From Hymenobacter volaticus (GTDB taxonomy: Bacteria; Bacteroidota; Bacteroidia; Cytophagales; Hymenobacteraceae): 64,000 nt of DNA. The notes beneath the pieces are model-generated. The model saw only the letters and a program-made list of their open reading frames with translations, had not been told where the DNA came from and did not search any database. Shown in pieces: positions 1 through 64,000 of this stretch (positions are counted from its first letter, which is position 1; every line of letters starts with the position of its first letter). The translations under genes and the position numbers were made by a program. The DNA is taken from assembly GCF_022921055.1 (NCBI RefSeq), contig NZ_CP095063.1:252381-316380 (forward strand). Reading direction: 5' to 3'.

Positions 1-7
1 GCCAGCC

Positions 8-2329
8 GTGACGACAAGCAAACAAAGTCGTTATACCATCCGCGAAAACGGGAAGATTATCCAGGAAGGCATAGTGAACCGTGCTCCCCAGCGCGTACAA
101 ACTCTGGCCGACTACGTCGACACGCGGATGGGCACGGCCCATTCTAGGTGGATGATAGCGCCGGGGCCATGGATGCCCTTTAGCATGGTAAAAATGAGCC
201 CCGATAACCAAAACAGTGGTTGGCAAGCCGGGTACCAGCCCACCTATGAGAGCGTGGGCACCTTCAGCCACGTCCACGAATGGACCATGGCCGGCCTCGG
301 CATTTTTGCCACTAATGGCAAGCTTCAAACCACCATTGGCGATGAACGGCATTTGTCCGCCGGGTACCGCTCTCGGGTCAACAAAAAGACGGAACAAGCG
401 CCGATTGGCTACTACAAGGTGGAGTTGGCCGATTATGGAATCAAGGCGGAAGTCACGGCCACCACTCGCTGTGGGTTTGAGCGGTTCACTTTTCCCACCG
501 ACCGCGACAGCGCCCGCGTATTGCTGGATTTCCATATCCCGGCTGAGTACGACTATCAACTCAAGGAAGTGAAGGTGACCAAAGTCAGCGCCTACCGCAT
601 AGAAGGTGCTATTCACCAGTTTTCGCCCGGCGTGTGGAGCAACGATGCTTCGCAGGACTACACGCTGCACTTCGTACTGGAATTTGATCAACCCATCAAA
701 CGGCTTGGCGGCTGGCTAGACGACCGGAGGCAGTACGGCGATACTTTCGCCGCGAAAGACGTGAAAGAAGCCGGCTTGTTCGCTGAATTTGATGCGGCGC
801 AACACCCGGTGGTGCAGGTGCGGTCTGGCCTCTCGCTGGTTAGCATTGCGAATGCTCAGCAAAACCTGCAAATGGAAGTAATAAAGCCCTTTGGTTGGCG
901 CTTCGAAGCCGTCCGCCAGCATCAACTCGATACGTGGAACGAGCTATTCAACCGCGTGCGCATCACGACCACTAATCGTCTGGAAAAGAAGCGTTTCTAC
1001 AACGCCTTGTACCGGTCCATTTGCAGCCGCAACACCTGGAGCGATACCAATGGCGAGTGGCGCGGCACCGATGGTCAGGTACACCAACTACCGCACCAAG
1101 ACGACGTAGCGCTCGGGTGCGATGCCTTCTGGAACACGTTCTGGAACCTGAACCAAGTGTGGAATCTAGTCACGCCGGAGTGGAGCAGCCGGTGGGTACG
1201 GTCACAATTGGCGCTTTACGATGCGTATGGTTGGCTGGCCAAGGGTCCGGCCGGCATGAATTACGTTCCGGTGATGGTGGCCGAACACGAAATTCCGCAG
1301 ATGGTAGCGGCCTACCACATGGGTATCCGTGACTTTGATGCCAACAAGGTGCTGGCGGCGGCCATCAAAATGCAAACGACGCCGGCGCAGAAAGTCTTCA
1401 CGGGTTTTGCGGGCAACCGGGATTTAGTTGCCTACGAGCGCTACCACTACGTGCCCGCGGACAAAGGCCGCTTTTCCAATTCTCTGGAATATTCATTTGA
1501 TGATTGGACAGTAGGACAGTTAGCTAAATCGCTGAATAAACCCGACGTGTACCAGAAATTTAATGCGCGCGGGTATTGGTGGCAAAACACGATAGACAGC
1601 ACCGGCTTTAGCCACTTGCGATTGAGTGATGGCAAGTGGACCACCGGATTTGACCCGTTCCGCAGCGGTGCCAACGAGGAGTACGTGGAAGGCAATGCCT
1701 GGCAATTAACGTTCTTCGTACCACAAGACGTGCGCGCGTTGATCGACAAAGTAGGCCGAAAAGCCTTTGTTGAGCGTTTGGAGTGGGGCTTCCAAGAAAG
1801 CGAGCCGTGGCGCTACAATGGCCTAAACGACCAGTACTGGAATTACCCAGTGGTGCAGGGTAATCAGCAATCCATGCACTTCGCTTTCCTATTTAACTGG
1901 GCAGGCAAACCGTGGTCCACTCAAAAATGGAGCCGTTCCATCATCGACCGGTATTATGGCTTCGGCGAGAGCAACGCGTACTTAGGCGACGAAGACCAGG
2001 GGCAAATGAGTGCGTGGCTGGTGATGGCCGCAATGGGCTTGTTTCAAACGGACGGTGGTAGCAATGCCACGCCAGGATACGAGATTGGCAGTCCGCTGTA
2101 TCCTAAAGTTGAAATCGAGTTAGGTCACCGCTTTGGGCGAGGCAAGAAGTTTACCATCGAAGCGAAAGGAGTTTCCCGCCGCAACTTATACGTGCAGGCC
2201 GCTACGCTCAACGGCAAGCCATTGACCTCCTTCCAGTTTCCGGCAACTGAACTGCTACAAGGTGGCTCGCTAGTACTCACCATGGGCCCGCGGCCCAATG
2301 AGTTGTGGGGAATAGTGCCCAACAAGTAG
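8..2329 (+). CDS. GH92 alpha-mannosidase, probably 5'-truncated by the window edge
   Basis: Glycoside hydrolase family 92: calcium-dependent exo-acting alpha-mannosidases, usually exported to the periplasm or surface. The family start is seen in ADYVDTRMGT and PFSMVKMSPD, followed by the N-terminal beta-sandwich. The (alpha/alpha)6-barrel hallmarks are YVEGNAW near residues 559-565 (general acid Glu in the family) and GDEDQGQMSAW near residue 660 (calcium/base region), then YEIGSPLYP. The first visible codon is GTG at 8, but the frame stays open to position 2. The first ~25 residues (TIRENGKIIQEGIV) look like the end of a preceding beta-rich domain rather than a signal peptide, so the true start probably lies left of the window. 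No internal disruption is seen. The family call is strong; the substrate linkage is inferred. Confidence 0.9.
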   Translation: MTTSKQSRYTIRENGKIIQEGIVNRAPQRVQTLADYVDTRMGTAHSRWMIAPGPWMPFSMVKMSPDNQNSGWQAGYQPTYESVGTFSHVHEWTMAGLGIFATNGKLQTTIGDERHLSAGYRSRVNKKTEQAPIGYYKVELADYGIKAEVTATTRCGFERFTFPTDRDSARVLLDFHIPAEYDYQLKEVKVTKVSAYRIEGAIHQFSPGVWSNDASQDYTLHFVLEFDQPIKRLGGWLDDRRQYGDTFAAKDVKEAGLFAEFDAAQHPVVQVRSGLSLVSIANAQQNLQMEVIKPFGWRFEAVRQHQLDTWNELFNRVRITTTNRLEKKRFYNALYRSICSRNTWSDTNGEWRGTDGQVHQLPHQDDVALGCDAFWNTFWNLNQVWNLVTPEWSSRWVRSQLALYDAYGWLAKGPAGMNYVPVMVAEHEIPQMVAAYHMGIRDFDANKVLAAAIKMQTTPAQKVFTGFAGNRDLVAYERYHYVPADKGRFSNSLEYSFDDWTVGQLAKSLNKPDVYQKFNARGYWWQNTIDSTGFSHLRLSDGKWTTGFDPFRSGANEEYVEGNAWQLTFFVPQDVRALIDKVGRKAFVERLEWGFQESEPWRYNGLNDQYWNYPVVQGNQQSMHFAFLFNWAGKPWSTQKWSRSIIDRYYGFGESNAYLGDEDQGQMSAWLVMAAMGLFQTDGGSNATPGYEIGSPLYPKVEIELGHRFGRGKKFTIEAKGVSRRNLYVQAATLNGKPLTSFQFPATELLQGGSLVLTMGPRPNELWGIVPNK

Positions 2330-2396
2330 GAGCTTTACGGAGTAGTTTACCCGTGAGAATACTCTATGAATTCCAGGCTTCGACTTGCGTTCTTTA

Positions 2397-2431
2397 CCCC
2401 GATAATCAGACACAACGGGAGTAAATCGGGG
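2397..2431. terminator. Weak hairpin between convergent genes
   Basis: CCCCGAT (2397-2403) pairs with ATCGGGG (2425-2431) across a 21-base loop, in the 110-base gap between the convergent GH92 and acyltransferase genes. The stem is short and lacks a clear T-tract, so this is tentative. Confidence 0.3.
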
Positions 2432-2439
2432 CTGAATTC

Positions 2440-3669
2440 CTACCCTTGCTGGCTACGGGTTGCGGGGAGTTGCCTACTCGCTTGATTTCCAGCCTTACCG
2501 ATGTTGGCAACAATTTCACTCTGCCCGGCAACAACCGTTTTCTGCTTCATTCCAAACAAAACCCGGAGCACTGCTGAGTGGTAAATTATTGCGTATAAAA
2601 GCAAGGTACCGCCAAAGGTGCCCAGCGCGATGACCAAGAAGCTAACAGCGTTGGGGACCGACCATTGCAGCACGTAGTAGCCGAGCGCAATAAGCACTGT
2701 TTGGTGCAGAATATAGAACGGGTACACGGCCTCGTTGGCGCGCTGTAGCAGGGGGGAATTGCGGTTAAGATAGCGCCGACCAAATCCAACGCAAATCAGG
2801 ATCCAGCACCAGCAGTTGATGCCTTGCACGGCCCGCTTGATTGCTCCGCCCAAGAGGGGGTAGTAATAATCGTCGCCCCAATAATTAAAGCTGAAGGCGG
2901 CCAAGCCTAGTAGCAGAAATAGGTAGCGCTGCCGCTCGGCTGCCTGCCAGAAGCCCGACAAAGGACCAAGCAAATAGCCGTAGCTGAAGAGCGTGAGATA
3001 GAAGGAAAAGTTAAACCAGTCCGAAATCAAATTGCGGTTATCGGCCCAGTAAGGCCGTAAAACGAGTTGGATAAAGACGAGCGGCAGCGCGAACAGTAGC
3101 AGGCGGCCCGGTCGCTGCAGCCACTGGTTTAGGAAAGTAAGCGCGCCTTGGGCGGCCGGCTTGCGCAGCTGCAGAAACAAGGGTAAGCTCACCAGCGAGA
3201 AAACCAGTAGGTAGGCAATAAACCAAAGGTGGTTCCAAGTGAAATTGCCGTGCGGATATACCCCTTCAAAGTAATGAGGGTAAAAATCGAGCAAGGAGCT
3301 ATAGGTTGCGCCTTGCGTTAGCCGCTCGTAGTACACCTGCGGCACGACCACGACCACCATCCCGAAGGCGAGCGGCAAAAGCAGGCGCAGCAGCCGCTCG
3401 CGTACAAATTGGCTTGCAGTGCGGCGGCCGAGGGCGAAGGTGACGCCGACCCCGGAAATTACAAATAGCAGGGGCATCCGCCACTGGTTCAGGAAAACCA
3501 TCGGCAACACCAAACCCGCACTCTTCGTCGAACTCTGGATATGGAAGTCCCAGCCGACGAAAATCATACCTGTATGATAGAAAATCAGCAAGGAGAAGGC
3601 GAGCACCCGGAGCCAATCAAGGTCATAGCGGCGAAGGGTGGGAGGAGGGTAAGCAGGAACGGAGTACAT
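2440..3669 (-). CDS. Acyltransferase 3 family membrane protein (OpgC-like)
   Basis: Multi-pass inner-membrane O-acyltransferase of the acyltransferase-3 family, which transfers acyl groups such as succinyl or acetyl to periplasmic glucans, surface sugars or antibiotics. Seen: the N-terminal family signature RRYDLDWLRVLAF with FYHTGMIF (conserved His), then about ten hydrophobic helices and the short loop RRTASQFVRERLLRLLLP. The ATG at 3669 (MYSVPAYPPP) is preferred over upstream in-frame codons because it sits just before the family start. The C-terminus is polar. It lies downstream of the AraC-type regulator on the same strand, so control by that regulator is possible but not shown. The acceptor molecule cannot be told from sequence. 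Confidence 0.8.
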   Translation of the reverse strand: MYSVPAYPPPTLRRYDLDWLRVLAFSLLIFYHTGMIFVGWDFHIQSSTKSAGLVLPMVFLNQWRMPLLFVISGVGVTFALGRRTASQFVRERLLRLLLPLAFGMVVVVVPQVYYERLTQGATYSSLLDFYPHYFEGVYPHGNFTWNHLWFIAYLLVFSLVSLPLFLQLRKPAAQGALTFLNQWLQRPGRLLLFALPLVFIQLVLRPYWADNRNLISDWFNFSFYLTLFSYGYLLGPLSGFWQAAERQRYLFLLLGLAAFSFNYWGDDYYYPLLGGAIKRAVQGINCWCWILICVGFGRRYLNRNSPLLQRANEAVYPFYILHQTVLIALGYYVLQWSVPNAVSFLVIALGTFGGTLLLYAIIYHSAVLRVLFGMKQKTVVAGQSEIVANIGKAGNQASRQLPATRSQQG

Positions 3670-3797
3670 AGTCAGTAGGGCCGTAAGTGAAACAAGGCCC
3701 AAACCTACTTGTAGCTCTTTTCTTTGGCGACACACCTTGCCAACCAGGCGGACTACCTTGCGAATCCGGACGCGGCGGCGTCTGTCATCCTGCCTTT

Positions 3798-5004
3798 TTA
3801 TTGCGCTAAGGCGCTTTTTCGGAACTGCGACGGTGTAGTCTGAGTGCTCTTTTTGAAAGCGGCGTTGAACGCGGACTTCGAATTGAAGCCGGCCGCAAAC
3901 CCGATTTCCTCTAGCTTTAGGTGCGCAGTATCGGGACTTTGGAGCTGGCGTTTCACTTCCTCGATGCGGTAAGTATTGATGAAATCAAAGAAGTTTTGTT
4001 GGCACTGCTCGTTGATAACCTGCGAGAGGTGGTGCGGGGGTAGGTGCAGGTCAGTGGCCAACTCGGCTAGTGACAAGTCGGGACGGCGGTAGGGTGTGGA
4101 AGCCGTCATCAGGGTACGGAGGCGAAGCAGAATGTCGGTGGTCGCCTCGGAACTCAAAGCGGTTTTCTCATATTTCTTGCGCGGGGCCGCGGGCTCTGTT
4201 GCTGATTCTTCGGGGGGAGCCTGCAAGGTCAGCAGCGTGGATCGACTGATGGCCCGGCCGCTCATGCCGTAAAACAGTAAAGAAATAAGCAGGGCCACCC
4301 ACACATCGCCCGCATCGTTGACATCGCCGGTGGAGAAGTGATAATAGGTGGTTGTCGCCACGTACACGAGCAGCAACAGGCCAAGCCCCAGGCCTAAGCG
4401 CTTAAGCCAGCCGAGGGCGGGTGCCCCATGGGTGGGGCGGGCGGCCTGCTGTTGCTGATAAGTGAGCAACAGGCGCAACTGAAGCCCCCGTAGAGCAGGA
4501 GGTAGCCACCCAGCACAATGTAGAAAGCGGCGTAGAACTGGGTGTAAGTGGCAAACCACCAGAAGTTATGCAGCGCCTCGGGAGCGGCGGGGTGAGGTTG
4601 GTGAAACGATTCGGCGACGGTGCGCAGCTTCCAGGCATTGCTCTGGGCAAAGAAAGGCACCAAGTAGACGGTGTGCGCCACGGCGGGTAGAAATAGCAAC
4701 AGGTAGCGCGGCCGCCAGCGAAATGCGGGCTTGATCAGGCTGCGGGCATAGAGGTAGAGCAGGGGCGATACCACAAAATTGAGTGGCTCGGTAAGGCTCA
4801 CGAAAAAGGGCACCAACTGGATGTAGCCGGAGTAGCACAAAAGAATCTCGACAACCAGTAAGGCCAGGCAAAACACCGCTAGCCCAACAGGCGGTTGCTA
4901 AGCCGCTCTCCTTGGGACGAAAAAAAGAACATCCCACTTAAGAACAGTCCCTGCGCGGCCCCGAGGAGAATCACAATTGACCATATATTGAGAAAGGGAG
5001 ACAT
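3798..5004 (-). CDS. Membrane-anchored AraC-family regulator, two frameshifts
   Basis: Transcription factor with an N-terminal bundle of about six to seven membrane helices and a C-terminal AraC DNA-binding domain (SLAELATDLHLPPHHLSQVI, then KLEEIGFAAGFNSKSAFNAA, ending TPSQFRKS). The gene is spread over three frames. The start is the ATG at 5004 (MSPFLNIWSIVILLGAAQG), giving NRLLG then a stop; the next frame resumes with LAVFCLALLVVE; after YLLLYGG the third frame resumes with LQLRLLLTYQQQQ. One missing base in the GGG at 4883-4885 (plus-strand CCC) and one in the G5 run at 4485-4489 (plus-strand C5) rejoin the frames into about 402 residues, normal for the class. The signal sensed is unknown. 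Either an assembly error or a true pseudogene. Confidence 0.8.
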
Positions 5005-5496
5005 ACACCAGCAGAGCAAGAAAATCGACCGCAGGTATGCGGTCGGGCAGCAAAGAATAAACCGCGGAGGCGAGGGTCAAGCAAGCTAAATTTAAAAGTA
5101 ATTCAGATTTCCCATGTCAGCTCCAGCCGATCTGCTTGCCTACTAACCACCCAGGTCGGGCGCCACTCGTCTCGCCCATAGTAGCCTAATAGCGCAAGTC
5201 AATTCTTCGTCCTCGCATGAGTAGCCTTTTCGTACTACCATTACCGGCACTCACTGACCGCTGCAAAGAAAAGCGGATAGAGACTTACCTCTTTGGCGGC
5301 AAAGGGGTTGACCATTTAGGCTTGCTCGACAGGCAACGGCTCGAAGCACAGTGAAAGCAGGCACCCCGCAGATACCAATGCCTTTGACAAATCAAATGGT
5401 AACATGCGGCAATACCCAAGCAAGAAGCCACTTAGTCTTAGGCAACGGGAAGTATTGCCTACTTCAAGGTCCGGCAACTGCGCATTATAACGAAGG
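5005..5496. other. Intergenic region, no gene recognised
   Basis: About 490 bases between the start of the AraC-type regulator and the end of the chitinase gene. I see no convincing ORF, repeat or structured RNA. It should hold the regulator's promoter near 5005-5100. Confidence 0.5.
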
Positions 5497-6603
5497 CTAG
5501 CGGGCAGCTTGGTATAAGTAATCCAGCAGGCCGTGTTGAGGCTTGTCGCCGGTCAGTTCCCAAAACATGATGCCGCCGAGGTGTTTGGCGCGGACATAGT
5601 GGGTTTTCAGTTGAATGGATTTCTCGTTGTCGAAGGAGGCAAACTCCTGGCGGCGGGCACTGTAGGCGTACGGGGCCTTGGCTACGTCGTCCCAATACGA
5701 AACGAAGCCCCGTGTTGCCGACAGACTGTCGGCAAAATCCTTGTAGTTAAAGGTCTGCTTAAATTTTCCGGCTTGCTCCAGCCCCTGGTTCCGGGGCGGA
5801 ACGCCGCTAAACACCCGGGCGTAAAAAGCCGCGCCAACAACAATCTTGCCCGGCGCCACACCCACCGAATCGAGGAAGCGCACGCCGTTGTCGATGGAGG
5901 GTACTTGCTGCGTAGTGGAATACAAAGGGGTGTGGTGGCCCGTGGTAGTGCTGTAGCCGTTGACTAAGTCGTAGCTCATCAGGTTGACGCGGTCAACCAA
6001 GGGCATCACGGCCGGCCACTCTACGGCGTGGCGGAGGTAGTCGGGAAAACCGCCGGCAGCGAAGCTTATTTCGTAGTTTTTGCCGAGCGTGGTGCGCAGG
6101 GATTGTACCAGCAAGGTGAAGTTGTGGCGGTCTTCGGGCGCAAAACGGTGGCCGGGTGGACCGGCAACAGCCGGGTATTCCCAATCCAAGTCAATGCCGT
6201 CGGTGTGGGTGTCAGTAAGCACTTGCTTGACGGAAGCCGCAAACTCGTTGCGCCCTTGGGCGGTAGCAAATACCTGTGAGCAGGTTTCGCAGCCGCCCCA
6301 GCCGCCCAACGAAAGCATCACTTTCAACTGGGGGTTCTGGCTCTTGAGGGCTACGAGCGCAGCCACCGTGGCTTTATCCTTGGGGTTGTCGAAGGCAAAG
6401 GCCGTGTTTTTTAGGTGCAGAAAGCTGTAGATAATGTGCGTGAGCTTGTCGGTCGGATATTGCCGAAAGCCAGTAGCATCGCCGGCGTAGTAGGCAATAA
6501 TGGCCATGCGGGGCGCGGCAACAGTAGAAGCAGGACGAATGGGAAGCAAAGCCGTGCTCCCCGCCGCGACAAGCAGCAGCGCTAGGTACAGAACATTTCT
6601 CAT
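5497..6603 (-). CDS. GH18 chitinase, secreted
   Basis: Endo- or exo-chitinase of glycoside hydrolase family 18, hydrolysing beta-1,4-GlcNAc polymers by substrate-assisted catalysis. The catalytic signature DGIDLDWEYP is intact (catalytic Glu about residue 142 from the ATG at 6603). The second conserved strand is KVMLSLGGWGG, and the barrel ends with GGIMFWELTGD. An N-terminal hydrophobic stretch (MRNVLYLALLLVAAG) is a signal peptide. The ATG at 6603 is chosen over a TTG eight codons upstream because it starts the signal peptide directly. There is no chitin-binding module: this is a single-domain enzyme of about 368 residues. It stands alone, flanked by two frameshifted genes, but is itself intact. 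Confidence 0.9.
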   Translation of the reverse strand: MRNVLYLALLLVAAGSTALLPIRPASTVAAPRMAIIAYYAGDATGFRQYPTDKLTHIIYSFLHLKNTAFAFDNPKDKATVAALVALKSQNPQLKVMLSLGGWGGCETCSQVFATAQGRNEFAASVKQVLTDTHTDGIDLDWEYPAVAGPPGHRFAPEDRHNFTLLVQSLRTTLGKNYEISFAAGGFPDYLRHAVEWPAVMPLVDRVNLMSYDLVNGYSTTTGHHTPLYSTTQQVPSIDNGVRFLDSVGVAPGKIVVGAAFYARVFSGVPPRNQGLEQAGKFKQTFNYKDFADSLSATRGFVSYWDDVAKAPYAYSARRQEFASFDNEKSIQLKTHYVRAKHLGGIMFWELTGDKPQHGLLDYLYQAAR

Positions 6604-6718
6604 AGAACAGGCCGCCAACAGGTACAATCAAGCTTGCCCGAAGATAGGAGGCTAGCGCTAAATAGCGGCGGGTTTAGCTATGTAGAGAATTACCCGCTTT
6701 CATTACAAAGCGCTCCAC

Positions 6719-7653
6719 TTAGCGCCGGGCCTTCCGGGTCTGCAAAGCTTCTAATAGGGGGCGTATGCCGGCAAGCAGTCCTTGGGTCGCTGCTCCAGTG
6801 GAGTCCAAGCTGGGGTCGAGAATAGTTAAGTCCAGACCCACAACGTGGGGCGACGTCAGTAAGGGAGAAGCAGCGCCACTAGTTCCGCGTAAGACAAGCC
6901 CCGGGTTGAGGTGAGTCTACGGCAGGCATGAGCGTGCTGTCGAGTACATCCACGTCGAAATGAATCCAAAACCCATCGAGTTTAGCGGATCTGACGTGGT
7001 GAAGAAAAGCCTGTGCGCAGGCGTGTGGCCCCAATTTCCGGACGGTCGCCAAGTCGGTATAATGAATAGTCGAGGCCGCCATTGCGGCTAGGTAGGCTTC
7101 GTCTTCGTCGCGGTTGCCTACGCACCACGCGTGCTCGGCCCGCACGTAAGGACTTAGACCACCCAGATTGGTGAGTTGAGTTGGACCACGGCCCGTTACG
7201 AGAGCTAGGTCCATACCCGCGGCCCCGCCCGAGGCCGATAACCCGGGCCAAGCATAATCCGTGTGGCCATCCAGAAAGAACAGGCCGTACGTGCCAATTT
7301 GCTTTAACCCCAGCATATTCCCTATCAAGATGCTACAGTCGCCCCCAAGCACCACCGGGAAGATGCCCTCTTGCACTAGGCCCGCTACGCAGGCCGCCAA
7401 CTGCAGCGAATAGTCGGCAATGGCTTTCGCGTTGCGCACCCCAGTCTCTGGGTCCAAGGAGCCCACGTAAGGGGGCGCCGGCACCGTATGAACCTGCTCC
7501 GGGCTAACAGGTCGTGGAAGCCCAATGTTTGAGCCACGCGGGCAACTGGTATACCCCCGGCACGACACCAGGCACCAGTTCTTGTAAGCCTAAATTGCTT
7601 GGCGCCTCCACTAAGTTGATTCGCAGCGGTGGCATTATAGCAGACCTGTTCAT
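6719..7653 (-). CDS. Arginase-family hydrolase, four frameshifts
   Basis: Ureohydrolase fold (arginase/agmatinase/formiminoglutamase superfamily), a binuclear manganese enzyme acting on guanidino or formimino compounds. Pieces in order: PLRINLVEAPSNLG, GFHDLL, SPEQVHTVPAPPYVG, VVLGGDCSILIGNMLG, LFFLDGHTDY, WIHFDVDVLDSTLMPAVDSP, then after the annotated-looking stop LTSPHVVGLDLTILDPSLD and GLLAGIRPLLEAL. Four single-base deletions (near 7521-7523, 7505-7507, 6899-6902, 6863-6865) rejoin these into about 306-312 residues ending at the TAA at 6719. Metal motifs DGHTD and DVDVLD are present; the usual GGDHS is GGDCS, so one canonical His ligand is Cys. Starts at 7653 or 7635 are both possible. 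The substrate cannot be assigned. Confidence 0.75.
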
Positions 7654-8259
7654 AGCGAGGGTACATAAAAGTTGATGCTTATTAATAGGCGCAGACCAGC
7701 TGTATGTATTTGTGATAACGCTTAACAAGTTGCTATCTACCAATTCTACAATTTTAGTGACGGACAACCTTTTATCAATGCCCAAATTCAGGGTCCTGAA
7801 ATAGATGCCACGCTGATGAAATAAGTTAACTAGGTGAAATGACATGGCTGCGACTACGCTTCAGACGAAAGCAGTGTGCAACAAGTATTATATCGTCTTC
7901 CCGCCGTCAACTAAGCAATTCCTATTTCCCTGCTCGGTTCTAATTCGAGTCGTGATAAAGATGCTTTACCTACTGCAACTTGGCTTCGGGTAAGCACCTT
8001 TATTTAGTTGTATTCTTAGTGAATGCCGATACTTCTTCTCGTAAGTAGTTGCCAGTCGCTTGGGGTGGCGGCCTCACAACCGACAGTGCCGAGTCTCTTG
8101 AAGAAATGGGTAGGAACTAAAAAATTAATGTGCCGATACTCAACAATAAAATGCTCTGGCAGTCCGTATTTCTACTTTCTTATTGAGAAGGCCCTCAAGT
8201 TTATTTACTAGCACGAGGGACAAGCAACAGTAACTATTCTTTATTTCCAACTACCCCTT
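7654..8259. other. Intergenic region with one doubtful small ORF
   Basis: About 600 fairly AT-rich bases. A 62-codon ORF at 8023-8211 (plus strand) opens with MPILLLVSSCQSLG, reminiscent of a lipoprotein signal, but its C-terminal half looks unselected and I do not call it a gene. No RNA gene or repeat recognised. Confidence 0.4.
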
Positions 8260-8855
8260 ATGACTACCTTACACTGTAGCATCGCCTTGCTACTGTCGGT
8301 CCCCCTGGCAAGTGTGGCGCAGCCCGCCCCGTCCGATTCGGCCCCCGCTCCCCGCCACCTGTTCACGTTGCATACGCTCCGTATTAAATCGCCTTTTATT
8401 CCGGCGCTGGGGTATGAGGTGCCGGTGTGGTCCCGCTGGGGGTGCGCGCTAGCCTGGGTGCCACCTACAACAGTAATCGGTATCGCTCCGACTACTATGA
8501 CGCCATGGGAGTTTTAATCGCGGGCACCGCCCACTACCGCTACACTACCTTGTACACGGACGCCTCGCTTAACTATTACCTGCAAGCGCGCAAGCCGACT
8601 TTCGTCGGGTGGTTTGTGGGCGTGGGCTTTATAGCAGCCTATGCCTATCGTCGGGTGACAAATGATAACCCTCAGTACCCTACGCGCACATCGCATGACG
8701 TGGCGGTGCGGCCTTTGTTGCGAGGTGGGCGGCACTGGGCGCTGGGGCAGCGCTGGCTCCTGGATACCCATGTGGCGGTGGCAATATCGAGTTATCCAAC
8801 CCAGCGGATAGCTCTTAATGAGTTTATAGGCGTAGGAGCGGGCTATCGGTTTTAA
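8260..8855 (+). CDS. Small outer-membrane beta-barrel-like protein, one frameshift
   Basis: Unrecognised exported protein. It has a signal peptide (LLLSVPLASVAQ) and then alternating aromatic and small residues typical of a small outer-membrane barrel (RASLGATYNSN, HYRYTTLYTDASLNYY), ending in GVGAGYRF with a terminal Phe. The N-terminal frame (8260 onward) and the C-terminal frame (from about 8427, ending 8855) overlap. One added G in the G5 run at 8438-8442 joins them as RWGVRASLGATYN, giving about 198 residues. Membership of an OmpA/PorT-like barrel class is inferred from composition only. Confidence 0.6.
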
Positions 8856-9144
8856 CTCGTGCTTATACTCTCCGCTGTGTAGGATAGTGTTCCAACAGAC
8901 ATCTGTATGAGGAAGGATATGGTGTGCATCTCTCTTTACTTTGTGCTCATCAGTCGTGCACGAGAAATGACTGATACGAATTAATCTGCGCCGGTTAAGA
9001 GACTTAACTAATGGCTACTGGCCGTAAACCGACTGCAAGTAGGTGCTCGGTGCGAACAACGAAAGCTTCATCTTCTCGAGAGCAGTGCTGCGGCCTGGTT
9101 TGCGACAGGCTGGGCTTACTATTTGAACCTACTGCATTACCCTC

Positions 9145-9684
9145 ATGGAACAAGTAAAATGGTTTGAACGCGAATTCGCCCCTTTTGCCGACCCGCGCCT
9201 GCTACCATCGTTGCTGGAGCGGTTAATGGGCACTCCAGCCCGGTTAGAGGAAAAACTGGCTGGCATTGCCCCGCCGTGGCTAACCCTGCGGGTAGACGGA
9301 ACGTGGACCATTCAGGAGAATGTGGGCCACTTAGCCGACCTAGAGCCGCTGTGGCTGGGCCGCTTGGAGGACATTGTCAGCGGCGCGGCCGAGCTGCGTC
9401 CCACTGATTTAACTAACCGAGCCACTACGGACGCCAATCACAACGCGACGTCCCTGCCAGCGCTGCTCTACAGCTTCCGACAGCAGCGGATGCGCACCGT
9501 GCACCGCCTGCAAGACCTGAACGGGGAAGTTCTAAACTGGTCGGCGCGGCACCCCCGCCTGCACACGCCGATGCGGCTGCCGGATTTGTTTCTGTTCGTG
9601 GCCGAACACGATGATCACCACTTAGCCCGCATCAGCGAACTGGCCCGCCGGCTGAGTGCTCTCGACTCCGAAAGTGCGGTTTAA
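9145..9684 (+). CDS. DinB-like four-helix metal-binding protein
   Basis: DinB/YfiT superfamily four-helix bundle, small cytoplasmic proteins that bind a metal through three His residues and often act as thiol-dependent transferases. Seen: NVGHLADLE (first His) and AEHDDHHLARI (the paired His residues near the C-terminus), in a protein of 179 residues, normal for the family. The start ATG at 9145 is the first in frame. It is monocistronic with a hairpin terminator after its stop. The molecular reaction cannot be inferred. Confidence 0.8.
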   Translation: MEQVKWFEREFAPFADPRLLPSLLERLMGTPARLEEKLAGIAPPWLTLRVDGTWTIQENVGHLADLEPLWLGRLEDIVSGAAELRPTDLTNRATTDANHNATSLPALLYSFRQQRMRTVHRLQDLNGEVLNWSARHPRLHTPMRLPDLFLFVAEHDDHHLARISELARRLSALDSESAV

Positions 9685-9702
9685 TCCCTTTGAATGCCGT
9701 TC

Positions 9703-9744
9703 TGGCGCAACCAACAGGTATAGCCATGCCCGTGGGTTGCGCCA
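9703..9744. terminator. Hairpin terminator after the DinB-like gene
   Basis: TGGCGCAACC (9703-9712) pairs perfectly with GGTTGCGCCA (9735-9744) over a 22-base loop, 18 bases after the DinB-like stop. It lies between convergent genes, so it may also serve the oxidoreductase on the other strand. Confidence 0.55.
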
Positions 9745-9816
9745 AGCTTACGTTAACATAACGAATTGAACAGGGTGAAAACGACAATAAAGTCGGGCAC
9801 CTTAGCACCTACTTTG

Positions 9817-10934
9817 CTACGTCAAGGCTACTTTCTGCCCACTCTTAGCCGCCTTATAAATCCCATCCAGCACCCGTAGGTCTTTGCGTCCTTCTTCGCC
9901 GGAAATATGGGTTGGCAATGGCTTATTGGCCAGCAGGCAGGAAGCAATGCCATCCAACTGGGCAGCTTGTTGATTGATAACTGGGAAATGAAATGCGCCC
10001 TGGCTGCTGCGACCTGTAAAAGGTCCGTAACTCAGACCCGGACTGAGTTCAAAGAATCCATTATCAGCGGAAGCAAAAAACCGGTCGATGTTGCAGGTTG
10101 CTGTCGCCGTGGAGGTGCACACGGCACCACTAGGAAAGTAGAGTTGCCAGGTGATAGACTCTTCCACTTCGGTAAACAAATTCGGCAGGGTGACGGGGCC
10201 AAACTGCGCTGTCACAGCGACCGGTTCTTCCCCGAGCACGTAGCGGCTGCTTTGCACGCAGTACACGCCTAGATTCATCAATGGGCCGCCCCGGCCAGGG
10301 CTTTTTTCAAATGCCAATCCTCGGGGATAATGTCCGCTAAGCGGTACCCCAAAGACGCCTCCATCAAACGAACTTGCCCGAATACCTTTTGCTGACCAAG
10401 CCGTTGGAGTTCAAGGTGGTTTGGTTCGTAGTGCAACCGATAGCCTACCGCTAACTGCACGCCGGCCCGCTTACAGGCGGCAATCATATCCTGGCAATCC
10501 TGCTCAGTTAAGGCCATAGGCTTCTCGACAATCACGTGCTTGCCAGCCTTGGCCGCTCGCAGCGTAAATTCCTTGTGCAGCGCATTGGGCAGGGTGATGT
10601 AGACAAGGTCAATGTTTTTATTGGCCAGGATTGTGTCAAAGTTCTGATATGAGTACACATTCTTTTCCGGGATATTATACTCGCTTTTCCAGCGGGCCGC
10701 CTTGGTTGGGGTGCCCGTGACAATGCCGGCAAGCTGGCAGTACTGGGAAACTGCGAGGCCCTCACGGATCAGGTTGGCATACCGGCCTAGCCCGCACAGA
10801 GCCACCCGAAGCTTTTTGCCGGTATACGGTACAGCTTTCGTTTGCGCGTACAATGCACTGGAAGGCAGTAGCAGCGAGGCTCCAAGGCCAAATCCAAGTT
10901 GCTCAACAAACCCACGCCGGGACACTTTTTTCAT
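9817..10934 (-). CDS. Gfo/Idh/MocA-family oxidoreductase with Tat signal, one frameshift
   Basis: NAD(P)-dependent sugar oxidoreductase family, here exported: the N-terminus VSRRGFVEQLGFG is a twin-arginine signal followed by a hydrophobic stretch. Rossmann motif VALCGLGRYANL, then VYITLPNALH and the conserved catalytic-region EKPMA. The first frame ends early at LKKALAGAAH; the second resumes at GGPLMNLGVYCVQ and runs to 9817. One G added to the GGGG at 10289-10292 gives AGGGPLMNLGVY, the family consensus, and a protein of about 372 residues. It is the last gene of the GH29-GH3-oxidoreductase run (184-base gap), suggesting it acts on a released sugar. Confidence 0.85.
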
Positions 10935-11118
10935 GTTAGTTGGTAAGGATAAAGAAGTGCAATGAACACATCAAATAGAAGGCAACATGCCCAAGGGCCG
11001 CGCCCTTAGCTAACGGGCGAGAGTACGGTATTCGCGTTTAGCAGTCGCTTTTTTGTGCTGATATTTATCGACAGGACCCCCAACTGTTCGATTGACTTTC
11101 TCGCCAGTCCTTACATCG

Positions 11119-13504
11119 TTATTGCACGTTCTCCACCTTCTGAGCGACGTTGAACTGCGCTTGAAGCCGAATATCTTCCGACGAAGCGCCGATCAGCACG
11201 GTAAAGGCGCCCGGCTCCACCACCCATTTCAAGTTGGTGTTCAGTAGCATTAGATCTTCGGCCGTTAATTCGAAAACCACTTCCTGCTGCTGCCCGACGG
11301 GCAGCGCGAGCCGCTGAAACTTCTTCAGCTGCAGGGCCGGGGTGACCACCGAGCTAACTTCATCGCGCAGGTATAGCTGCGCGACTTCGTCGCCGGCGCG
11401 GGTCCCAGTGTTTTTGACGGTGAAGCGCACTGTTACCTGCACGGCCCCGAGTGCTCGGCGGTACTAACGCGCAAGGTGGAGTACTCGAACTTGCTGTAGC
11501 TCAGGCCATGCCCGAAGCTGTAGAGCGGTTTGGCGCTGGTTTCGACGTAGTCGTGCTTGGCGGGGCGCTTGGCGTTGTAATACACTGGTAGTTGCCCGAC
11601 GTGTCGGGGCACCGAGATGGGCAGGCGGCCGGCGGGGTTGTAGTCGCCGAACAGCACGTCGGCCACGGCGTGGCCGCCTTCCTGGCCGGGATACCACGCA
11701 TCTAGCATAGCCGGCACGTGGGCTGCCATCCAGTTCAGGTTTAGCGGGCGGCCTTTGATAAGCACCACGACTACCGGCGTGCCGGTTGCTACTACGGCTT
11801 GGAGCAGTTCCTGCTGCTTACCGAGTAAATCGAGCGTGGCGCGGTCGTAGCCTTCGCCGCTTTCCATGTCGCTGAGAGGCTGTCCGCCTTTGGCGGCCGT
11901 GACGGTAGCTGCTCCTGTGCTCTGGTAGTCGGTTTGGAAGTCGCGGGCGCTGGAGCCGCCGAGCACCACCACGGCCACCTGCGCCCGGCGGGCCGCCGCT
12001 ACGGCCTCGGCAATATTCGCATCGGTAGTATCCCGAATGGCGCAGCCTTTGGCGTAGAAAATCTGCGTAGCCGGCGACACCTGCGCGCGAATTCCTTCGA
12101 GCACTGTCACGATGTTGCTTTCGGGTTGGGGCGCGGTGTAGTCGCCGAGCTGGTTGTAGATATTGTCGGCATTCGGGCCGATGACGGCCAGGCGTTGCAG
12201 GGTTTTGGCGAGGGGCAGCAGATTTTTTTCGTTTTTCAGCAGCACAATTGATTCCTGCGCTACCTGCCGGGCCAGCTGCACATGGGCCGGGTTTCTCACC
12301 AGCTTAGTTGCTTTTTTAGGGTCCACGTAAGGATTCTCGAACAGACCTAGGTCGAACTTCACCCGCAACACTCGGCTTACGGCGCGGTCGAGCGCCTCCA
12401 TGGAAACTAGCTTTTGCTGATGGGCAGCCAGCAGTGCCTTATCGTAGCCGTAGCCGCTCAAGTCGTTGTCCAGGCCGGCGTTGAGGGCCAGGGCCGCTGC
12501 CTCGGCCGGGGTAGCGGCTACGTGATGGCTGCCTACCAGCCCCGATATGCTTCCTAAATCGGATACCGTAAAGCCCTGAAAACCCCACTGCTTACGCAAC
12601 ACGTCCGTCAGCAACCACTCGCTGGCCGAGCAGGGCACGCCGTCGATAGAGTTGTAGGCCGTCATGACGGATAAGGCACCCGCTTTTACCGCCGCCCGAA
12701 ACGGTGGCAAAAAGCTCTGGTTCAACTCGCGGTAGCCAGGGCTGATGCTGCCCCCGTTATGGCCCCCTTCCGGTACGCCGTAGGCCGTGAAATGCTTCAA
12801 CGTCGACACTACATTGAGCCCGCTTTTCAGGCTAGTACCCTGGAAACCCTGCACCATCGCGGCCCCCATCTGCCCGTTGAGCACCGGGTCTTCGCCGTAG
12901 GTTTCCTCGACCCGCGACCAGCGCGGCTCGCGAGCCAAATCCAAGACCGGGCCGTAGCCGATATGAGTGCCCTGCACCCGCGCCTCGCTGGCAATAACCG
13001 AGGCCATGCGCCGGATGAGGGCGGGGTCCCAGGTACTGCTCTGCCCAATAGAGGTCGGAAATACGGTGGTGCCGATGGCCATGTGGCCGTGAGGGCACTC
13101 CTCGGCCAGCAGCAGCGGAATATGCAGCCGCGTATGCTCGACGGCGTACTTCTGTAAGGCATTGGTGGCTTCAGCCGCTTGCAAAGGATTCAGGCCAGTT
13201 TTCAAGGTCTTCTTCGTCCACGGGTCGGCGCGCAGTGTGGCCCATAAAGCGCCAATGTGGCGCTCGTCTATAGCTTTTTTGCCTGCCGCGCTGATGTCAA
13301 CTCGTCGCTCGTCTTTCTGATACATTTCCCAGCCGAGCAGCGTGGAGAGCTGCCCGACCTTTTCCTCGACCGTCATGCGGGCCAGTAGGTCCTGCACCCT
13401 CGCTTCGGTGGGGCGAGGCGGTCTTGGTAGAGGGGTTTGGGCGCCTGGGCCACGGCAACGGTGAAATTGAGCCAGCAGAGCCCAAGCGCTAGATAGGTGG
13501 TCAT
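11119..13504 (-). CDS. GH3 beta-glucosidase-like hydrolase, two frameshifts
   Basis: Periplasmic exo-beta-glycosidase of family 3 (beta-glucosidase or beta-xylosidase). Signal peptide from the ATG at 13504 (MTTYLALGLCWL, cleavage after VAVAQA). Family start VQDLLARMTVEEKVGQL, KHF motif in VVSTLKHFTAYG, nucleophile Asp in GFTVSDLGSISG, the C-terminal alpha/beta sandwich (VVVVLIKGRPLNLNW), SFGHGLSYS, and a fibronectin-III-like domain (RFTVKNTGTRAGDEVAQLYL). One missing base near 13410-13413 splits off the signal peptide and one in CCCC at 11445-11448 splits off the FnIII-like domain. Corrected length is about 795 residues, usual for the family. It starts 37 bases after the GH29 gene, so they are probably co-transcribed. 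Confidence 0.87.
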
Positions 13505-13540
13505 ATGAGCGAGACGTAGAAAAATGATGGTAAGCTTAGC

Positions 13541-14985
13541 TTACTCGGCCGTAAAGGCAAAAACCAGTGCCGGATAGGTTCCTGCTTGTTGGGTTAGGTC
13601 GGCAGGCAGCGTAAGCTTCACTTTGTCTCCTACGCGCGTCCACTGCACGGCCTTGCCCGTTTGCAGGAGTTTTAGCTGGCTGCCTTTTCGGGAAGGTTGC
13701 CGGTCCATTCCAGGGTGGCCGGCGCGGGTTGGTTTTCGGGTAGGCAGGCAATGGCGTAGCGGGTGCCCTTTTTGCCTTGGGTGAAATAGGTGCTGCCATC
13801 CTGGAAGCGGGCGGTAGCACGGGTGTTATAAATGGCCTCGCCGTTCACGTCCAGCCACTTGCCTATGGCCGCTAACCGCGTCACGGCTTCGTCGGCCAGG
13901 GTGCCGTCGGGCTTGGGGCCGACGCCGAGCAGCAAACTGCCGCCTTTGGCGACTACCTCTACGAGCGAGTGAATAATCTTGGTAGGCGACTTGTAGGTGT
14001 CGTTCGGCACGTAGCCCCAATTGTTGGCCAACGTCAGGCAGCTTTCCCAAGGGTTGGCCAGCGGCAACTCGGGTACGTGCTGCTCAGGAGTTTGGTAGTT
14101 CTCGTAGGGGCCGTGCACGGTGCGGTCGACCATGAGCAGGCCAGGCTGGGCCTGCCGGGCCATAGTAGCAATGCGCAGCATATCCACCTCCTGGCTGAAC
14201 TCCGGGATGGGCGCGCCCCAAGAGCGTACTTCCGCGTTCACGGTTTCGCGGGGCCGCACCCAGCCGCCGTCGAGCCACAGAATATCCATCCGGCCGTAGT
14301 CGTGCATTAGCTCGCTTATTTGGTTGTAGGTGAAGCTCTTGTACTGCTGCCACCGCCACGGATACTTCTTGATGTCGTAGTTGACGTTGCGGTTAGGCGT
14401 GGCGTACTTCGGCCACCAAAACTGCGGTGAGTGCCAGTCGGGTTTCGAGAAGTACGCCCCAATCATAAACCCTTGCTGCCGAAAGGCCTCGAACACGTAC
14501 TTGGCCACGTTGGCCCGCGGATTATCGCGGAACGGTCCGTTGGTGATCTTGAAATCCGATTGCTGGGTGTCGAACATACTGAAACCGTCGTGGTGCTTGG
14601 TGGTAAACACCAGATAGCGCATGCCAGCTTTTTTCGCGACGGCCGCCCATTGGTCAGGATTGAACTTCACCGGGTTAAACTGTTGGCTTAGTCCCCAATA
14701 CCACTTTTTGTAGTCTTCGTAGGCCACGGTACTGTCGCGCGTCACCCAATCTTCCGAGCACAGCTGCCACGACTCGATAATACCCGGCACGGCATACAAA
14801 CCCCAGTGCAAAATCAAACCAAATTTCTGGTCGCGCCAACGTTCTAGCTTTTGCTTAACTAAGGGATCAGTAGGGGCTTCGTACTGCGTCGATTGCTGGT
14901 GAATACCTTGCTCTTGGGCGCGCCCCGATTGTACACTAGCGGCGGCTAGTATGAAGAAGGCGAGGGCAGCTTTTTTCACGTGCAT
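13541..14985 (-). CDS. GH29 alpha-L-fucosidase, 3' frameshift
   Basis: Retaining alpha-L-fucosidase of family 29, exported by the signal peptide AALAFFILAAASVQSGRAQ. Seen: GLILHWGLYAVPG, YLVFTTKHHDGFSMFD, and the nucleophile strand MDILWLDGGW. The uninterrupted frame stops at 13672 after NLPEKAAS. Adding one A in the run at 13685-13688 (plus-strand TTTT) continues as GSQLKLLQTGKAV to a final VFAFTAE and the TAA at 13541, completing the C-terminal beta-sandwich (about 481 residues). It heads a minus-strand run with GH3 and the Gfo/Idh protein. Fucose-specific binding is inferred from family; a GH29 enzyme with other specificity is possible. Confidence 0.88.
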
Positions 14986-14990
14986 AGGCT

Positions 14991-15003
14991 GTTTAAGTTA
15001 AAC
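14991..15003. promoter_or_regulatory. Palindrome just upstream of the GH29 start
   Basis: GTTTAAGTTAAAC is a perfect 6+1+6 palindrome five bases upstream of the fucosidase ATG. It could be an operator in the 5' leader of the GH29-GH3 run; AT-rich chance occurrence is also possible. Confidence 0.3.
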
Positions 15004-15915
15004 CTGGCCCCACTACCGGGAGCCTATTTTACTTGCCGGCCAAGTCTGGTAGTGGAAAAATCAAGGCTTTGGCCGCGGCAAGGTAATTAGCATGCGTACC
15101 TGTTTTTCACTCTGGAGCCTCTTCGCGGTAGCATCCCCAATCAATAAACACAGGATAATAGAAATAAAACCGAGCCGCTGACCTTACGGGCAAGGTGATC
15201 AGTATTGAAATATCTCTCGCAACTGGTCATACATTTCTTGCGCCTTAACTGTGGACAGTATACTTAGCGGTGCGGTGCGCCAAGCAGTATTTATCTATCG
15301 ACCCGATAGAATCAAGCGCTACGTATTTTTTCTTGCTTTTGAGAATGCACTCCACCTAGTAGGATAGTCGCGGCGGGTGGTATTTACCGCTGCCTTAGTA
15401 ACTGTGCGCAGGTAGGCAAGGCATAGCAAATAGGTGGACTTAGCACCTAGGCTCTTGATACAGTTTAGTTCGCAAAACAACAATCAAGAAAGTAACCGCT
15501 TATCTCCATAGGCATAAGCAGTAAGTAAAATCTCAACCGTAAACTTGGCGTGCAGAGTAATGCGCACTGCGATAATTGATTAGCGAGTGTTGTGAGTAGC
15601 CCCTATAACAGGTGTGCGCATAGGAGTATCAGCCCACCGTGTAAGCTGGCTACCCAGTTAATAACTTAAAGAAGGCAGTAAACCAAATGAGCTGAAATAG
15701 ACGAGGGCCACGCCCACTGCTGGATGTTGCCCCTCTAACACCTTCTCCGGCCTGGGAAGATTGCTCGGGGCGAAGATCAGGGTTTGTATTCAAATATTGC
15801 AAATGGCTTTAAAATATTATAATACAGAGACGGTTGTGTATTGATGAAGTAGCTTTTTCGCATGTGTTATCGTATGATATGCTTATGTTTAATCTCTGTT
15901 AATCACTTTATTGCT
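15004..15915. other. Long intergenic region, no gene recognised
   Basis: About 900 bases between the divergent GH29 gene and a small plus-strand ORF. I find no ORF with coding character and no convincing repeat. The right end (15780-15915) is AT-rich and probably carries the promoter of the small exported protein. Confidence 0.45.
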
Positions 15916-16176
15916 ATGATAAAGTATTCTCATTTTCTTGTTCCTATGCTGCTGTTAAGCTTCTCTTTGGCAGGATATGCCCAAACGGCCCCTACACCGA
16001 AAGGGAAAACTCTATCTACTACACCGGCAAGTAAAGCACCTGCGCTGGATACAACGAAAACAATGGCGTCCAACGGCCTCTATCTGTTGAAGGATACAGC
16101 AGCATTTAACCGCAAACTTCGCTGTTCCAGTCGTCCCTCATCTCTCCCAATACCTACTAGACCTATAAAAAAGTAA
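15916..16176 (+). CDS. Small exported hypothetical protein
   Basis: Not recognised. It is an 86-residue ORF with a clear signal peptide (FLVPMLLLSFSLAGYAQ) followed by a Thr/Pro/Lys/Ala-rich segment (TAPTPKGKTLSTTPASKAP) and GLYLLKDTAAFNRKL. The ATG at 15916 is preferred over an upstream ATG because it opens the signal peptide. The last 20 residues are Pro/Ser/Arg rich and may be out of frame given how many neighbours are frameshifted. Convergent with the haloperoxidase gene. Confidence 0.5.
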   Translation: MIKYSHFLVPMLLLSFSLAGYAQTAPTPKGKTLSTTPASKAPALDTTKTMASNGLYLLKDTAAFNRKLRCSSRPSSLPIPTRPIKK

Positions 16177-16229
16177 GGTGGAGGTAAGTTCAGTTATTTG
16201 GTGACCCGTCCTAACTCACCATGCTAGGG

Positions 16230-17592
16230 TTATTGAGGAAGCATTTTGGTCGATGGTCGATAGCCGAGACGATGCACAACCAACAAGCCAACTTTGCTAC
16301 CCTGGAGCTGACCTTGCCGGATAGCATCGGGGAAATGTATGCCCCGTAAAGCCGCGACACGGCTGCTTCTTGGGCAGCTTGCCGAAAGGAAGTGAAATGC
16401 CGGGGCGGCAGCCCAAACACCCGCTCGGTGGAGTCGAGATAAGCATAAGTCGGCCCGAAATAGTGTTCGAGCACTGTTGCCGCGGCCGTTGAGATGACGG
16501 AGTGACCACTTAAATATTCTGGGAATGGCGGGGTTTGGAGTAGCGGCTTCCATTCAGGGTCGAGATAGCGGCGAATCACTGTTTCGGGCCGAATCCGGTT
16601 GCTATGGTATTTCTCTTTCCAACAGCAAATGAACGCATCGGTGAGGGTGAGCGCCAGCACAGCGTGGATTTGCAAGCTACGGTTAAACGAGAAGTGGCTC
16701 TGATGGCAAGCCAAGCCGGCAATTTTCATCCAGTGCGCCCCCGGCGACATTTTCTTGAGCCCAACTTGTAAGTGCCCCTGGTCTTGCAAAGCAAAGGGTT
16801 ACAGTCCCAAAAGCTGGCAATTTGCCGTTGCTCCCGAGTAAGCGTGTTGCCTACCTGGCGTACGCTGTCCATGAGCTGATAAAAGCCAGAGCCCTTGCTA
16901 GGCGAGAACGCGAGCGGAGGAGCCGGCGCAAATTGTCCTGCCGAATCCAAGAAAAAGGGTCGAATAGAACTGAAGTACGGCTCCACGGCCGCGAAGAAGC
17001 CGGGTGGGGTAGGGTACCAATAGCCTTCGCCCTCGGTAGGGGCGTAGCGCGGCAGGTCGCTGATGCGGTAGTACTTATCTTGCTTGGCATAGGCGAGCAC
17101 CGCTTGCGCAACCTGCTGAGCGTATTGCTGCGAGGCCGTGACTACTGCCGCGGGCATACCTCGATGCCTGCACTCCTCCAGCAGTTCTTGTTCGCGAGCT
17201 TGCAACGCTACGCCCGAGGGCTGTAGCTTGCTCGCTGTCTGGAGGGTGGCTAACAGCGCTGTAAGCTGGGCAGAGTACACCTTTCCCGTCGGCCTAGGAA
17301 CAGTAAGCGGAACGTGTAGGCGGCTAGCCATCGAGGGGCAGGTGGAGTCATTTTGCGCCAGCACCTCGTTGCCCGCTAACAGGGCGTAGGCAAAAAAACG
17401 AGCGGCCAGCGGCGGATTGGTGACGTCGTGCATCATTAGCTCGTTCATCTGGTCCACTACCAACCCAATCCGGTCAGCGGTAGGCTCGTAGTCGGTCGGC
17501 GTCGGGCGCCGGCAAGATAACCACCCGACGCTAGCGACCAGAAGTAACACGCTCAGCAGCAAACGAATTGATGACAACGAGGAGATAATCAC
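16230..17592 (-). CDS. Vanadium-dependent haloperoxidase / PAP2-fold lipoprotein, two frameshifts
   Basis: PAP2-superfamily enzyme of the vanadium haloperoxidase type, which oxidises halides with peroxide or acts as a phosphatase. GTG start at 17592, 19 bases after the previous stop, with a lipoprotein-like signal (LLLVASVGWLSC). Vanadate/phosphate-site pieces: KEKYHSNRIRP, FPEYLSGHSVIS and, only after correction, SRLYGGIHF (SRxxxGxH). The first frameshift, near 16794-16799, separates FWDCNP from FALQDQGHLQVG; the second, CCCC at 16342-16345, destroys the catalytic His by turning GGIHF into GAYIS. Corrected length is about 454 residues. It ends the SusCD - ASPIC - glycosidase run, a setting in which such peroxidase-like proteins recur in Bacteroidota. 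The true reaction is unknown. Confidence 0.8.
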
Positions 17593-17611
17593 ACAGGTAA
17601 GGGAGTAGGGA

Positions 17612-19335
17612 CTATTCAACTTTGCGGGCTTTGGCCGCCTCAATAGCTTGGGCCACTTGCTCGCGGTACTTGTCGAACGTGTCGTCGGCGAAGGTGATTG
17701 TCGGGATGGGGCGCTGACTTACTGCCACAGTTCGGGTTTTGCTGAAGCCGTACTCGTGCACGCCCGTGCTGCCCGAACCCGGGGCCGGGGTGCTGAGGTG
17801 GTTATAGCTATCGACGTAGGAGTAGAAGCCGGCCGGGTAGAGTGGGTAGCGCGGCACTTGGGTCAGGGGAAACGCGCTCATCAGGGCATCATAGTGCATT
17901 TCGGCAATAGGCAGCACGCCGGGGTGGCGCTGGGCCAGGTCGGCCACGAGCCGACGGGTACCCTCGTACATATCGGCTTTTGGGTTGTTTTCCCAAAGCC
18001 CGGCTATGTCCATGAAATAGGAATCGAGGTGATAGTTGGTGAGTACTTTATCGATCCGGTTGCGCAGGTAGTTGCGCCACGAGGCCACGCCCACATTCAT
18101 GACGGGCATCCAGCCGTCGCCGTGCCGGTCGTTGTCCCAATCCACCCAGTTCAGGTCCCAGTTGTCGCCGTCCACGTGTTGAGTGGCGGCGTCGGCAAAC
18201 TTCTTGAACTCCGGCAGTTTGCGGTTGGCCGAGTTGGTGCCAAACATGGCCGAAAAGTGAAATCCCAGCTTGTGACCTTCGTCGATAAGTTGCCGGAAGC
18301 CCTGGTCGCCGCCCATGCGCGGGTCGGTTTGATAGAGCGGATAGTTCCAGTAGTAGCGCCCATCCCAACCGGGCAAAAATACCAGCACGTTCTTGGGCTC
18401 GATTTGCGTAGCTATCCACCGCAAAATGGTAAGCTGCTTGGCGTAGTCGTTGAAAATGAATCCGGTCCAGTGGGCGCCGTGCAGGGCCACTACCAATTTA
18501 GTATCGCGCGCCCAAGCCGGCATGTCGGGTCGGGTGGCGTAGGCCGGAATACGGTAAGCCTGGGCTAGCTGGTCGAAGTGGGGCTTGGCAATGGCCTCGT
18601 ACGTTGCGGCGGCTCCAATACGCCACTGGCAGCTCTGCACCCGCTTGCGCCGCTCCCAGCCGGCCTGCTCGTAAATCAGCTCGGCGCGGTAACTATCGGG
18701 GCCGGGTTGTAGGAAAAATCGGGCCGGGCGCACTTCTGTCTGCCGGGCCGATAAACCGAAAAAACCTCCTTGGGGCTGCTTGATGATGATGAGCGGGGTG
18801 GAAAGTTGCCCGAACAGCTGGGGGTACTCGAACGTGTTTTCGTCGTCGTGCGGGTCCGTGAAGTTGGCGCCGGCCAGCGACAATTCCCCCGCGGAATACC
18901 CCGCACCACAGTGCTAATAGATTTGATGGGCTGGTTCATCTGGGCCGATACGCGCCACTCCACGCTGCCATCGGGGTTGCGCTGGAGTTCGGCGGTGAGC
19001 TCCCCAGCCGCTTTTTCCTGCCCACCGGCCCAGGTAAAGCCTTGGCACAAATAGCGGAGTCGGTCGCCGGAACGCTCCAGCCGCGTGCGGGCCGGGTCAA
19101 TGGCGTAAGTGTTCTCGAACGTCTGCACCCGAAAGCTGAACTGGAAGCCCGCAAGCTCGGCTGAGGGCTCAGGCCACGCAAAGCTGAACTTCATTTCGCC
19201 CTTGCCCTTGGACGGGCTGTACACGCCGTCCAGGGAGGTGAGCGGAATCAGCTCATTCTGGGCTTTAACGGGTTGGATTAACACCCCTAACCACCCTAGA
19301 GTAGCCAACAAAAGCTTATGCGTAAAACCTTGCAT
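17612..19335 (-). CDS. Putative (beta/alpha)8 glycoside hydrolase, DUF6259-like, one frameshift
   Basis: Exported protein (signal LLLATLGWLGVLIQPVKAQ from the ATG at 19335). Residues 25-190 look like a beta-sandwich (EMKFSFAWPEPSAELAGFQF); the C-terminal half resembles a TIM-barrel hydrolase: LVVALHGAHWTGFIFNDYAK, VLVFLPGWDGRYYWNYP, DSYFMDIAGLWENNP, VLPIAEMHYDAL. Candidate acidic catalytic residues are the Asp of YFMDIAG and the Glu of PIAEMHY. The two frames join at the G5 run 18886-18890 (plus-strand C5), where one added G gives GIPRGELSLAGANF. Corrected length is about 574 residues. DUF6259 is my best family guess, not a certain match. It lies between the FG-GAP lipoprotein and the haloperoxidase. 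Confidence 0.65.
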
Positions 19336-19415
19336 GCTGTCTGGTGAAAATAAGATAGAAGCGCAACTGGCCAGCAAAGCACTATTATAACTCTGGAAGA
19401 AAATTTCAGACTATT

Positions 19416-22400
19416 CTAATGCTTTTTAAAAGCATAGGCCTGTAACTCCTGGTTGTTGCGCCCTACTAAAAGCACGCTACCGAGCTGGGTGAAGCTGCGC
19501 ACGTCTCCTTGCACCCGCAAACCCGATTGCCGTTGCGATACCGCCGTGAAGTTACCCCGGCCGTCGCCGCGCAGTAGCAGCCCGTAACCCGCATCGTTGT
19601 TGCCGAAACGGATGCGGCAGTGGGTGCTGTTGCCACCAAGCAATAAGTCAGGGTGACCATCGTGATTGTAGTCGAGGGTGGTAAGGGCGAAAACGGGGGT
19701 GTACTGCGCTTCTAAGGGCAGGGGAGCCAAGCGGTACCTTGCTTGCGAGGTACTCAGCAGACACGCCGTTTGCAGGTAGTTAGCCCGCAACACGTTTGCG
19801 TTTTTCAACTCCGCAGCCTGAAAGATGTTGGTCAGCTGCGCGTCGGCGTAGCTCCGGTAATTCGGAAAACGCGTGCGCGTCATGCTGAGCTGGTCCAATA
19901 ACTCATCGCGCGACACGAAGGGGTAGCTTTTGCCTTGCACGTACATGCACAAGATCGGGTCAACGGCCCCGTTGTCGTCGAAGTCTTTGTAGTACAGTTC
20001 GGCGGGTTGTTGGTTGGTGGCTCGGCACTGCGTGTTAAGGCCCATATTGCCGATCACAAGGTCAGGACGATTGTCTTGGTTGAGGTCGGTTACCAATAGC
20101 TTGTTCCACCAGCCCGATAACTTGCCGGGCAGGTAGGTAGTGGTTTCATCGGTTAGCTGTCCGTTGTGGTTGATCCATACTTGTACCGGCAGCCATTCGC
20201 CGACCGTCACCAAGTCAGGGTGCTGGTCCTGATTCAAATCCACCCAGGCGGCATCCGTAACCATACCTAGCTGCCTTAGGGTGGGAGCTAAACTGGCCGT
20301 CTGATCGTGAAAGCGGCCGTGCCCGTCGTTAACTAACAGATAGCTGGTTGGCGGCTCGGGGTAGCGGCCCGGCGTCACGCGGCCCCCAACAAATAAATCG
20401 GGTGAGTTATCGCCGTTCACGTCGGCTACCCGCACGCAGCCGGTACTGGTGGGCATGGCGGGCAAACTACCTGCGGGACTTTTAGTGAAGTTGCCGCGCC
20501 CATCGTTGAGGTAAAGCCGGTCTTGCAGGAGCGCATCTCCGGGCAAGAAATTGTCGTACCCGCCGCTGGCCACGTAAAGGTCTAAGTCGCCGTCGCGGTC
20601 CACATCCAGGAAAGCCGCGTCGGTGTCTTCGTGTAGGTAGTCCGCTTCCAGGGCTGGTTGGGGCAACTCAGTGAATCGTCCCGCCTTTTGCTGCACGTAG
20701 ACGCGGCTCCGGTAACCCGAAGCGCCTCCCATAAACACATCGGGCCGGCCGTCGTTATTTACGTCGGCCTGTACCAAGCACGGGCCGCTGTAAGACAAGC
20801 TGTTAACCAGCAAAGGCTGGCGTTTGAAATCATTGACGTTGTTTTCCGTTGCCACGGCGGCAATCGGCGGAGTTACCGCGGTAAACACAGGGTCCGCCGT
20901 CTGTTTATTGGCTAACTCCGGCGCGCTAGCGTCCGCTTCCCGCAGTACCAGCACATGGCCTGCGGGCACGGAGCGCACCACCTGCTGTTGCCCGCTAGGC
21001 CACGTCACCCGCACCGAATCAATCTGACGCCGCTGGCCCAGGCCAAAATGCAGCACCGGCGACACGCTGGATTGGTAACCGCGCCCAACTAGTTGTTCCT
21101 GCGTCTGCGTGACGTTGCCGGTGTAGAGCTGCACTTTGGCCCCAATACCGAGGCGGTTGGCTCCAACTCCTGCCAGTTGCACGGAAAGGCCCCGGTTTGC
21201 GGGTTTCTTCTCCGCGGTATTGCGGTAGAGGAAGGCGGGTCCGTTTAAGTTGTTGACCACTATATCCAGGTCGCCGTCGTTGTCGAGGTCGGCGTAGGCG
21301 GCACCGTTGCTGTTCGCTGGTTCGGTGATGCCCCACGCGGTGCTGGCGTTGGTGAACGTCGCGCCCCCGGTGTTGCGGAAGGCGTAGCCCACCACGTTCG
21401 AGGAAGGCATCTTGCGCACCAAGTCCAGCAAGTTCTTGCGCTGCACGTCGCCCTGGCGGTCGTGCAGAAAGTCGCCCATGTACTTAAGAAAGTCTAGGTT
21501 GGTGTAGTCGTGCAAAAAGCCATTCGTAAGAAACAGGTCCTTCCAGCCGTCGTTGTCGTAATCGGCTACCAGGGGAGCCCAGCTCCAATCCGTATTGGAA
21601 ACACCCGCGAGTTGCCCTATTTCGCTGAAGGTGCTGTTACCATTGTTGAGGTGCAGCATGTTGCGCATGTACTGCTTATGCAAACCAGCTTCGTTTCGAA
21701 TGCGAAACAGCTCGTAATTGTCGCTGGCAAAGAGCAGCTTCTGTCGCCGGTTGTCTTCAGGCAACATGTCGAGCGTGCAAACGTCGGCGTAGCCGTCGTT
21801 GTTGAGGTCGGCCGCGTCGTTGCCCATCGACGACAAGGACGTATGCCCCATCTGCTGGCCGAGCTGGTCGGTGAACGTGCCGTCGTGGTTGTTGATGTAC
21901 AGGTAATCAGGGGCCAGGTAGTCGTTGGAAAGGTAGATGTCGGGCCAACCGTCGTTGTTGAGGTCGGCCACCGAGGCGCCGAGCGCAAAGGTCAGCCGCG
22001 TATTCAGCAAACCGGCCGCCGTGGCTACTTCCCGAAACCGGGGCAATTCTCCTGGTCGGGCGCCTTCGTTGCGGTAGAGCTTAATCCCCGTTTGCGCGTC
22101 GGGCGTGCGCATTAGTTGCTTGATGTAGAACTCGTCGAGGTTCTCGAACCGACGGGGGCTGTGGTTGAGCAGCAGCATGTCCAGGTCCTGGTCTTTGTCG
22201 TAGTCGAAAAAAACGGCCTGGGTGCTATAGGCCGAGTCGGCCAGCTCGCACGCCGCTGCTTGCTCGCGGAAATGGGGTACTCCTTGTTGGTCGTTTCCGA
22301 GGTTGAGGAACAGCTGATTTCGACGGAACTGGCCTGGCAGGTCGCCCGATCGGCACACGTAAAGGTCGAGGTGGCCGTCCGCGTTGAGGTCCACCATCGT

Positions 22401-22769
22401 GACGCCCGTTTTCCAGCCGAGCGGCAGCGCCACACCAGCCGTGGCCGTTACGTCCTCGAAGCGCAGGTTGCCTTTGTTGAGGTACAGTTTGTTGGCGCCT
22501 TTATTGGCCGTGAAATAGATATCATCTAAACCATCGCCATTCACATCACCGAGCGCCACCCCGCCGCCGTTGTAGGTGTATTCGTAGACCAGCACGTTGG
22601 TTGTTTCATCCTCAACTAAATCGTTGCGAAACGTAACGTGGCTTTGCGTGGCGGGCACCAGTTGAAAAAGGGCGTCTTTGTTTGCCGTCATTCGCTGCTT
22701 TTGCTGGCACCCAGCCAGGCACCACCAAGCGAGCAAAAGAGCAGCAGAACGCAAACGCCAAACACGCAT
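19416..22769 (-). CDS. FG-GAP/VCBS repeat lipoprotein with ASPIC/UnbV domain (CRTAC1-like)
   Basis: Large surface or periplasmic lipoprotein: signal with AWWCLAGCQQKQ (lipidated Cys about residue 21). It holds two arrays of calcium-binding beta-propeller blades: DVNGDGLDDIYF, DLNADGHLDLYV, DLNNDGWPDIYL, DYDNDGWKDLFL, DLDNDGDLDIVV, then an ASPIC/UnbV domain (RLGIGAKVQLYTG to VTWPSGQQQVVRS), then a second array (DVNNDGRPDVFM, DVDRDGDLDLYV, DLNQDNRPDLVI, DYNHDGHPDLLL). Length is 1117 residues with no disruption, normal for this class. In Bacteroidota such proteins commonly accompany SusC/SusD pairs; the role is unproven but glycan or calcium-dependent surface binding is likely. Confidence 0.88.
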   Translation of the reverse strand: MRVWRLRSAALLLAWWCLAGCQQKQRMTANKDALFQLVPATQSHVTFRNDLVEDETTNVLVYEYTYNGGGVALGDVNGDGLDDIYFTANKGANKLYLNKGNLRFEDVTATAGVALPLGWKTGVTMVDLNADGHLDLYVCRSGDLPGQFRRNQLFLNLGNDQQGVPHFREQAAACELADSAYSTQAVFFDYDKDQDLDMLLLNHSPRRFENLDEFYIKQLMRTPDAQTGIKLYRNEGARPGELPRFREVATAAGLLNTRLTFALGASVADLNNDGWPDIYLSNDYLAPDYLYINNHDGTFTDQLGQQMGHTSLSSMGNDAADLNNDGYADVCTLDMLPEDNRRQKLLFASDNYELFRIRNEAGLHKQYMRNMLHLNNGNSTFSEIGQLAGVSNTDWSWAPLVADYDNDGWKDLFLTNGFLHDYTNLDFLKYMGDFLHDRQGDVQRKNLLDLVRKMPSSNVVGYAFRNTGGATFTNASTAWGITEPANSNGAAYADLDNDGDLDIVVNNLNGPAFLYRNTAEKKPANRGLSVQLAGVGANRLGIGAKVQLYTGNVTQTQEQLVGRGYQSSVSPVLHFGLGQRRQIDSVRVTWPSGQQQVVRSVPAGHVLVLREADASAPELANKQTADPVFTAVTPPIAAVATENNVNDFKRQPLLVNSLSYSGPCLVQADVNNDGRPDVFMGGASGYRSRVYVQQKAGRFTELPQPALEADYLHEDTDAAFLDVDRDGDLDLYVASGGYDNFLPGDALLQDRLYLNDGRGNFTKSPAGSLPAMPTSTGCVRVADVNGDNSPDLFVGGRVTPGRYPEPPTSYLLVNDGHGRFHDQTASLAPTLRQLGMVTDAAWVDLNQDQHPDLVTVGEWLPVQVWINHNGQLTDETTTYLPGKLSGWWNKLLVTDLNQDNRPDLVIGNMGLNTQCRATNQQPAELYYKDFDDNGAVDPILCMYVQGKSYPFVSRDELLDQLSMTRTRFPNYRSYADAQLTNIFQAAELKNANVLRANYLQTACLLSTSQARYRLAPLPLEAQYTPVFALTTLDYNHDGHPDLLLGGNSTHCRIRFGNNDAGYGLLLRGDGRGNFTAVSQRQSGLRVQGDVRSFTQLGSVLLVGRNNQELQAYAFKKH

Positions 22770-23126
22770 AGTAAGAGAGGGCGGTAATTATTGGTGAGAA
22801 AAGAGAGCAGGAACGTAACTGCCAGAGTGGTGCTCTTAGTAAAGCTGGTGGGCGTAAGCAGTTTTAAGTTGTGCATTCCCCTTGCTTCAGCACTTACAAT
22901 CGTGCAACACCACCCAGCAATCCAATCAAATTCCCACAAAAGTTGGTCTGCTGCTGAAAAGCGGCGCCCGCATTACGTGCGTTCTAGCGCTTGATTTCTG
23001 CTCTATAGAAAATCAAGCGAAGACGCTGCGGACGCCGGGTGATACTGCACGTTGTGAGGCGCAAGCCCATGGCCATGAAAGGTATAGACTTGCTGAGCTA
23101 GTAGATTAAAGGTGCCCAAGTGCCAG
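22770..23126. other. Spacer between SusD and the FG-GAP gene
   Basis: 357 bases without a convincing gene. The gap is much larger than the others in this same-strand run, so the FG-GAP gene may have its own promoter here. The part next to the start (22770-22900) is AT-rich. Confidence 0.45.
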
Positions 23127-24752
23127 TTAGTAGCCGGGGTTTTGCTTTAAGTTGGCGTTGGTGTTGAGCACGTTTTGCGGGATGGGCATCAGGGTGCGGT
23201 AGTCGCCGTTGGGCACGTGCGACAGCCACGACTTCTTGGTATAGATGCCGAATCGTATCATGTCTTGGCGGCGGTGACCTTCGCCGGTGAATTCCCAGCC
23301 AAGCTCGTCCAGGAACCGCCCATATTGAATGTCGGAGCCGCCTTCCACCGGGCTCACCACGTTGTTGCGCGCCGGGCCGTATTGGTAGGAACTGCCCTTG
23401 AGCAAGTCGGCCGCCGTCACTGTGGCTTTGGCCGGGCTGGTGAAATTGCGCTGCCGTACCTGCGTTACCAGCTCGGCGGCGGGCGCGCCCATCCCCAGGC
23501 GCAGCATCGATTCGGCCTTCATCATCAGGATGTCGGCGTAGCGGAACAACGGAAAATCGTTGCTTAAATCAACCCGGACGCCTTGTTTGATTTCGAATTT
23601 GCCGACCCGGAAGCCGTCCACCTCCGCCGAGTTGTCGATGCCTGGCAGCGTATTGGTGAAAACCAACGGCTTGCCGGTGTAGGCCCCGAACACGCCTACT
23701 AGTGGCGCGCCCGTGGAAGAGTACTGTTGACCCTGAATCCACCCCTGCTTGAGGCGATTGTCATCTGGGTCGTAGGTGTTGATGAACTGTGGAATGGCGC
23801 AGATACCCCCGCCCCACATACTGGCCTGCGCATTGTAGGTGGCTTGGTTTTGTGGCTGCAGGGTTTGCATGTGAATGCGGAAGCCCGTGGCGTACACCTC
23901 GTCGAAGGGAATAGCAAACACGATTTCTTTGGAGCCCTCGTTCTGCGTTTTGAACACGTTGGCTTGAATCGGTTCGAGCGAGTACTTGCCGGAGCTAATT
24001 ACGGCGTCGCAGGCGGCAATGCACTTCACCCACTCGGCTTGCCCAGTGTACACCTGCGCGTTGAGGTACATCTTGGCCAGCAACGCCTGCGCCGCCCACT
24101 TGTTGCTGAATCGGCCGTACGTGGTGGCGTCCGCTACGTCGCTGAGCAGGGGCAAGGATTCCGTAACTTCTTTGACAACGAAGTCATACACTTGCTTGCG
24201 GGTGTTCTGCTCGGGCAAAAAGCCAGCCGGCACATCAAACCGTTCCACAATCGGCACGTTGCCAAACAAGTCGCACAGCATGTAGTAGTACGAGGCCCGC
24301 AACACGCGCAGTTCCGCCACGAGTTGCTCTTTGCCCGTCGGCACCGGTACCTGGCCCGACTCCACTTGGTAGAGGATGCGGTTGCAGTTGGTGATGCCGG
24401 CGAACGATTGGGTCCAGGCGTCGCGCGGGGTGGCATCCAGAGCCGTCCACTTGTGCTCGTGCAGGCGCCGGAACGAGCCATCGTCCACCCAGCCGTTGGG
24501 GCGGGCTGGCGTCACGGTTTCGTCGGTGGAGGTTTCGTTGATGCGGTACACCCCGTTGAACTCCAAGTACAGGGGCCGCCACGTGTTGTAAGCGGGACCA
24601 ATCAGGGCCAGCAAATCCTGCGAGGTGGGCGTGAACTGATTGGTGACAATCTGATTGTAGCTCTCGTCGTCGAGTTTGGTGCAGGCGTTGAATAAAGTGA
24701 GGGCGGCCGTTGCCAGCAAGCTAACGCGCAAAGACTTAGCAGTGGTTTTCAT
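23127..24752 (-). CDS. SusD/RagB-family nutrient-binding lipoprotein
   Basis: Surface lipoprotein that caps the partner SusC porin and captures glycan. The lipobox is in TLFNACTKLDDESYN (Cys about 24). It shows SusD character: the TPR-like helical N-terminal half (ELRVLRASYYYMLCDLFGN) and the C-terminal FPLFRYADILMMKAE, RQRNFTSP and GWEFTGEGHRRQDMIRF. Length 541, intact. Its start lies 16 bases after the SusC stop, so the two are translated from one transcript. Ligand cannot be read from the sequence; the GH127 gene upstream suggests an arabinose-containing glycan. Confidence 0.95.
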   Translation of the reverse strand: MKTTAKSLRVSLLATAALTLFNACTKLDDESYNQIVTNQFTPTSQDLLALIGPAYNTWRPLYLEFNGVYRINETSTDETVTPARPNGWVDDGSFRRLHEHKWTALDATPRDAWTQSFAGITNCNRILYQVESGQVPVPTGKEQLVAELRVLRASYYYMLCDLFGNVPIVERFDVPAGFLPEQNTRKQVYDFVVKEVTESLPLLSDVADATTYGRFSNKWAAQALLAKMYLNAQVYTGQAEWVKCIAACDAVISSGKYSLEPIQANVFKTQNEGSKEIVFAIPFDEVYATGFRIHMQTLQPQNQATYNAQASMWGGGICAIPQFINTYDPDDNRLKQGWIQGQQYSSTGAPLVGVFGAYTGKPLVFTNTLPGIDNSAEVDGFRVGKFEIKQGVRVDLSNDFPLFRYADILMMKAESMLRLGMGAPAAELVTQVRQRNFTSPAKATVTAADLLKGSSYQYGPARNNVVSPVEGGSDIQYGRFLDELGWEFTGEGHRRQDMIRFGIYTKKSWLSHVPNGDYRTLMPIPQNVLNTNANLKQNPGY

Positions 24753-24768
24753 GATAAGAGCAGGCGGG

Positions 24769-27700
24769 TTAGAAGGTTAGGTTGGCACCAAGCGTGAAAG
24801 TGCGTACCGTCGGGTACTTGTCGCGTTCATCGTTGCCGGCCGCCAGGCCGATGCGGTTCACTTCCGGATCAATACCCGAGTAGCCCGTGATGGTGAAGGT
24901 GTTCAGCGTTGAGACATACAGGCGCATGTTCTTGACGTGCTTCACCAAGTTCGGCTTGAAGTTGTAGCCGAGGGTGATGTTGTCGATCTTCCAGAAGTCG
25001 CCGTCCTCGATGTAGTAGCTGTTGTACTCCAGGGGCATGCTGGTGGCCAGCACCGCCTTGTCGAACACCTTGTCGTAGGCCGTGCTGAGGCGGTTGTACT
25101 GCGTTACGCCAGTGTTTTCGTAGTACATGCGCTGGAAGTTCAGAATCTGGTAGCCGAACGCGCCGCGCATTGTGATGCCTAAGTCCAGGCGCTTGTACTG
25201 GAAGTTGTTGTTCCAGCCGGCATAATACTTAGGCAAGCCGTTGCCGAGCACCTGCTTGTCGTCTTCGCTGTGCGTGAATTGGCTGTAGGGCAGCCGCTCA
25301 CCCGATTTGTTTTCGTAGATCCATTGCCCGTCATCGGTTACGTCCACCACTTTGTAGCCGTAGAAATCCCCGAGTCGTTTGCCAACTTCCACCCGGTGCG
25401 TGTAGGTTTGGATGGGTTCCCCGGTGTAGCCGGTGGTAAAGAAGTTGTTGGTGAGCGTGTAGAGGTCGTTGGTAAGCGAGACGAGTTTGTTGCGGTTGGT
25501 TGAAAAGTTGAAACTGGAATTCCATACAAAACTCTTGGTTTGCACGGGTATCAAGTTGAGCAGTACCTCGAAGCCCTTGTTTTCCATGGAACCCACATTG
25601 GCAGTGGTGGTAGTGAACAAGTTGGGCGGCGAGGGCACCTGGTAGTCGTAAAGCAGGCCGTTGGTGCGCCGGATATAGTAGTCCAACGTACCGCCGATGC
25701 GCCCTTTAAAGAAAGAGTAATCGAGCCCGACGTTGGTTTCGTGTTTTTCCTCCCAGCGCAACGACGGGTTGGGGTTGCTTACCGGGCTCAGGGCCTGTAC
25801 CCATGTGCCGTTCGATAGGAAGTAGCCAGTATACCCCAACCGGGCCACGCCCAGAAAGGAAGAATTCGGCGCCGTACCTGTTACCCCGTAGCCAGCCCGC
25901 AGCTTCAAGTCGTCGAGGAAGGTGGCATCCTGCAGGAAATTCTCTTGATTGATGCGCCAGCCCACCGACACGGCCGGGAAGGTACCCCAGGGCTGTTCGG
26001 CCCCGAGAAAGCGAGACGAGGCCTCGCGGCGCACGCTAGCCAGCAGCAGATACTTTTCCTTGTAGTTGTAAGTGACGCGACCGAAGAAGCCCACCAAGTT
26101 CCACTGGTTTTTGTCGCTGTACATCGGCGCGCGGCCTAAGCGCAGAGCATTACCGATGCCGATGTTGTTGTACGTAAACAGATCCGTAGGAAAGTCCCAG
26201 TTCGACTGGTAGTAGTTCTCGGACGTGTTCTGCTGATAGCTGTAGCCGCCGAGCACCGACACGCGGTGCTCACCGAAGCTGCGGTTGTAGGCCGCCGTCA
26301 ATTCCGCTAACTTCTCGACTACCTGCGTGGTGCCGCGGGAAGCGTAGCCGTTCAGGCCGTCGCGCAGGGTAGAGGGGTGCTGCTTGGTTTCCGAGTAACC
26401 TCGCACTTGGTTGTAGCGCGTGTTCGAGGTCAGGGCTTTCAGCTGCAAGTTGTCGATGGGTTCCCAGGCCAGGCTCCCGTTCAAGCGCGTGTTCTGGTAG
26501 GAGTTCTGCCCATCCGATTCGTAGAGGCGCGAAAGCGGATTCTCGTAGTTGAACAAAGACAGCTGCTGCGCGTACGTGCCGTCCGGGTTGTAGATCGGCG
26601 CGGTAGGGTTACGAATAACGGCTTGCCGGTAGGTGTAGCCATTGAAAGCGCGACCCTCGCCGAAGTTGCCACCGTCCGGAATGCCGAAGTTGCCGCCGTC
26701 CACCGTTGCCGTGTAGCGGTTGTTGCTATTGAGAATTCCGAGGTTAACCTTTACCCGGCCGTCGAACATGGCGTGGTTGATGTCGGCGCGCCCAGTGAAC
26801 GTGCGGTTGTCGGACTTCTGGAAAATGCCCTCGAAGTAGCGGTAGTTGCCGTTAATCAGGTAATTGGTTTGGGCATTGCCACCCTTAAACGTCACGTTGT
26901 GCACGTGAATCAGCGGTTTTTGGCTGATTTCCTTGATCCAGTCGGTGCTGCTGCCCTGGTCGGTGAAAGCGACTCCTTCCCCAAGCCGCTGCCGATATTC
27001 GCTGGCCGTAAGCATTTCGGGGCGGCGCGCAATGCGCTGGGTGCTCACGTAGCCGCTGTACTCGATGGTAGGGTCAATGTTGCCTTTCGGGCGGCGCGTG
27101 GTGATAAGAATCACCCCGTTGGTGCCCCGCGTGCCGTAAATAGCGGCCGCCGAACCATCCTTGAGCACGTCAATCGACTCGATATCTTCCGGCGCTACCG
27201 TGTTCAGCGTACCTGGTATACCGTCGATGAGCACGAGCGGCTGAGTGCTCGAATTCAGCGTTGCTGTACCGCGCAGTAGGATCTGGCTGTTGGCCGTCGG
27301 GTCGCCGCTGGGGCTACTTACGGTGAGGCCCGCCACCTTGCCTTGCAACAACTGCCCAGCATCCTTGGTCGCGCCCTTAATGAAGCTCTCCTCCTTTACA
27401 CTAGCTACCGAGCTAGTAAGGTCGGCGCGCCGCTGGGTGCCGTAGCCCACCACCACGACGTCGCCAAGTGCTTTGGTATCGGGTTGCAACGTTACGTTGA
27501 TAACGGTGCGTCCTCCTACGGTTATTTCCTGCGCCGTGGAGCCCACAAAGCTGAAAACCAGCACCGCGTTGTCGGGAGCCGTTAGCGAATAATTGCCGTC
27601 GGCATCGGTCTGCGCCCCGCTCGTAGTGCCTTTTACGACCACGTTTACGCCGGGCAAAGCTGCCCCTTTGTTGTCAACCACCCGGCCTTTGATTGGTCCG

Positions 27701-27822
27701 TCGGCTTGAAAAACAAGCTTGAACCCGGTAGCGGCCAAGCTTTCCCTGGGCATTGCTACCGCCAACCCGCAAAGAGAAGCAGCCAGCACCAAGCTATTAG
27801 CGTGAGGTAAGGGAATTTTCAT
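24769..27822 (-). CDS. SusC/RagA-family TonB-dependent transporter
   Basis: Outer-membrane active transporter for oligosaccharides, paired with SusD. From the ATG at 27822 (MKIPLPHANSLVLAASLCG) it has a signal peptide, a CarboxypepD-regulatory-like domain (GRVVDNKGAALPGVNVVVKG), the SusC signature DVVVVGYGTQRRADLT, the plug domain (VLIDGIPGTLNTVAPEDIES, DVLKDGSAAAIYGTRGTNG) and the 22-strand barrel ending FTLGANLTF. The frame is open 30 codons further upstream, but that stretch lacks signal-peptide character and overlaps the candidate operator, so 27822 is preferred. About 1017 residues, intact. First gene of the SusCD unit and likely controlled by the LacI-type regulator. Confidence 0.95.
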   Translation of the reverse strand: MKIPLPHANSLVLAASLCGLAVAMPRESLAATGFKLVFQADGPIKGRVVDNKGAALPGVNVVVKGTTSGAQTDADGNYSLTAPDNAVLVFSFVGSTAQEITVGGRTVINVTLQPDTKALGDVVVVGYGTQRRADLTSSVASVKEESFIKGATKDAGQLLQGKVAGLTVSSPSGDPTANSQILLRGTATLNSSTQPLVLIDGIPGTLNTVAPEDIESIDVLKDGSAAAIYGTRGTNGVILITTRRPKGNIDPTIEYSGYVSTQRIARRPEMLTASEYRQRLGEGVAFTDQGSSTDWIKEISQKPLIHVHNVTFKGGNAQTNYLINGNYRYFEGIFQKSDNRTFTGRADINHAMFDGRVKVNLGILNSNNRYTATVDGGNFGIPDGGNFGEGRAFNGYTYRQAVIRNPTAPIYNPDGTYAQQLSLFNYENPLSRLYESDGQNSYQNTRLNGSLAWEPIDNLQLKALTSNTRYNQVRGYSETKQHPSTLRDGLNGYASRGTTQVVEKLAELTAAYNRSFGEHRVSVLGGYSYQQNTSENYYQSNWDFPTDLFTYNNIGIGNALRLGRAPMYSDKNQWNLVGFFGRVTYNYKEKYLLLASVRREASSRFLGAEQPWGTFPAVSVGWRINQENFLQDATFLDDLKLRAGYGVTGTAPNSSFLGVARLGYTGYFLSNGTWVQALSPVSNPNPSLRWEEKHETNVGLDYSFFKGRIGGTLDYYIRRTNGLLYDYQVPSPPNLFTTTTANVGSMENKGFEVLLNLIPVQTKSFVWNSSFNFSTNRNKLVSLTNDLYTLTNNFFTTGYTGEPIQTYTHRVEVGKRLGDFYGYKVVDVTDDGQWIYENKSGERLPYSQFTHSEDDKQVLGNGLPKYYAGWNNNFQYKRLDLGITMRGAFGYQILNFQRMYYENTGVTQYNRLSTAYDKVFDKAVLATSMPLEYNSYYIEDGDFWKIDNITLGYNFKPNLVKHVKNMRLYVSTLNTFTITGYSGIDPEVNRIGLAAGNDERDKYPTVRTFTLGANLTF

Positions 27823-27879
27823 ACGCAAAGTGTTAAGAGAAAAGTTTGAAGCGCGGGAGAGCTGCCCGTCAGCGTAAGA

Positions 27880-27893
27880 CACAATCGATTGTG
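27880..27893. promoter_or_regulatory. Candidate LacI-type operator upstream of SusC
   Basis: CACAATCGATTGTG is a perfect 14-base palindrome 58 bases upstream of the SusC start. Its core CAATCGATTG recurs upstream of the GH127 gene. The symmetric CG-centred form is typical of LacI/PurR-type sites. Confidence 0.6.
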
Positions 27894-27992
27894 CAACCAA
27901 AATTGACAGCACGCAGGCTTATAAAGGGGGTTTCTAGTTGCAAGGTACCGGACCCATCGGCTCTGGCACCTAGCTTGTTAGAGTGCTATTCT

Positions 27993-30038
27993 TTATTTAT
28001 TGACTACCACTTCGGTTGCTGGCTGGCTAACCAAGTCCACGTCCGTCACGCGCTGCGGAAACCACACGGTCATCTCGCCTTTGCCGCGATTGGCCCAGGC
28101 ATAGTAGGGGATAGCCGTTAGCTTCTGCTGCACGGTGCTAACGGTGTTGTTGGCGGCATCCACTTTCACCGCCGGTACGGTAGCGGTTAGCTCCACCACG
28201 CCGTTGAGCACGGCGGGCTGGTAGGAAGCGGCGAAGGTGGTGGCAGTCGGCACAATCAAGTTGCTGGTTTTGCCTTCATTGTCTTTCCACTCGGCGCAAT
28301 ACATAACTGGTCCGCGTTGCAGGGCTGCTTTAGCCAAGTCGTCTTTCACCTTGGGGTTGGCGACTACCTGGCGGACTTCCATAGGCAGCGTCACATCGAC
28401 CACGTCGTTTTTGCGCCACTTTTTGGCTAACATGGCGTAGCCGTTCTTTACCGTGTACGGTATAGGTTTGCCATTGATCTTGATAGCGACTTTCTCCTTG
28501 GACGGCGTCGCAAACGTGTACAAGTCCGAAGGCATGGCCTCGTTGCGTGCCCAGCCCGGAATCCGCACCAACAAATTGAAATCGGTGGTAGCAGTCGGGT
28601 TCACGGTGAACTTCAGGCCCCCATCCCAGGGATAGTTGTTTTGCTGAGTAAGCTGCACCTTCTGCTTGTTGACGAGCAAGTCGGTTTCACCGCTCACAAA
28701 CAGATTGACGTACACGTTCTGGCCTTTTTGGGCGTACACGTAGCCGGGCAGCGAAGGAAACAGGCGGGCGAGGTTGGTAGGGCAGCACGAGCAATCAAAC
28801 CAGCCCGCCCGCTCCGGCTCAGTTTGCGCGAAGCTGAAGCTGTTCTTGACCTGCATGGCGTTAGAGTAAAAGAACGACTTGCCATCGAGGCCCACGCCCG
28901 AGAGCAGGCCGTTGTAGAGCACCTTCTCCATGATGTCGGCGTACTTAGCTTCGCCGTGGAGCTGGAACATGCGCTGGTTCCAGTAGATGTCGGCTACAGA
29001 GGCGCAGGTTTCGTTGTAAGCTGTGTTGTTGGGCAACTCGTAGTTGCCCCCGAACCGTTCGCCGCCGGGCACCGCGCCCGTCCCGCCCGTCACGTAGAAT
29101 TTCTTGCTCACCATGTTGTTCCAAATGCTGTCCACGGCGGCCAGCATGCGCTTATCGTTGGTAAGGGCGGCTACGTCGGCCATGGCCGAGTACAGGTATT
29201 CGGCGCGAACGGCGTGGCCAATGGCTTCGCGCTGGTCGTACACCGATTTATCGTCTTGCCAGTACTGCCCGTTTTTCCACACGTCTTTGCTCTTGGCGTC
29301 GTAGCCTTTGTATTGGCCGCGCTGCTCGAGAAAGAACTTGGCCGTGCTTAAATACTCGGGCTTGCTGGTTACGCGGTAGAGCTTCACGAGGCCCATTTCT
29401 ACAATCTCGTGGCCCGGGGCTACGCTGCGCTTGCTCGGCCCGAACACCGAGCACACCAGGTCGGCATTCTTGAGGGCAATATTCAATAAGTTCTTCTTGC
29501 CGGTGGCCTGGTAGTGCGCGACGGCGGCTTCGTAGAGGTGACCTGAGTTATACAGCTCGTGGCTGAGCTCCCGCTCTTTTTCCCAGCGTTCTTTGCCAGC
29601 CCACGCGTGCGGATGCGCCGGATCGATGGTGCGGGCCGTGTAGAGGTAGCCATCGGGCTCTTGCGCCGCGGCCACTTTAGCTATCAACGCATCCACATAG
29701 GCTTCGAGCTTCTCGTCCGGGTACAAGCTCATCGAATACGATGCTCCTTCGATGGTCTTGTAAATATCGGTGTCGTCGAAGGGGAAGGTGGTAGCAAACT
29801 TGCCCGACTTAGCCGCGGCCATTTCAAAGTTCTTCACCCGGTTGGTGGCCTCGCAGCGCTGAAACGACGCCGGGATAGTCACGTCGGTGTTGGTTTTCAG
29901 GCGCGGCAGCCAGAAGTTGTCGGCCAGCTTCACCTTGGTAAACGAAACGGCCTGAATGGGGTAGTCCGCTTGTTGAGCCAGCGCCGCAGTGGTTAAACTA
30001 AGCGCCAGGGTGGTGAGGGTAATTTTGCCCATAAACAA
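27993..30038 (-). CDS. GH127 beta-L-arabinofuranosidase (DUF1680), exported
   Basis: Family 127 exo-hydrolase releasing L-arabinofuranose from beta-linked arabinosides. Catalysis uses a Zn-bound cysteine nucleophile. Seen: signal peptide (LTTLALSLTTAALAQ), the (alpha/alpha)6 barrel (AAQEPDGYLYTARTIDP, ELYNSGHLYEAAVAHY), NETCAS with Glu343 and Cys345, and the DCSCCPTNLAR motif with Cys418 and Cys419, matching the Glu/Cys metal site and nucleophile of characterised HypBA1. C-terminal beta-sandwiches follow. Length 681, intact. It begins the same-strand run with SusC/SusD (170-base gap containing a candidate operator) and is divergent from the LacI-type regulator. Confidence 0.9.
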   Translation of the reverse strand: MFMGKITLTTLALSLTTAALAQQADYPIQAVSFTKVKLADNFWLPRLKTNTDVTIPASFQRCEATNRVKNFEMAAAKSGKFATTFPFDDTDIYKTIEGASYSMSLYPDEKLEAYVDALIAKVAAAQEPDGYLYTARTIDPAHPHAWAGKERWEKERELSHELYNSGHLYEAAVAHYQATGKKNLLNIALKNADLVCSVFGPSKRSVAPGHEIVEMGLVKLYRVTSKPEYLSTAKFFLEQRGQYKGYDAKSKDVWKNGQYWQDDKSVYDQREAIGHAVRAEYLYSAMADVAALTNDKRMLAAVDSIWNNMVSKKFYVTGGTGAVPGGERFGGNYELPNNTAYNETCASVADIYWNQRMFQLHGEAKYADIMEKVLYNGLLSGVGLDGKSFFYSNAMQVKNSFSFAQTEPERAGWFDCSCCPTNLARLFPSLPGYVYAQKGQNVYVNLFVSGETDLLVNKQKVQLTQQNNYPWDGGLKFTVNPTATTDFNLLVRIPGWARNEAMPSDLYTFATPSKEKVAIKINGKPIPYTVKNGYAMLAKKWRKNDVVDVTLPMEVRQVVANPKVKDDLAKAALQRGPVMYCAEWKDNEGKTSNLIVPTATTFAASYQPAVLNGVVELTATVPAVKVDAANNTVSTVQQKLTAIPYYAWANRGKGEMTVWFPQRVTDVDLVSQPATEVVVNK

Positions 30039-30184
30039 CGAGAAGAAGTTAAGTGACGGCGGAGGGAGGCTGCTAGGTATTCACACCGGGCAGGGAGCAG
30101 GGCAGCAAGACCAAGCGAAGAGCAAGCCAAAAGCACAGGCTTGGACGGGTGCGATTTGTACAAACATATCTTTTAAAAATATAC

Positions 30185-30202
30185 TGCGCAATCGATTGAG
30201 CA
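30185..30202. promoter_or_regulatory. Candidate LacI-type operator between GH127 and lacI-like gene
   Basis: TGCGCAATCGATTGAGCA is an 18-base near-palindrome (one mismatched pair) sharing the CAATCGATTG core with the site upstream of SusC. It is 147 bases upstream of the GH127 start. Confidence 0.55.
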
Positions 30203-30267
30203 AAAAAAGCGAAATATTCGCAGGATTTATAACAGCGAATAAGCCAACACATTAGCGTTTACAGCAA

Positions 30268-30287
30268 GCCGTCTTATTAGAGACGGC
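30268..30287. promoter_or_regulatory. Hairpin in the GH127-LacI intergenic region
   Basis: GCCGTCT (30268-30274) pairs with AGACGGC (30281-30287) around TATTAG. It abuts the third operator-like site and may be part of the control region; function unknown. Confidence 0.3.
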
Positions 30288-30288
30288 G

Positions 30289-30298
30289 CAAACGATTG
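30289..30298. promoter_or_regulatory. Degenerate third operator-like site
   Basis: CAAACGATTG matches the CAATCGATTG core at nine of ten positions. It lies 119 bases before the LacI-like start, consistent with autoregulation. Confidence 0.35.
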
Positions 30299-30416
30299 TT
30301 TAGTATCCATTTACTTGCTAAGCTCCCCGCTGCCAGTCCTAATGCTAGTGCAATAGAGTTAAGTATGCCTTGCGCTCCCCTTTATATATTGCCTTTCGCG
30401 TTAAACAAAGCACACC

Positions 30417-31454
30417 TTGGGCAAAGGAAAACAAACCAACCAGCCTTCTTTAACTGATTTGGCCAAGCTGCTTGGACTCTCTGTCTCGGGTGTTTCGCGG
30501 GCGTTAAACAACGATCCGCGTATCAGCCAGGCCACCAAGAAACGAGTGCAAGCACTGGCCCAGCAGCTAAACTACCAGCCCAACCACCTAGCGGCCGGAC
30601 TGCGCAGAGGCAAAAGCAAGCTGCTCGGGGTTATCGTGCCCTTTATTGACGGCCGCTTTTTTGCCGTTGTTATCAAGGGCATCGAACTAGCCGCCAGCCG
30701 AGCCGGCTTCAGCGTCATTATTTGTCAATCAAACGAGGACGTAGCCCACGAACGGCAGAATATCGAAACGTTGCTCAGTGCGCAGGTAGAAGGTATTTTG
30801 GTTTCTATATCGCGCACCACGCATGATTTTGCGCATTTCGAGAAGGTGCAGCAGCGGGGTATTCCCTTGGTGTTCTTCGACCGAATTTTGGTGGGTACCC
30901 GCGTGAATGCCGTGGTGCTTGATGATTATGCGGGGGGCTTTCTAGCAACCCAGCACCTGATCGAGCAAGGATGCCAACGCATTGGGCACTTCGCCGGGCC
31001 CCAACAGTTAGGCATTTATGCACACCGCCGGCAAGGGTACCTCGACGCCTTACGGAAGCATGGGCTGCCTCTGGCTGAAGAGTTCATTGTGTACTGCGAC
31101 CCCATTGCGCTGGATACGGGCAAGCAAGCAATGCAAAAACTACTGCAGTTGCCGGAGCGTCCGGACGCCATTTTCTCGGCCAGTGATGCGGCGGCGGTGG
31201 GGGCGCTTCAGTTACTGGAAGAACAGCAGTTACGGGTGCCGCAGGACGTGGCTCTGGTTGGTTTCAGCAACGAAATGTTCACATCTCTCACCAAGCCCTT
31301 AATTACTTCGGTTGATCAATGCTGCGAGCAAATGGGGCAGGCAGCCGTGCGCTTGTTTCTGCAATTAGGGCAAGAGCCGAAAAGCCAAGCGCCGCAACAC
31401 GTAGTCTTGCAGCCCGAGTTGTGCATCCGGGCCTCCTCTCTTCGCAACACCTGA
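30417..31454 (+). CDS. LacI-family transcriptional regulator
   Basis: Sugar-responsive repressor. The N-terminal helix-turn-helix is seen in LTDLAKLLGLSVSGVSRALN, with the hinge helix NYQPNHLAAGLRRGKSKLLG, followed by a periplasmic-binding-protein-like effector domain (LLGVIVPFIDGRFFAVVIKG to LRVPQDVALVGFSNEMFTSL). The start is taken as TTG at 30417: an in-frame TAA lies at 30402 and no in-frame ATG precedes the HTH, so a non-ATG start is needed unless the 5' end is also frameshifted. Length 345, normal. Divergent from GH127/SusCD with three shared operator-like sites between and beyond, so it probably controls that locus. Effector inferred to be an arabinose-type sugar. Confidence 0.88.
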   Translation: MGKGKQTNQPSLTDLAKLLGLSVSGVSRALNNDPRISQATKKRVQALAQQLNYQPNHLAAGLRRGKSKLLGVIVPFIDGRFFAVVIKGIELAASRAGFSVIICQSNEDVAHERQNIETLLSAQVEGILVSISRTTHDFAHFEKVQQRGIPLVFFDRILVGTRVNAVVLDDYAGGFLATQHLIEQGCQRIGHFAGPQQLGIYAHRRQGYLDALRKHGLPLAEEFIVYCDPIALDTGKQAMQKLLQLPERPDAIFSASDAAAVGALQLLEEQQLRVPQDVALVGFSNEMFTSLTKPLITSVDQCCEQMGQAAVRLFLQLGQEPKSQAPQHVVLQPELCIRASSLRNT

Positions 31455-31484
31455 TCTAATGGTTGGGCTACTTGGCGTTACTGC

Positions 31485-33139
31485 TTAGTCGATCAGCACC
31501 CCGATGTAGGCGTTGAAAGTGTCGACTTCAAAGTTGTCTTTGGTGAGACCAGGGATGCCGAGGGGTTTGAAGGCGGTAGTCGGCGTCACGAAGCGGTACT
31601 CGCCGCCTTTTTGGCGCACCCGCACGGGCATAGTAAAGCCGGGCACATCAGCCACCCACCGCCCCAGAGCCTCGCCCTTGTCGAAGCGCACTTCCAAGGT
31701 CGGGATGTTGGGGTGGTGCAGATACTGCTCGAACATTTTGGTGAAGTCCTGGCCGCTTTGCTGGTTGATGTAGTTGATAACTTGGGTGCCGTTAACGGTT
31801 TGGTGGTAGAAGGTTTTGTTGAGGCCCCGCAGAATCTGCCGCCACTTCTCGTCGTCGTTAATAAGGGTGCGGGTCATGTTCAGCAGGTTGCCGCCCTTGG
31901 GGTACATGTCGCCGGAGCCCTCGTTGTTTACGTTGAACACGCCCACAATGGGGGCGTCGTTGGCGATGCCCAGGCGGGTGCCGTGCACGTATTCCTGGCC
32001 GGCTTGCTTGCCGAACAAACTTTCCACAAACAGGCTTTCCGAGTAGTTGGTGAAGCTCTCGTGCACCCACATGTCGGCCAGATCCTTGGAGGTGATGTTG
32101 TTGCCGAACCACTCGTGCCCGCTTTCGTGAATGATGATAAAGTCCCACTTCAGACCCCAGCCCGTGCCCGATAAGTCGCGGCCCCGGTAGCCGTTGTCGA
32201 ACTTGTTGCCGTAGGCTACGGCACTCTGGTGCTCCATGCCCAAGTGCGGCGACTCGACTAGCTTGTAGCCATCCTCATAGAACGGGTAGGGCCCAAACCA
32301 GTGCTCCATGGACTTGAGCATGGGCTTCACGTTGGCCGCGAACTGCTGTTTAGCTTTCGGCAAGCTCTCGGGCAGCACCCAATAATCCAGCGTCAGCTTG
32401 CCCTTTTCGCCCTGGTAGGTGTCGCCGAAGTGCTGGAAGTCGCCAACGTTCAGGGCCACGCAGTAGTTGTTGATGGGGCTGGCGACAAACCAATCGAAAC
32501 GAGTAGCGCCGCCTGGCAGCTTGGTAGTTTTGCGCAGGCGCCCGTTTGATACGTCTTTGAGTCCTTTAGGCACTGTCACGCTGATTAGCATGCTGTCGAC
32601 TTCGTCAGCCTGGTGGTCTTTGGTGGGCCACCAGATGCTCGCTCCCACGACCTGGCAGGCCGAGGCCACCCACGGTTTGCCTTGCTTGTCCTGGGCGTAC
32701 ACCAGCCCCCGTCCCAGGGAGCCCGCTTCGCCTCGGTGGGGCTACCCGAGTATTGCACCGTAAACGAGTCCTGGGTGCCCTGCTTGATAGGCTGCGGGAA
32801 AGTGACGAACACTGCATTCACTTCGCGGGTAAACGGTACCGACTGTCCGTGGTACAGTACCTTGTCCACGGCCAGGTTGGCGAAGAGGTCGAACTGCAAG
32901 CGCGTGAAATCCTGCGTGGCCGTGAAGCCAAACAGGTTGGAACCGCTGATAAACTTGCGAGCCGGGTCCAACTTCACGTCGAGGTGATAGTAGTGCAGGT
33001 CGTAGCAGGTGCGCAGCGGCGTGAGGGCCCCGCGCAAGGTATCGGCCCGGGTAAAGGTCGGTGGGGCGGGCGTTTGGGCATGTGCCTGCTCGAGTAAACC
33101 GATGCTAACCAGCAGGAGCAAAGCCTTTTTTAGGGCCAT
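31485..33139 (-). CDS. M1-family metallopeptidase, one frameshift
   Basis: Exported zinc aminopeptidase of family M1. Signal peptide ALLLLVSIGLLEQAHAQ, N-terminal beta domain (CYDLHYYHLDVKLDPARKF), and the catalytic motif IIHESGHEWFGNN (HExxH) with the third ligand Glu in WVHESFTNYSESL. The first frame ends in a scrambled tail after RAPWDGG; the second resumes as VYAQDKQGKPWVASACQ. One G added to the G5 run at 32706-32710 (plus-strand C5) restores APWDGGLVYAQDKQG, the family sequence before the WWPTKDH box. Corrected length about 551 residues, a short M1 form lacking the helical C-terminal domain. It follows the GH146-like gene by 51 bases, so probably the same operon. Confidence 0.87.
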
Positions 33140-33190
33140 ACGAGAAAGTAAAACTTAGTTGATTGATTTACAGCTTACCTCAGCTACCGA

Positions 33191-35569
33191 CTACTGCTGC
33201 ACGTTGCGGATGCCGTACACCGGGCCGGCGCTGTTTTTCGGCTTGGCTTGGAAAGTAACTTTCACTTGCTGCTTGCCCTTGGTTAGTGCCGGCGGAATGG
33301 GGTAAGAAATGTCGTAGAAGCGGCTCTCCTTGTACTTGTTAAGGTCTTCGGTGGCGATCTTCTCGCCTTCAACCAGCACGTCGAATACACGGCCGCGGTT
33401 ATCCATGCCCCAATATGTGAGCAGCAGCGTATTAGCTTTGGTCGGAGCTACTTTCAGGGTGAAGGTCATGTTGCCGCCCTCGTTCACCATGCGCCATTTG
33501 CGGCCGTGCTCCTCGCCGGTTTCGGCCTTCTCGGTGATGGTGAAGTTGTGGTCGCGCTCGGGCTGCATTTCGCCCACGCGCAGCACGTCTACGGTTTGGG
33601 CTTCCAGTTCTTGCTGCTTTTTGCGGGCTGCCTCGTACACGCGCTGCTGAGTGGCCCACTTTTCGGGAGTAAAGACGTCCCAGTACACGGTGTAGTACTC
33701 GTTGCCGGTTTGGTTGAAAGGAATCAAGGGCACGTCGTTGGGCACCCCGAGGCCGGCGGTTTGGAACCGTAGCTGTTTAGCATCCACCGGTTTCACCCAG
33801 TCGTTCACGCTGTTGTTGGCGGTTACGAGCACGGGCACGCCGGTAACGGGCTCCGGCTCGGTGTTGCCGAGCACGCCGGCCAGCAGCGTTGGGCCGTAGA
33901 ACAGCGCCCGGCGGTCGGGGTTATCGGGTAGGGCTTCGGTATAGAAGTCGGCGGGCAAGGTCAGCTCCACCCGGTCCTGGGTTTTCCATTTTCGGTCGAG
34001 TACGAGGTAGCCCTCCGCATCCGGGGTCACGGCTTCCACTTTGCCGTTCACGCGCACTTGTGGGTTCTTGGTCCACTTGGGATGACGTAGGCGCAGCTTG
34101 AAGGTCCGGGGCTTAGCAGCCGTGACCGTAAACGTGATTTGGTTGTTGGCGGGCAGTTGGCTTTCCTGGCGCAGAGTTATGCCTTTCTCCTGCCAGGCTA
34201 GCTCTGAGGGAACAAACAAACTGACGTATAAGCTACCGTCCGCGCCCTGGAAGTAGATGTTCTCGGCGTACTTCACGTGGTTTTCCATGCCCGAGCCCAC
34301 GCAGCAAGTAAACGTGTTGAACTCGTCGCTGTAGGTTTTGCGGCCCCCCATGCGTAGCGGCACGAAGTAAGTGGTCATGCCGGTTTCGTGGTGCTGTGAA
34401 GCCAAGATGTGGTTGTAAAGCCCCTTTTCGTAGTAATCCATCAACTTCGCCGAGGGCTGCTGGGCAAACAAGTGCTGCGTCAGCTTCAGCATGTTGTAGG
34501 TGTTGCAGGTCTCGGTGGTGTTTTCACTGAGCTTGTCGTTGAGCTTGCGCGGTTCCCCGAGGTACTCATAGTTGCTGTTGCCGCCGGTGGCATAAGAATG
34601 GTTTTCGGTCACGGTTTGCCAGAAAAAGTCGGCAATGGCGGCGTCCTTTCTGTCGCCCGTCAGCTCGTAGCGACGGGCACTGGCAATGGCCTTCGGAATC
34701 TGGGTGTTGGAGTGCTTGCCGGGCAGAATATCGGTGCGGGCGGCCAAGGGGTCGAGGATGCGCTTATCATAGAAGCGGTACGAGAGGTCGAGGTACTTCT
34801 TGTCGCCGCTCAAAGCGTAGGTGTTGGCGAGGGTTTCGGCCATGCCGCCGTACTCGCAGACCAGCATTTCCTGCATTTTCGCTTCGTCGAGGCCCTTGAT
34901 GGTACTGCCCGTCCAGTCGGCAATGCCTTGGTTGACAGCGAGGGCCGCTTTGTTGTCGCAGTACAAGTACGCGTCGAGCAGGCCGGCCATGACTTTGTGC
35001 ACCGTGTACCACGGCGACCACGCCCCGTTCAAATCGAACCCGCGCGAGCGAATGTTGCCGCTGGCTACTTCGGTCCATAGCTGGTCTTCCTTTGGAATAG
35101 CGCCCACGTAGCCAGTTTTGCGGGCTTTTTGGCACTCTTCGAGTTGAGCTACGAGGTAGTCCACGCGCTGCTTGAACTCGGCGTTGCCGGTCGAAGCATA
35201 GGCCAGCGCGCAAGCCGAGAGGTAATGCCCCAACGTGTGTCCCGCCAGCCCTGACGATTCCCAGCCACCGTACCGTTTGCCTTTGGCTGGCAAACCGCTA
35301 TGCTCCCGGAAGTCGGCTAGCAGTCGGTCGGGTTCTAGCTTTAGTAGATACTTCGCGTCCGCTTGCTCGGCTACTTTGAACGAGCTGTCGAGCAGCTTCA
35401 CTTGAGCTAGGTTGAACGCGTAAGCTTTTACCGGCACTTGGGGCTGCACTTTCATCCGCGTATCGTGGGGGAGAGGCAGGTAGGTTTGTGCTTCCGCTAC
35501 GGGGCCGCTCAAAGCACCTAGCAGCAAGGACAGCAACCAAGCGCGGGTTGAAAGTAGGGTCATGGCCAA
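33191..35569 (-). CDS. DUF1680 beta-L-arabinofuranosidase, GH146-like, with DUF6805-like tail
   Basis: Second DUF1680 enzyme of the window, but of the other lineage: signal peptide AWLLSLLLGALSGPVAEAQ, GLAGHTLGHYLSACALAYA, then TETCNTYNMLKLTQ and FTCCVGSGMENHVKYAENI. The Glu/Cys and CysCys motifs correspond to the metal and nucleophile residues of GH127/GH146. The C-terminal ~120 residues (MTFTLKVAPTKANTLLLTYW to IRNVQQ) resemble the DUF6805 domain found at the end of such proteins. Length 792, intact. Probably removes beta-L-arabinofuranose from arabinan- or extensin-type side chains in the periplasm. It heads a two-gene unit with the M1 peptidase, consistent with degrading an arabinosylated glycoprotein, which is inference. 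Confidence 0.88.
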   Translation of the reverse strand: MAMTLLSTRAWLLSLLLGALSGPVAEAQTYLPLPHDTRMKVQPQVPVKAYAFNLAQVKLLDSSFKVAEQADAKYLLKLEPDRLLADFREHSGLPAKGKRYGGWESSGLAGHTLGHYLSACALAYASTGNAEFKQRVDYLVAQLEECQKARKTGYVGAIPKEDQLWTEVASGNIRSRGFDLNGAWSPWYTVHKVMAGLLDAYLYCDNKAALAVNQGIADWTGSTIKGLDEAKMQEMLVCEYGGMAETLANTYALSGDKKYLDLSYRFYDKRILDPLAARTDILPGKHSNTQIPKAIASARRYELTGDRKDAAIADFFWQTVTENHSYATGGNSNYEYLGEPRKLNDKLSENTTETCNTYNMLKLTQHLFAQQPSAKLMDYYEKGLYNHILASQHHETGMTTYFVPLRMGGRKTYSDEFNTFTCCVGSGMENHVKYAENIYFQGADGSLYVSLFVPSELAWQEKGITLRQESQLPANNQITFTVTAAKPRTFKLRLRHPKWTKNPQVRVNGKVEAVTPDAEGYLVLDRKWKTQDRVELTLPADFYTEALPDNPDRRALFYGPTLLAGVLGNTEPEPVTGVPVLVTANNSVNDWVKPVDAKQLRFQTAGLGVPNDVPLIPFNQTGNEYYTVYWDVFTPEKWATQQRVYEAARKKQQELEAQTVDVLRVGEMQPERDHNFTITEKAETGEEHGRKWRMVNEGGNMTFTLKVAPTKANTLLLTYWGMDNRGRVFDVLVEGEKIATEDLNKYKESRFYDISYPIPPALTKGKQQVKVTFQAKPKNSAGPVYGIRNVQQ

Positions 35570-35829
35570 GGAAAAAGCAAGGGTGAAGAAAAGAGCAGAT
35601 CCGTAAGAGGGGCAATGGCAATGCCTATGTGCTTCTGCAGGTCAACTCCCTAAACTATAAAATAAGGCACCTATCTAGGATAAAATGGTAGTTTAAAGAG
35701 CACAATCTTTAAAAAGCGCTTCACCTACTAGATGTAGCCGGTAAGTGAAGTAAGCGCTGTATTTCAGGCCGCAACCAGTGATAGTTACGCCCACATAGGA
35801 TTAAGTAGGGTACCCATATACTTTGTGTC

Positions 35830-36179
35830 ATGCACACTCCCCAAGAACTCATTAAACAAGCGTACGCGGCTTTCAACGCGCGCGACATCCCGACGGTCTT
35901 GGCCACGCTTCACCCTCAAGTACGCTGGGCCCGGGCCTGGGAAGGCGACTATGCCACCGGTCACGAGGAAGTGCGCGCTTACTGGCAGCGACAATGGCAG
36001 GAACTCGATCCGCACGTTGAACCCACGCAAATCATTGAATTACCCGATGGCCGTTTGGAAGTCAGGGTGCAGCAAGTGGTGAAAGACATGCAGGGGCCCT
36101 CGTCTTTGAGGGCCTGGTGACGCATGTGTACACCCTGCAGCACGGCCTGCTCCAGCAAATGGATATCGCGCCAAGCTAG
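35830..36179 (+). CDS. NTF2-like (SnoaL-type) small protein, one frameshift
   Basis: Small alpha+beta cone protein of the NTF2-like superfamily: TPQELIKQAYAAFNARDIPT, VLATLHPQVRWARAWEG, HEEVRAYWQRQWQ, LEVRVQQVVKDMQG. The uninterrupted frame stops at 36120. One G added to GGGG at 36093-36096 continues as ALVFEGLVTHVYTLQHGLLQ to QMDIAPS and the TAG ending at 36179, giving 116 residues, the expected length with the final strand. The superfamily includes isomerases, polyketide cyclases and non-enzymatic binders, so function is open. Confidence 0.75.
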
Positions 36180-36231
36180 CTCCTGGCGCTACAGAATACA
36201 GCGTTCTGAGTGTACTAGCCTGCGCAAAAAG

Positions 36232-36282
36232 GCACTAAAAACAAGCCCCGAAAACAGCGTTTTCGGGGCTTGTTTTTAGTGC
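36232..36282. terminator. Bidirectional terminator, perfect 24-bp stem
   Basis: Positions 36232-36255 pair perfectly with 36259-36282 over a three-base loop. The core AAGCCCCG/CGGGGCTT is flanked by A5 on one side and T5 on the other, giving a terminator for both convergent genes (NTF2-like and beta-helix lipoprotein). Confidence 0.85.
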
Positions 36283-36373
36283 TGACTATACCAAGCAATA
36301 CCACTTGGCCAATGACCAGCAACGAGCTAGTAATTAGAAGCGGAACCAACACTAGCGCAACGGAGACTACTCT

Positions 36374-37581
36374 TTATTCAACTTGGAAGTCGGCTGATGT
36401 CAGGGGGCAAGCCGGTAAAGAAGTGGGGGCACTTGTTGCGTAAATGTTGTTTTGCCAGCAGTTATTACTTCCCGTGCCGTCCCATAGCAAATCGACTGCC
36501 GGCAGGGGCAGAACAGGGGGAGCCGTTCCATTGCGCAGAAGCGTGTTTCTCGCAATTTGCGCGCCATCAGCATCCGGGTTGATCAGCAAAAAGGCTTCTG
36601 GGGGATGTGGGCGAGCTCGCCTAAAAGCCGTGTGCTCACCACGGCAATACCCAGAAAGTTATTGTCTTGCACCCGGTTTTGCGATACGCGGGTATTATCG
36701 GTGCCCACGATTAGGATACCACAACCGCTGGGCACCACACTCTCAAACCCACCGCCCGGTTCGGCAAAGTTGACGTGGTTGTTGCGGTAAGCCTGGTTTT
36801 TTTCCAAGACTATATCTGTCGAGGTAGTCACTGTCAGGCCCGGGAGCAGCACGACCAGGAAGCCGGCGGTATTATCGTAGGCTACGTTATGACGGGCCAC
36901 CACGTGAGAGCAATTCTCAATCTCCAAGCCGTTGACGTTGGCAAAAGCTCGATTGTAATTCATGCGGATGTTCTCGGACTGCCCGACATAAATACCCGTA
37001 TCGGAGTGGCCACTCGCCGTGCAGTACTCGATCAGGCCGTCGTTGCTGAACAACGGGAACAAGCCATATTCTCCGCAATTTATTGTGGTGATGTGGCTGA
37101 GCACAAAGTCGTTCACGCGAAGCAGGAAGACCCCATTCTCTTTAAATCCCCGGAACGTTATGTTATACAGCTCGAAGCCGTCGGCGTTGCTAGGCTCGGG
37201 TCTTCTGCCACCCACAAACAGGCCGTCTTCTTCCGCTCCTGGATTTTCAACAACAACGAACGGACTACCAAACAAGGTGATATTGGGTTTATTGACGTGG
37301 AGCGCTTCGCGGTAAGTACCGGGCAGAATCAGGATCAAGTCGCCTGCCTCCGCTGCATCAAGGGCTGCTTGAATGGAGTGCCCGGGCTTAACAATAATGT
37401 CTGGTTTCCGGAGTTTTAAATCCGTTTGGTTTTCCTGCGCCTCGACAGTAGGAGCTGCGACGGAAGGCACTTCTTTCTCGCACGCACTGAGCAGGAAAAG
37501 AACGAGCACAAATAAGATACTCTGCGCTCTACTTCCTAGCCAGCTACCGGTGGTAAGCAGCTTGTAAATAGGTCTTTTCAT
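36374..37581 (-). CDS. Right-handed beta-helix lipoprotein, one frameshift
   Basis: Secreted lipoprotein (LFVLVLFLLSACEKE, Cys about 34) with a parallel beta-helix. It opens with VKPGHSIQAALDAAEAGDLI and LILPGTYREALHVNKPNITL, the NosD/pectate-lyase-like start, then repeated rungs such as VFLLRVNDFVLSHITTINC and NVNGLEIENCSHVVARHNVA. The first frame ends with AHIPQKPFC. One base added to the run at 36600-36604 (plus-strand G5) gives AHIPPEAFLLINPDADGAQI and continues to 36374, about 402 residues. Family members include polysaccharide lyases and epimerases, but I see no clear catalytic signature, so the enzyme class stays open. Confidence 0.78.
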
Positions 37582-38296
37582 GACAGATGATTAAAAGGAT
37601 TGGCGATTAGTCAGCTGCATCAAGTTGACAACCTAATCGGACCCACTACATCCTCTGTCCCGCGTACGCTATGCCACGTTCCGCTTGAAAGCGGAAAATA
37701 CGTGCATGTGGCTTTTCACCGGAACAGCCTAGGCAGTAGCACGAGAGGAATTCGAGGTATCAACCAAAGGTGTTTCGCAAGAGAATATTGCGAAGCGTAG
37801 ATCAGCGGAGCGCACAGGTGGTGCTGCGCGCATGTCAGGGCCGACGTCCTGTGCCGTTATGTGCAGCTCGGGAGCAACAGCGAATACCGGAAACCTGCTT
37901 CATAGGCAAATAGCTTTAGGTGAAGAGGTTAGAGAAGATAAGGATTTGAACTCAGTTGTGCAATACTCTTACTCTCTCGTATCAAGCAGCGTCGCGTCCT
38001 CAAATGCGTCCCGTAGCTGCACCACCCGTAATCAATGCAAAAGGAATTCTATAGAGCATGTAATAAGCCTTACTAGAGTAAAACGTTCAAGTGCAGATGA
38101 CGCTGCTGTGCTCTACGCCAAAGATTGAGCGGAAGACCGCCGGTAGGCTCCCGTTGTTTGCCGTGGGCGCCGGATTAAATAATCTACAGGAAACCGTTGT
38201 TAACGTATCACCGCCTGTTCTTAGTGGGAGAAAGGAAACAGGCGGGTTCGGTACTAAAAACAACTGTCTACTTAACTAGTTGTGGCGGTTGCAGAG
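37582..38296. other. Intergenic region, no gene recognised; hairpin near right end
   Basis: About 715 bases. Short ORFs at 37600-37800 and 37832-38128 lack family character and are not called. CCGCCTGTT (38211-38219) pairs with AACAGGCGG (38237-38245), 50 bases beyond the SDR stop, and may terminate that gene. Confidence 0.4.
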
Positions 38297-39295
38297 CTAT
38301 TGCGCCGTGTCAAAGGTGATGCCGGTGAGTTGTTCGGTCAAGGGCCATAACCGTTTCGCATCGGCGGCATCAACTGAATAAGCCTTCACCCCGGCTGACA
38401 TTGCTGATCCGGGCGATAAACTAGCAACATCTGCATCCTCACAGTATACTCCCCCAATGTTGCTTAATAAGGGACTCGTCGCGCACCAAATCGTGGTTGC
38501 GGCCCCTTGTGGTATCGTTTTTAGCGAAGCAATAACTTCCGGAACACTATTTCCTTGCTCGTCATAGAAGCCAAATCGTTGAAGTAACTCCATAGGGGCT
38601 TCTCTGGCCAACTCGGTCCCCCAAATATTGCCGGGGTGCACTGCATATGCTCGCACGCCAAACGCTTGGGCCCGCTTATCCAATTCCAGTGAAAACAGGT
38701 TGAGCGCGGTTTTCGATTGCCCATACGCGGCCAACGTTTCGTAGTCTCGTTTTTCAAAGTTTGGATCTTCGAAATGAAATGGCCCAAACTGGTGCCCTAG
38801 CGAGGAAACGTTGACCACTCGGGCGCCATTGGCTTGCTTCAATGCCTTCCACAACCGAGCGGTTAGTTGAAAGGGCGCTAGATAGTTGGTGGCTAATTGC
38901 GATTCTATCTCTTGGTTGTTTCGGCGCAAAGGCACGAACATGATGCCGGCATTATTGACCAGCAGATGCAGAGGTCTACCCGAAGCCAAGAACGTTGCCA
39001 CAAAGGCATCAACGGAGTCCGGATTCATAAGGTCCAGTTCTGTTACCTCCACGTTGGCAACTCCCGCCAGATTTTCCCGGGCCTTGTCCAGGCTTCGGGC
39101 GGGCACGATGACAGTAGCGCCCGCGTCGGCCAGCGTTTTGGTGGTTTCTAAGCCAATGCCGGTGTAGCCGCCCGTCACGATGGCCACTTTGCCGGCTAAG
39201 CTTATTCCCTTGATTACCTCACTTGCCGTGGACGTGGCATTGAAGCCCGAACCAAGTGGCGTTTGCAAGGCGCCGTTATCATTGTTTTGTTTCAT
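38297..39295 (-). CDS. Short-chain dehydrogenase, retinol-dehydrogenase-like
   Basis: NAD(P)-dependent oxidoreductase of the classical SDR superfamily. Cofactor motif TGGYTGIG, strand LDLMNP, LLVNNAGIMFVP, catalytic Ser in VVNVSSLGH and the YGQSK motif (YxxxK). The 332-residue length with a ~35-residue N-terminal extension and a long C-terminal tail fits the WW-oxidoreductase/retinol-dehydrogenase-like bacterial group. Intact. It follows another SDR on the same strand but a strong terminator separates them, so it is likely transcribed separately. Substrate unknown. Confidence 0.88.
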   Translation of the reverse strand: MKQNNDNGALQTPLGSGFNATSTASEVIKGISLAGKVAIVTGGYTGIGLETTKTLADAGATVIVPARSLDKARENLAGVANVEVTELDLMNPDSVDAFVATFLASGRPLHLLVNNAGIMFVPLRRNNQEIESQLATNYLAPFQLTARLWKALKQANGARVVNVSSLGHQFGPFHFEDPNFEKRDYETLAAYGQSKTALNLFSLELDKRAQAFGVRAYAVHPGNIWGTELAREAPMELLQRFGFYDEQGNSVPEVIASLKTIPQGAATTIWCATSPLLSNIGGVYCEDADVASLSPGSAMSAGVKAYSVDAADAKRLWPLTEQLTGITFDTAQ

Positions 39296-39382
39296 TTATA
39301 AGTACTTGATTAAAGAAAAGGTTGCTTCTACAAACCTTGGCTACTTTGTTTTAAAGTTCACTTGCCAAGCTTAGAGCCATAA

Positions 39383-39433
39383 ATCAAACAGCAGGGTGCC
39401 AAGAACTCGAATGCCGGCACCCTGCTGTTTGAT
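39383..39433 (-). terminator. Strong hairpin terminator downstream of SDR 2
   Basis: ATCAAACAGCAGGGTGCC (39383-39400) pairs perfectly over 18 bases with its complement at 39416-39433. It starts six bases after the stop of the SDR at 39439 and separates it from the next SDR. Confidence 0.8.
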
Positions 39434-39438
39434 AATCC

Positions 39439-40209
39439 TTATTTCATTAAACTGATATTGGTCATCCCGCCGTCGGAGAGGATTTCCGTTCCGACCACGA
39501 AGGAAGAGTCGTCAGAGGCCAGGAAAACCGCGGCTTTTCCCATATCCGAGGGGAGCCCCATTCGGCCTACAGGAATCAAGTCTGTCCAAACTTGTTTGAC
39601 TTGTTGTAACTGCTCCGGCGGTACTATTTTACCGAATACTGGAGTGTCAATAGATCCGGGCGACAAGGTGTTTACCCTGATTTTTCTTTCCAACAAGTCG
39701 AGCGATAACCCTTTAGCCAAAGAGATAACCGCTGCTTTCGCCGCGGAATATACTGTCATGCCCGGGGCAGCCCGGTGGGCGGCGCTGGAACCAATGAGAA
39801 TGATGGAAGCCCCATCGTTGAGATAAGGAAGTGCTTTTTGAACCGTGAAATAAGAACTCTTCAAATTCAGGTCCATATACCGGTCGTAGTTGTCTTCGGT
39901 AATCTCCGTGATGGCGGCCATGGGGCTGCCATCGACGATGCCGCCCGCATTTACCACCACCGTATCAATCTTACCGAACCGCTCAAAGGTGTCTTTGAAA
40001 ATCCGTTCGAGGTCTTCCATTTTGGTTACATCGCCTTGGATGCCGATAAAGCCGGAGCCAAGCTCCTCAACAGCTTGGTTGAGGGTTTCTGGATTTCTTC
40101 CGGTGATGGTGCCAACGGCCCCTTCAGTATGGAAGGCTTCAGCAATACCGAAGCCAATGCCACTATTGCCGCCCGTTACCACGGCGACCTTGTTCTGTAG
40201 TTTGCTCAT
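39439..40209 (-). CDS. Short-chain dehydrogenase (SDR 2)
   Basis: Classical SDR of 256 residues: MSKLQNKVAVVTGGNSGIGF cofactor motif, VVVNAGGI, catalytic Ser in IILIGSSAA and YSAAK (YxxxK), ending VVGTEILSDGGMTNI. Intact. The first nine residues are identical to those of the SDR at 41541, and its upstream region carries the same four-box GTAAC array, so the two look like copies of one HxlR-controlled unit. Probable role: reduction or oxidation of a small reactive compound, as is common for HxlR-linked SDRs. Substrate unknown. Confidence 0.9.
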   Translation of the reverse strand: MSKLQNKVAVVTGGNSGIGFGIAEAFHTEGAVGTITGRNPETLNQAVEELGSGFIGIQGDVTKMEDLERIFKDTFERFGKIDTVVVNAGGIVDGSPMAAITEITEDNYDRYMDLNLKSSYFTVQKALPYLNDGASIILIGSSAAHRAAPGMTVYSAAKAAVISLAKGLSLDLLERKIRVNTLSPGSIDTPVFGKIVPPEQLQQVKQVWTDLIPVGRMGLPSDMGKAAVFLASDDSSFVVGTEILSDGGMTNISLMK

Positions 40210-40255
40210 TGTTCAATTCTATTGGGATTGTGCGCTGCAAAGCTAGAATCGAAAG

Positions 40256-40313
40256 GTTACTTTTAGCAACTTTGTATCTAAAAGTAACAGTAACTCCCAG
40301 GTAACCTGGTAAC
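40256..40313. promoter_or_regulatory. Control region A: four GTAAC boxes and an 11-bp inverted repeat
   Basis: GTAAC occurs at 40284, 40290, 40301 and 40309 (steps 6, 11, 8), identical spacing to control region B at 41616-41645. GTTACTTTTAG (40256-40266) and CTAAAAGTAAC (40278-40288) form a perfect inverted repeat around a promoter-like CAACTTTG at 40267-40274. It lies upstream of SDR 2 and is probably bound by the HxlR regulator encoded at 41648. Confidence 0.6.
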
Positions 40314-40783
40314 TTAGGCTATACCAACCGTCTGAACCAACATGGGCATATTGTTCTTTGACAAGCCGCTGCTCATCCAGGCCACACCACTTACCGGCGG
40401 CACAGGTAGGCCCTTTTATGAGGTAGGGCGAAGATTAGGTATAGTGGGAGAAGCCGTTGCTCAGCGTTTTGCTACTGTCTTAAATACCAAAACACGTACG
40501 CTAGTACCGTATGCAGCACTAGGAAGAAAGGCTGGTTTTTTGAGGCAATGTTCGAGCCGAGGCACAAGAGGGAGTGGTGGCTAGAAATTCAGCTTTAAGT
40601 GAAACGGCAACTAGATTAACTTAGTCTTTCCGATGTGTGGGAAAGATACCTTTGCGATGATAGAGGTAACAGTGGAACGTGACATCGGCAATTGGTAAGC
40701 GCCCGATAGTTCGCCAAGCTTGCCTGCAAAACTTTGAGGAACGTCCTACTTGAATCAGGCAAGCGAAAGTCACGCTGCAGGTA
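40314..40783. other. Intergenic region; site of a possible lost hxlR copy
   Basis: About 470 bases between the two related SDR genes. The first 30 bases still resemble the start of the hxlR gene (TAACTTAGGCTATACCAACC against TAACTTATGCAGTGCCAACC), with the start ATG changed to AGG. The 80-codon ORF at 40342-40584 has no recognisable HxlR sequence and is not called. Confidence 0.4.
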
Positions 40784-41541
40784 TTATAGACCGTAAATGC
40801 CCCGGAAACTGATAGCTTCTCGCCTGTAATCCAACCGGCATCGTCAGAAGCCAGAAAAACGGCCACCTTAGCAATATCTGCTGGCTGACCCGTACGACCG
40901 AGGGGAGTAGTAGACACTAAGTGGGTTTCCATCTCGCTCCCAATAAAGCCGCCACTGCGCGAGCCTTCCGTTTCCACGATACCGGGCAGGATAGAGTTGA
41001 TGCCAATGTTGCGGCCACTGAATTCCTTGGACAAGGCCGTGGTCATGGCATCCAAGGCGGCTTTGGAAGCTGAGTAAACCGAGCCGGTGGGCAGTAGTGT
41101 TCTACTTGCCTCGGAACTGATATTAATGATGTTGCCGCCGGCTGGCCCAAACTGTTTTACCGCCGCCTGGATGGTAAGCAATGAGCCCAACACGTTGAGG
41201 TTGAAATGCTGATGGAAAGTGTCTACTGTAACTTCTTCAATGGGAGCATATTGGTAAATACCCGCGTTGTTAACCAGGATATCCACGGCGCCGAACGCCG
41301 CGTTGGCTTCGGCAAACAGCCGGATTACTCCCACTTCATTCGCCACATCGGCTTGCACCGAAATAGCTGTGCCGTCATTATTCGTGATGGCTTGCACTAC
41401 TTCGTCGGCCCCAGCCTTGCTGGAGGCGTAATTCACCACTACTTTGGCTCCTTCGGCTGCAAAATAGGTAGCAATAGCCGCTCCTATGCCTTTAGAGGCC
41501 CCCGTAACGACGGCGGCCACCTTATTTTGTAGCTTGCTCAC
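40784..41541 (-). CDS. Short-chain dehydrogenase (SDR 3), 3' frameshift
   Basis: Classical SDR: MSKLQNKVAAVVTGASKGIG, DILVNNAGIYQYAP, INISSEASR and YSASK (YxxxK), then AGWITGEKLSVSG. The uninterrupted frame runs on with 50 unrelated residues to 40621. One G added to GGGG at 40800-40803 (plus-strand CCCC) gives the standard SDR ending SVSGGIYGL and a TAA at 40784, 252 residues. Divergent from hxlR across control region B, the classic arrangement of an HxlR sensor with its target oxidoreductase. Confidence 0.88.
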
Positions 41542-41598
41542 TTTTCAGCTCGGTTAAGAGTTTGAACTGCAAAGCTAGATTTACAAGGTTTATATTGG

Positions 41599-41645
41599 TA
41601 ACTTTGTATCGAAAAGTAACAGTAACCCCGAGGTAACCAAGTAAC
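41599..41645. promoter_or_regulatory. Control region B: promoter and four GTAAC boxes before hxlR
   Basis: TAACTTTG at 41599-41606 fits the Bacteroidota -7 element TAnnTTTG. GTAAC follows at 41616, 41622, 41633 and 41641 (steps 6, 11, 8); the last box ends two bases before the hxlR ATG. A bound repressor here would block hxlR transcription and possibly the divergent SDR 3. Confidence 0.65.
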
Positions 41646-41647
41646 TT

Positions 41648-42001
41648 ATGCAGTGCCAACCCCGTCGCAATGAAGAACACCAAAAGGAAATGCGAGCGGT
41701 CCAGGATTCGATGGACGTGCTTAATGGCAAATGGAAAATCTCCATCATCTCATCTATTTGCTACTACAACAAACGACGGTTCTCTGATATCTTAAATGAC
41801 GTCGTCGGCATCTCCAACAAGATGTTAAGCAAGGAATTGAAGGAGTTGGAAATCAATCAGCTGATTAAGCGCACCGTGTTGGACACCCAACCTATAACGG
41901 TGCAGTATGAGCTAACGGAACACGGCCTGACATTGAAGACCATCATTAACAATTTGACGGAGTGGGGAATAGCTCACCACAAAAAAATATTCGAGCAATA
42001 G
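41648..42001 (+). CDS. HxlR-family transcriptional regulator
   Basis: Small dimeric winged-helix regulator, usually responsive to aldehydes, quinones or other reactive electrophiles. Family pattern: VLNGKWKISIISSICYYNKR, FSDILNDVVGISNKMLSKEL, KELEINQLIKRTV, YELTEHGLTLKTIINNLTEW. An N-terminal MQCQPRRNEE carries a single Cys at residue 3, near the usual position of the redox-sensing Cys. Length 117, typical and intact. Divergent from SDR 3 and linked by shared operator boxes to SDR 2. Confidence 0.9.
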   Translation: MQCQPRRNEEHQKEMRAVQDSMDVLNGKWKISIISSICYYNKRRFSDILNDVVGISNKMLSKELKELEINQLIKRTVLDTQPITVQYELTEHGLTLKTIINNLTEWGIAHHKKIFEQ

Positions 42002-42053
42002 TCTTAACTGAAGTAGCCTGTAAGATGAACTGCTAAACTGCCTGAGCATTTGA

Positions 42054-43010
42054 TTACTGAGGGCTTAGTAGCAACTCCATTTGGATGTTGCACCGCTCAT
42101 AAGGGGAGGGCTGGCCGGCTACTGTTTTGCGGAAGCCGAGCTTGTGATACAGTTGTAGAGCCGGAGTTAGTTTAGTGTTGCTTTCCAAGTAGAGGCGCCG
42201 AACCCCAAGGCGGCGGGCCTGCGCAATAGCGGCCTCGCCTAACCGCATGCCTATACCTAAGCCTTGCGCAGCAGGGGAGACGGCCATTTTCGCAAGTTCG
42301 AAGCTACCGTCTTCTAGCAGCAGCAGAGCGCAGGTACCCACAATGCGGTCCTGGTAACGGGCTAGGAAAATGTAGCCTCCCCGCTGCAAAATATACTCCT
42401 CGGGGTGATCCAGGGCCTTTAAATCCGCTGCTTCCACGCGAAAGTAGCGGTCGATCCACTCCACGTTGAGTTGTTTGAAGTCAGCTTGGTATTGGGGCTC
42501 ATACGCAAGCACTTCCACCTGAGAGCCCACGCGCGCGTCGCGGATTGCTTTTACTCGGCTGGTAAGGCTTTGTTGAGATAAGGCATATTCCATTTCTTCT
42601 AACGCCAGCCATAGGTTGTGCCGAGTTTCGCTTAGCAAAGCTTCAGAAGCCTCGCGAACATCAGTCACTTGCTGCTGCAGAACGGGCCAAAGGGCCGCGC
42701 CTTGTTCCGTCAAAGCAACGACGCTACGGCGTTGATCCACTTCCCCGCGTTGTACGCTTACTAGTCCGTGGCGAACCAGTTCTTTCACTACCTGGCTGAC
42801 AGCAGCGTGGGTCTGCCCAATGCGCTCCGCTATTTCGCCTACGTGCCGGTCCGGGGCGCTTGCAACCGTGTAGAAAACCGGAAACCACCGCGGCTCAATA
42901 TCCACGTGGTACAGGCCATAGACCTGGCTTGCTTGGCTGGTTATCAGGTCGGTGATGTGTCGTAGCCGGCTGCCTAGGGCACCTGGCCCTACTTCATCAA
43001 AGAAATTCAT
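42054..43010 (-). CDS. MarR-family regulator fused to a GNAT acetyltransferase
   Basis: Two-domain protein of 318 residues. Residues ~1-150 are a MarR winged helix (HVGEIAERIGQTHAAVSQVV, LVRHGLVSVQRGEVDQRRSV, ALTEQGAALWPVL). Residues ~165-315 are a GNAT acetyltransferase with the acetyl-CoA loop SPAAQGLGIGMRLGEAAI and YLESNTKLTPALQLYHKLGF. This fusion is a known architecture: a regulator whose acetyltransferase half may modify a small molecule, antibiotic or protein. Intact; convergent with hxlR and unlikely to share its operon. The target is unknown. Confidence 0.9.
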   Translation of the reverse strand: MNFFDEVGPGALGSRLRHITDLITSQASQVYGLYHVDIEPRWFPVFYTVASAPDRHVGEIAERIGQTHAAVSQVVKELVRHGLVSVQRGEVDQRRSVVALTEQGAALWPVLQQQVTDVREASEALLSETRHNLWLALEEMEYALSQQSLTSRVKAIRDARVGSQVEVLAYEPQYQADFKQLNVEWIDRYFRVEAADLKALDHPEEYILQRGGYIFLARYQDRIVGTCALLLLEDGSFELAKMAVSPAAQGLGIGMRLGEAAIAQARRLGVRRLYLESNTKLTPALQLYHKLGFRKTVAGQPSPYERCNIQMELLLSPQ

Positions 43011-43670
43011 AATGCAAGTATATGCAATTTACGTAAGTCCTTACATAAATTTAAACCATATTTAGGAACATCTGTTTTTCAGGTTCTCCTTAGCAAGTCT
43101 GCTACTGTCATTCATCAGGATCCGATTGATTAGTTGCAACCAATATGTATTTAGTTTCTACATCTGCATGGTTATTAATCCTAAAGCTCGGGGACAAGTT
43201 ATATACTGAGGGAAAAGGATAATAACATTGTACATGCTATTGCCACATCTACATACTTTATGCGAGTTAGGCATAAGTTGAAAATTACAGTGATTGGTAA
43301 AAAATAGCATAAAATGAAATAGTATTTATACTTTTTGTACTATATTATACTATGTTTAGATTACGCTTTAACATCCCTATTCTATTGCTTGCCCAAACCA
43401 TCTGTTTAGACTCAGACCAGTTCTACATAGTCATGACTTCAACTTTCGACTTATCACAGCTAGTTATTAGATGCAAACTGTAAAGTGGGATGGTAGTACA
43501 ACGCTCATAATTGATATAAATATGCCTGTACCATGTTGATTTCATTGCACTATGCCAAGAAAAATTATATCTTATTAATATTCTTCTAAAAACTTAGATT
43601 TTATGTATCCAAGTCGACAGTAGTGACGTATCTTCGCCACATACTCCTATTATCTTAGATTTCTTTCATA
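43011..43670. other. AT-rich 660-base leader region
   Basis: Markedly AT-rich compared with the flanking genes, with stretches such as TATTTATACTTTTTGTACTA and no ORF of note. It separates the divergent MarR-GNAT and sugar transferase genes. It could hold a regulated promoter for the polysaccharide gene or mark an insertion of foreign DNA. Confidence 0.45.
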
Positions 43671-44363
43671 ATGAGCACGCTGACTCTCACCTGCGAGCCT
43701 ACCTCACCAGTAGTCCAGCCCTTGCTGAACTTTAATGGTTTCAACCACCTGCCCCCCAAACTAGTAGTGCAAGGCTCACGGCGGAAACGCGCCTTCGACT
43801 TGGTTTTTGCGAGCCTTGTTGTCTTGTTTTTACTTAGCTGGCTGATGCCGCTTATCGCTTTACTTATCCGACTCGAATCGAAAGGACCCATACTCTTCAA
43901 GCAACTGCGCACCGGCAAAAACGGCAAGCCGTTTTACTGCTACAAATTTCGTAGTATGCGCACCAGCGCCGACGCGAATCTCAAGCAGGCTACCAAAGGC
44001 GACAGCCGCATCACTAAGGTCGGTGCGTTTTTGCGTAAGACCAGCTTAGATGAGTTGCCACAGTTTATCAATGTATTGAAAGGGGAAATGTCGGTCATCG
44101 GCCCCCGCCCGCACATGCTGCGCCACACCGAAGATTATTCCAAGGTTGTGCACAACTTCATGGCGCGCCACACCATCCTGCCTGGCATCACGGGCTTAGC
44201 GCAGGTATCAGGCTACCGCGGCGAAACCAAGGAAACCGAGGCTATGGCCAAGCGCGTAGAAGCCGACCTGCAATACATCGAGAACTGGTCGTTTGCTCTG
44301 GACCTCAAAATTGTTGGGCAAACTATTGCTCAAGGTTTGCGGCCCCAAGAGCACGTGTTTTAA
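43671..44363 (+). CDS. Bacterial sugar transferase (undecaprenyl-phosphate sugar phosphotransferase type)
   Basis: Initiating glycosyltransferase that places a hexose-1-phosphate on undecaprenyl phosphate for exopolysaccharide or O-antigen synthesis. Seen: the membrane hairpin LVVLFLLSWLMPLIALLIRL, PILFKQLRTGKNGKPFYCYK, FRSMR, TSLDELPQFINVLKGEMS, VIGPRPHM and PGITGLAQVSGYRG. At 230 residues it is the short form, without the four-helix CoA-binding-like N-terminal half of WcaJ-like enzymes. No other capsule or EPS gene lies nearby, so it is an orphan in this window. Intact. Confidence 0.9.
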   Translation: MSTLTLTCEPTSPVVQPLLNFNGFNHLPPKLVVQGSRRKRAFDLVFASLVVLFLLSWLMPLIALLIRLESKGPILFKQLRTGKNGKPFYCYKFRSMRTSADANLKQATKGDSRITKVGAFLRKTSLDELPQFINVLKGEMSVIGPRPHMLRHTEDYSKVVHNFMARHTILPGITGLAQVSGYRGETKETEAMAKRVEADLQYIENWSFALDLKIVGQTIAQGLRPQEHVF

Positions 44364-44375
44364 AATGCTTGAACT

Positions 44376-44651
44376 CTAGCGTGCTTTCACCAGCAACGTG
44401 TTAAAAAAATGCGGCTTCAGCTGCGGCACAATGAATTGTTTGCCGAGCTGAAGCCGCACTGTTTGGTCGGCACTGGTATTGTTCCCAAGTACCACAACCA
44501 CGCTTTGGTGAGGGTTTTGGTAAGTAAGCAGATTAGCAACCCATTCCACCGGGGTTTGAGCAGGAGCTAAGAGAGCAAGCAGTAATGAAGCAGGCATCAG
44601 TAACAAGCAAAGCCGTCGCCGAGCAAGAAATGGGAGAGGAAATAGAACCAT
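44376..44651 (-). CDS. Exported 91-residue protein, possible remnant of a GH30-type hydrolase
   Basis: A signal peptide (LCLLLMPASLLLALLAPAQ) is followed at once by a short beta domain: WVANLLTYQNPHQSVVVVLG, NNTSADQTVRLQLGKQF and LKPHFFNTLLV. That pattern (YQNP...VVVVLxNNT...LxPHxxNT) resembles the C-terminal beta-domain of GH30 and related enzymes, which normally closes a protein of over 450 residues. The likeliest reading is an internal deletion that removed the catalytic barrel and joined both ends in frame. A genuine small binding protein is the alternative. Confidence 0.5.
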   Translation of the reverse strand: MVLFPLPFLARRRLCLLLMPASLLLALLAPAQTPVEWVANLLTYQNPHQSVVVVLGNNTSADQTVRLQLGKQFIVPQLKPHFFNTLLVKAR

Positions 44652-45027
44652 AAATAGTCAAGTCAACTGGGGAGGAGGGCAGGTTGCCACGGCGCAGCCC
44701 TAGAGCTAAGCAGAAAGTTTAACCGCCTAGTTTGCTCGGGTATGCAAACCAACGGCTATCATCAGACAACCAAGTTGGTACTCACCTGCTACCTAGATGA
44801 CAGGGAGATAGTTGTTTACCTAAGGTTCTAGAGGAAAGCTTGCGTTGACCTTACCGGGTACAACTCTTGGCAAACATGTGCAAAGAGGCTGGTGACGAAT
44901 TTCCACCCGTTAAAAAGCTAGTTTACCCCGCTTCTCTTACCCACGGGAGCAGGATCTTTACTGCAGATCTTGGTTGAAGTTCACCGCTCACATTCTCCCC
45001 GACCAGCCGTTTCGGCGCGTTTTGCCC
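44652..45027. other. Divergent promoter region before the GH43 gene
   Basis: About 375 bases without a called gene. It must hold the promoters of the divergent small exported protein and the double-GH43 gene. No clear operator palindrome noticed. Confidence 0.4.
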
Positions 45028-47175
45028 ATGAGACCACCTTACTCTCTCTTGCTTTTGTTGCTAAACGCCGTGCTGCTAACTGCGCCAGCGGCCCAGGCAC
45101 AGAAAAAACTGAAGTACAGCGCCTACCTGTTCGCCTACTTCACCGGCAACGACAAAAAGGAAGAAGCCATCCGCTTTGCGCTTAGCAACGACGGCTACCA
45201 CTATGTAGCTTTGAACGGCAACCGACCCGTTATCAGTTCGGCCGCTATCAGCGAAACCGGCGGCGTGCGCGACCCGCATATCTTGCGCGGAATCGACGGC
45301 AAAACGTTTTATATGGTGGCCACCGATATGGTATCGGCCAATGGCTGGAGTTCCAACCGGGCCATGGTGCTGCTGCGCTCCACCGACTTAGTGCACTGGA
45401 CGTCGAACGTCGTCAACCTGCAAAAGAAATACCCCGGCCAGGAAACCCTGCAGCGGGTGTGGGCCCCACAAACCATCTACGACAGCCAGGCCGGAAAGTA
45501 TATGATTTACTTTTCACTGAAACACGGCCAGGACCCCGACAAGATCTACTATGCTTACGCCAACAAGGAATTCACTGATTTGGAAGGCGAACCCAAGCAG
45601 CTGTTTTTCAGTCCTACCAACGGCGCGTGCATCGACGGCGACATTGTGGCCAAAAACGGGAAGTACTATCTGTTCTTTAAAACCGAAGGCCAGGGAGCAG
45701 GCATCAAAATAGCCGTGTCAGATAAACTAACCGGGGGCTACGTGCTGCAAGACCGCTATGTGCAGCAAACCAAAGACCCGGTGGAAGGCGCTGGCACTTT
45801 CAAGCTCAACAACTCCGATGACTTCATCCTCATGTACGATATGTACACGACGGGCAAGTACCAATTTACGCGCACCCACGACCTGCAAAATTTCACGGTA
45901 GTTGACCACGAAATAAGCATGAACTTCCATCCGCGGCATGGCACCGTGATGCCCATCACCGACCAGGAAGCAAGCCAACTGGCTACCCGTTGGTTAACCC
46001 CTGCGGACGTGCTGCAGCGGGCGCAAAACCCTACTATCCGCCCGCTCAACACCGTGGTCGATACGGTGAATCGCCAAGTGAAATTTCAAGTCGGGCCGGG
46101 CACCAATCGGCAATCGTTTGACCCCAAATTCGTTGGTTTCGGGTTGACCGTAACGCCGCGAGGGGCGCAGAACTTCGCCGAGGGGCCTATCAAGTACACA
46201 GTGAGTCAAGGTGGTCGGCAGCAAACGTATTCCGTTTCGGTTGTTGAAACACACAATCCGGCGCTAGGCGGCTACTACGCCGACCCTGCCATCCTGTACG
46301 CCGAGAAAACCGGCAAATTTTACTTGTATCCAACTAGTGACGGCTTCACCAACTGGTCGGGCACTTACTTTAAAAGCTTTTCGTCAACTGACTTAGTGAA
46401 GTGGCAAGATGAAGGAGTGATACTGGACTTGTCGAAAGACGTGAGCTGGGCCAAGAAAAGCGCCTGGGCACCTTGCATCTTCGAACAAAAGACTTCTACT
46501 GGCTACCGCTACGCCTACTACTTCTGCGCGGGGGCCAAAATCGGGGTTGCCTTGTCCGATAGCCCCACCGGCCCTTTCGTGGACTCGGGCAAACCCTTGC
46601 TCGACCAACTGCCCGCTGGCGTGAAGGGGGGCCAGCAAATCGACCCGGCCGTGTTTCGAGACCCGCAAACCGCCAAGCTCTATTTGTACTGGGGCAACGG
46701 GTATATGGCCGGCGCCGAGCTCAACGACGATTTGGTGTCGCTCAAGCCCGAAACCGTGCGCATTCTCACGCCCGACGCTACTTTTCGCGAGGGCGCCCAC
46801 GTGTTTTATCGCAACGGCAAGTACTATTTTATGTGGAGTGAAAACGACACCCGCGACCCGGAATACCAAGTGCGCTACGCCACCTCCACCTCGCCTCTGG
46901 GGCCCCTGACCGTACCGGCTAGTAATTTAGTTGTTAACCAAGACCCAGCAGCGGGTATCTACGGCACCGGTCACAACTCCACCATTCAGGTGCCTGGCCG
47001 CGACGAGTGGTACTTAGTTTATCACCGCTTCACGTATCCGCAAGGCATCGGGATGGGCAAGGCCGCGGGTTTCCACCGGGAAGTATGCATCGATAAGCTG
47101 GAGTTCAACGCCGACGGCAGCATCAAGCCCGTGAAACCCACCCACGCCGGCATTCAGCCTGTGAAAATAAAGTGA
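45028..47175 (+). CDS. Tandem GH43-type glycosidase (arabinan/xylan-active)
   Basis: Exported enzyme: signal peptide SLLLLLLNAVLLTAPAAQAQ from the ATG at 45028 (an upstream in-frame ATG at 44974 lacks signal character). It has two five-bladed beta-propellers of the GH43 type. The first starts at GVRDPHILRGIDGKTFYMVA, with VWAPQTIYDSQAGKYMIYFS and ACIDGDIVAKNGKYYLFF; the second at GYYADPAILYAEKTGKFYLY, with WAPCIFEQ and FREGAHVFYRNGKYYFMWSE and the late YGTGHNSTIQVPGRDEWYLV. Asp and Glu of these motifs fit the family's catalytic base and acid. A linker of about 100 residues lies between. 715 residues, intact. Probably an exo-acting arabinofuranosidase/galactosidase working with the other hemicellulases. 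Confidence 0.88.
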   Translation: MRPPYSLLLLLLNAVLLTAPAAQAQKKLKYSAYLFAYFTGNDKKEEAIRFALSNDGYHYVALNGNRPVISSAAISETGGVRDPHILRGIDGKTFYMVATDMVSANGWSSNRAMVLLRSTDLVHWTSNVVNLQKKYPGQETLQRVWAPQTIYDSQAGKYMIYFSLKHGQDPDKIYYAYANKEFTDLEGEPKQLFFSPTNGACIDGDIVAKNGKYYLFFKTEGQGAGIKIAVSDKLTGGYVLQDRYVQQTKDPVEGAGTFKLNNSDDFILMYDMYTTGKYQFTRTHDLQNFTVVDHEISMNFHPRHGTVMPITDQEASQLATRWLTPADVLQRAQNPTIRPLNTVVDTVNRQVKFQVGPGTNRQSFDPKFVGFGLTVTPRGAQNFAEGPIKYTVSQGGRQQTYSVSVVETHNPALGGYYADPAILYAEKTGKFYLYPTSDGFTNWSGTYFKSFSSTDLVKWQDEGVILDLSKDVSWAKKSAWAPCIFEQKTSTGYRYAYYFCAGAKIGVALSDSPTGPFVDSGKPLLDQLPAGVKGGQQIDPAVFRDPQTAKLYLYWGNGYMAGAELNDDLVSLKPETVRILTPDATFREGAHVFYRNGKYYFMWSENDTRDPEYQVRYATSTSPLGPLTVPASNLVVNQDPAAGIYGTGHNSTIQVPGRDEWYLVYHRFTYPQGIGMGKAAGFHREVCIDKLEFNADGSIKPVKPTHAGIQPVKIK

Positions 47176-47248
47176 AGACGACATCCACTTATTCAGCCGA
47201 CCAAAGGATAGCAAGCACTCTACCTTGCAGCTCGTTTTGTAAGCGTAC

Positions 47249-47288
47249 TACCCCCGGCAACCGAGAACACGCCTGGTTGCCGGGGGTA
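47249..47288. terminator. Bidirectional hairpin terminator
   Basis: TACCCCCGGCAACC (47249-47262) pairs perfectly with GGTTGCCGGGGGTA (47275-47288). It lies between the convergent GH43 and repeat-protein genes. Confidence 0.8.
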
Positions 47289-47318
47289 CTGTTGCTTTGT
47301 TTCAGTGGCTTTAGTGCT

Positions 47319-48416
47319 TTAGAAGCGTAGCCCAGCGTTGAGCCCTAACCAAGCGCGGGTGTTGGTGCGGCCATGAGTTTCGTTGAACAACTCCAGGTGC
47401 CGGCCGCCGAGGCGGGAGCCATAGGGTGAACTTTCCGAGGTCCGGTAAGTGGATACCATGACGTTGAGCGTGGGCCCCACGAGTAGGGTGGTACGGCCTG
47501 TTGGTGACAAGCGCCACCCTAACATCGGGCGCAACTGGTTTAAAAGATTAAGCTGCTTGGTCCAGCCCTTCTTTTCGTTTACTTGAAAGGAGAGAACATC
47601 CACGCTTAGCGTCAGGCGATTAGTGGGTGCTATTTCGGTGCCAAAGCCGTAGCCGAGACCCCAACGGAACTTGTCGCCAAAAGGCTGCGCGCCCACCGCT
47701 ATGATGTTATAGAATTGGTGCGAGGCGCCCATTTTATAGGCTGCATTGGTGGTTAGGGCCTCGCTGGTCCAGACTTCGGCCCGGTGATAGCCGTGGCGTA
47801 CTAAACTCAGGATTCCAATCGAAGCCCCGGCCACCGAGTCGGCAATGTTGACGGGGGCCAGCTGCAAGCCCTTTACGGTGCGAGCCACGTTGAGCAAGCC
47901 AGCGACTTGCACGCCTTGAATTTTGCCTGGCGTTACGTTGGCCAAGCCCGCTACCTGGGTTGTAGCAGCCACATGCGGCGCGGAGCCTTGGTAGTTCAGC
48001 AAACCTGCCACCTGGGCGCCCTGCACCGAACCGACTGTGATGTTGGTTAGGCCCGCAAGCTGAGCGCCTTGCGCGGGGCCCCCGACCAGGTTGCCTAAGC
48101 CCGCCGCTTGAAGCCCCTGCACCGAGTCTAGGTCCACATTAAGCAAACCTCCTAGCTCCACGCCTTTCACTCCGGCCGCGTAGCCGGCCAGCAGGTTCAG
48201 CGAAACCGTATTCACGGTACGCCCCGCGTGCAAGCCATTCATCCCGAGCGGGGAAACCAGGGTAATTTGAAAAGGCTCCCGCTGGTACGCTTGCGACGTG
48301 GCCGGGAAGGCAGACGTAGCGGACGATGCGGAAGCAGACTGCGCGTGGGCACCGAACGAGGTGGTTGCCAGTAAAGCGGAAACGCAAATAGCGAAGCGGA
48401 AAGAAATGTGTTTCAT
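47319..48416 (-). CDS. Surface protein with GLxN-type repeats (LA_2272-like)
   Basis: Exported protein (signal FAICVSALLATTSFGAHAQ from the ATG at 48416). After FQITLVSPLGMNGLHAG comes a run of ~20-residue repeats, each close to GxQxAGLxNxxxGxVQG: for example VQGLQAAGLGNLVGG, AQGAQLAGLTNITVG, VQGAQVAGLLN and IQGVQVAGLLNVA. This pattern belongs to the LA_2272 surface-repeat group. The C-terminal third looks like outer-membrane strands (FRWGLGYGFGTEIAPTNRLT, TRAWLGLNAGLRF). About 365 residues, intact. Function is unknown; surface location is inferred. Confidence 0.7.
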   Translation of the reverse strand: MKHISFRFAICVSALLATTSFGAHAQSASASSATSAFPATSQAYQREPFQITLVSPLGMNGLHAGRTVNTVSLNLLAGYAAGVKGVELGGLLNVDLDSVQGLQAAGLGNLVGGPAQGAQLAGLTNITVGSVQGAQVAGLLNYQGSAPHVAATTQVAGLANVTPGKIQGVQVAGLLNVARTVKGLQLAPVNIADSVAGASIGILSLVRHGYHRAEVWTSEALTTNAAYKMGASHQFYNIIAVGAQPFGDKFRWGLGYGFGTEIAPTNRLTLSVDVLSFQVNEKKGWTKQLNLLNQLRPMLGWRLSPTGRTTLLVGPTLNVMVSTYRTSESSPYGSRLGGRHLELFNETHGRTNTRAWLGLNAGLRF

Positions 48417-48918
48417 AGAAAGGTACTGGTTGAGCAAGAATGATTCGGGACCAGCTATTCGAGGTGGGCATAGCTTTCCCGGTAAGCCGTCGGAGTGGGG
48501 TTCAACCACGCCAACCGGCTTTCAAAATTTTCAGTAGGGTGAAAGGAAGAGAGCAGGGCCAACCGCCCGCCAACAGCGAAGTGAAAAGAAAGGGATGCTC
48601 AAGCTTACTGCACGCCCTTCGGTGAAACGTTTCAACCATAAGAGACCCAACCAGGACTTTACCCCCACGCCAACAAGATAAAAAACGCAAATACTTGACT
48701 AGCCAACCACTAATGCCTTGACCTTCAAATGCTTGTGAAATACTGTTGAAGCAGTGAAGTAGGTGTGGCGAGGGCCCTGGTTATTAAGACCTGCAAAGGT
48801 TTCACATGGATATCAGCCTCTACTAAGCTCGGCCTAGCGCTCTTGCCGCACGGTAGCGCTAGAAAAGCCTTGGTACTGCATCTTTGTGCCTGCGCTTCCT
48901 CACGTTACCTTCTGCTTT
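48417..48918. other. Divergent promoter region, no gene
   Basis: About 500 bases between the repeat protein and the ferredoxin-cyclase. CATCTTTG at 48879-48886, close to the -7 consensus TAnnTTTG, would start transcription about 30 bases before the ATG at 48919, which supports that start over the GTG at 48886. Confidence 0.4.
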
Positions 48919-49845
48919 ATGACGCCGCACCTGTATGTGTTGCCCGACCAACGCGACTTACCTATTGCCCCTGGTCAAAGCATTTTGTCGGCTACTCTCG
49001 CGCAGGGCATTGCGCACGTGCACGCCTGCGGCGGGAAAGCCGAGTGCTCTACCTGCCGGGTGCAAGTGCTGGAAGGGTTGGAACGCTGCTCGCCCCGCAA
49101 TGCCTGCGAGCAGGCGCTGGCCACGCGCCTAAACTTACCCGATAATGTGCGCCTAGCTTGCCAGACCACTGTAACCGACGGCTATGTGCGCTGCTCACGG
49201 CCCATCCTCGACACGCTGGATCTGGAATTGACGGCTAAGGAGCTGGAAAACCCAAACCAGCAGCTCGGCCAGCAACAGCGCGTAGCTGTACTGTTCTCCG
49301 ACATCCAGGACTACACCGTTTTTGCTGATATTCTGCCTCCCTACGACGTAATTCACATCTTAAATCGCTACTTCGAGGTGATGAGTGAGATTGTGGCAAC
49401 CCACCACGGCTATATCAGCGACTTTATCGGCGACGGGCTCATGGTAATATTTGGGCTAGAGCACCCGGCGACGGCCGTCACGGATGCGCTGGCGGCCGGC
49501 CAAGCAATGCTTCGGAGCGTGGAAAAGCTAAATCCTTACTTGCAGCAAATGTACAACTGCTCGTTCCACGTGCGTATCGGCTTGCACTACGGCGAGGCGG
49601 TGGTCGGCCATATCGGGGCGCGGGGCTTTCGCAAGTTGGCCACCATTGGCGATACGGTGAACGTAGCCGCCCGCATTGAAAGCGCGAACAAGGAGTATGG
49701 CACTCATTTTTTGGTGTCGGAAGCAGTAGTGCAGGCCGCTGGCTCCGCCCTACAAGTAAACCAAGGGTTCCTAACGCCCCTGAAAGGAAAAAAGGGCCTG
49801 CACCGCCTCTACGAAGTAGCTCTCGAATCCGCTTCCATGGATTAG
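48919..49845 (+). CDS. 2Fe-2S ferredoxin domain fused to a class III nucleotide cyclase
   Basis: Soluble two-domain signalling protein. From the ATG at 48919, residues ~1-95 are a ferredoxin with CGGKAECSTC plus a distal LACQT, giving the C-x5-C-x2-C...C pattern that binds one 2Fe-2S cluster. Residues ~120-305 are a class III adenylate/guanylate cyclase: VAVLFSDIQDYTVFAD (first metal Asp), YISDFIGDGLMVIFG (second metal Asp), and TIGDTVNVAARIESA with the transition-state Asn and Arg. All core catalytic residues are present, so it should be active. The fusion suggests cyclic-nucleotide synthesis gated by redox state or iron-sulphur status. ATP versus GTP preference is not determined here. Monocistronic. 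Confidence 0.9.
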   Translation: MTPHLYVLPDQRDLPIAPGQSILSATLAQGIAHVHACGGKAECSTCRVQVLEGLERCSPRNACEQALATRLNLPDNVRLACQTTVTDGYVRCSRPILDTLDLELTAKELENPNQQLGQQQRVAVLFSDIQDYTVFADILPPYDVIHILNRYFEVMSEIVATHHGYISDFIGDGLMVIFGLEHPATAVTDALAAGQAMLRSVEKLNPYLQQMYNCSFHVRIGLHYGEAVVGHIGARGFRKLATIGDTVNVAARIESANKEYGTHFLVSEAVVQAAGSALQVNQGFLTPLKGKKGLHRLYEVALESASMD

Positions 49846-50296
49846 ACCTTGAGGAGCGCGCCAATGAAAGCAGGGCAAAGTGATTTTGCGCATCATACCT
49901 TCGTTTACAGCCAGCTTAGAAGTCCACAGCCTACTTCGCTAAACTACTTCAACTACAAGCGCGCTGCCTGTTATTCCTTCTCCCTCACTGAATTATAGAA
50001 GTTTTGGGAGTGCATCCATTCTATGTTAGGCTGGCCTACCGGGTGCCATAACCTTGGCTTCATTTTAACTTGGCTGCACCCACGATGTCTCAACCCGAGC
50101 AGTGCGGAGCTTTGCGGCCATTCTAGGCCGCTAGACTACTATATTGACTACAAGGGAGTTGCAAGGAACTCTAAATTCTGCCCTCACTAGAAGTAGTACA
50201 TAGCTAGTCATCTCAAAGGGCGGAACAAAGCGAGTTCGCAATAAATGGCAAAGCCCTTCGTGAAAAGGGCAAATGACTCTGTAGCCTTAAAGCAAG
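49846..50296. other. Intergenic region with a minus-strand terminator
   Basis: No gene called. GCCCTT (50253-50258) pairs with AAGGGC (50265-50270); read on the minus strand it is followed by TTTGCC, and it lies 27 bases beyond the small gene at 50297, so it may terminate that gene. Confidence 0.4.
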
Positions 50297-50497
50297 TTAA
50301 ACAGCTGCTTTGGCAGAATGATTGGCATTGAATGAGCCTATTAGCAAGCCGCCCACTAATACGGCGTGGCCGCTTTGTAAGGCGGCCTTACCTTCAGCAT
50401 GGGAGACGCTATGGCCGTCGATGGTAGCGAAATCAGGAAGATTGTGTTGTGCTTGCGGGTTATGGGCCAAGAAGAATGCGAGGGCAGTGAGTTCCAT
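50297..50497 (-). CDS. Small hypothetical protein, 66 residues
   Basis: Not recognised. It starts MELTALAFFLAHNPQAQHNL and ends HAVLVGGLLIGSFNANHSA. It has no signal peptide or transmembrane helix beyond a short hydrophobic GG-containing stretch. A hairpin shortly after its stop supports a real transcription unit. It sits alone in a 1.2-kb otherwise gene-poor region. Confidence 0.4.
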   Translation of the reverse strand: MELTALAFFLAHNPQAQHNLPDFATIDGHSVSHAEGKAALQSGHAVLVGGLLIGSFNANHSAKAAV

Positions 50498-51066
50498 TAG
50501 GTGCGTGTGGTAGTAGGTTGATGGCGTTTATGCCATCAAAGCTCGTGCGTACGCCTACTGAAAAAAAGGAAGATCAGCCTGTATTTGCGACTTGCATTAT
50601 GCTAAGACTATACCATATAAATGGTTGAATTAATGAGCTTACCATTTATAGTTGGTATATAACAAGAGTTATAAATGAGCTAAATAATGCAAATATGTGA
50701 CATCAAGCGTCCGAAAATCACTAGTTCGGTCCTAAGAAATTAATGGGTATTTGAACCTGCCGGGCACTAGCCCACCTGCAGAAATCAGTGACTTTCCCAT
50801 GCTAGCACTGCCGCCAAATGGTAACTAGCACAATGCTTTTTGTATCCAGTTGTCTACCTGTTTGCAAGAATGTCTCATAACGATCAACATACCTTGCAAA
50901 CCTTTGTAAAGCAGGATTTAAGGCAACCCTGCTAGCTGCCCGGTGCCTCAGCAGATTCCTGCTTTGCGAAGATTAAGGCTTGATAGTAGCAACTATTTAG
51001 TTTGGTGCTTCCGCTTTCCGCGTGTTCCTTTGCCACCCCGGCCCGTATTCGCGCTCGGGTCCTTGC
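50498..51066. other. AT-rich intergenic region upstream of the metal-uptake genes
   Basis: About 570 bases, clearly AT-rich up to 50700, containing the nested inverted repeat listed separately. The right part should carry the promoter of the Cys/His-rich membrane protein and TonB receptor. Confidence 0.4.
50592..50692. repeat. Nested inverted repeat, about 100 bases (MITE-like or regulatory)
   Basis: The outer arms TTGCATTAT (50592-50600) and ATAATGCAA (50684-50692) are perfect complements. Inside, TATACCATATAAATGGT (50609-50625) pairs with ACCATTTATAGTTGGTATA (50641-50659) apart from a two-base bulge. The element is AT-rich with no ORF. Confidence 0.55.
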
Positions 51067-51474
51067 ATGCGCCAAGCTGTTGCCATTCTGCTTCTTTGTT
51101 CGCTTTCGGTGCACTGCGCCGGGCGGCTAGGCATTGTGGCCAATTGGTGGCTCAACCGGGACTACGTGGCCCGCGTGTTGTGCATCAACCGCGACAAGCC
51201 GGCCATGCACTGCAATGGCAAATGCCACCTCGCCAAGCGCCTGCGTGCCGCCGCTGCCACCGAGCAACAACAGCGACCCTTAGGCAGCAAGCAGGCCTTT
51301 CAGGAAATTACCCTGTTCTGCGCGCCGGTTTTTGTGTTGCGGGTACTGCCGCCAGCAGCTTTCCGCAGCGCGTTGCCGCAGTATGCGGTTTTGCATGTTT
51401 GCGCCTACAACTGGGACCGGCCGGGCCCCGACCACCCGCCCGCTGAACAACTGATGAGTACTCGTTTTTCCTGA
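51067..51474 (+). CDS. Small Cys/His-containing membrane protein beside a TonB receptor
   Basis: Hypothetical protein of 135 residues from the ATG at 51067 (MRQAVAILLLCSLSVHCAG, a membrane anchor or signal). The conserved-looking core is NRDYVARVLCINRDKPAMHC followed by NGKCHLAKRL: three Cys and a His close together, suggestive of metal binding. I recall similar small proteins next to TonB receptor and PepSY genes in this phylum; I do not know a name for the family. It lies 33 bases upstream of the receptor's first possible GTG, so probably one operon. Confidence 0.7.
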   Translation: MRQAVAILLLCSLSVHCAGRLGIVANWWLNRDYVARVLCINRDKPAMHCNGKCHLAKRLRAAAATEQQQRPLGSKQAFQEITLFCAPVFVLRVLPPAAFRSALPQYAVLHVCAYNWDRPGPDHPPAEQLMSTRFS

Positions 51475-51566
51475 GTTCTGGCCTACTCGCCTGAATTGGC
51501 TTCGGTGTGCCCATAAGGTTGCCTGAAACCGCAGCGACCGGCTATTCATCGGTTATTTCCTACTTT

Positions 51567-53948
51567 GTGAAACACTTATTCTTGTTGCCCCTGGCTCTGC
51601 TCATGAGCCAGGCGGGCTGGGCGCAGCGTACCTTGTCGGGGTACGTGTTTGATGCCCTTACCAAAGAACCCCTGGTTGGCGCTACAGTGCGCACCCTTGA
51701 CAACAGCGCCGGTACCGCCACCAACTCCTCGGGCTATTTTGTACTGCCCACCGCAGCCTCCCAGGTGGTGATATCGGCCCTGGGCTACCAATCATCTACG
51801 CTCACGCCGCCAGCCACCGACCAAACACTACGCGTGGCGCTGAAATCAGCCGTGGAAAACTTGCAAACCGTGGTGGTGACGGCCAGCCGCGAAGCCCAAT
51901 TACGCACCGAGGCGCCAGTGGCCATCAGCCAGCTTTCGCCCACCGTTATCCAGGAAACCAAGGCCACCCTCCTGACCGAGTTGCTCAACAAAGTGCCCGG
52001 CGTGGTGATGCTTAACTATGGCAACGAGCAGCACGGCATGGGCATCCGCCAGCCCTTTGGGACCGCCGCCTATTTCCTGTACCTGGAAGACGGCATTCCG
52101 CTGCGACCGATGGGGGTGTTCAACCACAACGCGCTGCTCGAATCTAACTCCCTAGCAATTAGCTCCATCGAAGTGGTGAAAGGGCCGGCTTCGTCGCTCT
52201 ACGGGCCGGAAGCCGTCGGCGGGGCCATCAACCTGCTTACCAAACGACCAACCAGTGTGCCCACCCTCAGTGTAGGGCTGCAAGGCGACCAGTACGGTTA
52301 CCGGCGCGCGCAGCTCGGCGGGGGCGGGATGCTGACTGCCAAACTCGGGGCGTACGTGAGCGGTTACGTGGCCCGGCAGCGCAACGGCTGGCAAGCGCAG
52401 TCTGATTACGACAAGCAGTCGGTGAGTGGCCGGTTAGAGTACGCTTTGACCAACCATACCCGCCTCACGGCAGCGCTGTCCTATAATCATTACAACTCGC
52501 AGACAAGCAGCGCCGTGGATAGCGTCGCCTACTACCGCCGCGAGTATTCCTCGACTTCAGCTTTTACATACCGGAAAACCACTGCCTTGCGCGCGCGCCT
52601 TACGGCCGAGCACCAGTGGAACTCGCGACAGGCTACCACTCTGACCACGTATTTCCGCGACAACAGCGTGGCGCAGAACCCGAGTTACGGCATTCGCTGG
52701 AGCAGTGGGGCGGCCACAGCGAAAGGCGAAGTCAACGTTAATGCCTTCACCAGCTACGGCGTTTTGGCGCAGCACAGCGTGAAATTTAACTGGCTTGGCG
52801 CGCGGTTGCTTGGCGGTGTCAGCTTTGACTACTCGCCCACCCACTACGATGCCCATCAGCTGGATTTAATTGCCCAGCTCCGGCCCGACCAGAAGTCGGT
52901 GGCGCAGTATGTGGTGGCTGCGGACCGGCCCGATTTGCTTGTTGCCGACTATGATGCCGATTTGCGCAACTCGGCCCTGTACGCCCAGCTCGACTTGCAC
53001 CCCTTGCCCAGCGTACCCGCCTTGCAGCTAACCCTTGGCGGCCGCTTCGACCGGCTGGCCTTCGACTACCAGAACTACCTCGACCAATCCACCGGTGCCA
53101 AGCACTACCAGCAGGCCACCCCGAAAGCGGGAGTCACCTACGACCTAGGCCACGGCCGAGGGCTGTATGCCAACTACTCGCAGGGCTTTTCGCCGCCCGG
53201 TTTGACCACCATTTTTCGGGCACGACCAAACACGCCCGCCGGAGCCCCCGCCGAGTTCTACTACAACCTAGCCCCGGCGCGCTTCTTTAATCGCGAAATC
53301 GGGGGCTGGGCCGCTTTGTTCGACCACAAAGTGTACGTGGACGGCGCGTTCTACCAGCTCGACGGGCGTCACGAGCTGCTCTCTATTCGGCAGCCCGACA
53401 ACTCCACTGACTACCAGAGTGCCGGCAAAACCTTGCACCGGGGCGTGGAATACGGCCTGACGTACAAGGTAACACCGGAATTGTTTTTTCGTTTTGGTGG
53501 CACCAATGCCGTGCACCGTTACGAGCAGTTCACCCTCAGCGCCAAAGCCACCGATGCCGTGCAGAATGTCAACGGCAAGGACATGCCACAGGCCCCGCGT
53601 TGGGTGGCCAACACCGAAGTAACCTACAAGCCGAAATGGCTACCCGGGCTGCGCTTGGGCAGTGAATATCAGCGCATCAGCTCCTGGTATCAAAACCAAG
53701 TCAACACCGTGCGCTACGCCGACAAAGGATTGTTCGGTGCCGCGGGCGTGAGCGTACTCAATGTTCGCACGGGCTACAACTGGCACGACACGTGGGAGTT
53801 GTTCGTAAACGTGCTCAACGTGACCAACGAGCGGTACGCTACGGCGGCCACCCGCGGCAACGCTAGTACTGACCGCTCCACTTACACGCCCGGCGCCCCG
53901 CGCACTGTGTCGGTGGGTGCCCAATTCAACTTTTCAGGTACGCATTAA
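51567..53948 (+). CDS. TonB-dependent outer-membrane receptor (metal/siderophore type)
   Basis: Outer-membrane active importer. The GTG at 51567 opens the signal peptide (KHLFLLPLALLMSQAGWAQ); a GTG at 51507 is the longer alternative. A CarboxypepD-regulatory-like domain (LSGYVFDALTKEPLVGATVR) is followed by the plug (VVTASREAQLRTEAPVAISQ, LLNKVPGVVMLNYG, SIEVVKGPASSLYGPEAVGG) and the barrel ending VSVGAQFNF. About 793 residues, intact. It lacks the SusC signature and has no SusD partner; the PepSY membrane protein downstream points to iron or another transition metal. Likely an operon with its two neighbours. Confidence 0.9.
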   Translation: MKHLFLLPLALLMSQAGWAQRTLSGYVFDALTKEPLVGATVRTLDNSAGTATNSSGYFVLPTAASQVVISALGYQSSTLTPPATDQTLRVALKSAVENLQTVVVTASREAQLRTEAPVAISQLSPTVIQETKATLLTELLNKVPGVVMLNYGNEQHGMGIRQPFGTAAYFLYLEDGIPLRPMGVFNHNALLESNSLAISSIEVVKGPASSLYGPEAVGGAINLLTKRPTSVPTLSVGLQGDQYGYRRAQLGGGGMLTAKLGAYVSGYVARQRNGWQAQSDYDKQSVSGRLEYALTNHTRLTAALSYNHYNSQTSSAVDSVAYYRREYSSTSAFTYRKTTALRARLTAEHQWNSRQATTLTTYFRDNSVAQNPSYGIRWSSGAATAKGEVNVNAFTSYGVLAQHSVKFNWLGARLLGGVSFDYSPTHYDAHQLDLIAQLRPDQKSVAQYVVAADRPDLLVADYDADLRNSALYAQLDLHPLPSVPALQLTLGGRFDRLAFDYQNYLDQSTGAKHYQQATPKAGVTYDLGHGRGLYANYSQGFSPPGLTTIFRARPNTPAGAPAEFYYNLAPARFFNREIGGWAALFDHKVYVDGAFYQLDGRHELLSIRQPDNSTDYQSAGKTLHRGVEYGLTYKVTPELFFRFGGTNAVHRYEQFTLSAKATDAVQNVNGKDMPQAPRWVANTEVTYKPKWLPGLRLGSEYQRISSWYQNQVNTVRYADKGLFGAAGVSVLNVRTGYNWHDTWELFVNVLNVTNERYATAATRGNASTDRSTYTPGAPRTVSVGAQFNFSGTH

Positions 53949-54001
53949 CTGTTTTTCGGCCGCCGCTGCCAGTGGCAGTTTTCGGCGGTCCTGACTGTTC
54001 T

Positions 54002-55558
54002 ATGGAAACTATCATTCCCCGTCATGCCGCTCCAACCCGTCCGGCTTGGGTGCGCCGTTACGTGCAGCGCAATATCTACCGCTGGCACCGCTTCGTTGGG
54101 TTACTTACTCTTGTCCCTGTTATCTGCTGGACGCTAAGCGGCCTGCTACATCCACTGATGAGCAACTGGTTGCGGCCATCTATTGCCAAGGAAGCACTGC
54201 CTCCGCAACCTGCCCCGCGCCCGACTTGGCCGCTCCAGCAGGTGCTAGCCCAACACCACCTTTCTTCCCTGCGCAGCGTGCGTTTGGTGCGTTGGCGGCA
54301 GCAGCCCGCCTATCAGGTGCAAACGGGTTTGCCCACGGCCGAGCCTCGCTATTTCAGCGCCACTACCGGCCAGGCATTAGCCCCCGATGCCGACCGGCAA
54401 TACGCCGAGCAATTGGCCCGCTACTTCACGCAGGATTCCACGGCGCGTTTGCTGGCGGCCGAGCAACTCACGGGCTTCAGTGATGACTACTCTTTTGTGA
54501 ACCGTTTGCTGCCCGTCTGGAAGCTGACCTTTGAGCGGCCCGGTGTACGCACGGTGTACGTGGAAACGATGCCCGCTCGTTTGGCCGCCTTCAACAACCC
54601 TACGCGGGCCACTTTCCTGCGTTTCTTTGCGTTGCTACACAGTTGGAGCTGGCTGGAGTTGCTAGCCAACAACACGGTGCGGGTGATAGTAATGCTGCTT
54701 TTGTTAGGGATTATCCTGGCTTCCACCTTGAGTGGCCTGGTGCTATATGGCCTAATGTGGGGCAAATTCCGACGGCCGCGCAACGCGCAGGACCAAGTGG
54801 GCTGGCTGCGCAAGTATCACCGCGGCGTGGGCTTGGCCGTGGCACTGGTTACTTTCACTTTCGCTGGCAGTGGCGCTTTCCACGTGTTACTCAAACTGCA
54901 CCCCGATGAGCGGTTGCAATTCCACCATGCCCCGGCTATTCCAACGTCCCGCCTCTTAGTTGACGTAACGCAGCTTCCCCTCGACTGGCTACAAGTGCAA
55001 CAAGTAGGGCTGGTTGAGTTGAACGGGCAAATCTATTACCAGGTAACAACTCTGCCCGCCGCGCAGCAAAACAATAAGTCAGCAACGAGTGCTAGTACCG
55101 GCCTACCCGAGGAAGCGGTGCGACCTACCCTAGTCACCTACTACAGCGCGACCACCGGGCACATCCTCGCCGACGGGCAGACACAGTACGCAACTTTCCT
55201 GGCCAACACGTTCTGGCGGCAAGCCGGTGGCGGACCTACCCCGGCTATCGACAAAATCGAGTCGGTAACTCATTTCGAAGGGGAATACGGCTTCGTCAAC
55301 AAACGACTGCCGGTAATGAAGGTGGCGTACCGAATTCCGCAGCAAACGACGCTGTATGTGGAGCCAGCCACGGGCCGGTTGGCGGCTCGCGTGGAAAACA
55401 CCGACCGCTACGAAGGGTTAAGCTTTGCTTTTTTGCACAAGTACCACGCAGTGGGCAGCCTCGGTAAAAACGTCCGCGACGCCATTACCATGCTATCGGC
55501 GGTGGGCGTGCTGGCCGTGTCGGTGCTAGGCTTCTGGTTGCTCGTGAAAAGGAAGTAA
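54002..55558 (+). CDS. PepSY-domain inner-membrane protein
   Basis: PepSY-associated TM family protein, found with siderophore and metal receptors and thought to reduce or release the imported metal complex in the periplasm. From the ATG at 54002: YRWHRFVGLLTLVPVICWTL (first helix, with the family His), two periplasmic PepSY regions (YFSATTGQALAPDADRQYAE; YYSATTGHILADGQTQYATF), ARATFLRFFALLHSW-like helix start LRFFALLHSWSWLELLANNT, the central helix pair, and LHKYHAVGSLGKNVRDAITM before the last helix. 518 residues, intact. It starts 54 bases after the receptor stop, same operon. Confidence 0.88.
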   Translation: METIIPRHAAPTRPAWVRRYVQRNIYRWHRFVGLLTLVPVICWTLSGLLHPLMSNWLRPSIAKEALPPQPAPRPTWPLQQVLAQHHLSSLRSVRLVRWRQQPAYQVQTGLPTAEPRYFSATTGQALAPDADRQYAEQLARYFTQDSTARLLAAEQLTGFSDDYSFVNRLLPVWKLTFERPGVRTVYVETMPARLAAFNNPTRATFLRFFALLHSWSWLELLANNTVRVIVMLLLLGIILASTLSGLVLYGLMWGKFRRPRNAQDQVGWLRKYHRGVGLAVALVTFTFAGSGAFHVLLKLHPDERLQFHHAPAIPTSRLLVDVTQLPLDWLQVQQVGLVELNGQIYYQVTTLPAAQQNNKSATSASTGLPEEAVRPTLVTYYSATTGHILADGQTQYATFLANTFWRQAGGGPTPAIDKIESVTHFEGEYGFVNKRLPVMKVAYRIPQQTTLYVEPATGRLAARVENTDRYEGLSFAFLHKYHAVGSLGKNVRDAITMLSAVGVLAVSVLGFWLLVKRK

Positions 55559-55578
55559 GCTAGGTATGCTAACAATAG

Positions 55579-56850
55579 CTATTCCTGGCCTTTGGTGTAT
55601 TCGCCTTCCAAAAAATACGCCCCTCGCCGCACCACTTGGGTGCTGTCGGGCATCGAATCTAGGGGCGTGATGGGCACGTCGCCGTAGTGGACTGGCCCGG
55701 TTTTCACTTTGTAGCGTTGGAAATGGTAGCCGTCGGCAGCGGGTCGCACGCGGGCGTACACGTAACTCACGTCGCCGGCCTGGATGACGGCATCTTCGGG
55801 CAGGGTGCGCTGGCGGGCACCGGCCGTTTGGATGCGGGCGGCTACGTACTGGCCCGGCAGCAAGGTGCTAGCGGCCTCTTCCTGCAGGTGCGCGTGCACC
55901 GTAACCGTGTGGGCATCATTGTCGAAGGCTTTGCCCACGAGGTAAACCTTGGCTCGTTGCTGCTGATCGGCGCGGCTATTGGCGAGTTTGAAAAGCACTG
56001 TCTGGCCGGGGTGCACCTGGGCAATGTCTTTTTCAAACACTTTCAGCTGCAAGTGCAGATCCGACCGGTCCACGACTTCTACCAGCACGTCCTGCGGATT
56101 GACAAATTGGCCGGGGTTGATGTTCACTGCCTTAACGTAGCCGCCAATGGGACTGGTCAGGGTGACACTGGGCGTGAGCGAAACGGCCCGCAGCCGCTCG
56201 GGCACCAGCCCAATCAAGCGCAGTTGGCCGGCCAAGGCTCGCTCAGTGGCTTGCTCGGTCTGGTAGTCGGCTTGCGCTTGCTGCAAGCGGCGCTTGGCAC
56301 CCACATCCTCGGCGTCCAGCTCCTGTTGGCGCGTTAGCTCCTGCTGCAGGAATTGCAGCCGGGCGCGGGCCTGCAAGTACTCTTGCTGTAGCTTCAGGTA
56401 GTCGGGGTGGCGCAGCACGGCAACCACGGCGCCTTTGGCCACGAACTGACCCGGCAGCACCTTTACTTGCTGCACGTACCCACCCATTACAGCGCTGATA
56501 GAAGCATAGCTCTGAGGGGGCACGTCAATAACGCCGTTGGCCGGCACGTCGGAGGTCATGTTCTGGTGCGTAAATCCGCCTAGCGTAATGCCCGCGGCTT
56601 GGTACTGCGCCGGGCTGATGGTTAGTTCGGGCGAGGCCCCGACCCGGGCCGGAGCAGCAGAATCTGCCGCTGGTAACTCGGCCCCAGTTGGGGCGTTGGC
56701 GGCTACCGGTTCACTGCGCGACTGACAGGCCGGTAGGGCGCCAGTAGCCAGTAGTAGGGCTACCGCAGCTATGTTGCGAGCTGACTGGCAAGTAAATGAA
56801 AGGGGAAACAGAACCCGGCGTATAGGCAACACAAGCAAAGAAAATCTCAT
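55579..56850 (-). CDS. RND efflux periplasmic adaptor lipoprotein (CusB/CzcB-like)
   Basis: Membrane-fusion protein linking the inner-membrane RND pump to the outer-membrane channel. Lipobox in LLLATGALPACQSR (Cys about 42). Barrel-sandwich hybrid pieces are VNGVIDVP-like NGVIDVPPQSYASISAVMGG and VLPGQFVAKGAVVAVLRHPD, then the coiled-coil hairpin (LKLQQEYLQARARLQFLQQE), the return lipoyl half TSPIGGYVKAVNINPGQFVN, and beta-barrel LLPGQYVAARIQ. 423 residues, intact. It is separated by 31 bases from the pump gene upstream and is the last gene of the efflux operon. Confidence 0.9.
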   Translation of the reverse strand: MRFSLLVLPIRRVLFPLSFTCQSARNIAAVALLLATGALPACQSRSEPVAANAPTGAELPAADSAAPARVGASPELTISPAQYQAAGITLGGFTHQNMTSDVPANGVIDVPPQSYASISAVMGGYVQQVKVLPGQFVAKGAVVAVLRHPDYLKLQQEYLQARARLQFLQQELTRQQELDAEDVGAKRRLQQAQADYQTEQATERALAGQLRLIGLVPERLRAVSLTPSVTLTSPIGGYVKAVNINPGQFVNPQDVLVEVVDRSDLHLQLKVFEKDIAQVHPGQTVLFKLANSRADQQQRAKVYLVGKAFDNDAHTVTVHAHLQEEAASTLLPGQYVAARIQTAGARQRTLPEDAVIQAGDVSYVYARVRPAADGYHFQRYKVKTGPVHYGDVPITPLDSMPDSTQVVRRGAYFLEGEYTKGQE

Positions 56851-56881
56851 GAGAACAGAAAGAAATAAGCCGCCTTAGGAG

Positions 56882-59800
56882 CTATTGAACATCTGGCCCG
56901 GCGAGCGACTGCAGAGCAAAAACTAACTCGTTGTATTGGGTGGCTTGGTCGAGGTAAGCGGCCTGAATCTGCCAGGCCGGCTCGGTGTTCACCACATAGG
57001 TGACGTAGTCGATGTCGCCAGCACGCAAACTTTTCTCGGCGGTGGTAAGAATGAGTTGGGCTTGTGGCAGCGCCGTCTGCTCGTAGTACGCCACCGACGC
57101 TTGGGCGCGGGCGAGTTGCTGGCGCAAACCAACTAATTGTCCCTGCAATTGCGCGGTAGCGTAGGAAAGCTGCGTTGTAGCCGCTTGCTCGGCCACCCGA
57201 GCGGCAGCCACCCGGTTTTTTTGCACGCCACCTAGCAAGGGCAACGACAACCCTACCTGCCCAACGTGGTAGCCACCTTCCTGGTTGATAGTCTGGTTGA
57301 AATAGCCCGCCCGCAGGTCGGGTAAGCGGCGTAGTTGCTCGACTTTAGTTTGCTGCTGACTCACGGCCACTTCCTGCCGAAGCAAGGCTAGTGTGGGGTT
57401 AGCGTCGGAGCTTAGGCCAGCGGTGTCGGCAGCAGTGAACGAAGCCAGCAGCTGGGTGGTGGTGTCAATAGCAATCAGTGTGTTGCCGGCGCCTAGCAGC
57501 ACGCCTAGTTGCTGGCGCTGCACCTGAAGTTGCGTACGCAAAGTGGCGAGCCGATTGCGTAGCTCCAGCGAGCGGGCCGAAGCGGATACCTGCTCCAAGC
57601 GGTTGGTTTCGCCCGTGCGGTAGCGCACCTCGGCGGCTCGGGCCGCTCGACGGTAAAGACTGTCTTGGCGGCGCAGCAGGGCGGTGCGGCGGTAGTCGGT
57701 CAGCACCTGGTAATAGGCGCTGCGAATTTGTTGGGTGAGTTGCCGGCGTTGCACCCGGCCGCGCTGCTCGGCCGTTAGCACCTGGCTTTCCAGCAGTTGG
57801 CGCTGGGCAGCATACACCATAGGCAGCGAAGTTTGCTGAATGATATTCACCGTCCGGTCGTTGAGCGGCCCTTGGATCTTACCGTACTGAAAATCGAGCA
57901 ACGTACGCGGAATGTCGTAGCCGGTGCGCGTCAGGGCCCGTTGCCGGCTAACCTCCAATGTCGCGGATTCAACCAGCAGACTTTGCTGCAAACCTGTCTG
58001 CAGCGCTTGCACTAAGGTGAGCGGCGTGCCCGGAGCCGGCAAGAGGGAGTGGGTGGCCGCGGGCATAGTTTGAGCCCGCGCCGAAGATGCTAGCCCGAGC
58101 AAGCTTAGGCCCGCGCCCACAAGTAGCACACTACGCGCCGCGGAACCCGCTACGGCGTGGTGGGTTGCCGCTTCGGCAGGCTCCTCGGCGTCGGTAGGAC
58201 TCGGTTCCCCGTCCTTGGTGAAGAGGGTGTAGAGCACTGGCAGCAATACCAACGTAAGCAGAGTAGCTGAAATCAGGCCGCCGATAACGACCGTCGCCAG
58301 CGGCTTCTGCACTTCGGCCCCCGCCGCCGTCGACAACGCCATGGGGAGGAAACCCAAGGCGGCCACTGAGGCGGTCAGCAACACCGGCCGGAAGCGTTCG
58401 GTAGTGGCTTCAAGCACCCGCTCTCGTACGCTGTCCACCCCAGCCCGAGCAAACTCATTCACGCTGGCCAGCAGCACGATACCGTTGAGCACGGCCACCC
58501 CGAACAGCGCAATGAAGCCCACGCCGGCCGAAATGCTAAATGGCATGCCCCGCACCCACAAGGCCAGAATACCGCCAATGGCCGCCAGCGGAATACCAGT
58601 GAAAATCAGCGCAGCTTGTTTCACGGAGCGAAAAGACAGGTAGAGCAGCAGGAAAATCAGGCCCAATGCCACCGGCACGGCCACTTGGAGGCGGGCCTTG
58701 GCTTGCTGTAAGTTCTCGAACTGCCCGCCGTAGGCCAAGGTGTAGCCAGTAGGTAGAGGCAAACTCTGCGTGAGCTTTCGCTGAATATCTTTCACCAAGC
58801 TTTCCACGTCGCGGTTACGCACGTTCACGCCGATATTGATGCGCCGACGAGCATCATCGCGCGATACCTGAGCAGGAGCGTTGCGGAAAGCCACCGTAGC
58901 CACTTCCGACAACGGAATTTTTCCGCCGCCCGGCAAGTCTACGTACAGGCTGTTCAAGTCCTGTAACCCCCGACGGCTGGTGGAATCGAGGCGCACTACC
59001 AGGTCGTAGCGCCGCTCGCCTTCGTACACTTGCCCGGCCACATCGCCGGCAAACGAGGCGCGCACCAGGGCATTTAGGTCGGCTACGTTAAGGCCATACT
59101 GGGCCAGCTTCTGCCGGTCATAAAGCACGCGCATCTGCGGCAGCGCCACAATTTGCTCGACCTTTAAGTCGCCCACGCCGGGCAGCGGCCGGATCAGGCT
59201 GGCGGCCTGGTTGGCTTTATCGTAGAGCACGTCCAAGTCGTCGCCGTAGATTTTGATGCTGATGTCGGACTTCGAACCGGAAATCAGTTCGTTGAAGCGC
59301 ATCTGAATGGGCTGCTGGAATTCGAGCGTGATGCCCGGAATACCCGCCAGCGCCTCATTCATCTTGCTAGCCAATTCCTCGCGGGAGTGGGCCGAAGTCC
59401 ACTGGCTCTGATCTTTGAGTACCACAATCTGGTCGGAGTCTTCCATCGACATTGGATCGGTAGGAATTTCCGAGGTGCCGACTTTGCCCACCACCTGCTC
59501 GACCTCCGGAAATTTATCCAGCAAGATTCGCTGAACTTGGGTGGTGGTAGCAATGGTCTGGGAAAGCGAGCTGCCCGGCTTGATGCCTACATACACAGCA
59601 AAGTCTCCTTCGTCGAGCTGGGGCACGAACTCACCACCCATTCGCAGGAAGATGACAGCGGCCAGCACCAACAGCCCCACAGCTCCACCGACTACCACTC
59701 CACGCAAACGCAATGCCCCGTGGATAAGCGGCTGGTAGCCCCGAAACAGAAATTTCATGATGCGGTCGGCCAGGGTGCCTTCCTCTTTGATGTTTTTGCG

Positions 59801-61303
59801 CAGCGCCCAGGCCGCCACCGCCGGCACGTACGTCAAGCACAGCAGCATGGCCCCCAGGATGGCGAAGCTCACCGTCAGGGCCATAGGCCGGAACATCTTG
59901 CCTTCGATGCCGGTCAGGGCCAAGATGGGGAAGTACACGATCAAGATGATGAGCTGTCCAAACAAGGCAGAGCGCATCATGCGAGTAGCAGCCCCTTCGG
60001 CTAGTTGGTCCATGGTTTCGTGGGCGGACTGCGCCCGGTGGTGCACCAGCTGGAATATCATGGCTTCCACGATAATCACGGCCCCATCAACAATGAGCCC
60101 AAAGTCCAGGGCGCCGAGTGACATCAGATTGGCCGACACCCCGAAGGCGCTCATCAGCCCAAGAGCAAACAGCATGCACAGTGGTATCATGCTGGCCACC
60201 ACCAGGCCCGCCCGCAGGTTGCCGAGCAGCAACAAGAGCACGACCACCACAATGACACCGCCTTCAACCAAGTTCTTACTGACGGTATGAATGGCTTTGT
60301 CGATCAGCTTGGTACGGTCCAGAAACGGGTCAATGGTTACGCCTTTAGGCAGGGTGCGCTGGATTTCAGCCACCTTGGCTTTCACGCCCAGTATGGTTTC
60401 CTCCGACGAGGCGCCCTTGAGCATCAGCACGATGCCACCTACGGTTTCGCCCTTGCCGTCGCGGGTCATGGCTCCGTAGCGCATGGCGTGCCCGAAACCC
60501 ACCTCGGCCACGTCGCGCACCAGCAGCGGCGTCATGCCCGACTGTTTGATGACGATGGTGCCAATATCTTGCAGGGTACTGACGCGGCCTTCGCCGCGGA
60601 TGAAGTAGGCGTTGGGCCCGCGTTCGAGGTAGCTGCCGCCGGTATTGGCGTTGTTAGCTTGCAGAGCCCGAAACAGTTCGGCCATACTCACGCCGGCTGC
60701 GTTAAGCCGATCAGGGTTGACGCTCACCTCGTACTGGCGGACGTATCCCCCGAAGCTGCTCACATCGACCACGCCCGGCACGCTGGCTAGCTGCCGCTTC
60801 ACCACCCAGTCCTGCAAATCGCGCAGCGCGGCCAGTGAGAACTTCTGTTCGTAGCCGGGCGCCACGCGCAACGAGTACTGAAAAATCTCGCCGAGTCCGG
60901 TTGAAATCGGGCCCATTCCCGGGCTGCCGGCATCAGCCCCGAGGTTGCCTTCGGCGGCTTTTAGCTTCTCGGCCACTAGTTGGCGGTTGCGATAAGTGTC
61001 AGCCTCATCATCGAACACAACCGTGATAACCGAGAGGCCGAAGCGCGAAGTAGAACGAATTTCCTTGACGCCGGGCACAGTTCGCAGTTGCAACTCCAGC
61101 GGGACCGTGAGCAGCTGCTCCACTTCCTGCGCGGCCAGCGCCGGCGACTGAGTCAGGACCTGTACTTGGTTGTTGGTGATGTCGGGAATGGCATCTAGGG
61201 GTAGGCGCACGGCCGAGTAACCGCCCCACGCAATTAGACCCACGACGAGCAAAACCACGAAAAGTTTATTGCGGATGCTGGCCGCAATGATGGATGAAAG
61301 CAT
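56882..61303 (-). CDS. CusA/CzcA-type heavy-metal RND pump fused to a TolC-like outer-membrane factor
   Basis: One 1473-residue polypeptide combining two efflux parts. From the ATG at 61303, residues ~1-1045 are the proton-driven RND pump: helix 1 KLFVVLLVVGLIAWGGYSAV, VRLPLDAIPDITNNQVQV, the transmembrane LGALDFGLIVDGAVIIVEAM with the proton-relay Asp, GGEFVPQLDEGDF, and the last helices FIALFGVAVLNGIVLLASVN. After a linker (TDAEEPAEAATHH), an internal signal-peptide-like stretch SVLLVGAGLSLLGLASSARA leads into a TolC-family region (LVQALQTGLQQSLLVESATL, QQIRSAYYQVLTDYRR-like coiled coils, YVTYVVNTEPAWQIQAAYLD). The fusion is a known arrangement in Bacteroidota. Likely substrates: Cu, Zn, Co or Ni. 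Intact. Confidence 0.92.
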   Translation of the reverse strand: MLSSIIAASIRNKLFVVLLVVGLIAWGGYSAVRLPLDAIPDITNNQVQVLTQSPALAAQEVEQLLTVPLELQLRTVPGVKEIRSTSRFGLSVITVVFDDEADTYRNRQLVAEKLKAAEGNLGADAGSPGMGPISTGLGEIFQYSLRVAPGYEQKFSLAALRDLQDWVVKRQLASVPGVVDVSSFGGYVRQYEVSVNPDRLNAAGVSMAELFRALQANNANTGGSYLERGPNAYFIRGEGRVSTLQDIGTIVIKQSGMTPLLVRDVAEVGFGHAMRYGAMTRDGKGETVGGIVLMLKGASSEETILGVKAKVAEIQRTLPKGVTIDPFLDRTKLIDKAIHTVSKNLVEGGVIVVVVLLLLLGNLRAGLVVASMIPLCMLFALGLMSAFGVSANLMSLGALDFGLIVDGAVIIVEAMIFQLVHHRAQSAHETMDQLAEGAATRMMRSALFGQLIILIVYFPILALTGIEGKMFRPMALTVSFAILGAMLLCLTYVPAVAAWALRKNIKEEGTLADRIMKFLFRGYQPLIHGALRLRGVVVGGAVGLLVLAAVIFLRMGGEFVPQLDEGDFAVYVGIKPGSSLSQTIATTTQVQRILLDKFPEVEQVVGKVGTSEIPTDPMSMEDSDQIVVLKDQSQWTSAHSREELASKMNEALAGIPGITLEFQQPIQMRFNELISGSKSDISIKIYGDDLDVLYDKANQAASLIRPLPGVGDLKVEQIVALPQMRVLYDRQKLAQYGLNVADLNALVRASFAGDVAGQVYEGERRYDLVVRLDSTSRRGLQDLNSLYVDLPGGGKIPLSEVATVAFRNAPAQVSRDDARRRINIGVNVRNRDVESLVKDIQRKLTQSLPLPTGYTLAYGGQFENLQQAKARLQVAVPVALGLIFLLLYLSFRSVKQAALIFTGIPLAAIGGILALWVRGMPFSISAGVGFIALFGVAVLNGIVLLASVNEFARAGVDSVRERVLEATTERFRPVLLTASVAALGFLPMALSTAAGAEVQKPLATVVIGGLISATLLTLVLLPVLYTLFTKDGEPSPTDAEEPAEAATHHAVAGSAARSVLLVGAGLSLLGLASSARAQTMPAATHSLLPAPGTPLTLVQALQTGLQQSLLVESATLEVSRQRALTRTGYDIPRTLLDFQYGKIQGPLNDRTVNIIQQTSLPMVYAAQRQLLESQVLTAEQRGRVQRRQLTQQIRSAYYQVLTDYRRTALLRRQDSLYRRAARAAEVRYRTGETNRLEQVSASARSLELRNRLATLRTQLQVQRQQLGVLLGAGNTLIAIDTTTQLLASFTAADTAGLSSDANPTLALLRQEVAVSQQQTKVEQLRRLPDLRAGYFNQTINQEGGYHVGQVGLSLPLLGGVQKNRVAAARVAEQAATTQLSYATAQLQGQLVGLRQQLARAQASVAYYEQTALPQAQLILTTAEKSLRAGDIDYVTYVVNTEPAWQIQAAYLDQATQYNELVFALQSLAGPDVQ

Positions 61304-61593
61304 GTAGTAAGGATTAACGCTGGGGTGGCGCAAGGCAAACCCTGCGCGCCGAAGAAGGCCCCGCGAAAAGCACGGAACTTAGCTTCGTCTGCTTACCCTA
61401 CATGGGCAAGTAGAAGCAACTGCGGTAAGAAAAATGGAGTTGCTGCCTAGAGCCCCGAAGAACACAGCAGGTAGATTCCAGTCAGGACAGAACGGAGGAC
61501 AGGCAGCAAAAGGAAGAGCTGCTAACAGGAATGCCCATGCCGTTGCCTACCACGCTGTGGAGTGGGCACACGGCTACCGGTAGGGTTTCGAGC

Positions 61594-61995
61594 TTACACT
61601 CGTGGGGGCTGAAGCAAAGCGGTGCCTTCCGCGTCGAGGTAACGCGGAGCCGAGGCGAGCCGATAGGCGAAGACACGCCAGGAGGGAGCTAACTGCTGAG
61701 TTAGCAGTCGGGTGGCCGGAACCACATACTCCAAATTGGGCAAGCGGTGCTGCCCGTGTAAAGGCAGTTGGTCGTGCTCCGTCGAGGGTGGGCACTGTTG
61801 GATACTGGTGCCTCCTAAGTTGTAGTGAGCACCCAGGAATTGTCCGAAGGACATCGAGCCACCTTCAGGAGTTTGGTGGTACTGGAAATGCGCCAGCAAC
61901 TGCGGCAACTTGCCCAGCTCTTCCACGTCGTTGTGCGGCATAAGGCCGCCCACGAACATGATGAGGCTCAGAAAAAGTGCAAGGGCCGCTTTCAT
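61594..61995 (-). CDS. Small exported His-containing protein heading the efflux operon
   Basis: Hypothetical protein of about 133 residues: ATG at 61995, signal MKAALALFLSLIMFVGG, then LMPHNDVEELGKLPQLLAHF, YHQTPEGGSMSFGQFLGAHY and HDQLPLHGQHRLPN. Many His residues in the middle suggest metal binding. Similar short genes sit directly upstream of CusA-TolC pumps in this phylum, and the gap to the pump here is 290 bases on the same strand. Role probably periplasmic metal sensing or buffering; unproven. Confidence 0.65.
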   Translation of the reverse strand: MKAALALFLSLIMFVGGLMPHNDVEELGKLPQLLAHFQYHQTPEGGSMSFGQFLGAHYNLGGTSIQQCPPSTEHDQLPLHGQHRLPNLEYVVPATRLLTQQLAPSWRVFAYRLASAPRYLDAEGTALLQPPRV

Positions 61996-62252
61996 TTCAG
62001 GCACAAAGATAAGGCGCCAACAGCTATAGTTTGGCCCAACTGGTTAAAAACGCCCCAGGTAGGTGCGCTATAGCGTTGCGAAACGAGCGGGAGCGGGTAG
62101 TCCAACCAACTCATCGAAACCTGTTGCAAAAGCATAAAGCCCTTTGTTGTTGCCAGCCCACCTAACTATACGAAAGCTTACTGCAAGGTAGTTGTGTGAC
62201 TCGGTAGAGACCAGCATGTTGTAGTCGGCGCCAACTGATGCCTTAGCTCAAC

Positions 62253-62618
62253 TTACTTGCTAGTAGCTATATGACAGCGGGCGCGTAGCACGCTGAAATT
62301 AGCCGCAGATAACTCCGGGTAGGCGGTTTTGATGCGAGCTTCGGCTTCGGCTTCACTCAATTGCTCGTCCCGCACCTGGTAGTACCAGTGCAGGGCCTGA
62401 CGCCCCAACGCGTCGGCGCGGGCTTGCACACGACTTGCTTCAGGCGTTGGCAACCCGGGAAATGCCTGCTGCAAGTCGGCTAGGGTGTTTCCGCTGCCAG
62501 CCACTGGTGCCCAATTGGCTTGCACTGCATAGTTGAAGGGGTCTTCTGCCGAGCCCATAGGGGCGGTTGGCTTATCAAAAGCCTCCAGCATATTGCCAAT
62601 TACGTTGCGCCAGCCCAT
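62253..62618 (-). CDS. Putative immunity protein to the adjacent toxin
   Basis: 121-residue protein starting at the ATG at 62618 (MGWRNVIGNMLEAFDKPTAP), four bases after the toxin stop (TAAGGGTATG), so translation is coupled. The frame is open further upstream, but that part is a shadow of the toxin gene. It is small and acidic-leaning with helical character (LHWYYQVRDEQLSEAEAEAR), no signal peptide and no family I recognise. Position directly after a polymorphic-toxin-like gene is the only evidence for the immunity role. Confidence 0.6.
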   Translation of the reverse strand: MGWRNVIGNMLEAFDKPTAPMGSAEDPFNYAVQANWAPVAGSGNTLADLQQAFPGLPTPEASRVQARADALGRQALHWYYQVRDEQLSEAEAEARIKTAYPELSAANFSVLRARCHIATSK

Positions 62619-62622
62619 ACCC

Positions 62623-63909
62623 TTATTTCTTAGGAATGTTGGTAATGTGAATTTCCGTAACCCGGCCCGCCCGCTGGGAGGCAACCAATTCTTGCTCTTC
62701 CACCGTGGCCCAAATAGAAAATTTAGGGTCGTAGTACGGTCCCTTGTATACCTCGACACTGCCGCGCGCACCTTGCGCAAACCGCCGCGACAGGCGCCCC
62801 CACTGGGGCCGCATTTGGGTACGCCAATCTACCTTGCCATCCAGCAGTACCGTTTGCCGGTCCAGCCAAGCACCACCCTTAGTCATTTCCAGCGAGGTGC
62901 GCCCACCTTGGCGGGCTAGCATCTGTGCTTCCTGGGCCGCTTTGCCACCTCCCACGCCTTCCAGTCCCGACCAGAATGCTGACTTGTTGAGGGGCGTGGC
63001 TACGTTACGGAAAGGAATCTGAGCGCGCACTGCCGTAAAGCGGCTATAAGCAGGTAGGGCCTGCCGCACGCTACCGGTTAAGCGGGTGATGGTTTGTACG
63101 TGCTGTACTTCGGAGGCTACAATTCGAAAGCCGGTTTTGGCTACCCCACCCGCACCTTTGGTAGTAAGCACGTCGCCGGCCACGCGGCCAACGACTTTGC
63201 CCCACTGCCGGGCTTTCCAGTTAGGCATGTCCCGAATGGTATGATCCAGCGCCATCACAATTTGCACCTGCCGAGGGGCAAACTGAGTACCTAAGTGCTG
63301 ATCTAGCCATTGAGCGCTAGCTTGGCCACCTAACGGTCCACTTGCTTGTGGGCTCAACAGGGTGACGGCCACCATTGTAGTGCCTAGTTCAGTCCAAGTT
63401 TTCACTTGCCAAGCGTCCTTGGCGACAAAGTTCCAGGTGCCTTTCACAGACTCGCCCACGCCCTCGTAGAAGCCCACAGTGTACTGTCCGTAGGCCCGGA
63501 CTGCTTGCACGCCCGTTGCCACCACCCGCCCTCCAACGCTAGGGCGCGGTGCAACGGCCTGCGTGCGCTGACTGATGATACGGGGCGGCACTACCCGCCG
63601 TGGCCGGGCCTGTTGGGCTACCAAGGCGCGGTTGCTGGCAGCCGGCTGTCCTCCAACTGTCGTTCCGGCTGGGCGCGCGGTTTGTGCGCGGTTACTGACG
63701 GGGGGCTGCCGACGAGGAGGTGGAGTAGGAGCGAGCATATTATTTAGACTAATACGCGGAAAGAACAGCCGCCAGAAAGTTTGCGTAAGTCCAGGCTGAA
63801 GAACATCTGGAAAACCAAGTTTGCAAAATTCTTCTAAGTTTACTGAATGCCGGGATATAGTTGGGGCGCCGTTAGTGAATATCCAGTTTTGAAGCTTACT
63901 AGAATTCAT
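62623..63909 (-). CDS. Polymorphic-toxin-like protein with C-terminal toxin cassette
   Basis: 428 residues from the ATG at 63909; the ATG at 63738 (MLAPTPPPRRQPP, after an AT-rich leader) is an equally good start. Layout: Pro/Arg/Gln/Ala-rich N-terminus (residues 58-130); a helical pretoxin segment (YTVGFYEGVGESVKGTWNFV, ALDHTIRDMPNWKARQWGKV, AGDVLTTKGAGGVAKTGFRI); and a C-terminal module from about residue 305 (SAFWSGLEGVGGGKAAQEAQ, GGRTSLEMTKGGAWLDRQ, WGRLSRRFAQGARGSVEVYK, FSIWATVEEQELVA). That C-terminal arrangement recurs as an exchangeable toxin tail in Rhs and related proteins; its biochemical activity is not known to me. No signal peptide, so secretion would need a T6SS/eCIS-type system outside the window. 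Confidence 0.65.
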   Translation of the reverse strand: MNSSKLQNWIFTNGAPTISRHSVNLEEFCKLGFPDVLQPGLTQTFWRLFFPRISLNNMLAPTPPPRRQPPVSNRAQTARPAGTTVGGQPAASNRALVAQQARPRRVVPPRIISQRTQAVAPRPSVGGRVVATGVQAVRAYGQYTVGFYEGVGESVKGTWNFVAKDAWQVKTWTELGTTMVAVTLLSPQASGPLGGQASAQWLDQHLGTQFAPRQVQIVMALDHTIRDMPNWKARQWGKVVGRVAGDVLTTKGAGGVAKTGFRIVASEVQHVQTITRLTGSVRQALPAYSRFTAVRAQIPFRNVATPLNKSAFWSGLEGVGGGKAAQEAQMLARQGGRTSLEMTKGGAWLDRQTVLLDGKVDWRTQMRPQWGRLSRRFAQGARGSVEVYKGPYYDPKFSIWATVEEQELVASQRAGRVTEIHITNIPKK

Positions 63910-63961
63910 GAGTCGTCAGGTAACATCCACCGTTCAATGCGCCGGCTCCGCCCTGGCTCCA

Positions 63962-63980
63962 TCTGCTGATATTCAGCAGA
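63962..63980. repeat. Short palindrome upstream of the toxin gene
   Basis: TCTGCTGA (63962-63969) pairs with TCAGCAGA (63973-63980) around TAT. It could end an upstream gene or be an operator; the window edge prevents a decision. Confidence 0.3.
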
Positions 63981-64000
63981 TATCCCTTACCCAAAGCCTA

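Follow-up and report, generated by a model that had tools for sequence, protein, structure and literature searches.

Are the many interrupted genes at one end of a Hymenobacter volaticus contig decaying in the cell, or were they broken when the genome was assembled? The window, by which we mean the whole stretch of 64,000 nucleotides analysed here (G000:C3:252381-316380), lies at the right end of a contig of 316 kb, in a genome of 7.13 Mb and 10 contigs. Its left part carries mainly carbohydrate-use genes (GH92, GH18, GH3, fucosidase, SusC/SusD, two GH127 and a LacI regulator), with other enzymes interspersed among them; the best named matches of the GH18 gene (5497-6627) are Hymenobacter crusticola (78%) and Hymenobacter sp. 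CA2-7 (75%). A search of a plasmid collection returned partial matches only, to two Hymenobacter tibetensis records, and the last 15 kb of the contig had no match in common with its first 15 kb, a comparison that is uninformative on topology. The original prediction for this locus held that eighteen single-base losses, and no insertions, break twelve genes within 38 kb, and that under-called G/C runs in the assembly, rather than independent decay, are the reason.

We ran frameshift-tolerant alignments of the window against 938 intact ORFs from 130 Hymenobacter loci, up to five distinct relatives per gene, a test that is independent of codon usage. Our alignments place 14 one-base losses in eight window genes, each found with every full-length relative aligned (two to five per gene), the relatives differing by no more than about 15 bases in where they put it. 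A 15th loss, in the beta-helix gene, comes from a single relative and brings the affected genes to nine, spread over 3.8-37.6 kb (Table 1). Three further sites, lying in three other coding stretches, were called by the coding-frame HMM alone, a frameshift model of three-periodic Markov type whose training set was the long ORFs of this genome. The 15 ortholog-supported and three HMM-only sites thus give the predicted totals of 18 losses in 12 genes or stretches, from which we infer that the two lists match site by site; all five sites that had been named individually are among the 18. Comparison with orthologues in related genomes, which had been proposed as a check, shows intact relatives and one-base losses in nine window genes.

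Table 1. Interrupted genes and coding stretches of the window, with the evidence for each, and the uninterrupted right part
Feature	Position	Strand	One-base losses	Evidence	Remarks
AraC-type regulator	3801..5004	-	2	4/4 relatives	Pfam HTH_18 on C-terminal piece
Arginase-like gene	6743..7620	-	4	2/2 full-length relatives	Pfam Arginase; a third, partial relative gives the same two breaks where it covers them, plus one unsupported insertion call
Coding stretch	8314..8854	+	1 (~8436)	Frameshift HMM, at cost -8 only; no orthologue aligned
Gfo/Idh/MocA oxidoreductase	9823..10934	-	1	4/4 full-length relatives	At a four-base run; N domain and C domain read in separate frames
GH3 glycosidase	11122..13504	-	2	5/5 relatives	GH3 domain and Fn3-like domain not in the same frame
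Alpha-L-fucosidase	13544..14985	-	1	5/5 relatives	Close to the end
PAP2-type membrane gene	16248..17568	-	2	4/4 relatives, one only 31% identical	PAP2 slightly under the Pfam cut-off on one piece
Gene without Pfam match	17615..19353	-	1	5/5 relatives, one partial and with a lone insertion call	At a five-base run
M1 peptidase-like gene	31488..33139	-	1	3/3 relatives	Adjoining a five-base run
Coding stretch	35830..36178	+	1 (~36095)	Frameshift HMM, at cost -10 as well as -8; no orthologue aligned	A four-base run named in the original prediction
Beta-helix protein gene	36407..37581	-	1	1/1 good relative (G053, 72% identity)
SDR gene	40621..41541	-	1 (~40813)	Frameshift HMM, at cost -8 only	Overruns the family-typical end: a 246-aa homologue (46% identity) ends at ~40795, the frame is open to 40621
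Right part	41648..61995	.	0	11 genes with orthologues, none interrupted	Start-proximal disagreements only

The claim that the broken genes are free of insertions also stood: no insertion in the window was common to two relatives in the frameshift-tolerant alignments, and the lone calls were made at 7064 (one of three relatives), 18307 (one of five), 48906 (one of one) and 53953 (one of five), the last two adjoining a gene start. Lone start-proximal losses were likewise called at 27844, 51557 and 61319, by one of five relatives each. At cost -8 the HMM gave 12 losses and two insertions in 3.8-41.5 kb and, farther right, a single loss and a single insertion, its insertion calls lying at 17494, 24771 and 62626. 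The left part also contains unbroken genes, namely those for an acyltransferase, GH18, an FG-GAP protein, SusC (with a start-proximal loss called by one of five relatives), SusD, both GH127, LacI and one SDR.

The losses depend strongly on the length of G/C runs. Rates were computed from 42 losses (14 in the window, 28 elsewhere) in 175 kb, using the best relative per gene and assigning each loss to the longest run no more than six bases away, a choice that biases toward long runs and treats G/C and A/T alike; the window set omits the loss calls at 27844 and 61319, and the run-length counts also omit the insertion call at 48906 and the beta-helix loss. By presumed original run length, the G/C loss rate climbs from 4/3578 at three bases through 8/840 at four, 17/174 at five and 6/22 at six to 3/4 at seven. 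A/T runs are nearly spared, with 2/2942, 0/797, 1/230, 1/54 and 0/10 at the same lengths. Also with the best relative per gene, a run of at least four (any base) lies within four bases of 25 of the 42 losses, against 15% of random coding sites; the other 17 have no such run, and alignment noise may account for some of them, in paralogues of 55-60% identity. Among HMM losses at cost -10, 96/165 are near a G/C run of at least four (controls, 2/14; random coding positions of the same genome, 11%).

The G+C content is 54.6% here versus 58-63% in the comparison set, a gap that confounds homopolymer spectra taken alone. Runs were also compared at the DNA level, in alignments to relatives made without gene models. 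G/C runs of at least five in the relatives are one base shorter here in six of 39 cases and longer in none (the same figures at 76-96% identity), versus two of 196 shorter and none longer when relatives at 76-96% identity are compared with one another (Fisher P 0.0003). Of 73 A/T runs of at least five, two were shortened here, by one base and by two, and one was lengthened. None of 180 G/C runs of four was shortened in this comparison, where about two were expected, so the loss figure of 1% at that length comes from the gene comparison alone.

The damage is not limited to the 38 kb in which it was noticed. In a sample of 1.236 Mb of the 7.13-Mb genome (about 17%, window included; 920.7 kb coding), the HMM at the strict cost of -12 called 131 losses and 12 insertions, compared with eight and six in 341 kb coding from 22 same-genus control loci. 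Losses and insertions were 5 and 0 in the window, 33 and 3 in the rest of its contig (C3), 11 and 0 in C2, 36 and 1 in C1 and 46 and 8 in the pooled C4-C10, with loss rates of 0.097-0.171 per coding kb across these groups; the surplus of insertions in C4-C10 may include some true decay. A local cause was rejected, since the loss bias appears in every contig group sampled. The HMM called 150 of 196 one-base losses planted in control loci at cost -12 and 170 at -8; in the window it recovers only five and nine, respectively, of the 14 ortholog-supported sites, and its rates are therefore low estimates.

The orthologues give the same picture. Outside the window 113 of 127 gene clusters, covering 130 kb, entered the count with the best relative per gene. 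They hold 28 losses, spread over 21 of the clusters, along with four insertions, and no in-frame stop was counted. By the same method, 36 of 38 clusters from the 22 control loci (50.4 kb) contain one stop but neither losses nor insertions; the rate of this genome would predict about 11 losses there. Both counts cover events more than 30 residues from the start and more than 10 from the end, in clusters of at least 55% identity. The uniform sign of the predicted lesions thus extends well beyond the locus in which it was noticed.

RpoC and GyrA are indispensable to a living cell, and the genes for both are split in this assembly. The rpoC gene lies in two frames (C1:4440040-4440510 and 4436324-4440010) owing to a single one-base loss at a four-base run, seen with six of six relatives, of which two (G115 and G009) encode a 99% identical RpoC in open frames. 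In 58 of 60 other Hymenobacter genomes rpoC occupies one frame of 1408-1513 residues; of the two remaining, one has no match and one a partial match at a contig start. The gyrA gene is one base short at a five-base run compared with four of four relatives, and it is in one frame in 28 of 30 other Hymenobacter genomes, the exceptions (G005 and G010) being low-contig assemblies of 93-94% completeness. A gyrA paralogue at C1:2.51 Mb is split too, and rho, which was noticed because it is broken, shows three losses against its single aligned relative. With rpoB, dnaE and ileS unbroken, two of the five essential genes checked are split. The losses are thus blind to gene importance and bear the same signature as in the window genes; because both proteins are indispensable, those in rpoC and gyrA sit in the assembly and not in the cell.

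Could the window nevertheless hold real pseudogenes, with independent deletions eroding a carbohydrate-use region of the 316-kb contig? Accessory genes of this kind could in principle be dispensed with, and 13 of the 15 supported losses fall in the first 20 kb. Decay, however, would be expected to leave mixed lesions (stops and insertions as well as losses) in dispensable genes only. Here the lesions are losses only, mostly at G/C runs, adjacent genes are intact at 77-93% identity, the 130 kb outside the window combine 28 losses with four insertions and not one counted stop, and the same signature recurs on the 5.3-Mb contig, in rpoC, gyrA and rho; we regard decay as very unlikely. The dependence on run length resembles slippage, and a mutator lineage, for instance one without mismatch repair, might accumulate deletions in G/C runs across its genome. 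Slippage is, however, expected to produce insertions as well as deletions, and insertions are not in excess here; A/T runs are almost untouched, and such a lineage would have lost rpoC and gyrA, all of which makes this explanation highly improbable. Survival with split rpoC and gyrA would be accounted for if the shortened runs were real and were read across genome-wide by programmed frameshifting or transcript slippage, but the close relatives with 99% identical RpoC have open frames, and the 17 losses that lack a nearby run of at least four share, by eye, no other common element in their contexts. We consider recoding of this kind exceedingly improbable.

Uniform sign, the run-length law, genome-wide spread, broken essential genes and intact relatives together argue that the frame breaks are very probably consensus errors of the assembly and not gene decay, as originally predicted. 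We propose that the assembly drops one base, mostly from G/C runs, with a probability that climbs from about 0.1% for three-base runs to 1%, 10% and 27% for runs of four, five and six (and to 3/4 for runs of seven), and that insufficient correction would have left these errors in the consensus. The genes would be intact in the living cell, and raw reads would be expected to disagree with the consensus. Residual homopolymer indels occur in uncorrected long-read bacterial assemblies, and a single long-read platform may have been used here; that there are 10 contigs, one of them of 5.3 Mb, speaks for long reads over pyrosequencing. The pattern of broken genes is thus real as sequence and almost certainly an artefact as biology.

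What remains is the distribution of the losses within the window, in particular the unbroken genes to the right of 41.6 kb. The observation itself was confirmed (11 of 11 genes with an orthologue, start-proximal disagreements aside), but a boundary at that point was not, as the contrast lies with a dense first 20 kb: there are 13 losses in 12.9 aligned kb at 0-20 kb, one in 16.2 kb at 20-40 kb (two with the beta-helix loss, which this count omits) and none in 16.2 kb beyond 40 kb. An edge of assembly quality at 41.6 kb, set by polishing or coverage, would fit the absence of losses from about 15.8 kb aligned on its right (P 0.03 at the genome rate, for an edge chosen after the fact). Against it, 20-40 kb is nearly as clean, so that nothing changes at 41.6 kb, and the G/C-run content on the right, which predicts about four hits, is similar per kb to that on the left; we think a real boundary there unlikely. 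The first 20 kb are denser than the genome rate (P 7e-6, for a region chosen after the fact), G/C-run content does not account for this, and the cause is likely to lie in uneven read depth or in polishing. Genome-wide, losses cluster when the window, itself picked for its breaks, is included (P 0.001 with orthologues, 0.004 with the HMM); with the window set aside the values are 0.15 and 0.012, and support for clustering of errors beyond the window is weak.

These results imply that pseudogene counts, gene-loss claims and protein predictions from this assembly are not trustworthy without correction, and the same caution perhaps applies to the two other Hymenobacter assemblies with split gyrA (G005 and G010). 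Scaled up to a coding total of about 5.3 Mb, a rate of 0.15-0.25 losses per coding kb suggests some 800-1300 false gene breaks.

How does this error pattern compare with known ones? With uncorrected long-read assemblies it shares the one-base homopolymer losses, the false splits in unrelated gene classes and the few long contigs, although here nearly all events are losses in G/C runs and A/T runs of five to seven are nearly spared. Homopolymer miscalls of 454 and Ion Torrent sequencing likewise grow with run length, but they take both signs and affect both base classes, and the contiguity of the present assembly argues for long reads.

The losses, single bases missing from assembled genes mostly at G/C runs, are locally in excess near the start of the window, with 13 per 12.9 aligned kb in its first 20 kb, a rate above that found outside the window (0.215 per kb), and G/C-run content does not account for this excess. 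Among the other genomes checked for gyrA, two Hymenobacter assemblies (G005 and G010; 4–5 contigs, 93–94% complete) likewise carry this gene in two frames, probably an artefact of the same kind as in H. volaticus.

Coordinates of the features in the window
Feature	Position
Local excess of losses	3.8–19.4 kb
Beta-helix gene piece	36583–37581
Fer2–cyclase fusion	48816–49842
RND pump–OEP fusion	56882–61333

A strong homologue of the beta-helix gene piece was found in only 1 of the 119 other Hymenobacter genomes searched, and two further ones match at E ~9e-4. Comparison of the fusion of ferredoxin (Fer2) with adenylate/guanylate cyclase with its only relative suggests a start farther out, and shows an insertion-like disagreement near 48906. 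Finally, a single 1483-aa frame joins AcrB/CusA-type RND pump and outer-membrane efflux (OEP) domains, and relatives carry comparably long homologues.
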